This document shows positions 1-39,315 of a stretch of 39,315 bases of DNA, piece after piece (within the stretch, counting starts at the first letter, position 1; each line of letters begins with the position of its first letter). The position numbers were made by a program, and so were the translations under genes. The notes beneath the pieces were generated by a model. It had not been told where the DNA came from, did not search any database, and saw nothing but the letters and a program-made list of their open reading frames with translations. This DNA is from a virus: positions 1 to 39,315 of the IMG/VR virus record IMGVR_UViG_3300049846_001272; one strand, written 5' to 3'.

Positions 1-21
1 TTATAGATATAGATTTTTAGT

Positions 22-489
22 ATGGAAAACGTATTACAAAAATTGGAAAAATCAAAATTTATATCTAATATTTATAAAAAAGCTTTGACAGTTGATTCAA
101 TTGATTTTATGCAAATAATCAAAGAGAATAAAGTCCCTAAGGATATACAGTACGGCATAAAACAATATCATCCTAGTAAAACACTTACGACATATTTAGA
201 TTTAAAAATTAAATTTAGTATAATATCTTCGGGATTTTATAAATTCATGATGGATATGTTATCATCCAATAACAAACAAAATTTAATGATTTCGTGTAAC
301 GTAGTTAATAAATTTACTTTATTGGCATATAAGGATCAACGAGACACGCAGAATGTAAAGTATCATGCTTTGGACTCAAATAATACAATTCCTATTCATC
401 ATTCAATAATAAATTTGGATTATGATAAGAAAATACATATATTATTATATGATAATAATTTTAAGTTACCAGGTTATAGTTTAAGTTAA
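22..489 (+). CDS. Hypothetical phage protein, 155 aa
   Basis: I do not recognise this protein. It is 155 residues, rich in Lys, Asn and Ile, with no obvious signal peptide or membrane segment. The N-terminal third looks helical and basic, and the C-terminal third carries short beta-like stretches such as KIHILLYDN. The ATG follows an AT-rich leader (gatttttagt) with no Shine-Dalgarno sequence, as for most genes here. The upstream side is cut by the window edge, so its promoter cannot be judged. It heads a short run of small genes leading to the HD hydrolase and the sigma factor, which suggests a regulatory or accessory role, but nothing in the sequence shows a function. The reading frame and its fit with the neighbouring gene make it a real gene; only the identity is unknown. 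Confidence 0.65.
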   Translation: MENVLQKLEKSKFISNIYKKALTVDSIDFMQIIKENKVPKDIQYGIKQYHPSKTLTTYLDLKIKFSIISSGFYKFMMDMLSSNNKQNLMISCNVVNKFTLLAYKDQRDTQNVKYHALDSNNTIPIHHSIINLDYDKKIHILLYDNNFKLPGYSLS

Positions 490-493
490 CAAT

Positions 494-670
494 ATGAAAA
501 GAAAACAGCAAGTTTTAGAGGCAGTAGAGGCTATTGACAATAGTTTGATATCATTATATCAGGCTCTACAAGTTCCGGGCGTCTCAAAAGAAAAGGTAGA
601 AGAATACCTAGGGCACGTGCGCAATGGCGTTAAGCACATTGAGCATTTGGTTAGATTAGAAAACGATTAA
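494..670 (+). CDS. Small hypothetical protein, 58 aa
   Basis: A short open frame beginning MKRKQQVLEAVEAIDNS and ending LVRLENDstop. It fills the gap between the 155-residue gene (stop 4 bases upstream of this ATG) and the HD hydrolase (ATG 10 bases after its stop). The product looks like two amphipathic helices joined by a VPGVSKEKVEEY turn, and it is charged and soluble. Filling the gap this tightly, in the direction of all neighbours, supports it as a real gene. I see no family signature. It might be a small DNA- or protein-binding accessory factor, but that is only a guess from size and helix content. Confidence 0.6.
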   Translation: MKRKQQVLEAVEAIDNSLISLYQALQVPGVSKEKVEEYLGHVRNGVKHIEHLVRLEND

Positions 671-679
671 ATACATATT

Positions 680-1441
680 ATGATACAAATAACAGATCAA
701 CAATTACAGGAAAATTACAATTCATTATGCGAGTATATTGAAAAATATATTAGTTCACCACGTAAAGAAAAATTATTAGCCTTATATAAGGAAAAGGAGG
801 AAATTATAATGTTTGCCCCGGCGTCCGGTAAGGAACATTACCATAGTTGTTATATAGGTGGTTATGTTGCACATGTATTAAATGTTATTCAATGTGGTAT
901 TGAATTAGATAAAGTATGGAAGAAGCAAGGAGCGCAGGAATCATATACCGATGAAGAACTAATATTTGCATTACTGAATCATGACCTAGGAAAACTGGGT
1001 GAAGGAAGTCAACCATATTATGTTCCTAATCCATCTGAATGGCATAGAAAAAACCAGGGAGCGATATATGCGCATAATCCGAAAATTAATTTTATGCCGG
1101 TACCGGACCGTTCTTTATTTATTTTACAAGAGGCAGGTATTGATTGTACATTTAATGAATATGTTGCTATAAAAATTCATGATGGTTTATATGATGAGGG
1201 TAACAAGGCATATTACGTATCATATTCAGATGATGGTAAATTACGGACTCAATTACCATTTATAGTTCACCAGGCCGATTTTATGGCATCTAATATAGAA
1301 TATCAAACCTGGAAACTCAATAAAGAAGATTCTACACAGCATAAACCTGTTAAAGGCAATACGAAAGTAGCTGGGCAAATGAATGCACTGGCGTCATCAA
1401 ATGCTAAAAATATTTTTGACGATTTATTTAAAACATCGTAA
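680..1441 (+). CDS. HD-domain phosphohydrolase-like protein
   Basis: Predicted metal-dependent HD-superfamily hydrolase of 253 residues. The conserved histidine/aspartate ligands are visible in order: H65 in GGYVAHVLNV, the H101-D102 pair in LLNHDLGK, a later histidine in KIHDGLY and an aspartate in HQADFMAS. This is the H...HD...H...D pattern of the superfamily, whose members cleave phosphate esters such as nucleotides, dNTPs or cyclic nucleotides. The domain covers roughly residues 50-215. The last 35 residues are polar and look like a disordered tail. It stands three bases before the next gene in the block that ends with the sigma factor. A role in nucleotide metabolism or in disarming a host nucleotide signal is plausible, but the substrate cannot be read from sequence. 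The fold is fairly secure; the reaction is not. Confidence 0.75.
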   Translation: MIQITDQQLQENYNSLCEYIEKYISSPRKEKLLALYKEKEEIIMFAPASGKEHYHSCYIGGYVAHVLNVIQCGIELDKVWKKQGAQESYTDEELIFALLNHDLGKLGEGSQPYYVPNPSEWHRKNQGAIYAHNPKINFMPVPDRSLFILQEAGIDCTFNEYVAIKIHDGLYDEGNKAYYVSYSDDGKLRTQLPFIVHQADFMASNIEYQTWKLNKEDSTQHKPVKGNTKVAGQMNALASSNAKNIFDDLFKTS

Positions 1442-1443
1442 TT

Positions 1444-1740
1444 ATGACATACGTTTTATATATATTATGGGCAATTGTAACGGTAGTTGCAATATATATT
1501 GCTTGGGTCGGACATAAGAAAACAGCTGTGTTAGAAAGTTGGCTATCCAAACTAGCTACACAATTATATGAGGTACAAATTAAGGTACATCACGCGAATC
1601 AAATAATTAAAAAGGCTGATATTAGAGGAGCATTTGAGTCAGATGATGAAGTAGGTGACGCATTTAAGATTATACAACAAAGTTTAGAAATATTAGAAAA
1701 GGACATTACAAATTGGGAGACAACAACTGATGGCGAGTAA
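1444..1740 (+). CDS. Small membrane-anchored hypothetical protein
   Basis: 98 residues. The first 24 (TYVLYILWAIVTVVAIYIAW and flanks) form one strong hydrophobic segment, followed by a soluble, mostly helical and acidic domain with repeated heptad-like positions (LYEVQIKVHHANQIIKKADI; later IQQSLEILEKDI). This predicts a single-pass inner-membrane protein with a helical soluble part. The positive residues (GHKK) just after the segment suggest the C-terminal part stays in the cytoplasm. The gene starts two bases after the HD hydrolase stop, and its last 11 bases overlap the sigma-factor gene, so the three are probably translated together. No family is recognised. Confidence 0.65.
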   Translation: MTYVLYILWAIVTVVAIYIAWVGHKKTAVLESWLSKLATQLYEVQIKVHHANQIIKKADIRGAFESDDEVGDAFKIIQQSLEILEKDITNWETTTDGE

Positions 1741-2410
1741 TTATTATTTTACACAGGACACGGAAAATGCTATTCTAGAATATGTAGCCGAGTCGGATAT
1801 GCACAAACGAGAAATAATTTTTAGAACTCGAATTGATCGAGCATTCCATAAATTAGTAGAAAATTTAATTCATAAATATAAATTTTATAATTATGATGTA
1901 TCATATGATGATAGTAAACATGAATGTATTTGTCATTTAATTGATAAGCTAAACAATTTTAAACCCGAAAATGGTAAGGCATATTCATTCTTCACAATAG
2001 TTGCTAGAAATCATTTGATTGCGAAGAATAAAAAAAATTATGAGTCTAGAAAAACAAAAGAAGATTTAATAGTTATAGATGATAATAGAGATGTAATAAA
2101 TGAAATACATAATTATGAAGCTCAAACCGAATTAAAGCATTTTTTTACGAAGTATATTGATTATTGTGATAGAAACCTTTCATCTATTTTTTCTAAAAAA
2201 CGTGATATCCAAATAGCGTATTCTGTTTTACAGCTATTTAGGACGTGTGATAATATTGAAAACTTTAATAAGAAAGCGTTATACATAATGATTCGCGAAA
2301 TGACGGATGCGAATACACATGATGTAACTAAGGTCGTTAATACCATGAAAAAGAAGTTTAATGAGCTTTTATTGAAATATAGAGATAACCCAGATATCGT
2401 TTTTAATTAA
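1730..2410 (+). CDS. 55: Late-transcription sigma factor, T4 gp55-like
   Basis: 226 residues resembling T4 gp55 and other phage sigma-like factors. In T4, gp55 gives host RNA polymerase recognition of a simple -10-type late promoter (TATAAATA) without a -35 element. Visible here are a helical N-terminal stretch (RIDRAFHKLVENLIHKYKF) and the sigma region-2-like block around residues 70-105, with DKLNNFKPENGKAYSFFTIVA followed by a basic segment ARNHLIAKNKKN. This corresponds to the F-D/N-x-x-K-x-K/G-A-Y/F-x-Y/F-x-x-x-A pattern of gp55-type proteins. The C-terminal half is charged and helical and is less conserved. The ATG lies inside the end of the preceding gene. The TATATTTATTA motif starts 15 bases after the stop and recurs across the window, consistent with a dedicated promoter-recognition factor. 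The family call rests on pattern recognition without an alignment. Confidence 0.72.
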   Translation: MASNYYFTQDTENAILEYVAESDMHKREIIFRTRIDRAFHKLVENLIHKYKFYNYDVSYDDSKHECICHLIDKLNNFKPENGKAYSFFTIVARNHLIAKNKKNYESRKTKEDLIVIDDNRDVINEIHNYEAQTELKHFFTKYIDYCDRNLSSIFSKKRDIQIAYSVLQLFRTCDNIENFNKKALYIMIREMTDANTHDVTKVVNTMKKKFNELLLKYRDNPDIVFN

Positions 2411-2425
2411 TTTTTAGAGCCAATT

Positions 2426-2441
2426 TATATTTATTATAAAA
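2426..2441 (+). promoter_or_regulatory. Candidate late promoter (TATATTTATTATAAAA)
   Basis: TATATTTATTATAAAA lies in the 31-base gap between the sigma factor and the next gene and ends immediately before the ATG at 2442. The same 16 bases recur at 15812-15827. If TATATTTA acts as the -10/-7 element, transcription would begin only a few bases before, or at, the start codon. No Shine-Dalgarno sequence is present. Confidence 0.6.
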
Positions 2442-2810
2442 ATGGCTATAGATAAAGACACAAAGATTTTTGATGATGTTTCGTTTGCGACTATTGCAAA
2501 GGAAATTTATGAAAAGAAAAAGGAAAAGGACGTAACCATACAGAAGCTTATTTCTGATTTATCACCCTTGATAAAAACAGTTTCTGATGCTGGTATGTTA
2601 GTACCGCTCTTAAAAGAGTATTTAGACACGGCTGTACGTAATGATGACAATTTAGTAAAATTGGCAGCTATCGTACAAAAATTAATAGTTGCGGATAAGA
2701 AAATTGACGGCGACGGAGATGGATGGTCATTATCCGATGCAGATAAAAAACAATTATTAATTGAAGCCGAAGAAATTCGAAACAAAATGATAACGGAAGC
2801 GTCTAAATAA
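2442..2810 (+). CDS. Hypothetical protein with EF-hand-like loop
   Basis: 122 residues, acidic and helical. The C-terminal part contains DGDGDGWSLSDAD (about residues 88-100), which fits the 12-residue calcium loop of EF-hand or dockerin-type motifs: Asp at positions 1, 3 and 5, Gly at 6, hydrophobic at 8 and Asp at 12. A helix (KKQLLIEAEEIRNKM) follows. It is the first gene behind the late-type promoter, and its stop overlaps the hub gene's start codon by one base (TAATG). That suggests it is made with the baseplate hub and may be a virion or tail-assembly protein. I do not recognise the family. One loop alone does not prove calcium binding. Confidence 0.6.
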   Translation: MAIDKDTKIFDDVSFATIAKEIYEKKKEKDVTIQKLISDLSPLIKTVSDAGMLVPLLKEYLDTAVRNDDNLVKLAAIVQKLIVADKKIDGDGDGWSLSDADKKQLLIEAEEIRNKMITEASK

Positions 2811-4270
2811 TGAGTGGTGTAGTAATACTTCCTAATTCGAGTACCATAACTAAAACGCCGTTAGGCGGGTATCCATCGCGAGATCAATTTTCTCCTATTA
2901 GAGTAGGGGAGGTAGTTGATATTAGTTTAAATGGCCGCGATTCCGGTGCCGTTAAATTTAGGTATGTCGGGACTACAAATGTTCCCATTGAAGAAGTACA
3001 AAATATAGCATTGCCATTATTGGCAAATTTGCGTATATATCCGGTTCGAGGTGAATTAATAGTATTGTTTTCCTTAGGTAATGTTTATTATTTACCTATT
3101 AATCTATTAAATAACCCGATAACAAATCAAACTCTGCCTATACTTAATAATACGTTGTCAGACCAAAAAACTGACACTATTAAAACTACATTGAATAATA
3201 AAACATTTGCCCCCGCAGGACAAAAATTTATTACTACGATGTACGAAGGTGATTTAGTATTTGAGGGTAGATTCGGTAATTCTATTAAATTCGGTAGTAC
3301 TGTAAAGGAAAAAAATGCATCTTTAAACAATTATTCAAACTCCAACTCTAGTAATAATGGTGACCCGATATTCATTATTAGAAATGGAATTCGAAGTACG
3401 ACAGAAGATATACTTAAAGATGGGGCGTCTATATATATGTGTTCAACACAACGTCTAAATATGGATGACGGAGAATCAGGATTTGATGGAATTACAGCTG
3501 AATGGAGTTCATTAAATATAAAAGAAATAGATATTGAAGAACCGGAAATTGATTTACGTAACTCTTCAAATGTTGATACTGAACCTACAGTTAAACCTAA
3601 CGAACAGCCTTTACCATTAGCGGAGCCTAAAGCTCCTAAGTCTAAGAGAATTTTATTTCCGGTTGAGGAAGATGAGCCCATTAATACAGAAGCGGAGAAG
3701 AAACAAGAGGAAGAACAGATTACCGAATATTATGATATGTATTTGGCAGGTAAAAATATCGGTAAGACTAAACTAGTAGTTGAAGACGGAGTACCCATTG
3801 CAGAAAAAATAGTTGAGCCGTATAGGAAATTGAAAGAAGCGGCCGCGGCAGCTGGATTTAAATTGACTTTAAATAGTGGATTTCGTTCTATGGATGATTT
3901 AAAGTTGGGAGGAAAAATATTAGCGGGCCAGATTTCTTTAAGAAAAAAGAATGCGCGATCATCAGCAATAGCTGATTTTGGTGATCCGGATTACATTTAT
4001 AATGCACCATCCAATGCTAAATATTTTAACCCAGTAACTGCTAAGCCGGGATATAGTAATCATCAATCTGGATTTGCTATAGACATTAATACGGGTAAAC
4101 GTACCAAAGTATACAAATGGTTGGTTAGGAATGCTTTAAAATATGGTTGGGTGCGAGCAGTAGAATCTGAAAGGTGGCATTGGGAATATAGACCGACAGC
4201 CACTTCAATATATGCAAAAGTCCCTAAAAGTAGTGAAACGTGGGACGGTTTCAATGATGGTATGGTATAA
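2810..4270 (+). CDS. gp5-like baseplate hub with M15 (VanY-type) peptidase
   Basis: 486 residues, predicted to sit at the tail tip and cut peptidoglycan cross-bridges during infection. Residues about 25-110 (RVGEVVDISLNGRDSGAVKF; ILPLLANLRIYPVRGELIVLF-type strands) look like the OB domain of gp5-type hub proteins. Residues 110-310 are a polar, Pro/Glu-rich linker. Residues about 325-470 match zinc D-Ala-D-Ala carboxypeptidases of family M15/VanY: GFRSMDD, then SNHQSGFAIDI giving zinc ligands H418 and D425, and ERWHWEY giving catalytic E454 and ligand H457. T4 gp5 instead carries a lysozyme in this position and a beta-helix needle at its C-terminus. Here the needle-like part is the separate next gene. 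Peptidase motifs are complete, so it should be active. The start overlaps the previous stop (TAATG). Confidence 0.8.
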   Translation: MSGVVILPNSSTITKTPLGGYPSRDQFSPIRVGEVVDISLNGRDSGAVKFRYVGTTNVPIEEVQNIALPLLANLRIYPVRGELIVLFSLGNVYYLPINLLNNPITNQTLPILNNTLSDQKTDTIKTTLNNKTFAPAGQKFITTMYEGDLVFEGRFGNSIKFGSTVKEKNASLNNYSNSNSSNNGDPIFIIRNGIRSTTEDILKDGASIYMCSTQRLNMDDGESGFDGITAEWSSLNIKEIDIEEPEIDLRNSSNVDTEPTVKPNEQPLPLAEPKAPKSKRILFPVEEDEPINTEAEKKQEEEQITEYYDMYLAGKNIGKTKLVVEDGVPIAEKIVEPYRKLKEAAAAAGFKLTLNSGFRSMDDLKLGGKILAGQISLRKKNARSSAIADFGDPDYIYNAPSNAKYFNPVTAKPGYSNHQSGFAIDINTGKRTKVYKWLVRNALKYGWVRAVESERWHWEYRPTATSIYAKVPKSSETWDGFNDGMV

Positions 4271-4272
4271 TT

Positions 4273-4734
4273 ATGGCAAACGAAATATTTTCATCTATAA
4301 CAGCTCCCAATACATATTCCGGTGAGCAGATAGTAATAAAAACTGGACGTATCGTTCTCAATTCAAGTACTAACGATATAATATTAGCCGCGAAGAATAG
4401 TATTGCTTTGGCAGCTAATAAAGAAATACATATAAATTCTTTCGGTGATATGCACTTAAATGTGTCGCCCGGGTCTAAAATTTTAATCGGTAAACCGGAT
4501 AAAGACAGAAAAGCATACCAATCTACAGTATTAGGTAAAAATTTAAATTTATTAATAGAAGATCTATTACAAATATTAGTTACGTTACAAGTTACTACGC
4601 CATCAGGGGAAGGGCAGGTGGGACCTAAAACCGCGTCTGCAATTCAAAAATTAAAAAAGAAATACTTTAAAAAGGATTCTCCACAGTATATTTTGTCTGA
4701 TTTATTATTTATTATAGATAATAAGAAGAAATAA
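4273..4734 (+). CDS. Baseplate needle / beta-helix protein
   Basis: 153 residues. Residues about 15-75 show alternating short strands with the period expected for a triple-stranded beta-helix needle: EQIVIKTGRIVLNSS, NDIILAAKNSIALAANKEIH, INSFGDMHLNVS, ending SKILIGK. This resembles the C-terminal needle region of gp5/VgrG-type spike proteins. The C-terminal half is helical and contains a Thr/Pro/Gly-rich turn (TTPSGEGQVGPKTASAI), a pattern I associate with spike-end helices and not with a separate enzyme. It starts two bases after the peptidase-bearing hub gene. Together the two likely make the complete central spike that T4 builds from gp5 alone. The next gene overlaps its stop by one base. 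Confidence 0.65.
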   Translation: MANEIFSSITAPNTYSGEQIVIKTGRIVLNSSTNDIILAAKNSIALAANKEIHINSFGDMHLNVSPGSKILIGKPDKDRKAYQSTVLGKNLNLLIEDLLQILVTLQVTTPSGEGQVGPKTASAIQKLKKKYFKKDSPQYILSDLLFIIDNKKK

Positions 4735-6335
4735 TGCCTATAATTTGGAAATCATCCTTTGAAGCTCCAATTATCAATTTAATTAAATCAGGTGCGATAA
4801 GCAATTCCAGACAATTGGTTGATGCGATAGCGTTACATTATGACCTTTGCATTAAACAGGGAATAGCAGGCCCTGGTGCCGTTGCAGCTAAATTAGTTGC
4901 CGGAAATATTTTGGTTTTTAAACGAAACCTTTTAAACTTTTATTTTGTTACATCCGCTAAACAAAAAATTGCATTGTATGCAGTTTATATAGCGTCTATA
5001 AATTCTTTATTATCTCAATTGAGCGCATTAAAAAAAGAAATAACTTCCATCAATAAACAGATTAAAGAATATGAAGAGTCGGCAAAACAACTAGTTGATT
5101 CGGAAATCAAATCAAAAATAAGTAAGGCCAAATTAGAAAAGAAAGTTCTAGAAGAACAAATACAATTTATACGGAACAATAATATTCAAGAATTAAAAAA
5201 GACCTATGGTGAATCGATAAAAAGAATTGCCGCCCCTATGTTGCAGAATTCTAGAATACAAGGCATAAAACAAAAAATAGAATACGTATCTCAAGAATAT
5301 ACTGAATTAAATAATAAAAAGCGTGAGTATTTAGGCGAAATATCTAGAATTAAACGTAATATAACTGATTCAGTATCATCTATTCAAGATATAGCCGGTT
5401 CACTAAAAGATGCGGATAAGAAGACAGTTTTGAATAGTGCCGTTTCATTATTAGCTACTTCAAATGTTAATTCATCTATACAACATGCAAATGAAATAGT
5501 AAAAATTGTTGATTCGTATCCTATTCGGGATTTACCTAAAAATATTAATGAGTACAAATCAAATTTGTCTACTATTATTAAGTCTAAAATTGAAATATTA
5601 AATAAAAAAGAAGAAATTAAACAAGAAGTTATACGATTTGCTGAATCAAAAAAGCAGTTTCGTGAATCAATTAAGATACTTAATAAAGTAAGTAGAATAC
5701 AAGAATTACGATCCGATGTTAAAAATATAAAAGAAACCGCATTACAAGCTAAAGAAATTAGTTCACAATTAATAGCTACTAAAGATTTATATAGATTATT
5801 AAAATCTGAAAAAAATCGTATCAAACCATTAATTCAAAAAGGAATTGATAAATACGTTCCCAATTCTAGTGTGGTTAATAAATTGCGCGTGATAGCCCCT
5901 GATGCCGCAAATATGTATAAAAATATACAAACTTCTAAGGATGCGGAAAAATTCATTATTAATCAAATTTTAGTGTACGCTACTAGTTTAACAGCATTAA
6001 TAGCTTTGCGTGAATCATATAAACAATTTGTTCCTGAGCTTAAAAACACTATTAAATCTAAGTTGAAAAATGATTATGAGTTGATTTTTAATAATTTTCT
6101 AAGGGCGGCAATCATAGGATATTGGACAGGAGGGGTAATAGTCGGAGGAGGTACTGGTAATGTTATAAATCCAGGAACTATTGTTCTTCCCACTAAAATG
6201 GAATCTACTGCAAATTATGAAAACTTTATTGTGAGTCTTTCCAAAACATTTCAAACTCACTTACCTACGTTATCTGGTACTTTTGTAATACCTGGTAGTC
6301 CGCCTGTTACGGTACCGTGGATTGGATATTCTTAA
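4734..6335 (+). CDS. Long coiled-coil tail/baseplate protein, unknown family
   Basis: 533 residues. The first 90 are mixed alpha and include Gly/Ala-rich turns (GIAGPGAVAAKLVAGN). Residues about 95-440 are mainly heptad-rich helix with long runs of Lys, Glu, Ile and Leu, predicting extended coiled coils. The C-terminal 80 residues are quite different: AIIGYWTGGVIVGGGTGNV followed by Pro/Gly/Thr-rich strands and a final PPVTVPWIGYS. A similar GYWTG-type segment is, from memory, found in proteins encoded beside tail hubs of other large phages. Position between the needle and the wedge genes makes a hub or tail-tube-attached role likely. It is short for a tape measure but that cannot be excluded. 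The N-terminus overlaps the needle gene by TAATG. Confidence 0.55.
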   Translation: MPIIWKSSFEAPIINLIKSGAISNSRQLVDAIALHYDLCIKQGIAGPGAVAAKLVAGNILVFKRNLLNFYFVTSAKQKIALYAVYIASINSLLSQLSALKKEITSINKQIKEYEESAKQLVDSEIKSKISKAKLEKKVLEEQIQFIRNNNIQELKKTYGESIKRIAAPMLQNSRIQGIKQKIEYVSQEYTELNNKKREYLGEISRIKRNITDSVSSIQDIAGSLKDADKKTVLNSAVSLLATSNVNSSIQHANEIVKIVDSYPIRDLPKNINEYKSNLSTIIKSKIEILNKKEEIKQEVIRFAESKKQFRESIKILNKVSRIQELRSDVKNIKETALQAKEISSQLIATKDLYRLLKSEKNRIKPLIQKGIDKYVPNSSVVNKLRVIAPDAANMYKNIQTSKDAEKFIINQILVYATSLTALIALRESYKQFVPELKNTIKSKLKNDYELIFNNFLRAAIIGYWTGGVIVGGGTGNVINPGTIVLPTKMESTANYENFIVSLSKTFQTHLPTLSGTFVIPGSPPVTVPWIGYS

Positions 6336-6351
6336 TAAAAATACTAGTTTT

Positions 6352-6372
6352 TAATATTTATAATAAATAAAA
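6352..6372 (+). promoter_or_regulatory. Candidate late promoter (ATATTTATAATAAATA variant)
   Basis: AATATTTATAATAAATA lies 14 bases before the ATG at 6383. Positions 6354-6372 are identical over 19 bases to 37275-37293, upstream of the portal gene. The core TATTTAT-A-ATAAATA (6355-6369) is a perfect odd-centred palindrome. No clear -35 element or Shine-Dalgarno sequence accompanies it. Confidence 0.6.
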
Positions 6373-6382
6373 CAATAATACG

Positions 6383-6688
6383 ATGAAAGGATCTAAATTT
6401 GTCGATTTAATGCGCACCTTGATTAGGGAAGAAGTTAGGAAAGCTATTAAGCAAGAAATGCCTAAAATTTTAAATGAATCCAAAAAAACTATCATTAATG
6501 AGCAGCCAGTTAGCACATACAATCCCGGCGCAATTAGAAACAAATATTCTAATTTGATTCAATCAATGGATACTGAAAAACCGCAGCCGGTTAGTGGCAA
6601 ATCTTCAATTGAAGATCTATTAATGGAGACTGCTAAATCAGCTATAGCTGATGGATCACTATCAAATTTTAGGGAAGGACTAGGATAA
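6383..6688 (+). CDS. Small hypothetical protein upstream of gp25
   Basis: 101 residues. It begins with a basic amphipathic helix (FVDLMRTLIREEVRKAIKQE), has a polar middle with Pro and Asn, and ends in a second helix with a Ser/Asn/Gly tail (SLSNFREGLG). N-terminal helices of the type LIREEVRKAI occur on several unrelated phage virion proteins, so this is not diagnostic. It is the first gene after a late-type promoter and ends one base before the gp25 gene, so it is probably made with the wedge and may be a baseplate or wedge-assembly factor. No function can be assigned. Confidence 0.6.
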   Translation: MKGSKFVDLMRTLIREEVRKAIKQEMPKILNESKKTIINEQPVSTYNPGAIRNKYSNLIQSMDTEKPQPVSGKSSIEDLLMETAKSAIADGSLSNFREGLG

Positions 6689-6689
6689 T

Positions 6690-7112
6690 ATGGCAGAAGA
6701 AATTAGAATACATCCACTTGATTTAGAATCGGATGTGGCTATAGGAATTTTATTGGATATTACCGGGCCATCTGGTAAAATATTCAATCAATCCTATACA
6801 ACATTGGAGCAAGCCAAAACTAATTTCAAATGTTTATTATTAACGAATGAAGGTGAACGCGTAATGCAACCGGATTTTGGTTGTAGTATTCGAAAACATT
6901 TATTTAATCCTATAGTTCAGGATTTACGAACTAACATTAAAGAAACAATAATATCTAAAACTGAATATTGGCTACCATATATACAAATTCTGGAATTAGA
7001 AGTAGAAGCTGAAGAGGATGCGAATTTTGTTTTTATAAAAATAACTTTTTCATTATTAGACAATGAGTTTGATACTGAAACAATAAATTTAAAATTTAAT
7101 TTAACTAGATAA
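6690..7112 (+). CDS. 25: Baseplate wedge protein gp25-like
   Basis: 140 residues, matching the gp25 / phage baseplate assembly W family. This protein forms part of the inner baseplate wedge that links the hub to the sheath and starts sheath polymerisation. The diagnostic block is at about residues 35-75: SYTTLEQAKTNFKCLLLTNE, then GERVMQPDFGCSIRKHLFNP, equivalent to the conserved segments ending in G-E-R-x-x-x-P-x-F-G. A strand-rich C-terminus (VFIKITFSLLDNEFD) completes the expected fold, and the length is typical. It lies directly before the gp6-like gene with a TAATG overlap, the usual gp25-gp6 order in contractile-tail phages. Confidence 0.9.
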   Translation: MAEEIRIHPLDLESDVAIGILLDITGPSGKIFNQSYTTLEQAKTNFKCLLLTNEGERVMQPDFGCSIRKHLFNPIVQDLRTNIKETIISKTEYWLPYIQILELEVEAEEDANFVFIKITFSLLDNEFDTETINLKFNLTR

Positions 7113-8983
7113 TGGCGGCACCGGCGGTTAAAAAGGAAATAAAATACCTTAATAAAGATTTTTCCCAATTTAGGGATAACTTAATAAATTTCGCAAAAAT
7201 TTATTTTCCGGAAACGTACAATGACTTTAATGAGTCCGACCCGGGAATGATGTTTATTGAAATGGCATCATATGTGGGAGATACATTATCATATTATGTA
7301 GACAAACAATTAAAGGAATCATTATTAGCGTATGCAGAAGAGAAATCAAATGTATATGCATTGGCACAAACTATGGGGTACAAACCTAAAATATCAGTGC
7401 CTTCTTCAACTGAATTATCTGTTTATCAATTAGTTCCTAGTACAGGCGTGTCAACTAAAGTTCCGAATTGGGACTATGCATTGGTTATAGAACCAGGATT
7501 CCAAGCTGAATCCACAGAAAATTCAATTAAATTCATTTGTTATGATGGTATAGATTTTTCATACTCAGGAAGTAATAATCCAACTAAGGTTAGTGTATAT
7601 AGTGAAGCAGGAGGGCAACCATCATATTACTTGTTAGAAAAGAAAGTAAAGGCATATCACGGTGAGTTGCGTTCAACTACATTTACATTTACTGATCCTA
7701 AAAAATTTAGTAAAGTATTAATTAATGATTCGAATATAATAGGAATATATAAAATTACCGATTCTGACGGCAATGTATGGACAGAAGTACCGTATTTAGC
7801 ACAAGATACTGTTTTTGATAAAGTATCCAATATTAATGCTAATGATCCTACATTATCACAATACGCATCTACTGTACCATATCTTTTAAGATTAAAGAAA
7901 GTACCGAAGAGATTCGTTACTAGAATTACAGATGATGATACCGTTGAATTGCAATTTGGTGCCGGAGTATCAAGCGATCATGATGCTGAAATAACTCCTA
8001 ATCCGGATAACGTGGGACAAGGTATTCCGGCCGATAATCGTAATTTGGATTTCGATGTTGATCCATCGAACTTCATGTACACGAAGGCTTATGGTGAAGT
8101 CCCTGCTAACACGACATTAACTGTACAATATTTAGTAGGATCCGGTATAAAGTCTAATGTGCCTTCCAATACCATTACCAAGGTTATAGGTATGTCAGCA
8201 ACAGCAAAGAATTCCACTGATGAATCAGTTCATACATTTGTTAAGAATTCAGTTGCTTGTACTAATTTAGAATCAGCAACAGGTGGTCGCAGTGCTGAAA
8301 ATTTGGAATCAGTTAGACAGAATGCTATATCAACATTCTCTACACAAAATAGAAATGTAACTTTAGATGATTATGTAATTAGAACTTATATGATGCCTAG
8401 TAATTTAGGTGGCGTATCTAAAGTATTTGTTACGCAGGATGATCAATTAAATATGTATGATTTACGTAATAGATTAAAAAATCCATTAGCATTAAATTTT
8501 TATTGTTTAGGATATGATTCAAATAAGAATCTAATTACATTAAATCCGGCAGCTAAAGAAAATTTGAGAACGTATTTATCTCAATATAAGATGTTGACTG
8601 ACGCTATTAATATTAAGGACGCGTATATAGTTAATTTCGGAGTAACATTCGATATTATAATATTGAACAATTATAATGCTAATGAAGTATTGGTAAATTG
8701 TATTAATAATCTTAAAGATTTATTTAGCATCGATAAGTGGCAAATAAATCAACCCATTATTATATCAGAAGTTTACAGTACTATATTAGGTACACCAGGA
8801 GTACAAGCCGTGTCCTCATTATTCTTTAAAAATAAGTATGGCGAATCTAATGGGTATTCTAATAATTATTATGATATAGCTCGAGCTAATCACAATGGTA
8901 TTATATATCCTAGTTTAGATCCATGTATATTTGAAATTAAATACCCAAATGCCGATATAGTAGGCCGAGTAACAACAAAATAA
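7112..8983 (+). CDS. 6: Baseplate wedge protein gp6-like
   Basis: 623 residues, recognisable as the gp6 / baseplate J-like wedge protein. In T4, gp6 forms dimers around the hub and is central to the baseplate switch during contraction. The N-terminal signature is clear: NKDFSQFRDNLINFAKIYFP, an ESDPGMMFIEMASYVGDTLS stretch, YYVDKQLKESLLAYAEE and LAQTMGYKPK. The middle part (about 90-360) is rich in strands. The C-terminal part has the Baseplate-J style segment ARSAENLESVRQNAISTFST-like (about residues 395-415), followed by RNVTLDDYVIRTY. Length is close to T4 gp6. It overlaps gp25 at its start and is followed after one base by the next structural gene. Confidence 0.9.
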   Translation: MAAPAVKKEIKYLNKDFSQFRDNLINFAKIYFPETYNDFNESDPGMMFIEMASYVGDTLSYYVDKQLKESLLAYAEEKSNVYALAQTMGYKPKISVPSSTELSVYQLVPSTGVSTKVPNWDYALVIEPGFQAESTENSIKFICYDGIDFSYSGSNNPTKVSVYSEAGGQPSYYLLEKKVKAYHGELRSTTFTFTDPKKFSKVLINDSNIIGIYKITDSDGNVWTEVPYLAQDTVFDKVSNINANDPTLSQYASTVPYLLRLKKVPKRFVTRITDDDTVELQFGAGVSSDHDAEITPNPDNVGQGIPADNRNLDFDVDPSNFMYTKAYGEVPANTTLTVQYLVGSGIKSNVPSNTITKVIGMSATAKNSTDESVHTFVKNSVACTNLESATGGRSAENLESVRQNAISTFSTQNRNVTLDDYVIRTYMMPSNLGGVSKVFVTQDDQLNMYDLRNRLKNPLALNFYCLGYDSNKNLITLNPAAKENLRTYLSQYKMLTDAINIKDAYIVNFGVTFDIIILNNYNANEVLVNCINNLKDLFSIDKWQINQPIIISEVYSTILGTPGVQAVSSLFFKNKYGESNGYSNNYYDIARANHNGIIYPSLDPCIFEIKYPNADIVGRVTTK

Positions 8984-8984
8984 A

Positions 8985-10115
8985 ATGATATACCAAATTT
9001 ATCCCACAAAAGATGCTACGATTTATGAAAATAATATCGATAAGAATACTGGGTTGGATTCCATTATAGAAATTTCAAAGGAAATAGTTACACTACAAAC
9101 ATCAGGTATTGTCACACATTCTATTTATAATTCAAGGGCGCTTTTAAAATTCGATTATTCGCATTTAGACGCATTGGTTGAAGCAGGGTTCAATTCTTCT
9201 AGTTTATCAAATAGCTATCATTTAAAGCTTCATGTTGATGAAGAAACTCAATTACCAGATTCATATACGTTGGAAGTAAATACTATTAGTGGTAGTTGGA
9301 CAATGGGGGTAGGTAAATACAATTACACTCCTGAAATTAAAGAAGGAGTTTCATGGTTATATACACATGGTACTGCATCTAATCAACAATGGGCTACTAG
9401 TTCATACACGTTAGGTAGTACCGGTTCATACCAAACTGAACCTGGTGGCGCAACGTGGTACACAGCTTCCGATTTAATTGTTACCAAATCATACGAATAT
9501 AATCAATTACTAGACGCCGAAATAGATATTTCTGCAATCGTTAGAGCACATCTGTCAGGTAGTATAAGCAATGATGGTATATTAATCAGGAGAACGACTA
9601 GTGATGAATCTAGCCTCAATGATACAGCCACTCTTCAATATTTTTCATCAGACACTAATACTATATATTTACCTAAAATAGTAGTTAAATGGAATGATTG
9701 GTCATTTAGTACCGGGAGCTTAACATCAATAAATGCTAATGATGATAACGTAGTTTATTTTTCTAATTTAAGAGATTCATATACTACGGATGATCGAGTT
9801 AAGTTTAGGTTAACAGGTAGAAAAAAATATCCTCCCAAAACATTTGCAACTTCAAGTGCATACTCTTCAACATATTATTTACCTGCATCATCATCTTATT
9901 CAATTGAGGATATGCACACTAAGGAAGTAGTAGTGGCACATGATTTTAATTATTCTAGAATAAGTTGTGACTCTTCTGGAAGTTTCTTCAATGTGTGGAT
10001 GTCGGCATTACAACCTGAGAGATGGTATAAATTTACTATTAAAAGCAAATTTTCTAATAATGATATTAGAATTTTTGATGATGGATTTATTTTTAAAGTT
10101 ACGAGGCCAGCATAA
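8985..10115 (+). CDS. Baseplate/tail structural protein, DNRLRE-like N-terminus
   Basis: 376 residues, strand- and Ser/Thr-rich, typical of an extended virion protein. The first 65 residues (PTKDATIYENNIDKNTGLDS, then SRALLKFDYSHLDAL) look like the start of DNRLRE / CBM-type jelly-roll modules, which read D-A-T-I-Y, N-x-G, then R-x-L-L-K-F-D. The middle carries Trp/Gly-rich segments (GSWTMGVGKYNY, GGATWYTA), and the C-terminal 130 residues form a second beta domain ending in DGFIFKVTRPA. It sits immediately downstream of gp6, where T4 has gp7 and gp8, but I see no direct similarity to those. Its likely place is the baseplate periphery. The next gene overlaps its stop by TAATG. Confidence 0.6.
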   Translation: MIYQIYPTKDATIYENNIDKNTGLDSIIEISKEIVTLQTSGIVTHSIYNSRALLKFDYSHLDALVEAGFNSSSLSNSYHLKLHVDEETQLPDSYTLEVNTISGSWTMGVGKYNYTPEIKEGVSWLYTHGTASNQQWATSSYTLGSTGSYQTEPGGATWYTASDLIVTKSYEYNQLLDAEIDISAIVRAHLSGSISNDGILIRRTTSDESSLNDTATLQYFSSDTNTIYLPKIVVKWNDWSFSTGSLTSINANDDNVVYFSNLRDSYTTDDRVKFRLTGRKKYPPKTFATSSAYSSTYYLPASSSYSIEDMHTKEVVVAHDFNYSRISCDSSGSFFNVWMSALQPERWYKFTIKSKFSNNDIRIFDDGFIFKVTRPA

Positions 10116-12244
10116 TGAATGTTATCGCAAAAAATTTATACACTGATGGCAACGAGTTTAAGACAGCTATAGGTACTGAATATAGAGGTGAATACCATAT
10201 ATACAGTGATGGTACTATAATGTCCGGCCCATCATCGGAAATGATAGATAAAGTACAACTATATCCTATTCTTTTAATGCCTACCAATGATATCGGAGAA
10301 TATATATCCGAATATGATGTCATTGAAAATGATTTTAACGGAGAATTCCTTACATTATCTATAAAGAATTATAAGAACGATATACAGGATACTGAAATTA
10401 GTACTGCGTCAGCACCTATAATTACATTACAACCTGATTTATTTTTTAGACGCAAATCTGCGTTAGATGTAGATCCGGGAGCCGAGATATTGATAGATGA
10501 AAACAGAACTATAATAGTTTCCAGGGGTAAGAAGATCACACTAGATTTTAATTTTGAAAGTTCAGAAGAGGATCAATCCAATATAATCTTTGAATGGAAA
10601 GATTCATATGACAGAGTAGTGTATGTAGGTAAAAAGATGGTTATAGATACCAATACTGCTAATTGGAAAGAAGAAACTTTTCATTGCACTATTACTGATT
10701 CATATGGTTCCGTGACCACAAATGATATTACCGTTGAATTAGTAGATATTAATAATTCACCATGGATATTAAATAACATTATACAAAATGGTTCCGCCAA
10801 TAATGGTACTGCTGATTGGGAAACTAATGGTGATGCACCGGAGGACGTTGGTAAGTTTATAGAAAATTATGAACAAACGCCTAACGGTATTTTAGAATCA
10901 ATTGATAGTAAACTTAAAAGAAATGGAACATATTTTTATCATAAATTAATATCGGGATGGGAAGAAAAACCACAGGGTGAATATAAAAATCAATGGTATC
11001 CGCGGCCCGAAATATTTGATGAAGAAAATAATTTTAATGGCACCGTAGCATCCGAAATTAAACAACATTATTTTAGGGGCGGTATTATGTATCCAGTTTT
11101 AATAGATAAAGACGGGTCTCCTAATAGAAGCGGTGTATTAAAAACTAGTACTCAAGTAATTGATTTGTCGGAAATTTCCGATTTAATTGAAGGTAAAGTA
11201 TATGGTATTCGAGGATTTCGAGCCGTAATGTTTGGGTGGCTAGGCGGCCGAGCAGATCAAGGTGACAGAGTATCATGTACATTCGATTTCTTAGATGAAA
11301 ATGATAATGAAATAGTTATTGACGATAATGATCAAAATTCGATACGTTCTAGATCATCAGAAGAAAGAGCGTCTGGATATATTATTACTAGTAAAGATTC
11401 AATTCAAATTAATCCGGGACTAGGATCATTACCTAATAAAGTTACGACGACGGCCGGATCTTGGTTTTTTGATTATAACCAATTAGCTAAAAAATATCCA
11501 TGGATTAATTTCGGAACTAAATTATATCAGGGGTATATAGATCCTAGTGGGTTTGAATATTCCGGATTGGGATATGATTTTAATTCAGGAAGATCTAGCG
11601 TATATACTTCAATATACAATCCTACTACTAATGCAGAAAAATTATCGTATTTATCCGTGAAGACTGCTATTGTGGGTGATGTTTCTACTGCTATAATAGT
11701 ACCGGATAATACTAGAAAAATACGGGTAACTAAAGTATATCAACACGTAGGTGGTATAGTGGATCTAGTATACGGTGGTAATGATTGGTCATTGAAAAAT
11801 CAAGAGTATGTATCCGACGCCATGATTGCTGGGTTAAATCTACGATTATATCCGGTATTATTAGATAATGATAATACTATTATAGATATGTATGATGCAA
11901 TAGGGGGAATATCGGGTATGGATTTTGATTCATATGTACCTAGTAATGATGAAAAGCCAGGTTATAAAATACCTACTAGTACTACTTCAACATTACCGGT
12001 GACTATGCCTTCTCCTAGATCAATGGATGACTTTGTTAGTACCAATACTACTGTTGCTTTTGCTATACGTAGAATAAAATCTAAACTACTTAAATACAGG
12101 TTATATGATATATCTAGTTACAATAAACCGATGCCTAATACTAAAGATGTAGTAGGTTTAGATCAGATTAAATTTGTACAAAAGCAAAGTCCGGCTCCTG
12201 GAACTCCAGTGAAGGTAGGCGACATCGTATCGTTATATTTTTAA
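10115..12244 (+). CDS. Baseplate-associated protein with Ig-like and PASTA-like domains
   Basis: 709 residues. Residues about 12-45 (AIGTEYRGEYHIYSDGTIMS) resemble a short N-terminal module seen, from memory, on structural proteins of several large phages. Residues about 105-215 look like an Ig-like domain: a V-S-R-G-K-K-I-T-L-D-F start, FEWKDSYDRVVYVGKK, then FHCTITDSYGSVTTNDITVE. The last 35 residues (VVGLDQIKFVQKQSPAPGTP followed by VKVGDIVSLYF) fit a PASTA repeat, a fold known for binding peptidoglycan or for acting as a spacer. The large central part is acidic and unassigned. Its position after gp6 in one transcription unit suggests the outer baseplate. It has no membrane segment or signal peptide. 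Confidence 0.6.
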   Translation: MNVIAKNLYTDGNEFKTAIGTEYRGEYHIYSDGTIMSGPSSEMIDKVQLYPILLMPTNDIGEYISEYDVIENDFNGEFLTLSIKNYKNDIQDTEISTASAPIITLQPDLFFRRKSALDVDPGAEILIDENRTIIVSRGKKITLDFNFESSEEDQSNIIFEWKDSYDRVVYVGKKMVIDTNTANWKEETFHCTITDSYGSVTTNDITVELVDINNSPWILNNIIQNGSANNGTADWETNGDAPEDVGKFIENYEQTPNGILESIDSKLKRNGTYFYHKLISGWEEKPQGEYKNQWYPRPEIFDEENNFNGTVASEIKQHYFRGGIMYPVLIDKDGSPNRSGVLKTSTQVIDLSEISDLIEGKVYGIRGFRAVMFGWLGGRADQGDRVSCTFDFLDENDNEIVIDDNDQNSIRSRSSEERASGYIITSKDSIQINPGLGSLPNKVTTTAGSWFFDYNQLAKKYPWINFGTKLYQGYIDPSGFEYSGLGYDFNSGRSSVYTSIYNPTTNAEKLSYLSVKTAIVGDVSTAIIVPDNTRKIRVTKVYQHVGGIVDLVYGGNDWSLKNQEYVSDAMIAGLNLRLYPVLLDNDNTIIDMYDAIGGISGMDFDSYVPSNDEKPGYKIPTSTTSTLPVTMPSPRSMDDFVSTNTTVAFAIRRIKSKLLKYRLYDISSYNKPMPNTKDVVGLDQIKFVQKQSPAPGTPVKVGDIVSLYF

Positions 12245-12264
12245 TTGGAGTATAATTATTATAT

Positions 12265-15200
12265 ATGGGAAATGCAATATTACAAAAAGGTACTACTTCT
12301 AGTAAAACTTCACTTGCGAGGTTAGATTTAAGTGATGGCACTGAGCCACTAAACAGTGTAGAACAAACAGTACCATATACCGAAGAAGAAATAGTTAATA
12401 ATTTTGAATCCGATATTTTAGGATATAATATTGATACAACTCAACCTAAATCTAATTATATAGCACCGCCACCCGTTCCCAAGGATACCCCCAATGCTAA
12501 TATTATACAATTTGGTGGTGCAACGGATTGTGTGGAATTACACATATATAATTTACGTAATTCTTATTTAGAATCATCATATAAAATTCCATATATACCT
12601 CGTTACGGGTTTGCCGGTAATGTAGATAGTAGGAAGGGAACAAAAAATGTTGCTCATGTACCGCAAATTGGAATTAAAAATTTACAAGTAGATTTACATG
12701 AAATTTTTAGAAATTTAGGGTACGTATCCGGCAAATTTAAATTTCGTTTAAATTTTCATACCAATATATTAGGAACTAAATTTAATCCGGGGGCGTTAAA
12801 ATCTATTTCCAATGACAGGCTTAGGGCTACGGTAGCAATAAAGAATGATATAAAATTAAATGTTCCGGTTTTTGATAAATTTGGAAATCGTTATGAGTAT
12901 TACTTAAATTTCGGAAAAAACAATTTAGCTAGAATAGTATCATTTTCTAGAAATATTGAATCCACTTATAAAGGACAAGAAATTTATGATATTGTATTTC
13001 AATCTAAATTAGATGATTCAATATTATTGGAATCGGAATGCTGGATTGACAGACAAACATTAGATTCAGTATATAAGACTATTCATATAGTCCCAGCACC
13101 AAAGACTGATCCATTAAATAAATTGCGTTCACCTGATTTTAGTCTGGGTACGCAATATGGATTTCAACAATCTTCTGCATATAAAAGTTGGGATTCTATT
13201 TTAGGTACTAACCCTACTTCATCACAGCAATTAATTAATAAATACTTTAGTTCTAGTTTTAATCCAACAGAATTAAATATCGATTATAGGGACTATTCTA
13301 ATTTTGTATTTTATAGTTCAGCCGTTGAAAGGCTGAAGAATTTTAGATATAAGATAAAATTGATAGAACAATATGATTCAGCTATATCTGCTCATTCCAC
13401 TTACAATACTTCTTCGGCATCGAATGAAAGTGTACAGACATTAAATGCTAAGAAAAATGCTTTATTGAGTGGATTCGATGGATATGAATCGTATTTATAT
13501 TATCAATCTAGTTCCTATGAATCTAGTTCATACGGAGAATTTACACCATCTACTTGGCCTAAATCAAATAGTACCAAACCATATCAATTATATTCATATA
13601 CATCATCACAAGTTACAACGTGGTATGAAGGGCAAATAGATTCAGCATCCATATATGATACTCGTAATGCTAATTCTTTAGCGAATACAGTACCGGATTT
13701 TATACGAGATAGTGATAAGAATGAACCATATGTTATGTTTATCAATATGGTTGGACAGCATTTTGATATATTGTGGTCATATGTAAATCATTTAACTGAT
13801 ATATCATCTAGGAAAGAATCCTTAAATCTAGGTATAGCTAAAGATTTAATTTACCACGTGTTATCTAGTTTAGGATTAGATGCTACACATGGGCATAAAT
13901 TAGAAGATTTATGGCTGAGTTCATTAGGCGTTAATAGTTCCGGGTCATTTACGCAAACCGGCACTATGGAATCTATTCCAACAGATGATATAGCTAAAGA
14001 AACTTGGAAGCGTATATTAAATAACTTACCGTATCTATTAAAAACAAAAGGTACTGAACGAGGTATACGAGCATTAATTAATTGTTATGGTGTACCTGCA
14101 TCAGTGTATAGGATTTCTGAATACTCAGGACCATATCAATATTCTAGTGATACTATTAATAGAAATGATAAATATAGGAAAATAGATAAATTTACGTACG
14201 CTACTGCATTTACGACGGCATCCGGTGCTTATATTGAAATGCCATGGAATCAAATTAATTCTAATAATATTCGATCAATCGAACTTAGATTTAAAGCAGA
14301 AGCTTCTGGGTCACAAACGGACAAACGTAATTTAATTAAAATAGACAACAAACGATTATTTTTATCTGGGTCGACGCATTTAGTTTTTAATGATGGTACA
14401 TCGGACATAATTAACTTATCCGGTTCATTTTGTAATGAAGAGTGGTGGTCGGTTTTATTAACTAAAAATGCTACTACTACATATAACCTATATGCTATTA
14501 GAAATGGTAATGGGGTTCATTTAAATGAGATTTCAGGATCTGCAACTGGCACATCATGGGATTCTTATGGAGGTGGTAAGGTTCTACGTATTGGTGATAA
14601 TGCTGCCGGGTATGTATTTAATTCGGGATCGGTTCAAGAATTTAGATTATGGTCAGTTGGATTGGATTATGAAACATTTGAAGAACATTCACTAAATCCG
14701 CAATCTATTGTGGGTAATGGTACTTTATCATCATATACTAGTTCGACATGGACTAATACTAATGATTATGTATATACAGGAGCTTACAATACACTGATGT
14801 GTAGGTATCCGTTAGGAACTACTATACAAGACTTTGATAGGACTAGTAATTTGACTACTATAAATTCTATTCATCCTAATTTATCGTTTGTAGTTTCTGC
14901 GTCTGCAGTTGCTTTTTCCGGTTCTGCTCCTGAAAATATTGATGAAATTTATTATGTGTGGCATCCTAATTTAGGGGACAATTTAGACATATCAAATAAG
15001 ATACGGATAGAATCATCTAGGTTAGATGGACAATTAAGCGATAAACATAGCATTGAAAAATCTGAATTTGATTCATATGCATTGGATTCGCCTAAAGTAG
15101 GTGTATTCTTTTCGCCACAAACTGAAATTAATGAAGATATAGCGGATCAATTTTCCGGTATACTATTAGATAATTTTATAGGCGACCCTAGGGATGATTA

Positions 15201-15798
15201 TAAAGATTATTATTCTGAGCTTCAAAAATTGAGATCTCATTATAATTTAAAATATTCAGGCACTAATTCATTTTGGAAATATGTTAAGTTAGTAGAGAAT
15301 TTCGACGCATCAATGTTTTATTTGATTAAGAAATTCTTACCTGCCCGTTCCGTTAAAATGGTCGGTTTAGTTATACAACCTACTGTATTAGAAAGAACTA
15401 AAATACCTGCTAAAGCAGTTTCGTATGAAGATTTAGCACATGAAACAAATGTTGATTTGTTACCTGAAAATATTGATTCGGAATATGTAACTCATGAGTG
15501 CGATGTTATTTCAATTAATAATGAATTGGAAGGATTTTTTGAGGAATTTTCCGGTACTGCAGTTAATACGGTGGGTGCATTAGATTCGAATGTTGAATAC
15601 GTACACGATAATTTAAGAGAAACAATTTACCCGGCCGGCAAGTATAATCATTCATATGGCGGGTGTCGTATATCCAGTGCAGATATTAATATACCTAGTT
15701 TGCAAACTTATGATGGTAAACCAGTTGTTGAAGTTTGGACATCAAATCCTAATGCATATAAAAGCAATTTGGGGCCTAATGGTGAATTAATATTATGA
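12265..15798 (+). CDS. Giant baseplate/tail protein with LamG-like domain
   Basis: 1177 residues. Several blocks are visible. Residues about 90-290 are strand-rich (CVELHIYNLRNSYLESSYKI, IPRYGFAG). Residues 490-620 are helical and include ILNNLPYLLKTKGTERGIRA with a following LINCYGVPASVYRISEY, a pattern I know from large T4-like baseplate-wedge proteins. Residues about 645-815 look like a concanavalin A/LamG jelly roll (SIELRFKAE; WWSVLLTKNA; SVQEFRLWSVGLDYETFEEH). Residues 965-1050 contain NFIGDPRDDYKDYYSEL and LPARSVKMVGLVIQP, again a conserved block in such proteins. It may fill the gp7-like role of building the outer wedge, with the LamG inserted as a glycan-binding decoration. A GGAG lies 15 bases before the ATG, too far for a normal ribosome site. 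Confidence 0.65.
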   Translation: MGNAILQKGTTSSKTSLARLDLSDGTEPLNSVEQTVPYTEEEIVNNFESDILGYNIDTTQPKSNYIAPPPVPKDTPNANIIQFGGATDCVELHIYNLRNSYLESSYKIPYIPRYGFAGNVDSRKGTKNVAHVPQIGIKNLQVDLHEIFRNLGYVSGKFKFRLNFHTNILGTKFNPGALKSISNDRLRATVAIKNDIKLNVPVFDKFGNRYEYYLNFGKNNLARIVSFSRNIESTYKGQEIYDIVFQSKLDDSILLESECWIDRQTLDSVYKTIHIVPAPKTDPLNKLRSPDFSLGTQYGFQQSSAYKSWDSILGTNPTSSQQLINKYFSSSFNPTELNIDYRDYSNFVFYSSAVERLKNFRYKIKLIEQYDSAISAHSTYNTSSASNESVQTLNAKKNALLSGFDGYESYLYYQSSSYESSSYGEFTPSTWPKSNSTKPYQLYSYTSSQVTTWYEGQIDSASIYDTRNANSLANTVPDFIRDSDKNEPYVMFINMVGQHFDILWSYVNHLTDISSRKESLNLGIAKDLIYHVLSSLGLDATHGHKLEDLWLSSLGVNSSGSFTQTGTMESIPTDDIAKETWKRILNNLPYLLKTKGTERGIRALINCYGVPASVYRISEYSGPYQYSSDTINRNDKYRKIDKFTYATAFTTASGAYIEMPWNQINSNNIRSIELRFKAEASGSQTDKRNLIKIDNKRLFLSGSTHLVFNDGTSDIINLSGSFCNEEWWSVLLTKNATTTYNLYAIRNGNGVHLNEISGSATGTSWDSYGGGKVLRIGDNAAGYVFNSGSVQEFRLWSVGLDYETFEEHSLNPQSIVGNGTLSSYTSSTWTNTNDYVYTGAYNTLMCRYPLGTTIQDFDRTSNLTTINSIHPNLSFVVSASAVAFSGSAPENIDEIYYVWHPNLGDNLDISNKIRIESSRLDGQLSDKHSIEKSEFDSYALDSPKVGVFFSPQTEINEDIADQFSGILLDNFIGDPRDDYKDYYSELQKLRSHYNLKYSGTNSFWKYVKLVENFDASMFYLIKKFLPARSVKMVGLVIQPTVLERTKIPAKAVSYEDLAHETNVDLLPENIDSEYVTHECDVISINNELEGFFEEFSGTAVNTVGALDSNVEYVHDNLRETIYPAGKYNHSYGGCRISSADINIPSLQTYDGKPVVEVWTSNPNAYKSNLGPNGELIL

Positions 15799-15811
15799 TT
15801 TTAAAAAATAC

Positions 15812-15827
15812 TATATTTATTATAAAA
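15812..15827 (+). promoter_or_regulatory. Candidate late promoter (TATATTTATTATAAAA)
   Basis: TATATTTATTATAAAA is identical over 16 bases to the copy at 2426-2441. It lies in the 41-base gap after the 1177-residue gene, 12 bases before the ATG at 15840. Here there is room for a short leader. Confidence 0.62.
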
Positions 15828-15830
15828 TAG

Positions 15831-15836
15831 AAGGAA
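15831..15836 (+). promoter_or_regulatory. Ribosome binding site, one of the few in the window
   Basis: AAGGAA lies 3 bases before the ATG at 15840. It is a recognisable but weak Shine-Dalgarno-like purine run. It is notable because most other genes here have none, and it suggests that this virion protein is translated at high level. Confidence 0.45.
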
Positions 15837-15839
15837 AAA

Positions 15840-16502
15840 ATGGGCTATTTACAAAATCAGACAGTAACGGTAGATGCTATATTAACTACCAAAGGCCGTG
15901 AACTTTTAGCTAAAGGACAGCAATATTTCAATATTACTAAGTTTGCTTTAGCTGACGATGAAATTGATTACACATTATATGATGTAACACATCCGCTAGG
16001 ATCTAATTATTATGGGCAATTAATTGAAAATATGCCTATATTAGAAGCATTTCCGGATACTGATCAATTAATGAAATATAAATTAATTACATTACCGCGT
16101 GGTAGTCAGTATATACCTACTATTTCAGTACCATCGACTAATATCACATTAAATAATAGTACTACTATTGCTACTATAACTCCATCAACTGCCAATATAC
16201 CTAACGGTAATGGTATTTTAGGATATACTGCTATACTAAGTGATAGTACGGTAGCTAATTTGAGAGTAGCTCCTGGATCAGAAGTAGCGAATGCAAATAC
16301 TGCAGTTCCATCATTCTTAAGCGATGATGGTTCAGTAAGAAGTATTTCAGTTGTAGGTCATTCATTTGAAGTTCAATATAAGAGCCAAACTAGAGATCGA
16401 GTTGCAAGTCTTATTATAATAGGCAACGAAACCGGTGGCCGCGTAACATTAACAATAAACTGTTCTACAAATACTATATTAGGAGTTAGTTCAGTACAAT
16501 AA
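15840..16502 (+). CDS. Conserved phage virion structural protein
   Basis: 220 residues. The N-terminal 80 residues have a distinctive block: MGYLQNQTVTVDAILTTKGR, ELLAKG, ITKFALADDEIDYTLYD, HPLGSNYYGQLIENMPILEA. I recognise this as a conserved element of virion proteins in large Bacteroidota and related phages, though its exact role is not established. The remainder is Ser/Thr/Val-rich beta structure with an Ig-like feel (SVVGHSFEVQY ... ASLIIIGNE). The gene has its own late-type promoter and a visible ribosome site, which fits an abundant virion protein. It is followed after 12 bases by the next structural gene. Tail or baseplate decoration is the most likely location. Confidence 0.6.
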   Translation: MGYLQNQTVTVDAILTTKGRELLAKGQQYFNITKFALADDEIDYTLYDVTHPLGSNYYGQLIENMPILEAFPDTDQLMKYKLITLPRGSQYIPTISVPSTNITLNNSTTIATITPSTANIPNGNGILGYTAILSDSTVANLRVAPGSEVANANTAVPSFLSDDGSVRSISVVGHSFEVQYKSQTRDRVASLIIIGNETGGRVTLTINCSTNTILGVSSVQ

Positions 16503-16514
16503 TAAATAAAAAAA

Positions 16515-17687
16515 ATGGCATTAGGAAGAATTTTTGATAATGGGCCTGGATCGCTAGATCCAAATGCGCAAAGTAAAGCTAATGAAATAGATATAGCTAA
16601 TGTTCAGCAATTTTTGGGAGACCCGGATTTGCTTCAGGCTGTAATTCGTGCTCAGCAACAAGCACAAACTAATGGATCTATATATAAATCATTTTCTGTA
16701 AATGATTATATACCTAGTATTAAGGAGATTTCATCAGATACGTGCTGGGATGATCCCGATGGATATTTAACTGCATTCTATTCTAGTTCGGTTGAATTAG
16801 CATATTCATCATCTAATTATTATTGGAATGTATATCAGAATGCTACATCGGCAGCTTCTAGTTCTGACGCACACTTTGCTATTGCATTTGGTGATTACCT
16901 AGGAAGAGGAGGAGTAACCGGTAGTCAAGCAGGTTATACTGGTAATTTAACTGGAAGTAGAACTCCTACCAAAGCAATTTATTCTCAATATAAGAGTTTA
17001 TTATTGTTACCTACTGATGAATTATTTACATTTGGATCTACATCATCAAATAGTATCTTTGTAGTTAATTTTAATAGAGCTAGATATAAAGAAAAGTTAG
17101 ACCCGGGAAACTGGGAATTGGCATTGAATGGTTCATCAGGTACTAGAACCTTTATTGATAATTCCGGAGCAAACACCAATCCTACTATTAGTCAGTCAGG
17201 AAGAGTATTTAGTATCGTATCCGGTTCAATAACAGGAGGATCAGCAAGTTCTACCGTTTATGGTTTAGCATATCCGGATGTGGGTATACTAGTATTCCAT
17301 CCCGCGGCTATATCATCAAGTATAGGCTTAGCATTTAGTACTGCTTCTTATGTAGCAGCCGGTATGAATAGCAATATAGGTAAGTTCTTTACCGCTATTT
17401 CGGGTGGTGCATCTTTCCAAGCTAGAACTGAAGAAAACATATCATCTACTTATTACTTTGTTCGTGTGGCGCATAATGAATTCAATTATTCAAATAATCC
17501 TACATTTACTACTGGATCATTAAATGCTATAAGATATTCAATGTTCCATTCAGATCCTAGAGTGTATATTACTTCGGTTGGGCTGTATAATAATGATAAT
17601 GAATTATTAGCAATTGCTAAAATGTCGCGACCTATATTAAAATCATTTACTCGCGAAGCACTTATAAGAGTAAGATTAGATTTTTAA
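16515..17687 (+). CDS. Virion protein sharing a C-terminal module with the next gene
   Basis: 390 residues. The N-terminal 75 are helical and Gln/Ala-rich (ANVQQFLGDPDLLQAVIRAQ). The rest is Ser/Thr/Tyr/Gly-rich beta structure. The last 45 residues (YITSVGLYNNDNELLAIAKM, then SRPILKSFTREALIRVRLDF) closely match the end of the 641-residue protein encoded next (YITTVGLYNDEGDLLVVGKL, then ASPIKKAINCDTIFIVRYDQ). This indicates a shared C-terminal attachment or oligomerisation module. Such ends are typical of proteins assembled onto a common virion site. The enzyme content is nil as far as I can see. A tail or fibre-like structural role is inferred from composition and neighbours. There is no Shine-Dalgarno sequence before the ATG. 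Confidence 0.6.
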   Translation: MALGRIFDNGPGSLDPNAQSKANEIDIANVQQFLGDPDLLQAVIRAQQQAQTNGSIYKSFSVNDYIPSIKEISSDTCWDDPDGYLTAFYSSSVELAYSSSNYYWNVYQNATSAASSSDAHFAIAFGDYLGRGGVTGSQAGYTGNLTGSRTPTKAIYSQYKSLLLLPTDELFTFGSTSSNSIFVVNFNRARYKEKLDPGNWELALNGSSGTRTFIDNSGANTNPTISQSGRVFSIVSGSITGGSASSTVYGLAYPDVGILVFHPAAISSSIGLAFSTASYVAAGMNSNIGKFFTAISGGASFQARTEENISSTYYFVRVAHNEFNYSNNPTFTTGSLNAIRYSMFHSDPRVYITSVGLYNNDNELLAIAKMSRPILKSFTREALIRVRLDF

Positions 17688-17710
17688 GAACATTAAAAAC
17701 TGATAATATG

Positions 17711-17742
17711 AAATCGCTATATTTATTAAAGTATAGCGATTT
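17711..17742 (+). terminator. Perfect 11-bp stem-loop, candidate terminator enclosing a promoter element
   Basis: The arms AAATCGCTATA (17711-17721) and TATAGCGATTT (17732-17742) are perfect reverse complements around a 10-base loop (TTTATTAAAG). The stem is followed by TTATA, giving a short T run, so it could end transcription of the upstream gene. The candidate promoter core occupies the left arm and loop. Confidence 0.5.
17718..17728 (+). promoter_or_regulatory. Candidate late promoter (TATATTTATTA) within a stem-loop
   Basis: An exact TATATTTATTA lies 23 bases before the ATG at 17752. It overlaps the left arm and loop of the perfect inverted repeat at 17711-17742, so promoter and hairpin share bases. 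Confidence 0.58.
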
Positions 17743-17751
17743 TATACAATA

Positions 17752-19677
17752 ATGTCATACGTATTTAAAACAATAGAAAAATCACATATTACTATTACTC
17801 CTTTTTATGCAAATAAATTGTGGGTTGTGGAAAATGTGTCGGTACCTAATTTACTAGATCCTACAAATACCGTAATAGATGCTGATGTTAGTATGTCTAT
17901 TTATTATGGGTGTTATTTAACCGGGTCATTTATCAGTTCTTCTGAATATCAAACTTCCAATGGAGAATATATTAGATCAGTTTGGCATTCAGCTAATCAT
18001 TTGTATTATAGAAATTTCCAAAATGATCCATGGACATATAAACAAGGCGATATAACTAATGAAACTAGGAATATTGGGTCGAGTGTATATGTATTATCTA
18101 TACCATCTACTAGAACCGGTACTGGTATTAAACGAGGTACATTTCAATTAAAGTCCGGCTCGTTATTTTTATTTGATGATTCACAAGGTAATATTATTGG
18201 TGGTAATATAAATACATTAAATAGTTCATCATATAATGAAACATTAAAGAATTTCTATCACTGCTCATATTATTATCATGAAGGATATAAATATGCGTCC
18301 GATATTTTCGGATCTAATAGACAATCATTTTCTATATACAATCACGGTAATTTAGGTAAGACATCAAATTACAATTTATATTCTTCTTCCGGAATACCGG
18401 CTCCTATTCATTTACCTAATGAATTAACAGCAACTGCCAATAATGTAATAGTTAATAGGTATGGGCCGGATTCACCTTTTTATTTTGATATGAATCCATC
18501 TAATGGTACTGGATCTGCTTATTTAAGAATATCACATAATGATGAATTAAATTTCGGTACCAATGATGATTTCAGCGTAGCTATGTGGATATATTATTCA
18601 GGTAGTATTAGCTCAGGAGCTTCAACTCCGGTACTTGGAAGTCCGTTGGGGTCTAATTTATTATTGAGTAAAAATGGTAGGTCTATAACTACGGTACGAA
18701 AAGGAACGGGCCCGATTGCTATAGGGCTTAATAATACTATTACGGAAGATAGAGTTAAAGTAGTCGGGTATCCATATCAAGTAGAATTAATTGAGCCCAG
18801 ACATGGATATGTAGGAGCAGGAAAAATTAGATTTTCTAGAAGTGATGGTGCTATATATACTAGCGTAACATCTTCTGCTGCTATTACAGCCAATGCTTGG
18901 AATTTAATTACATGTAGAAAATCAGGAAGTCTATTGGATATTTGGGTAAATGGTTCTCAAGCAGGTACTGGAACGGATACTTGTTTAGCTACTACTAAAA
19001 ATGATTGTGATGTGTTTGTTGGTTGCCGCGGAGATTTAATTACGACCGGGCCTATATCATTAACTAGTAATGTTCCCGCTGATGGCACTTCTCAATATTA
19101 TGGTAGAATTGGTTCTGTTCATATTTTTGATTCATATATAACTGACTCGGACATAACCGGATTATATGGTACGTGGGTGTCAGGTAGTATAGTAAATAAA
19201 TGGGGCAATTATAATAATATTTATGGTAATATTTTATACAATCAAGGTATAGTAATATTAAGTAATGGAAGAGGCAGCGGAAGCACTGCGGATTCATTTG
19301 CAAATCCTTCACCGTATGTATACGGAACTCCTAGTATAGCTTTTGATTATATGAAATACAGGAGTACGAAGCCTATAACTAGTACGGAAGTAATTTGTGT
19401 ATCCGGGCAATCGGAACATAATATGTCTACTAATCCTAGTATATTAGTTAATAAGGCAGGAACGTGTAATCCAGGTATTGGTTCAAACGAATTGGGCCAT
19501 TATAATAATGACGGTGAATGTTATTCGTTCGTGACGGGATCTGATTTTTCGCCGTATATTACTACGGTAGGCCTATATAATGATGAAGGCGATTTACTAG
19601 TCGTAGGTAAATTGGCATCTCCTATAAAGAAGGCGATCAACTGCGATACCATTTTTATAGTTAGATATGACCAGTAA
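17752..19677 (+). CDS. LamG-containing virion protein, adhesin-like
   Basis: 641 residues, Ser/Thr/Gly/Tyr-rich. Residues about 245-475 read as a concanavalin A/LamG-type jelly roll: YLRISHNDELNFGTNDDFSV and AMWIYYSGS at the start, ANAWNLITCRKSGSLLDIWV and NGSQAGTG in the middle, RIGSVHIFDSYITDSDITGL at the end. LamG domains commonly bind glycans, so a role in surface recognition is reasonable. The last 45 residues match the C-terminus of the preceding protein (YITTVGLYNDEGDLLVVGKL), pointing to attachment at the same virion site. The N-terminal 75 residues (FKTIEKSHITITPFYANKLW) look like a separate docking segment. The gene has its own late-type promoter and ends just before the DNA-metabolism island. 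Confidence 0.6.
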   Translation: MSYVFKTIEKSHITITPFYANKLWVVENVSVPNLLDPTNTVIDADVSMSIYYGCYLTGSFISSSEYQTSNGEYIRSVWHSANHLYYRNFQNDPWTYKQGDITNETRNIGSSVYVLSIPSTRTGTGIKRGTFQLKSGSLFLFDDSQGNIIGGNINTLNSSSYNETLKNFYHCSYYYHEGYKYASDIFGSNRQSFSIYNHGNLGKTSNYNLYSSSGIPAPIHLPNELTATANNVIVNRYGPDSPFYFDMNPSNGTGSAYLRISHNDELNFGTNDDFSVAMWIYYSGSISSGASTPVLGSPLGSNLLLSKNGRSITTVRKGTGPIAIGLNNTITEDRVKVVGYPYQVELIEPRHGYVGAGKIRFSRSDGAIYTSVTSSAAITANAWNLITCRKSGSLLDIWVNGSQAGTGTDTCLATTKNDCDVFVGCRGDLITTGPISLTSNVPADGTSQYYGRIGSVHIFDSYITDSDITGLYGTWVSGSIVNKWGNYNNIYGNILYNQGIVILSNGRGSGSTADSFANPSPYVYGTPSIAFDYMKYRSTKPITSTEVICVSGQSEHNMSTNPSILVNKAGTCNPGIGSNELGHYNNDGECYSFVTGSDFSPYITTVGLYNDEGDLLVVGKLASPIKKAINCDTIFIVRYDQ

Positions 19678-19690
19678 AATTTAGGTTACT

Positions 19691-19701
19691 AATATTTATT
19701 A
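19691..19701 (+). promoter_or_regulatory. Candidate late-type promoter (AATATTTATTA)
   Basis: AATATTTATTA followed by ATATAAAA differs from the exact motif only at its first base. It lies 29 bases before the ATG at 19731, and would serve the small ORF, endonuclease I and possibly the primase. Confidence 0.5.
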
Positions 19702-19730
19702 ATATAAAACCAATAAAAAATAACAGGAAT

Positions 19731-19895
19731 ATGAATTTGATTAACTCATGGAGCTCAAAAATTAAGCAGTCAGATAAATTTAGCTTTTTGGTACGTGTAG
19801 CAAATATTACTATATTTGATTTATCATTTGACCTTTCAGCAAAAAGATTTCGTCTTATTGTTCTTAATTTTGGTTTGGGCAATAATGTAAAATAA
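19731..19895 (+). CDS. Small hypothetical protein, 54 aa
   Basis: An open frame starting MNLINSWSSKIKQSDKFSFL and ending LNFGLGNNVKstop. It lies between a late-type promoter and the endonuclease I gene (ATG 5 bases after its stop). AACAGG, a modest Shine-Dalgarno-like run, sits a few bases before the ATG. The sequence is a polar N-terminus followed by alternating hydrophobic residues (LVRVANITIFDLSFDLSAKR), more like three beta strands than a membrane helix. I see no family signature. Placement, ribosome site and snug spacing support it as real. A small partner of the adjacent junction-resolving enzyme or a host-directed factor are both possible, without evidence for either. Confidence 0.6.
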   Translation: MNLINSWSSKIKQSDKFSFLVRVANITIFDLSFDLSAKRFRLIVLNFGLGNNVK

Positions 19896-19899
19896 GTTT

Positions 19900-20316
19900 A
19901 TGCGAAAACGTTTTAAAAGTTCTAAGCAAGCGAGCCTCGTTTTGGGGTATCGCTCTGGCTTAGAAGAATCTATTAGTGAACAATTAAAAATGATGGAAAT
20001 TTCTTTTCAGTACGAAACTGAAAAGATATCATACGAACAACCTGCTAAAAAGCGATCATATAAACCTGATTTCGTTTTAATCAAAAAAGACGGTAGTAAA
20101 TTGTTTGTAGAAACAAAGGGCCGTTTAATGGCGGCTGATAGAAAAAAGCATGAATGGATAGCACAACAGCATCCAGAATTAGATATTCGATTTGTCTTTT
20201 CAAACTCAAATAATAGAATAGCTAAAGGTAGTAGAACTACATATGCAGATTGGTGCATAAAAAATAATTTTAAATTTGCTGATAAAGAGATACCAAAATC
20301 TTGGTTGCATGAATAA
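19900..20316 (+). CDS. Endonuclease I, T7 gp3-type Holliday junction resolvase
   Basis: 138 residues, clearly related to T7 endonuclease I, which cleaves four-way and branched DNA to release recombination and replication intermediates before packaging. The PDDEXK catalytic set aligns with T7 E20, D55, E65 and K67: E22 in YRSGLEESISEQL, D57 in YKPDFVL, E71 and K73 in FVETKGR. The downstream blocks ADRKKHEWIAQQHPELDIRF, VFSNSNNRIAKGS and FADKEIPKSWLHE also follow the T7 enzyme. All catalytic residues are present, so activity is expected. T4 itself uses the unrelated gp49 (endonuclease VII) for this task. The gene lies beside the primase and the gp47/46 fusion, forming a recombination/replication group. 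Confidence 0.92.
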   Translation: MRKRFKSSKQASLVLGYRSGLEESISEQLKMMEISFQYETEKISYEQPAKKRSYKPDFVLIKKDGSKLFVETKGRLMAADRKKHEWIAQQHPELDIRFVFSNSNNRIAKGSRTTYADWCIKNNFKFADKEIPKSWLHE

Positions 20317-20359
20317 TTTTGGTAATTTTAGATAATCTTCTTAAATTACTAGTAATATT

Positions 20360-21292
20360 ATGGCAACTAACAATAAAAAAGCGACTCTTAGGAAAATATT
20401 AGGGCAGCCTAGGGAACTTTCCAACGGGCAATTACTTTTCAAATGCCCATTTTGTAAACACCACAAGAAAAAGTTACAAGTACATTTAGATTTAGGGCAA
20501 TGGCATTGTTGGGTATGTTCCGCAAAAGGTAGAAGTTTTACATCCTTATTAAAGAAACTACAAATAACGGATAGAGCGGTATATTTGGTTTTCAGATCAA
20601 ATAAGAATAACGTTCTTTTAGCCCAAAATAAGGAAATATTAGTAGACACAAATAAAGAGCTTCTATCGCTACCTAAGGAATTTAAACCCTTATATCATAA
20701 GCAACCTGATCTTTATTATAAACACGCATTAGGGTATTTATTTAAACGAGGATTGAGCGTGCAAGATATTTTGAAATATAGAATAGGATATTGCGATAGC
20801 GGGCCTTATATGGGCATGGTTATAATACCGTCGTATGATGAAAATGGTATGTTAAATTTCTTTACTGGTAGATCGTTTTTGCCTGATGCAAAAATGAATC
20901 ATAAAAATCCTAAAATAAGTAAGGACATTATCGGGTTTGATCTATTCATAAATTGGAATTTACCTATAACAATTGTTGAAGGTGCATTTGACGCAATAGC
21001 AGTCAAGCGTAATGCTATACCATTGTTTGGTAAGAAATTGTTATCTAAATTAAAGGAAAAGATTATATTAAAAAAAGTTAAGATATTGTATATATGTTTG
21101 GATGTAGACGCATCTAAAGATGCAATTACCATGACACAGTTGTTTATTAATAATGGAATTGATGTTCGCATGATTAATTTAGATAAAAAAGATCCGAATG
21201 ATGTCGGGTTTGTAAAAATGACTGAATTATTATCCAATAGCGTGAAGACAACTGGGTTTGAAGATATTATTAAATTAAAACTATTTTCATGA
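20360..21292 (+). CDS. DNA primase (CHC2 zinc finger and Toprim)
   Basis: 310 residues, a compact phage primase similar in function to T4 gp61. It lays RNA primers for lagging-strand synthesis together with the replicative helicase. A zinc-binding finger is visible at C29-x2-C32 ... C50-x2-C53 (LLFKCPFCKHH and WHCWVCSAKG), which recognises the priming site. Residues about 130-260 carry the catalytic Toprim part: MGMVIIPSYDENGMLNFFTG, the glutamate motif TIVEGAFDAIAV at about 203-215, and the Asp motif YICLDVDASKDA at about 243-255. No helicase domain is attached, so the helicase must be encoded elsewhere. It overlaps the start of the gp47-gp46 fusion by four bases (ATGA), implying coupled translation. 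Confidence 0.88.
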   Translation: MATNNKKATLRKILGQPRELSNGQLLFKCPFCKHHKKKLQVHLDLGQWHCWVCSAKGRSFTSLLKKLQITDRAVYLVFRSNKNNVLLAQNKEILVDTNKELLSLPKEFKPLYHKQPDLYYKHALGYLFKRGLSVQDILKYRIGYCDSGPYMGMVIIPSYDENGMLNFFTGRSFLPDAKMNHKNPKISKDIIGFDLFINWNLPITIVEGAFDAIAVKRNAIPLFGKKLLSKLKEKIILKKVKILYICLDVDASKDAITMTQLFINNGIDVRMINLDKKDPNDVGFVKMTELLSNSVKTTGFEDIIKLKLFS

Positions 21293-24200
21293 ATACAATA
21301 AAGAAGATTACCAATTTACCTTTTGTATCAAAAATAATACATTGTGCGGATATTCATATTCGAAATGTACGAAGGCATACTGAATATAGAGAACAATTTA
21401 GAAAATTTTATTCTGAAATTGAAAAGCTTCGGGATGCGAATACTGTCATAGTAGTAGCCGGAGATATAGTACATACTAAAACTGATATGAGTCCGGAACT
21501 TATACAAATGGTTTCTGAATTCTTTGTTAGTTTAGCTTCGCTGGCACCTACAATTGTTATTCCCGGAAACCATGATGCAAACCTAAATAATTTAGATAGG
21601 TTGGATGCTATTTCACCAATTGTCGACAATTTAAATAACCCAAATTTATTTTACTTACGTGATTCGGGTATATATGAAATAGGTGATTCAATACAAATAT
21701 CTAATATGTCAATATTAGATAGCAAAGAAAAATATGTACCGGCATCTAAATTAGATCCGAATAAAATAAAAATAGCATTATTCCACGGGCCAGTAACTAA
21801 TTCAGTTACGTCTGCGGGAGTAAATGTGGCGGGTGTAGTTGACATAGGAGCTTTTGATGATTTTGATTTGGTTCTATTAGGTGATATTCACCAATTTCAG
21901 TATTTAAATTCTGATAAGACAATAGCATACCCATCTAGTTTAATACAACAAAATTTCGGCGAATCGACTGAAAATCACGGATTTTTATTATGGGATTTAG
22001 ATCCTATATCATCTATTAGACGTCCATTTACTAGTACATATCATACATTATTTAATGAATATGCATATCATACCTTCCATTTAGACGCCGGGAGTATTTC
22101 GCCTACATTGGATTCAATGAAGGGTAAAATTACCCCCAAATCGAAAATTAGATTAAAGACAACAAAAACACCTGAATCTGAAGTTGCTAATATGGTTAAC
22201 AGTATCAAAAACTTTTTTGATATAGACGACGTTTCCGTAATTAAAATGGATTCATTATTAATAGGTTCCAATAATACGGAATTATTAGATTCAAATTTAG
22301 ATGTGCGTGATATTAGTACACAAAATGAATTAATAAAGGATCATCTAAACCTAAATCTAAATTTACCGGTGACACCAGAATTGTTGGAAAAAATATATGA
22401 TATAAATAGAAAATGCAATTCTATCATACCGAAGGATGAAGAAGCAGTAGTCCGAAATTTAATATGGAAACCTAAAATGTTTGAATTTTCAAATATGTTT
22501 TCATATGGCGAAGACAACGTATTAGATTTGTCTAACTTAGGCGGAATACAAGGATTATTTGCTCCCAATGCTTCGGGTAAAAGTAGTTTATTAGACGCGT
22601 TATGTTTCTGTTTATTCGACACCACATCTAGGGCATACAAGGCTGACCAAATATTGAATACCAAGAAAAATAATTTTTATTGTAAGTTTAATTTTGCTAT
22701 AGGCGATATTGATTATTTTATTGAAAAGATAGGAACTAAGAATCCTAATAATAATAGAGTTAAAGTAGATATTAATTTTTGGAGCATAAATAAAAACGGA
22801 ATTAAAGAAGATCTTAATGGTGAACAGCGTAGAGATACGAATTCTATTATTAGATCTTATATAGGCACATTCGAAGATTTTACATTAATGTGTCTTTCAA
22901 TGCAGAATAATAATACTAACTTTATTGATAAATCACAGACAGAACGCAAGGAAATTTTAGCTGATTTTTTGGATTTGGGAGTATTTGATAAATTACATGA
23001 TACTGCTAATTTTGAATATAGAAAAATTTCAGCAGCTGTGGAAAATGTTAACACGGACAATATAAATGGTATTATAGAACAAAAAACTCGTGAATTGAAA
23101 TCCAACAAACTACAATACAAAAAAATAGTATCGGATATTGAATCCACGAAAAAAGAAATTAGTAAATGTTCCGATGAATTGGTTGAGTTATCAAAATCAA
23201 TTCAAAACATTGATAATATAGATATTTCTGATATCCAGAAACGAAAAATAGTTGCTGAGTCTTTGTCGAATAAAATCCTAGATAAATTACGGGAATTAAA
23301 ATTAAAAAAAGAAGATATCGAGAAGCAATTAACTGATGCAATGACTAAATATAAAGCTATAGATGTCGATAAAGCCGTTGCAGACAAAGAAAAATTAGAA
23401 AAATTTGAATTAAAATTATCTAAACTAATTAGTGATAAAAAGGTATTGGATTCACAAATAAAGTCCAAAACAGAAAAGTTGGAAAAATTAAGTGAGCACA
23501 AATATGATCCTAATTGCGAATATTGTATTAATAATATCTTTGTTAAGGATGCTATAAATACTAAAAGTGAATTAGTAAATGATAATGAAACATTATCTAA
23601 ATTGAAGGAAGAAATACAATTATATAAGACAGAGATAGATAAATTATTATATAGCAAAGGATTGGTTAATGGAATCACTTCAATGCAAATTGCCATACAT
23701 GGGCATGAAAAAAATATATCCGATTTAAATATTGACATATTAAAAACTGAATCGTCAGTAGTGGAAATTGAAACTGCAATTATTTCTTTAAATTCTAGTA
23801 TACAACAATATGAAAATAATAAAATTGCTATACAACAAAATACTAAAATAGATGCTGAAATAGTAGATAAAAAGAAATTATTAAATGAGTTAAATTCAAA
23901 TTTAAATGTACTTAATACTTCTCAGTTAGATTTGCATTCTAATATTCGAATTTTGGAAACACAAATTGAGGAAGAAAAAGCTAATCTAAATAAGGTTATT
24001 GAATTGTTTGAGATAAAGCACAACTATGAATTGTATTTAAAATGTGTTGATAAGGATGGTGTGCCATACCATTTAATATCAAAAATATTACCTAAAGTTG
24101 AAAATGAAATTAATAACATACTATCTAATTTGGTAGAATTTAAAATCATTTTGAATACCGACGGTAAAAATATCAATGCGTATATTGTATATCAGGATGA

Positions 24201-24495
24201 ATATTGGCCACTGGAATTGTCTTCTGGTATGGAAAGATTTATATCAGCGATCGCTATTCGGATTGCATTGATTAATATATCATCATTGCCGAAACCTACA
24301 TTTTTAGCTATTGACGAAGGATTGGGAGTATTAGATTCTTCAAATTTAAATCAATTGTATTTGTTATTTAACTATATACGGGATGCTTTTAATTTTGCTT
24401 TGATTATTTCGCATATAGATATTATACGTGATATGGTTGACAATACATTAACTATCGAAAACAATTCTGGTTTTAGTAAGATCTATTTAAAATAG
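21289..24495 (+). CDS. Fused gp47-gp46 recombination nuclease (SbcD-SbcC / Mre11-Rad50 type)
   Basis: 1068 residues joining the two subunits that T4 encodes as gp47 and gp46. Residues about 15-330 form the Mre11/SbcD metallophosphatase: CADIHIRN (D21, H23), VVAGDIVHTK, VIPGNHDAN at about 90-98, a FHGPV motif and LGDIHQFQ near 197. From about 395 the Rad50/SbcC ATPase begins, with Walker A FAPNASGKSS near 425. Residues 600-920 are long coiled coil with a zinc-hook CEYC at 743-746. The C-terminal lobe has the signature LSSGMERFISA near 976 and Walker B FLAIDEGLGVLD near 1005. The complex processes DNA ends for recombination-dependent replication. I see no stop or frameshift at the junction, so it is a true single chain. 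Confidence 0.9.
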   Translation: MNTIKKITNLPFVSKIIHCADIHIRNVRRHTEYREQFRKFYSEIEKLRDANTVIVVAGDIVHTKTDMSPELIQMVSEFFVSLASLAPTIVIPGNHDANLNNLDRLDAISPIVDNLNNPNLFYLRDSGIYEIGDSIQISNMSILDSKEKYVPASKLDPNKIKIALFHGPVTNSVTSAGVNVAGVVDIGAFDDFDLVLLGDIHQFQYLNSDKTIAYPSSLIQQNFGESTENHGFLLWDLDPISSIRRPFTSTYHTLFNEYAYHTFHLDAGSISPTLDSMKGKITPKSKIRLKTTKTPESEVANMVNSIKNFFDIDDVSVIKMDSLLIGSNNTELLDSNLDVRDISTQNELIKDHLNLNLNLPVTPELLEKIYDINRKCNSIIPKDEEAVVRNLIWKPKMFEFSNMFSYGEDNVLDLSNLGGIQGLFAPNASGKSSLLDALCFCLFDTTSRAYKADQILNTKKNNFYCKFNFAIGDIDYFIEKIGTKNPNNNRVKVDINFWSINKNGIKEDLNGEQRRDTNSIIRSYIGTFEDFTLMCLSMQNNNTNFIDKSQTERKEILADFLDLGVFDKLHDTANFEYRKISAAVENVNTDNINGIIEQKTRELKSNKLQYKKIVSDIESTKKEISKCSDELVELSKSIQNIDNIDISDIQKRKIVAESLSNKILDKLRELKLKKEDIEKQLTDAMTKYKAIDVDKAVADKEKLEKFELKLSKLISDKKVLDSQIKSKTEKLEKLSEHKYDPNCEYCINNIFVKDAINTKSELVNDNETLSKLKEEIQLYKTEIDKLLYSKGLVNGITSMQIAIHGHEKNISDLNIDILKTESSVVEIETAIISLNSSIQQYENNKIAIQQNTKIDAEIVDKKKLLNELNSNLNVLNTSQLDLHSNIRILETQIEEEKANLNKVIELFEIKHNYELYLKCVDKDGVPYHLISKILPKVENEINNILSNLVEFKIILNTDGKNINAYIVYQDEYWPLELSSGMERFISAIAIRIALINISSLPKPTFLAIDEGLGVLDSSNLNQLYLLFNYIRDAFNFALIISHIDIIRDMVDNTLTIENNSGFSKIYLK

Positions 24496-24507
24496 ACAGA
24501 TTTTTAG

Positions 24508-24533
24508 TATCATATATTTATTAGTATATGATA
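24508..24533 (+). repeat. Perfect 9-bp inverted repeat spanning promoter and start codon
   Basis: TATCATATA (24508-24516) and TATATGATA (24525-24533) are exact reverse complements with an 8-base loop (TTTATTAG). The right arm contains the ATG at 24528. A hairpin in the DNA or in any read-through transcript would hide the start codon of the fibre-like gene. Confidence 0.6.
24513..24523 (+). promoter_or_regulatory. Candidate late promoter (TATATTTATTA), near-leaderless
   Basis: An exact TATATTTATTA lies in the 32-base gap after the gp47-gp46 gene and ends 4 bases before the ATG at 24528. If TATATTTA is the -10/-7 element, the transcript would start at or within a few bases of the start codon. 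Confidence 0.6.
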
Positions 24534-27500
24534 TTACAGAATAAAAATAGTTATATTGGATTACACAAATTTCCTGTTTTTAAGGAAGATACTAGCCCTA
24601 CCTCTTTTGATTATTTAAGATTGGATTCAGTACCTGATGAATTAACTTCGGGTAGGAATTTAATTAAAATAACAGGAAATGTTAGTAAGTTTAAGCCCAA
24701 TGTACCCATATATGTTGAGGTATTAGATAGTTCCGGAAACAATCTTTTTGTTGAATATTTTGATTATTATGATACATTAAAGCGTCGATTGATTGTAATC
24801 CACGTTAACGAAACGATAGCACCGGGCCCGTGTTTAATTACTATATGCGGAGTATTGAATGATAATTTGGTACCTGCGAATTTTGTCAATAAAATTAATT
24901 TTAGATGGCAAAAGAAAGTCAATGTAGTAATCAATAAACCTAATGGCAGTGAGATAATATACCAAACGCCGCCATCCGTAGTATTACAAACTCGAGTTCG
25001 TCCTTTTGTTACTGCATCATATAGAAATGATGAAGAAATGATTGTTCGTGAATATGGCCATATACGTTTTTTGGATTATAATTTCGGAGATCATATAGGA
25101 GATGCCGATGCAGCGTCGACTATCATACAACGAAAAAAAGCCTTTTCTATTTTACCGGCATCGACGGATCCATCAATTACATCCTTTACTAGAGAAACTG
25201 TTTATCATTTACGTGATTTAAATTATTCAGCAAAACAATTAGCTACTAATTTTTCGTCTTTATCGCCACAAGGCGGTCAATTCGCATGCTTCGGTTCTAA
25301 TGCTATTTATGATTATAACTTTTCTAAGAATGAAGGATGGGAACTAGTAACAGGATCTTCTGATATTACTATTAATCGAGTAAATTATGCTGGACGTGAT
25401 TATGTTATACAGTCTGAACAAGCCATACCTGCCGCACAGTGGGTATCAGGAAGCGGTATTGATTTTAATTTGGGTCCGGGATTTGATTCAACTAAAACAT
25501 ATTTATTAGTATTTGATGCTAGGTGGAATACTATCGATCCTATGTTACCGGCGGGTAACTACCAAGTTACTGCTAGTTTAGCTACTTGGGATGATCCTAC
25601 TGAAGTACCGACCACCGTTATGTGGTTAGCTGGTCTAGGGCCAGATATGGGAACTTGGGTAACGTATGCCGGTATAATGCGTAGTGACACGATGCGTAAT
25701 TGTCTTCGACTACGTACGTCTTTATATTATGGGGCGCAACTGCAATTGGATAATGTACGTTTATACCCGTTAGATCAAATATCAACTGACTTTAATTTTA
25801 ATTCAGATCTAATTGGTGGTTACATAAAGGTTAATAACCCGGATATTCGCCCCGGAACATCATCTGCAGATGAATTAATAGTTGATGACCCTACATATAA
25901 AGCATATATTGATTCGGTATTGAATACATCGACGGCCGCGGCTGATTCTAGATTTTACTATGAATTAGTTGACCGCAATTCAAAAAGTAATCCTATAACA
26001 TATTTAACTAAATTACATAGGATTCATGAATTTACGTCTAGGAATATTTTGGGACATCAATCTATAATAGGAGTTGCAGATGATAGGGAATTAGTTACTG
26101 ATAATTTTATACCGGATTATAATATAGCATTGCCATTTGGATTTGTTCAAGGATATGATGATCACTTATATGCAGTATCACAAACAGGGGGGTCTTCATT
26201 ATCGGGAAGTATTTTTAAATATGATATTGATACGAATACTTTATCCACGATTGCTTCATTTCCTTCATCAAAAGCCTGGCCTAAATATCAAATGGAATAT
26301 ATCACCAATAATCCGGATAGCACTAAGAATGGATTTTGGGGCGTAACTTTTATAGGCGGCACCTTTAATGTGGGTACTATATTTTTCTGTAAACGAGACC
26401 CTATAAGTTACGCATATACTTTAAGTTTTCCTTTTTCATTTTTTAGTGGGTCTACCAATTACCTTTCTGGATTTTACGCAGGGCCTCCTGCTGCTTCATC
26501 CGATGGGCAATATTTATATGGCGTTACTACTAGGGGTGGATCTAATAATAAAGGAACATTATATAGATATAAATTAGGTAGTTGGTTTCAATATTTAAAA
26601 CAATTCGAAACCGGTTCTAGTATATCTGATTTAGTAGGAATAGTAGCTGAAGTTATATATCCATCAAAAGTATTAGAATATAGCGGGTCATTATGGGGAA
26701 TGCGACCTAGGGGAGGATTGAATAATAGTGGTAGTATTTTTAAGTATAATTTAGCCACGGGCATATATTCTGAAAGTTTCTCTTTCCCATTAATTACAGC
26801 GACTAGTGGCGGCTATACTCCTGCAGGCGGGTTGATATTAGGCCCGGATGGCTATTTATATGGTACGACTGTAAATACTTCAACGTCTGCGAATGGCGGA
26901 ACTATATTTAGGTATTCAGCAAGTAACGGCACTGTAGAAACTTTATACACATTTGATTCTGCTACTGAATTATCTACGATTACCGCACCTATGATTTATG
27001 ATAATGGTAAATTTTACGGTGTCGGGTCCGCAGGTAATGCATCAGGTAATGGTGCTGTATTTAGTTTTTCAGGATCTAGTGTAGAGATATTTCCTACATC
27101 CGTAGATGATCCTACTGAAAATCCGGTGGGTGGATTAATTAGAAAAGGAGATTATTTATATGGTACTACTACCGATGGTGGTGGCACCGGCAATGGAGGT
27201 GTGTATCGTATTAGTAGAACCGGTACTACTAGCCCGTATATAGATGTACCGGCATTACAAATATATCATAGAAATTCTATTATACCCGCACCCGTTCCTT
27301 CTAGTCAAACACTAATTTTAGATTATCCTAGATGGACCGGTGCCATTGCATCTAATGCTGATGCCAATAGTATGTATTCCGTTGTACAATTAGATTTAGA
27401 TAATCTAGAACCTATGAGTGGTGATGTGTCTAAAATTAGAATATCAGCTAAAACGAAGGGTATGAAAGGTGAATTCGTTGATTTAGGAGAATATTCTGTT

Positions 27501-29669
27501 ACGCCTACTGATTTATTATTAGATTTTAGATATGTAAACCACGTTTCGCATATAGATTCTCCTTATAGATTAACCGGGTACTTTAAACCTGTAATTTCTA
27601 AATATTTAACGTCAACTTTAGAATCAAGAAATTTACGAGACAACGCATATGTAAATGGGTGGAACACCGGGTCGATAACTACTAATTATTTTACTGGGAC
27701 TCCTATACACGTAAGTATGTCATTCACTTCAAATCCGGCTGCTGATAAACCTAATGATGCTTCTGTGGCTAGAGTGTATGTAGATTTTAATCCGGGTGCA
27801 CCTGCCTTAGCATATATGGTATATACTGCTAGTTCAATACCGCCGGGTACATCATCATTAAACACGTATCAACAGGTATCATATGAACTATTATCTGCAT
27901 ATCCTATGTTAAATATTATGGAGTCGGCGTCGTTAGCTTATTACACTAGTAGTGCCGGCTACGATAAATTGGGTTTGAATGCATTGATAGCATATCCTGC
28001 GATATTTAAAAATACTTCATCATTAACATATGACGATATATACGCAATTGCACCTAATGTGTCTTCTAATTATAGATTTAGTAGTGGGTCAACATCATAT
28101 GTATCCGGATCCGGGGGAAGTTTACCATTTAAATACCACAATAAATTGGGTTGGAGTACGGAAGAATTTTATTTGAGTGGGTCTTATATAGGAAGTTCAC
28201 CATTATATATGGGTATGTTATTTCAATGGAATCATGAATCAGTTGATTTAATGAATACAACTATTGATGAAAATAATCCACATTTAGTTGAAATAGGCAA
28301 TATTCTTTCTAAGGAAATAGGTGATAGAGAATATATAATGAATTTTTACTGGGAGTCATCTAGTTTTGCATCAAGTCCTGGATATTCTACAGTAAGTACG
28401 CCTCAAACAACAAATGGCAATGAAGTACTCATGGATTCAGTTAAAATATCATCAACTACTGATTCTAAGTATGCAGCAATTATAAATAAAAATAAAAATT
28501 TATTTTATAATTCAGATCCAATATCTTTTACTCCGGGCACGACTTATTTATTAAGTTTCAATGCCGTGTCAAAAATAAGTACGGTAGAAGCTATCGGTAC
28601 GCAAATACTTTCTAATAATTTTACTGCGGGTAATACTACTGATTGGGCCTGTAATGCTTCTTCGGAATGGACAATTAGTAATGGTAATTATGCATCATAT
28701 AAAATAAATACATATAACTCCGGATCGATTTCAATAAACACTGGATCGTTAACTCCTTCATATGCTAATAACGTGTGGTTAAATTCGGGGGTAACTACAT
28801 TTGGTATCGGATATTATAAATTAGATATATCATTGGGGGCATTCACTTTTTCGACATTTAAGAATCCCATTGATATTGAAATAACATGGAATGGTACGTC
28901 TAAGGTATTGACTGATATCCAGCCTTTAACTACGTATTCAATTATTTTATATAATAGTACTAACACTGCTAATAGACCAACTATTACATTTAAAAATACT
29001 TTATTGGGAGCGTCATCTGACGAAAAAATTCATATATTAAATCTATCATTAAAAGCATATTCATACTATGCAGAGCCCGGACAAAGCAATACCGGATCAT
29101 ATACGGCGAATCGAGATGCCAATATATTACCTACTGAATCGAAACTAATAGTTTATGGTATTAATACTTCTATCGGGGTTCCGTTTAAAGATGTTAGATC
29201 CCTAGATCCTGGAGAATTTATAGGAGAACTGGAACATAAATTAGAATATGGCCAATCCGGTGAAGTTAAAAATTATGAAAGGGTTGAAATGGAATTTCAA
29301 TCAGAAACTCCGGGTAGCGGTCAAATAGGATTTGCAGCAGATCCTAATTCGGATTGGTATATCAGCGATATATCAATTAAACCGAAGGACCGAGTTGGTA
29401 TTACACCTAAAACTTCTAGAATATACGTTAAAATACCTAATGAATTGGTAAATACTGCATTGACATTTAAAATTGAATATTTAAATGACTATGATACGAA
29501 AGCGGAATATAATACTATCATGACAGATATAATGTTTACTAACACTAATGAACAAGGAGTGGATGCGGGAGGTTCTATACCTAGTAATACTGCACCGTTA
29601 ACAGATCAAATAGGTTCCGAAATTAGGACACCGGGTGATGATCTAGTAGGTTCTGGTAGTTTAAATTGA
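24528..29669 (+). CDS. Large fibre-like virion protein with predicted seven-bladed propeller
   Basis: 1713 residues, the largest gene here and a probable host-recognition or tail fibre-type protein. Residues 1-130 are a beta-rich N-terminus (IKITGNVSKFKPNVPIYVEV). Residues about 270-415 look like a carbohydrate-binding jelly roll (VFDARWNT ... LQLDNVRLYPL). Residues about 537-900 hold seven repeats with cores such as GYLYGTTVN ... GGTIFRYS and DYLYGTTTDGGGTGNGGVYR, which match the TIGR03803-type extracellular repeat (LYGTT-x-GG-x-x-x-x-G-T-V/I-F-x-x). Residues 950-1300 resume a non-repeat structural backbone. Residues about 1330-1520 hold further CBM-like strands (LSFNAVSKISTVEA). There is no signal peptide. 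It has its own promoter and follows the recombination genes. Structural placement is inferred from composition and domain types. Confidence 0.68.
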   Translation: MILQNKNSYIGLHKFPVFKEDTSPTSFDYLRLDSVPDELTSGRNLIKITGNVSKFKPNVPIYVEVLDSSGNNLFVEYFDYYDTLKRRLIVIHVNETIAPGPCLITICGVLNDNLVPANFVNKINFRWQKKVNVVINKPNGSEIIYQTPPSVVLQTRVRPFVTASYRNDEEMIVREYGHIRFLDYNFGDHIGDADAASTIIQRKKAFSILPASTDPSITSFTRETVYHLRDLNYSAKQLATNFSSLSPQGGQFACFGSNAIYDYNFSKNEGWELVTGSSDITINRVNYAGRDYVIQSEQAIPAAQWVSGSGIDFNLGPGFDSTKTYLLVFDARWNTIDPMLPAGNYQVTASLATWDDPTEVPTTVMWLAGLGPDMGTWVTYAGIMRSDTMRNCLRLRTSLYYGAQLQLDNVRLYPLDQISTDFNFNSDLIGGYIKVNNPDIRPGTSSADELIVDDPTYKAYIDSVLNTSTAAADSRFYYELVDRNSKSNPITYLTKLHRIHEFTSRNILGHQSIIGVADDRELVTDNFIPDYNIALPFGFVQGYDDHLYAVSQTGGSSLSGSIFKYDIDTNTLSTIASFPSSKAWPKYQMEYITNNPDSTKNGFWGVTFIGGTFNVGTIFFCKRDPISYAYTLSFPFSFFSGSTNYLSGFYAGPPAASSDGQYLYGVTTRGGSNNKGTLYRYKLGSWFQYLKQFETGSSISDLVGIVAEVIYPSKVLEYSGSLWGMRPRGGLNNSGSIFKYNLATGIYSESFSFPLITATSGGYTPAGGLILGPDGYLYGTTVNTSTSANGGTIFRYSASNGTVETLYTFDSATELSTITAPMIYDNGKFYGVGSAGNASGNGAVFSFSGSSVEIFPTSVDDPTENPVGGLIRKGDYLYGTTTDGGGTGNGGVYRISRTGTTSPYIDVPALQIYHRNSIIPAPVPSSQTLILDYPRWTGAIASNADANSMYSVVQLDLDNLEPMSGDVSKIRISAKTKGMKGEFVDLGEYSVTPTDLLLDFRYVNHVSHIDSPYRLTGYFKPVISKYLTSTLESRNLRDNAYVNGWNTGSITTNYFTGTPIHVSMSFTSNPAADKPNDASVARVYVDFNPGAPALAYMVYTASSIPPGTSSLNTYQQVSYELLSAYPMLNIMESASLAYYTSSAGYDKLGLNALIAYPAIFKNTSSLTYDDIYAIAPNVSSNYRFSSGSTSYVSGSGGSLPFKYHNKLGWSTEEFYLSGSYIGSSPLYMGMLFQWNHESVDLMNTTIDENNPHLVEIGNILSKEIGDREYIMNFYWESSSFASSPGYSTVSTPQTTNGNEVLMDSVKISSTTDSKYAAIINKNKNLFYNSDPISFTPGTTYLLSFNAVSKISTVEAIGTQILSNNFTAGNTTDWACNASSEWTISNGNYASYKINTYNSGSISINTGSLTPSYANNVWLNSGVTTFGIGYYKLDISLGAFTFSTFKNPIDIEITWNGTSKVLTDIQPLTTYSIILYNSTNTANRPTITFKNTLLGASSDEKIHILNLSLKAYSYYAEPGQSNTGSYTANRDANILPTESKLIVYGINTSIGVPFKDVRSLDPGEFIGELEHKLEYGQSGEVKNYERVEMEFQSETPGSGQIGFAADPNSDWYISDISIKPKDRVGITPKTSRIYVKIPNELVNTALTFKIEYLNDYDTKAEYNTIMTDIMFTNTNEQGVDAGGSIPSNTAPLTDQIGSEIRTPGDDLVGSGSLN
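26150..27225 (+). repeat. Seven TIGR03803-like repeats encoding a propeller
   Basis: Seven divergent units of about 45-60 residues each. Each has an aromatic-Gly core (HLYAVSQTGG; FWGVTFIGG; YLYGVTTRGG; LWGMRPRGG; YLYGTTVN; FYGVGSAGN; YLYGTTTDGG) followed by a G-[ST]-[IL]-[FY] or G-x-V-[FY] strand. Seven is a standard number for a closed beta-propeller. Confidence 0.65.
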
Positions 29670-29672
29670 TTA

Positions 29673-29683
29673 TATATTTATTA
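29673..29683 (+). promoter_or_regulatory. Candidate late promoter (TATATTTATTA), leaderless
   Basis: An exact TATATTTATTA ends two bases before the ATG at 29686, inside a 16-base intergenic gap. With a -7 or -10 role, transcription would begin at or around the first codon. Confidence 0.58.
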
Positions 29684-29685
29684 AT

Positions 29686-31617
29686 ATGAAAGAAAATAAA
29701 ACAGTAGTAATATATCCAGGTAGATTCCAACCATTTTCTAAGCATCACGCGGCTGCTTTCTTGTGGGTACAAAAAGAATTTCCAGATGCTGATGCATATA
29801 TTGCTACTTCAAATGTAACTGATTCCGATAAAAGTCCTTTTAATTTTGATGAAAAAAAATCTATTATAGATGTATATGGATTGGGCAAATATGTTAAAAA
29901 GGTAGTATCACCATATAAGTCTGAAGAAATATTAAAAAAATATGATCCCAAATCTACTGTTTTAATATTTGTAGTAGGAGAAAAAGATAGGGATCGATTA
30001 GCCGGTTCATATTATAAGCCATATCCTAAAAATCCTAAGAAATTAAATTCATATGAGAAAAATGCGTATGTAGTAATAGCTCCGCATATTCATATGACTG
30101 TAAAGGGTAAGGAACTTAGTGGTAGCGAAGCGCGTAAGATATTGGGCAACCCTAAAATTTCAGATGAAAAGAAAAAGGAAGTATTTAAAAATATATTTGG
30201 GTGGTATTCATATAAAATGTATAAATTTATAACTAATAAGCTAAAGAAAAACGCTCTTAAAGAGCTTAAATTATTCTCTAAAGAGTGGTGGAATATTGGG
30301 TTAAACGAATCTATTCCAGGCGGTTTATCGCAGGGTAAGACAATAGAAGATATCGCATATCATCACTTACCCAACTTAAGAATGGGTATACGGCCATTAA
30401 TTGTCGGTTTAAAGAAACAATTAGAACAAGGAATTAAAGTTGAAATGGAGCATACAACTGACAAAAACATTGCCAAAGAAATTGCTATGGACCATTTATG
30501 GGAAAACCCAATGTATTATAGTAAATTAGTAAAAGCTAATTTGCAAGAAGGTGGCGTAGCAGGACATATGAATCATCCATTTAATTTGCCTACTGTCAAT
30601 ACCGGTGCTGATTTAATTAAAGTTTTTAAGGATGCAGTCAATTATGTATCTAAAAAACCGGCCGCAGTTAAAATTGACGGGCTAAACAACTCTATAAAAT
30701 TAGTTAACGAAAAGGGTAAAGAACAATTTGGGCTAGACTTCGGAACAATGAGAGATGTTGATATAAAAGGTATAACATTAAATGACATCGGATCTAGATT
30801 TGATACTGGGCATGGCATGATACAAGCAGGTACTGAAACTTTAACTGCATTTAACAAATGTTTACCATATATTCAAAAAGAATTGGCTGCATTAGGGTTG
30901 TCATCAAAACCCAAAATTAATAATGGTATTAAGGTAGATACTCTACTGAATATTGAAATAGTATTGGTTGGTGATGATAAACGAGCCAATGTTATAGAAT
31001 ATGATAAAAACTTTTTTGTAATCCACGGTACAGTAGAAGCAACTGCCGATCTCAAAACTAAAAAGAGAACTAAAAAAATCAAATCAGGGCCCAGTGCTAG
31101 AATAGAAGCATTAGTAAAAAAAGCTAAACCTATTATGGAAAAGCTAGGATTTGGAATATACGGTATGATAGGAACTAAAGTAAAAGAAAAAATTAATTTA
31201 GCTGAACCATTAAATTCCACGTTAACTGTAAAATACGGACCTAATAAAAAAGTAACTAAAAGTTTAAAGGATTGGTTAAAGACAGCTGAAAATCCTAGGG
31301 ACGCAAAAATAAAATATCTAGACGGAACGACGGGATATGCTATGAATAAGAAAAATTATTTGAACATACTAAATCAAGCCCTGCCATTAGTTAAACTAAC
31401 TACTAATCCGGATGATCATAAAAAACTGATAGATGGTGCCGTAATGTATCATGCTACTAGAATACTAGGTAATGCGATATTAAAAGCATTAGGATCGGAA
31501 GTAGGAGATGTATTAAACCATGAGGGTATAGTAATTCGTACAGATGATGGGCAAACATTTAAAATTACTGGAGAATTTATAGTTGATTCATTATCTAGTA
31601 AATTCGGTAAAAAATAA
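29686..31617 (+). CDS. Nucleotidyltransferase - DUF5661-like - ligase-like fusion protein
   Basis: 643 residues in three parts. Residues 5-180 resemble the cytidylyltransferase/NMN adenylyltransferase fold: VVIYPGRFQPF (G12-R13-F14), then SKHH at 18-21 where the family has (H/T)xGH, and LSGSEARKIL (S145-R150) matching the ISSTxxR motif. Residues about 250-285 (KVEMEHTTDKNIAKEIAMDH, then LWENPMYYSKL) match a DUF5661-like helical segment. Residues about 290-640 look like a covalent nucleotidyltransferase (nucleic-acid ligase/DUF6267-like) domain: motif I VKIDG with K329, motif IV EGIVIR at 613-618 and a motif V-like FKITGEF with K626. This predicts AMP transfer to a nucleic acid end or another target. 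The pathway is unknown; NAD or RNA/DNA repair are options. No signal peptide. It has its own promoter. Confidence 0.65.
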   Translation: MKENKTVVIYPGRFQPFSKHHAAAFLWVQKEFPDADAYIATSNVTDSDKSPFNFDEKKSIIDVYGLGKYVKKVVSPYKSEEILKKYDPKSTVLIFVVGEKDRDRLAGSYYKPYPKNPKKLNSYEKNAYVVIAPHIHMTVKGKELSGSEARKILGNPKISDEKKKEVFKNIFGWYSYKMYKFITNKLKKNALKELKLFSKEWWNIGLNESIPGGLSQGKTIEDIAYHHLPNLRMGIRPLIVGLKKQLEQGIKVEMEHTTDKNIAKEIAMDHLWENPMYYSKLVKANLQEGGVAGHMNHPFNLPTVNTGADLIKVFKDAVNYVSKKPAAVKIDGLNNSIKLVNEKGKEQFGLDFGTMRDVDIKGITLNDIGSRFDTGHGMIQAGTETLTAFNKCLPYIQKELAALGLSSKPKINNGIKVDTLLNIEIVLVGDDKRANVIEYDKNFFVIHGTVEATADLKTKKRTKKIKSGPSARIEALVKKAKPIMEKLGFGIYGMIGTKVKEKINLAEPLNSTLTVKYGPNKKVTKSLKDWLKTAENPRDAKIKYLDGTTGYAMNKKNYLNILNQALPLVKLTTNPDDHKKLIDGAVMYHATRILGNAILKALGSEVGDVLNHEGIVIRTDDGQTFKITGEFIVDSLSSKFGKK

Positions 31618-31644
31618 ATACTAGGGCTAAATTAAGAAAACGCA

Positions 31645-31655
31645 TATATTTATAT
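31645..31655 (+). promoter_or_regulatory. Candidate late promoter (TATATTTATAT)
   Basis: TATATTTATATAAAAT lies 14 bases before the ATG at 31670 and differs from the main motif only at its last bases. It probably drives the run of small genes that follows. Confidence 0.55.
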
Positions 31656-31669
31656 AAAATTAATGTACA

Positions 31670-31969
31670 ATGAAATTAAAACATATTGTTAGAAGTTTAT
31701 CTGCTTTAAAAGAAAAGAAAAATGCAGTGGGTCGAGTAGGTTCTATTGGATTGACTATTCACGTTGATTCAGTTTGGGATGGTGGTTCAAAACAATTAAC
31801 TGTTACCGTAACAAATCAAGCTACCAAAGCGCCGGAATATATAATTCCTGATGTTGAGTCGGAAGATAAAGTGCAGGAAATAGTATCCGGGTTAGAATCA
31901 GAGTTGGGGGCTGCCTGTAAGAGTTTTTCTAAATCAGTTGATAAAATTTTAGCTAAATACCAAAAATAA
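31670..31969 (+). CDS. Hypothetical protein, 99 aa
   Basis: 99 residues: a basic helical N-terminus (KLKHIVRSLSALKEKKNA), a beta-rich centre (GSIGLTIHVDSVW, KQLTVTVTNQATKAP) and a C-terminal helix with Ser/Lys residues (LGAACKSFSKSVDKILAKYQ). No membrane segment, cysteine cluster or catalytic motif is seen, and I recognise no family. It is first in a unit that continues with a zinc-ribbon protein three bases downstream, and lies behind its own late-type promoter. This suggests a virion or assembly protein, but the evidence is only positional. An alternative ATG at 31663 opens only a nine-codon frame, so 31670 is the start. Confidence 0.55.
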   Translation: MKLKHIVRSLSALKEKKNAVGRVGSIGLTIHVDSVWDGGSKQLTVTVTNQATKAPEYIIPDVESEDKVQEIVSGLESELGAACKSFSKSVDKILAKYQK

Positions 31970-31972
31970 GTA

Positions 31973-32536
31973 ATGGGAGTTTTAGGATCTAATATTGATC
32001 GAGTAAAAAATATTCTAGCCGGCGATTATACGTCTAGAACAAAATCCGGTGTTGGGTATTCGAAAACTACTACGGATCATAGTGAGGGAGATATCTGGGA
32101 AGAAAATGGAAAAAAATGGACTATTAAAAACGGACTACGTCAGCCTATTACTAGATTTGATATAGCCAGGATTGAAAATATAGTACCATTAGCGTGTCCG
32201 GAATGTTCAAAACCATTAACTCACTATTTAGACACGCGATCTTGGAAAACTACTAAAAAATGTTTTGATTGTGTAGTAGCTGAGGAAACTAGAATGCGCG
32301 CAGACGGAACATTTGATGCATATTCAAAACAACTCTATAAAGAAAACGCGTTAGCTTGGTTAGAAGAAAAGCGCCAGCAATTTGAATTATTCATTAATGA
32401 CGAAGAATCACTTAAAGGATTTGTCACTGAAAATGGTACGATTGAAGATTGGTATGGTAAAATAGATAAAACTACAATAAAACAAAAATTTGAAGAAGAA
32501 TATAAAGAGTTTAAAGAAAAAATAGATTCTTTATAA
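31973..32536 (+). CDS. Zinc-ribbon hypothetical phage protein
   Basis: 187 residues. A four-cysteine zinc-binding site is clear: C75-x2-C78 (ACPECSKPL) and C97-x2-C100 (KKCFDCVV), separated by 18 residues. Before it is a stretch, DIWEENGKKWTIKNGLRQPI, which together with the zinc site forms a pattern I know from uncharacterised proteins of T4-like phages. The rest is helical and acidic (LAWLEEKRQQFELFINDEES). Zinc ribbons of this size often hold protein-protein or nucleic-acid contacts, but no function is established for this group. The gene starts three bases after its neighbour and is followed by an acidic small protein. Confidence 0.62.
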   Translation: MGVLGSNIDRVKNILAGDYTSRTKSGVGYSKTTTDHSEGDIWEENGKKWTIKNGLRQPITRFDIARIENIVPLACPECSKPLTHYLDTRSWKTTKKCFDCVVAEETRMRADGTFDAYSKQLYKENALAWLEEKRQQFELFINDEESLKGFVTENGTIEDWYGKIDKTTIKQKFEEEYKEFKEKIDSL

Positions 32537-32550
32537 TTAATGATTAATTT

Positions 32551-32829
32551 ATGAATTCAACGGACAAAATAATACGACGTATTGTCGATTTAGCTGAAGG
32601 GATTGGGGCAATATCTGATGACATTGTTTCAGAAGTCTTAATACAGGAAGCCTTGGATACGGCTTTAGGCGAATTGGAAAGAGCTGCGGCTTATATGCAG
32701 GACCAGTATGACATTAATGTTATAGATGATTTAAGTAATACAAACGAATTTGGAGACTTGGATGATGAAACAGATGTTAATGCTTTGGAAGACGATTATT
32801 TTGATAACATTGATGAAGACGACGAATAA
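32551..32829 (+). CDS. Acidic small hypothetical protein, 92 aa
   Basis: 92 residues. An N-terminal helix (STDKIIRRIVDLAEGIGAIS) and a central helix (LIQEALDTALGELERAAAYM) are followed by a very acidic tail (DDETDVNALEDDYFDNIDED). It is strongly acidic, in contrast to the very basic 47-residue protein encoded right after it, whose ATG overlaps this stop codon. A complementary charge interaction between the two is conceivable but unproven. No family is recognised. Confidence 0.6.
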   Translation: MNSTDKIIRRIVDLAEGIGAISDDIVSEVLIQEALDTALGELERAAAYMQDQYDINVIDDLSNTNEFGDLDDETDVNALEDDYFDNIDEDDE

Positions 32830-32972
32830 TGGCAGCAAAAACTAAAGTACAAAGTGTACGATTATATAAAAAGCGCTCCAAAGTAAGAAGACCTGGAGTA
32901 CATGCTAAATCTAAAACTTCTAAAAATAAAACATCTAAAAACTATAATAAGATATATGTTGGGCAAGGTTAA
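32829..32972 (+). CDS. Small highly basic protein, 47 aa
   Basis: An open frame of 47 codons overlapping the previous stop (TAATG). The product begins MAAKTKVQSVRLYKKRSKVR, then RPGVHAKSKTSKNKTSKNYN, ending KIYVGQG. It carries many Lys/Arg residues and almost no acidic ones. I recall RPG-x-H-x-K-x-x-x-S...Y...Y-x-GQG proteins of this size in other large phages, annotated only as hypothetical, so the frame is probably conserved and real. DNA or RNA binding, or a role in head filling or neutralising the genome, would fit the charge. The next gene probably starts inside its last 17 bases. Confidence 0.65.
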   Translation: MAAKTKVQSVRLYKKRSKVRRPGVHAKSKTSKNKTSKNYNKIYVGQG

Positions 32973-33363
32973 AACATTCGGACTATTGTTTTGGGGAGCG
33001 TGCATACGATTTTATCAATCTATCGTTGCTTTCTTTAAAAAGTATTGGAAAGTAATAGCATCTTCTATTTTGTTTTTATTAACATTTATGTTTCTTAAAA
33101 AGAGAAAAGCTGATCCGGAAGTATTGGAAGCTACTATACAAAATGCTGAAAGACAAGTAGATGATTCCATTAAATCAACTAGAGCGTTGGAATCAGAAAA
33201 AAAGAAGACAACGAAAGTCATTAAAAAAGTAGAAAAGAAAAAAGCAGAATTAGATTCAGCAAAAGCTAAAGTAAAATCTACCGTAAAAAAGGAAGCATCA
33301 AAAATGAGTACGGCAGATAAGTTGAAATACTTGAAGAAAAAAGCAGGAAGTACCGATATATGA
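32956..33363 (+). CDS. Membrane-anchored coiled-coil protein, candidate lysis factor
   Basis: 135 residues from the preferred start at 32956. An in-frame ATG at 32902 would add 18 residues and overlap the basic 47-residue gene much more. A hydrophobic stretch (VIASSILFLLTFMFL, about residues 31-45) follows a shorter apolar part (FGLLFWGACIRF), so one or two membrane helices are predicted. The remainder is a long Lys/Glu-rich coiled coil (NAERQVDDSIKSTRALESEK onwards). This layout, and the four-base ATGA overlap with a secreted LysM gene, is compatible with a spanin- or holin-like lysis pair, but no sequence family supports that. It could instead be a virion-associated membrane protein. Confidence 0.5.
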   Translation: MLGKVKTFGLLFWGACIRFYQSIVAFFKKYWKVIASSILFLLTFMFLKKRKADPEVLEATIQNAERQVDDSIKSTRALESEKKKTTKVIKKVEKKKAELDSAKAKVKSTVKKEASKMSTADKLKYLKKKAGSTDI

Positions 33364-33902
33364 AAAAAATTATAATCACTACAATTGTATACTTATTATT
33401 CTTTTTAACTTGCTTTTCGCAATCTTGGAAAGAATATTCGGTACATTATGGTGACACGTGGTATTCAATAGCACGTGCCAATAGTATTACATATGCAGAA
33501 TTACGATCCGCTAATGAAGGTATGTTGGATATGCTATATGTAGGGCAGGTGGTATATATTCCTACTAATGATGATAGTAAGGGAGAAAATTGTTTTACTG
33601 ATGAAGAAATTGATTCTTTATATGCGACTATGCGTGAATATGAAATAACTGATAGTTTAAATGAAGAAATAATTTCTAATTTGGAAACTCAAGTTAAATT
33701 ACATAAAACCCAAGCGGAACGAGATAGCTTAATTAAATTGAATTTAAATACCCAAATAACTTTACTAAATAAAGAAGTAGACGCGTATAAGCAATATGCA
33801 AATGCTACTAAACCTAAATGGTATGAAACCAGGAAGGCCTCGTTTTTACAAGGTGTTGCATTGATAGTATTGACTTCTTGGGTATATTCTAATATAAAAT
33901 AA
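33360..33902 (+). CDS. Secreted LysM protein with C-terminal membrane segment
   Basis: 180 residues. The N-terminus has a signal-peptide pattern: KK, then IIITTIVYLLFFLTCF, with a likely cut near SQS. Residues about 25-68 are a LysM domain (EYSVHYGDTWYSIARANSIT, YAELRSANEG, LYVGQVVYIP), a peptidoglycan-binding fold. The middle (about 78-150) is a charged coiled coil, and the last 20 residues form a hydrophobic helix (ASFLQGVALIVLTSWVYSNI). The protein should therefore reach the periplasm, bind the wall and return to a membrane. This fits an envelope-spanning lysis or superinfection-control factor more than a free endolysin, as no catalytic domain is present. It overlaps the coiled-coil membrane gene (ATGA) and the next gene (TAATG). 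Confidence 0.7.
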   Translation: MKKIIITTIVYLLFFLTCFSQSWKEYSVHYGDTWYSIARANSITYAELRSANEGMLDMLYVGQVVYIPTNDDSKGENCFTDEEIDSLYATMREYEITDSLNEEIISNLETQVKLHKTQAERDSLIKLNLNTQITLLNKEVDAYKQYANATKPKWYETRKASFLQGVALIVLTSWVYSNIK

Positions 33903-35605
33903 TGGATATTGAATTATTAGATGAAATACTTTTTGAGTGGTCATATAGGTTAAAGGATGGTATTCCTGATTTAGATGATCCGAATAAAACACCTATTTTA
34001 AATCAAATTTTAATAGAACGCGGGGTTGATCCATTTTTCATTTATGAGGGGTCTATATTACCGAAACCGTATACAGGCAATGATACGTCGTTAAAAGAAG
34101 GATTAGTGTGTTTATTTTTCGATTGTTTTAAAAATGATAAATTAAAACAAGAAATACTTAAAATACATTTACAATCCAAGTCATCATCACTTAAAAAGGA
34201 AGAATTAAAATCTGTAATTAGTAAGATTCATACTGTATATACATCTAATTCATCTAATTATGGTGCCGGTCAATCATATCCTAAAAATTTAGATAAATAT
34301 TTAGCATGGGCATGGGCTTCTAGGAATGAGTTGGATACAGTCAATAATTCATTGTCATGTGCTAACGCTATACATTCTAGTATATCTAATTCCAAAAAAG
34401 GTACTATAATACGAAATATTGAATATGATAATATTAGAAAAAAGGCAGTTGATTTGATAAAAGAAGAATATTCATTATCATTTAAGCCAGACAATTGGAA
34501 TCCGGGCGACGTGTATTTAGTTATCGATAAATCAACATTAAATAAAGTACACGGATCGGATTCGATTAATGTGGGAAAGGACAGTCTTAATTCATTATTT
34601 GGTGAAAAGGATAAAATCATATCATTATCATTAAAAGAACAACGTGCTCAAGCAGGTAAGGCATCTACCTTTTTACAGAATGTCTTTGTTAAAAATTTTG
34701 ATAGCGAAGTTCCTATGTCAGAAAGATTTGGAAATGCTGACAATAAACAAAATATGTTGGTAATAAGCTCCGTTAACAGATTTATGGATTATTATTTCGG
34801 CGGAGCGAAAAATAAAGTAACGAAGTCAAAGAGACAACAAAGTTATATAAATTCAATATCGAAAGGAAATAGAATACATAAATCGATTAATGCTATTTTA
34901 AAGGCAGCCGGTAAACCTATTATAAAATCAGAAGATATAGAATTCGTTCCTAAGGAAGAAGATTTCCATAAACAGAATGGACATATTTTTACTGAATTAT
35001 TAGCCGCAGTAAAAAAGATTAGAAAGGACCTAAACTCTGAAAATAAGGTTAAGAAATCAGAAAAAGATTTTATTGAATCTAGGAATAAATTCATAAAATA
35101 TTTAGAAGATTTAAAAGTGGAAGTCGCATCCGACACATCGGAGTCATTCCTAAAAAAAATAAATACTGATAATGATGATGAATCAGCTACTAAGATGCTT
35201 TCAGCTAAAATAGCTGTATATAGCACTGCTATCCTAATTATAGATAAATGGCTCGATAAAGAAAATAAAGTGTCACCAGCCTTTAAAAAAATAACTAAGA
35301 TCGCCAATCCATTCGTTGCATTAACGGCGTATGCAATAGCTGAAGCGGGTATATCACCTAATTTTTGGAAAGTAATAGGAAGCGCAACTCGCGATATAGG
35401 CCATGCTGAATTCTTCAATGCGGCCGCTGAAGTAACGGTCGACAGTTCTACATCGCCTATAACATTATATGATTCATCAACGGCAGCGGGGTTTGAATTG
35501 CGATACACGACGTCAGTGGGCAATCAAAATTATAAAACTACACTGACATTTAGATTTGCTAATAGCGAATTACGTATAGAGGTTTCGAAATTTATTAAGG
35601 TATGA
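33902..35605 (+). CDS. Large hypothetical protein upstream of terminase, 567 aa
   Basis: 567 residues with no domain that I can name. It is mostly helical and charged, with a distinctive central segment (LSFKPDNWNPGDVYLVIDKS) and later SLKEQRAQAGKASTFLQNVF. Residues about 330-480 are Lys-rich helix. The C-terminal 60 residues are beta-rich (GFELRYTTSVGNQNYKTTLT). There is no signal peptide. It sits directly before the terminase large subunit with a four-base overlap (ATGA), a position where some phages encode packaging or head-injected proteins. No small terminase subunit is recognisable in the window, and this protein is too long for a usual one. A virion-internal or packaging-associated role is possible but unsupported by motif. 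Confidence 0.55.
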   Translation: MDIELLDEILFEWSYRLKDGIPDLDDPNKTPILNQILIERGVDPFFIYEGSILPKPYTGNDTSLKEGLVCLFFDCFKNDKLKQEILKIHLQSKSSSLKKEELKSVISKIHTVYTSNSSNYGAGQSYPKNLDKYLAWAWASRNELDTVNNSLSCANAIHSSISNSKKGTIIRNIEYDNIRKKAVDLIKEEYSLSFKPDNWNPGDVYLVIDKSTLNKVHGSDSINVGKDSLNSLFGEKDKIISLSLKEQRAQAGKASTFLQNVFVKNFDSEVPMSERFGNADNKQNMLVISSVNRFMDYYFGGAKNKVTKSKRQQSYINSISKGNRIHKSINAILKAAGKPIIKSEDIEFVPKEEDFHKQNGHIFTELLAAVKKIRKDLNSENKVKKSEKDFIESRNKFIKYLEDLKVEVASDTSESFLKKINTDNDDESATKMLSAKIAVYSTAILIIDKWLDKENKVSPAFKKITKIANPFVALTAYAIAEAGISPNFWKVIGSATRDIGHAEFFNAAAEVTVDSSTSPITLYDSSTAAGFELRYTTSVGNQNYKTTLTFRFANSELRIEVSKFIKV

Positions 35606-37212
35606 GCTCACAAATCAATTTAAGGGAAATAATAAAAGAAGAATATAAGAAATGTGCCGCGTCACCTATATACTTCATGAAAAAATATTGCTACATTCAG
35701 CATCCGCAACGTGGTAAGATTCTTTTTCATTTATATCCATTTCAAGAAAAAACATTACAGGACCTATTCGAACACGACTATAATATTATTTTAAAGTCCA
35801 GACAATTAGGTATTTCTACATTGACTGCGGGGTATGCGTTATGGTTGATGTTATTTAAGAGCGACACTAACGTATTGGTAATTGCTACTAAACAAGACGT
35901 AGCTAAAAACTTGGTTACGAAAGTACGTACCATGTATGATAATTTACCTTCGTGGCTACGTGGATCTGAAAAACCTACTGCTAATAATAAATTAAGTTTG
36001 GAATTAGAAAATGGTTCTAAAATTAAAGCAGTATCAAGTGCGGGGGACAGTGGTCGTTCAGAAGCATTATCATTATTGATTATAGATGAAGTAGCTTTCA
36101 TTGATGACAATAAAGTGCAACCTATTTGGGCATCATCACAACAAACCCTAGCTACCGGTGGTAAGGCAATCTTATTATCTACACCCAATGGTACTGAAAA
36201 CTTTTTCCATAAAATGTGGGTGGACGCAGAAGAAAATCCTAGAACTAAGTTCAATACTATTAGGTTAAAATGGGACGTGCATCCGGAACGAGATATTACT
36301 TGGAGAGAAGAACAGAACGAATTATTAGGACCTAGATTAGCTGCACAAGAATGTGATTGCGATTTTTCTACATCAGGTAATACGGTAGTTCAGATGGACG
36401 TTATCGATTGGTACTTGCAAACACATTGTAAAGAACCATTAGAGAAACGAGGAATAGACGGCAATTATTGGATATGGGCGTACCCGGATGCTAGTAAGAA
36501 TTATATAGTCTCATGCGACGTTGCTCGAGGTGATGGTTCGGATAATTCAACTATTCAAGTATTCGAAGCTGAATCTTTGGAACAAGTAGCTGAATATAAA
36601 GGACAATTAGGCACTAAAGATTTTGGTAATATGGCGGTAGCCGTGGCTACTGATTATAATGATGCATTGTTAGTTATTGAAAATTCCAATATTGGTTGGG
36701 CAGCAATCCAACCTGCAATTGATAGGAATTATAAAAATTTATTTCATTCAACTAGAAACGAAGATGTGCTAGTAGATCCAATGAAACACATTAAACGTGG
36801 GTTGGATTTGCGTGATAATTCGGATATGATACCCGGCTTTACAAACAGTACTAAAACTCGACCTTTAATGATTAGTAAATTTGAATTATATCTTAGAGAG
36901 CGAGCAGTAATAGTTAGAAGTACTCGTTTAATGACTGAGGTTAAGGTATTTATTTGGAAAAATGGTAAGCCACAAGCTCAATCAGGTCATAACGACGACC
37001 TAGTATTGGCAGCTTGTATAGGTATATGGGTGCGTGATACCGCTTTACATTTAAGGCAGGTAGGGTTGGAATTAAATAAACAAATGCTTAATTCATTTAC
37101 TAGAGTAGGCGGTGTTTATACTCCATCCATGAATATGCCATTAGGCGATCCATGGAAATGGAAACCGCATCCTAATAGACCTGATGAGGATTTGGGATGG
37201 TTGATACGTTAA
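35602..37212 (+). CDS. 17: Terminase large subunit, T4 gp17-like
   Basis: 536 residues. The packaging motor pumps DNA into proheads and cuts it. The ATPase part shows an adenine-binding/Q-type area (LYPFQEKTLQDL), a Walker A variant KSRQLGIST at about 63-71, and Walker B plus catalytic acid LLIIDEVAFID near 158-168. The coupling motif is SSTPNG-like LLSTPNGTENFFHKMW at about 195-210. The nuclease part carries the three acidic sites typical of the RNase H-fold terminases: CDVARGDGSDNST near 305, IENSNIG near 360 and HNDDLVLA near 463. Length and motif order agree with T4 gp17. A strong terminator follows its stop, and its start overlaps the preceding gene. The portal gene comes next. Confidence 0.94.
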   Translation: MSSQINLREIIKEEYKKCAASPIYFMKKYCYIQHPQRGKILFHLYPFQEKTLQDLFEHDYNIILKSRQLGISTLTAGYALWLMLFKSDTNVLVIATKQDVAKNLVTKVRTMYDNLPSWLRGSEKPTANNKLSLELENGSKIKAVSSAGDSGRSEALSLLIIDEVAFIDDNKVQPIWASSQQTLATGGKAILLSTPNGTENFFHKMWVDAEENPRTKFNTIRLKWDVHPERDITWREEQNELLGPRLAAQECDCDFSTSGNTVVQMDVIDWYLQTHCKEPLEKRGIDGNYWIWAYPDASKNYIVSCDVARGDGSDNSTIQVFEAESLEQVAEYKGQLGTKDFGNMAVAVATDYNDALLVIENSNIGWAAIQPAIDRNYKNLFHSTRNEDVLVDPMKHIKRGLDLRDNSDMIPGFTNSTKTRPLMISKFELYLRERAVIVRSTRLMTEVKVFIWKNGKPQAQSGHNDDLVLAACIGIWVRDTALHLRQVGLELNKQMLNSFTRVGGVYTPSMNMPLGDPWKWKPHPNRPDEDLGWLIR

Positions 37213-37240
37213 TTTTTTACTCTTATTCAAAAACAATGCC

Positions 37241-37265
37241 GGAGCTAAGAATTTAGCTCCTTTTT
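37241..37265 (+). terminator. Rho-independent terminator after terminase
   Basis: GGAGCTAA (37241-37248) pairs perfectly with TTAGCTCC (37253-37260) around a 4-base loop GAAT, followed by TTTTT. It closes the transcription unit ending with terminase and lies 9 bases before the portal promoter. Confidence 0.85.
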
Positions 37266-37273
37266 ACTTAATC

Positions 37274-37293
37274 TATATTTATAATAAATAAAA
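37274..37293 (+). promoter_or_regulatory. Candidate late promoter before portal (TATATTTATAATAAATA)
   Basis: TATATTTATAATAAATA begins 8 bases after the terminator T-run and 31 bases before the portal ATG at 37305. Bases 37275-37293 are identical to 6354-6372. Its position directly after a strong terminator is the clearest sign that this motif class restarts transcription. Confidence 0.68.
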
Positions 37294-37304
37294 AGCATAA
37301 AAGA

Positions 37305-39200
37305 ATGGCTGATTACAGTTTATTTGATCGATTAAAAAAATTATTTTCCACGGACGTAATAATAAGAAACGTCGGTGGTAAACAGCTAAAGGTTTTAGAC
37401 ACGAACAGATTACAGTCGTCCGGTAATTTAGCATCGAATACCTTAGTAGATAGATATACCAAACTATACAATTCTAGAATACCTATATCCGGGGCTACGT
37501 CAGGCGAAGCTATAATGATTTATAGAAAGGAAATGTTTACTGACTATGAAGCTATGGATACGGATAGTATAATAGCTTCATACTTAGATATATTAGCAGA
37601 CGAAGTTACGGTAAAAGATGAATTTGGTGACACGCTAACCATACGAAGTGACAATCCTAAAGTACAAACCGTATTACGAAATTTATTTTATGATATCTTA
37701 AATCTAGAATTTAATTTATGGCCATGGGTTCGTAATTTATGTAAATATGGGGACGCGTTCTTCAAATTGAAATTAGTTGAAAAATATGGTGTTATCGGTA
37801 TTGAACCATTATCATCATACCAATTAATACGTGAAGAAGGATTAAATCCACTTAAACCGGACACGATTACCTTTAAAGTTGACCCTTCGAGTATGGGTTC
37901 TAGGCATTTCTTATCACATACATCTCAACGTGAAGAACTAGAAAATTATGAAGTAGCACACTTTAGATTATTAAATGATACTAACTTTTTGCCGTATGGT
38001 AAGAGTATGTTAGAGCCTGCACGTAAAGTTTGGAAACAATTAGTATTAATGGAGGATGCGATGCTAATTCATAGAATTATGCGATCCGCGTCTAAGCGAG
38101 TATTTAAAATTGATGTAGGAAATATACCGCCAAATGAAGTGGATGCGTATATGCAAAAAATAATACAACAGACTAAAAAAATACCATATCAAGATCCGAC
38201 AACTGGAGATTATAATCTAAAATTCAATATGCAAAATATGGTTGAAGATTTTTATATACCGGTTCGTGGTGGTAACGATGGCAATGCTATTGAAACTTCT
38301 GAGGGATTGAATTATGATGGTATACAAGACGTTGAATATTTGAAGGGAAGGATGTTAGCTGCATTAAGAGTTCCTAAGGCGTTCTTAAATTTTGAAGAGG
38401 GTGTATCCGGTAAAGCTACCTTAGCAGCTGAAGATCTTCGTTTCTCTAGGACAATAGAACGTATACAAAGAATTGTTATATCTGAATTATATAAGATAGC
38501 CGTAATTCATTTATATATACAGGGATTTACGGATTCAGAAGTAATTGATTTTGAATTATCAATGACTGCCCCATCATCTATTTATGAACGTGAGAAAATT
38601 GAAATATGGCAAACCAAGGTAACATTGGCTAAAGATATTATGGATGCGGGTATAGCATCGCTTTCTTGGATCTATAAGAATATTATGAATATGACTCCGG
38701 AAGATATGGAACGTGAACGGAATATGGTATTGGAAGATGCTAAATTTAAGTTCCGAATAACCCAATTGACTGAGGAAGGTAATGATCCAATTAAAACGGG
38801 TAAATCATTTGGTACAGCACATGATATAGCTACGTTATATAAGAGCGATGAAGAAGGTAAGTTACCGCCGGGATATGATGAAAAGAATCCTAAGGACGTG
38901 GTTTCTTCAACGGACAAATTAGGTCGCCCCAAATCAAATGATTCATATAAAACACATGATCATCCAATGGGCCAAGATCCATTAGGCGATAAAGAAAATA
39001 AGAAAAAAACGACACACGCACCGACAAGTCATATATTAGACGGTCTAAAGAAAGTCCCTAGATTGACGACTAGAAACAATAAAAGCTCTAAAACTTTATT
39101 GGAATCATTAAATAGTGTTCCTAAAAAAGACACACAAATTAGTATAGATTTCTTAAATGAGGATAATATTATAGATGATGTTGATCAAAATACCAATTAA
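37305..39200 (+). CDS. 20: Portal vertex protein, T4 gp20-like
   Basis: 631 residues, forming the twelve-subunit portal ring through which DNA enters and leaves the head. The T4-type signature is spread over the protein: an N-terminal LFDRLKKLFSTDVIIRNVGG segment, YRKEMFTDYEAMDTDSIIAS at about 70-90, FNLWPWVRNLCKYGDAFFKL near 140-160, and the core ILKGRMLAAL-type block YLKGRMLAALRVPKAFLNFE at about 345-365, followed by GKATLAAEDLRFSRTIERIQ. The C-terminal 100 residues are polar and probably disordered (KTHDHPMGQDPLGDKENKKK). Length is somewhat over T4 gp20 (524) because of this tail. It is preceded by a promoter and a terminator, and followed by the start of another head-type gene. Confidence 0.92.
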   Translation: MADYSLFDRLKKLFSTDVIIRNVGGKQLKVLDTNRLQSSGNLASNTLVDRYTKLYNSRIPISGATSGEAIMIYRKEMFTDYEAMDTDSIIASYLDILADEVTVKDEFGDTLTIRSDNPKVQTVLRNLFYDILNLEFNLWPWVRNLCKYGDAFFKLKLVEKYGVIGIEPLSSYQLIREEGLNPLKPDTITFKVDPSSMGSRHFLSHTSQREELENYEVAHFRLLNDTNFLPYGKSMLEPARKVWKQLVLMEDAMLIHRIMRSASKRVFKIDVGNIPPNEVDAYMQKIIQQTKKIPYQDPTTGDYNLKFNMQNMVEDFYIPVRGGNDGNAIETSEGLNYDGIQDVEYLKGRMLAALRVPKAFLNFEEGVSGKATLAAEDLRFSRTIERIQRIVISELYKIAVIHLYIQGFTDSEVIDFELSMTAPSSIYEREKIEIWQTKVTLAKDIMDAGIASLSWIYKNIMNMTPEDMERERNMVLEDAKFKFRITQLTEEGNDPIKTGKSFGTAHDIATLYKSDEEGKLPPGYDEKNPKDVVSSTDKLGRPKSNDSYKTHDHPMGQDPLGDKENKKKTTHAPTSHILDGLKKVPRLTTRNNKSSKTLLESLNSVPKKDTQISIDFLNEDNIIDDVDQNTN

Positions 39201-39212
39201 TTAAAAAATTCA

Positions 39213-39223
39213 TATATTTATTA
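39213..39223 (+). promoter_or_regulatory. Candidate late promoter (TATATTTATTA), first of two
   Basis: An exact TATATTTATTA lies 27 bases before the ATG at 39251 in the gap after the portal gene. It has a near copy 21 bases further on (39234-39244). Confidence 0.58.
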
Positions 39224-39233
39224 AAAAAATGCA

Positions 39234-39244
39234 TATATTTGTAA
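39234..39244 (+). promoter_or_regulatory. Candidate promoter (TATATTTGTAA), second of two
   Basis: TATATTTGTAA lies 6 bases before the ATG at 39251. Its first eight bases, TATATTTG, match the known Bacteroidota -7 consensus TAnnTTTG exactly, linking the phage motif to host-type promoters. Confidence 0.5.
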
Positions 39245-39250
39245 TTCTTC

Positions 39251-39315
39251 ATGAAAAAAATTAAGCATAACAAGCTTCGCAATACCGGGATACTTTTTGA
39301 ATTGCTTTCAGCGCA
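39251..39315 (+). CDS. Partial conserved phage head-region protein (N-terminus only)
   Basis: Only 21 complete codons are in the window: MKKIKHNKLRNTGILFELLS, then A. The pattern K-x-x-N-T-G-I-L-F-E-L-L is one I know from the start of conserved proteins encoded next to the portal in T4-like phages of marine and related bacteria, annotated variously and without an agreed function. The gene runs off the window edge. Its place after the portal suggests head assembly (core, scaffold or protease neighbourhood). The ATG at 39251 is chosen because the earlier ATG at 39229 opens only an 11-codon frame. Confidence 0.6.
   Translation, partial: MKKIKHNKLRNTGILFELLSA

Follow-up and report, generated by a model that had tools for sequence, protein, structure and literature searches.

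An IMG/VR record of 39.3 kb carries all of its genes on the + strand, and in the gaps between them one AT-rich element recurs. We analysed this record at its full length of 39,315 nt (the window) and asked whether the element is a promoter, which genes it would serve and which sigma factor would read it. The initial annotation had suggested a late promoter served by a gp55-type sigma factor adapted to the sequence of a Bacteroidota host. Our analysis makes it likely that the element serves a large clade of T4-related myoviruses as their late promoter and that a gp55-like sigma factor of the phage itself reads it. This reading is well supported, and we infer from sequence and structural comparisons the pairing of sigma factor and box, the late expression of the genes and the start sites.

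The window and its relatives

The window comes from a T4-related myovirus and covers part of its genome. Its portal protein matches Portal_T4 at E 8.5e-67, and other genes encode a terminase, baseplate wedge proteins, a primase, a gp46-like SbcC protein and an endonuclease. A DNA-level search of phage records with positions 1-25000 returned no match. The nearest named relatives at the protein level are Flavobacterium phage immuto, which is complete and has a Bacteroidota host, and Microcystis phage Mel-JY01. The sigma gene has the same neighbourhood in immuto as in the window, 3′ of a phosphohydrolase gene. Mel-JY01 (PP395634.1) is SD-rich, unlike the Flavobacterium relatives, and its annotation includes a gene for ribosomal protein S21 (L166 22183-22410).

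The following features of the window are relevant here:

1730-2410, + strand: candidate gp55-like late sigma gene, 226 aa; region 2 homology at about 5-122, conserved C-terminal helical domain at about 120-219
2426-2436, + strand: putative late box TATATTTATTA before gene 2442; core end 7 nt from ATG, leaderless-type spacing
6353-6363, + strand: putative late box AATATTTATAA before gene 6383; baseplate wedge gene 6690 further downstream
15812-15822, + strand: putative late box TATATTTATTA before gene 15840
17718-17728, + strand: putative late box TATATTTATTA before gene 17752; within the left arm of a strong hairpin
19691-19701, + strand: putative late box AATATTTATTA before ORF 19731 and endonuclease gene 19900
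24513-24523, + strand: putative late box TATATTTATTA before gene 24528 (1713 aa); leaderless-type spacing, 6 nt
29673-29683, + strand: putative late box TATATTTATTA before nucleotidyltransferase gene 29686; leaderless-type spacing, 4 nt
31645-31655, + strand: putative late box TATATTTATAT before gene 31670
37241-37260, + strand: predicted intrinsic terminator GGAGCTAAgaatTTAGCTCC-TTTTT between terminase and portal
37274-37284, + strand: putative late box TATATTTATAA before portal gene 37305
39213-39223, + strand: putative late box TATATTTATTA before the gene starting at 39251
39234-39244, + strand: degenerate, doubtful copy TATATTTGTAA; core interrupted by an A to G change, 8 nt from ATG 39251

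A strict core is enriched in the gaps

The core of the box is ATATTTAT(A/T), which in the window is extended to TATATTTATTA. The extended form occurs exactly six times on the + strand and never on the − strand, and all six copies lie in gaps directly before genes. The core itself was found 14 times on the + strand, 10 of them within the 653 nt of gaps, and four times on the − strand, none of them in gaps. Among the 11 copies listed by the initial annotation, 10 contain the core, with ATATTTAT starting at 2427, 6354, 15813, 17719, 19692, 24514, 29674, 31646, 37275 and 39214; the copy at 39234 does not. The two last copies do precede a gene. It starts at 39251 (MKKIKHNKLRNTGILFELLSA) and runs off the end of the window, and the part present is similar to the beginning of a box-bearing gene in the related loci L014 and L085.

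When the gaps were simulated with a first-order Markov model that keeps their dinucleotide make-up, they held 0.53 cores on average and four at most, and none of the 5000 trials reached the 10 observed. The core was present in nine of the 10 gaps of at least 25 nt; the exception precedes the primase and gp46-like genes, which are not known as late genes in T4. Boxes are absent inside the tightly packed operons of the window. A scan for sigma-70 consensus sequences revealed no promoter excess.

Some sites have further features. At 17700-17755, directly 5′ of gene 17752, the putative promoter lies within a strong terminator-like hairpin (dG −19.5, z −6.6), with the box in its left arm and loop. 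A compact module of an intrinsic terminator followed by a late box recurs at 37241-37284 of the window and in related loci (L001 at about 8761, L083 at about 8255, L164 at about 20567). As at 2426, a box stands at the corresponding place after the sigma gene in L001 and in immuto. Gene 29686 (29686-31617) encodes 643 aa with an N-terminal nucleotidyltransferase motif, GRFQPFSKHH; it lies within the virion-gene region and is kept in relatives.

The box is shared by a large set of relatives

We fetched related IMG/VR loci by their sigma protein (2), portal (80), terminase (80) and sigma family (80). In the upstream gaps of 238 such loci, ATATTTAT was the most strand-biased 8-mer, with 459 sense and 41 antisense copies, and it ranked first in each large set (147/3 by portal, 144/7 by terminase and 168/31 by sigma); the sets may overlap and the relatives are not independent, so that these counts are not probabilities and the strand asymmetry is the point. 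Further AT-rich words in the gaps were strand-biased as well, less than ATATTTAT. Run on T4 as a control, the same pipeline ranked TATAAATA first (12/6). A logo built by expectation-maximisation had eight strong positions, (t)ATATTTAT(A/T), and over hundreds of sites in the relatives it contained no conserved position at −35 or −33, which bears out the proposal that the element has no upstream partner.

Upstream of the portal gene, the box was found in the window, L083, immuto and Mel-JY01, and in 17 of the 77 portal loci overall, because most of them couple the portal tightly to the terminase. It was present both in SD-rich loci (n=97; 157 sense, 26 antisense) and in SD-poor loci (n=82; 183 and 9), which probably belong to different host groups; the box therefore follows the lineage of the phage more closely than its translation habit or its host. 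In Mel-JY01 the count was 13/1 over 100 kb, less sharp than in the closest relatives. The 90 kb examined of jumbo phage LR756508, which encodes a distant homologue of the sigma factor (41% identity), lacked the box, and thus the sigma family and the box do not coincide family-wide. Neither ATATTTAT nor TATAAATA gave a signal in the portal region of RM378, and a stretch of S-RIM8, a weak control, gave little. In the open-access literature we found no late promoter described for such phages.

A candidate late sigma factor

The family of the sigma protein counts at least 580 relatives in IMG/VR. Direct searches with the 226-aa window protein gave little: the match to Pfam Sigma70_r2 was weak and below the cut-off (E 0.0011), there was no PHROG match, sequence matches to sigma libraries stayed below the cut-offs, and a sequence search against solved structures returned nothing. 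Family-level comparison went further. By hhalign, region 2 of the family could be aligned to the gp55 proteins of T4-like phages at E 7.5e-4, where the probability is low (25%) though the E-value is significant. The T4 late sigma family, phrog_234, had a sole match in the whole immuto genome (E 0.008), and this was gp118, the orthologue of the window protein.

Among solved structures, the one most similar to an AlphaFold2 model of the window protein (pLDDT 86) was that of T4 gp55 in its open complex (7d7c_F; 112 residues at 3.0 A), with Z 10.4, a value that alone is weak for a helical protein. Other sigma region 2 structures followed close behind, and nearly the whole list consisted of sigma factors. 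These three lines of homology to gp55 are individually modest and concordant. Together with the box statistics they support the proposal of a late promoter paired with a gp55-type sigma factor at 1730-2410. In the annotated records that we saw, the gene is labelled "hypothetical"; it is now a candidate late sigma gene.

The C-terminal domain (120-219) is conserved and helical, with an invariant NKKALYI motif. Taken alone, it best matched the C-terminal part of a sigma-H (3mzy) at Z 6.2, a weak score tied with SRP M domains and too little to identify the domain as a region 4. We found no conserved copy of the T4-like SLDFLYE tail, the hydrophobic motif for the sliding clamp, in the family, and the C-terminus is variable after the helical domain; some part of it may still serve as a functional counterpart.

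The register of T4

Over hundreds of sites the conserved core reads A-TATTTAT-(A/T). Placed in the T4 register from −13 to −6, the box is TATTTATA against TATAAATA in T4, which amounts to two changes, A to T at −10 and −9. The gaps of the window hold no sense copy of TATAAATA; the box there is TATTTATA or TATTTATT. Since TATTTATA is the reverse complement of TATAAATA, orientation matters here, and strand and position show that the + strand carries TATTTATA in its sense orientation. We read the box as a previously unlisted variant of the T4 late promoter system, and the view that it differs from the T4 element and rather resembles a Bacteroidota −7 box is not supported.

T4 gp55 flips A-12, A-9 and A-8 into pockets (PMC7892883), and A-12 and A-8 are kept in TATTTATA. 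The residue aligned to T4 Y97 of the A-12 pocket is Y in 80 of 81 sequences and F in the window; that aligned to T99 of the A-8 pocket is S in 71 of 81, S or T in 74 of 81, and T in the window. At N13 of the −9 pocket, 70 of 81 have T. The position of the helix-loop-helix (HLH) residue R114, which contacts the template strand, is Y in 81 of 81, in a part where the alignment is uncertain. That the pocket residues follow the changes in the box may be read as a rationalisation, not as a test.

In the mechanism that we propose, the box ATATTTAT(A/T) would act alone, without a −35/−33 partner, and the late genes would begin between a few and about 30 nt downstream of it. The phage sigma factor would displace the host sigma on the host RNA polymerase by means of its gp55-like region 2, melt the box and capture bases of the non-template strand. 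Of the bases that T4 gp55 flips, A-12 and A-8 are retained, with T instead of A at −10 and −9.

Spacing to the start codon

The spacing between core and start codon is bimodal, with 35 cases at 2-8 nt (peak at 4), one at 9-10 and a main peak at 14-18; control words lack such a pattern. If transcripts begin 4-7 nt after the core, the short-spaced boxes would yield leaderless mRNAs. This suggests that some late mRNAs are leaderless, with three candidates in the window, genes 2442, 24528 and 29686. In the product of gene 29686 the nucleotidyltransferase motif begins at residue 12, which settles the choice of start codon, and in L083 the orthologue of this gene has a similar spacing (5 nt).

Two promoter classes in immuto and the alternative readings

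The main competitor of a phage-specific promoter is a host-type one, in which the primary sigma factor of Bacteroidota would recognise the boxes as TAnnTTTG-like −7 elements with a weak or missing −33 motif. Promoters of this sigma factor have the form TTTG/TANNTTTG, with TAHHTTTG at −12 to −5; F. johnsoniae has a weak −33 motif and a nearly invariant G at −5 (PMC6847099). The overlap with the late box is large (TATATTTA), and immuto indeed uses a related form. Between 60.9 and 76.2 kb of its genome, a region of many small genes that we judge to be early from their kind, the boxes read TATATTTAG, and 96% of the 24 sites have TTG at a fixed distance of 23 nt on the upstream side. This TTG-N20-TATATTTAG is a host-type arrangement. 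About two dozen copies in that region (L163; NC_055915.1) are near-identical, TTG-N20-TATATTTAG(g/a)TATcAATAATTAAAACA, and the conserved stretch continues beyond the −7 box.

The structural region of immuto has another box, TATTTAT(A/T), with 22 of 23 copies in gaps, and here the fixed TTG is found in only 5%, as in 2-5% of late boxes. These boxes precede the terminase, portal, sheath, tube, hub and tape measure genes; the gap upstream of the major capsid gene lacks one. Read in the host register, late boxes have the leading T in 44-57%, A in place of the final G in 87-99% and an extra T next in 82-99%. In the window, TAnnTTTG occurs 38 times on the + strand and only twice in gaps, and TTG.{18,21}TA..TTT is missing from the gaps. 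The single exact TAnnTTTG copy that had been put forward (39234, TATATTTGTAA) is the one copy without the core. The occurrence of the box in SD-rich phages and in the Microcystis phage Mel-JY01 speaks against a sigma factor adapted to Bacteroidota sequence, and the phage has its own sigma gene. We therefore regard host-type promoters as an improbable explanation of the late boxes. Convergence with the host-type −7 sequence is nevertheless conceivable given the partial overlap, because the early promoters of immuto use TATATTTAG.

A signal for translation initiation, such as an AT-rich leader in the mRNA 5′-UTR, would explain why boxes lie near start codons in phages whose Shine-Dalgarno sequences are partly missing. 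Such a signal would sit poorly with distances from 2 to more than 30 nt with a gap at 9-10, and with packed operons that have no boxes and whose genes still need translation starts; we consider it very improbable. That AT-rich words merely cluster by chance in gaps that are themselves AT-rich might be argued from the scan for TATATTTATTA with two mismatches, which found 152 copies against 155 expected. As that pattern is at chance level, only the strict core is informative, and the core is about 20-fold above the null of gap composition, strand-specific and recurrent in 238 loci, which leaves chance a negligible probability. The late promoter read by a gp55-like phage sigma factor remains the reading we prefer.

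Clamp and coactivator

Late transcription in T4 requires gp45 and gp33 (PMC2988020). The profiles PF02916, PF09116 and the bacterial PF00712 had no match in the complete immuto and Mel-JY01 genomes, where a diverged clamp could be missed; as a control, PF09116 finds the T4 clamp at 4e-53. A T4 gp33 query, which matched its T4 control, likewise had no match in the two phages, gp33 being short and fast-diverging. NC_055915.1 and PP395634.1 thus have no recognisable gp45/DnaN clamp despite T4-like structural genes. The immuto annotation lists a family A DNA polymerase.

Clamp-free late transcription in immuto and Mel-JY01 is only a possibility, because diverged gp45 and gp33 could be missed. A broader and more speculative picture, which we hold to be rather unlikely as a whole, would have the clade use a two-domain late sigma factor, with a gp55-like region 2 and its own region-4-like C-terminal domain, on TATTTATA. 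It would do so with neither gp45 nor gp33 and uncoupled from the replisome, and some late mRNAs would be leaderless, the box lying 4-7 nt from the start codon. This raises the question of whether clamp-coupled late transcription is general among the relatives of T4.

Comparison with known systems

For very common uncultured T4-related phages, with at least one clade member, Flavobacterium phage immuto, in culture, the analysis provides a late-promoter consensus that can be tested, together with a candidate for the late sigma factor. The box allows late operons to be predicted in contigs of the clade, and it is a naturally occurring two-base variant of a promoter for which cryo-EM has shown the contacts with protein.

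The promoter of the Bacteroidota primary sigma factor (PMC6847099) shares A..TTT with the late box and occurs in a close form at the early genes of immuto. The late box differs in having no −33 motif, A for G at −5 and an additional T, and in being found also in relatives that probably have other hosts.

Variants of the T4 late promoter are known from T4-like phages Aeh1 (CTAAATA), S-PM2 and KVP40 (PMC1524935), and like the box described here they indicate that the late consensus drifts with phage lineage. They change at −13/−12, whereas the present clade changes at −10/−9.

The closest known system is the T4 late promoter with gp55 (Straboviridae; PMC2988020, PMC7892883). Both have a lone −10-type box before late genes with no −35 element, and the candidate sigma factor resembles gp55 in its region 2 and in the pocket residues that go with the conserved A-12 and A-8. 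Unlike in T4, the central AA is TT (TATTTATA) and an A stands before the box, gp45 and gp33 homologues were undetected in the two complete relatives, and a conserved C-terminal helical domain seems to take the place of the hydrophobic C-terminal tail of gp55.
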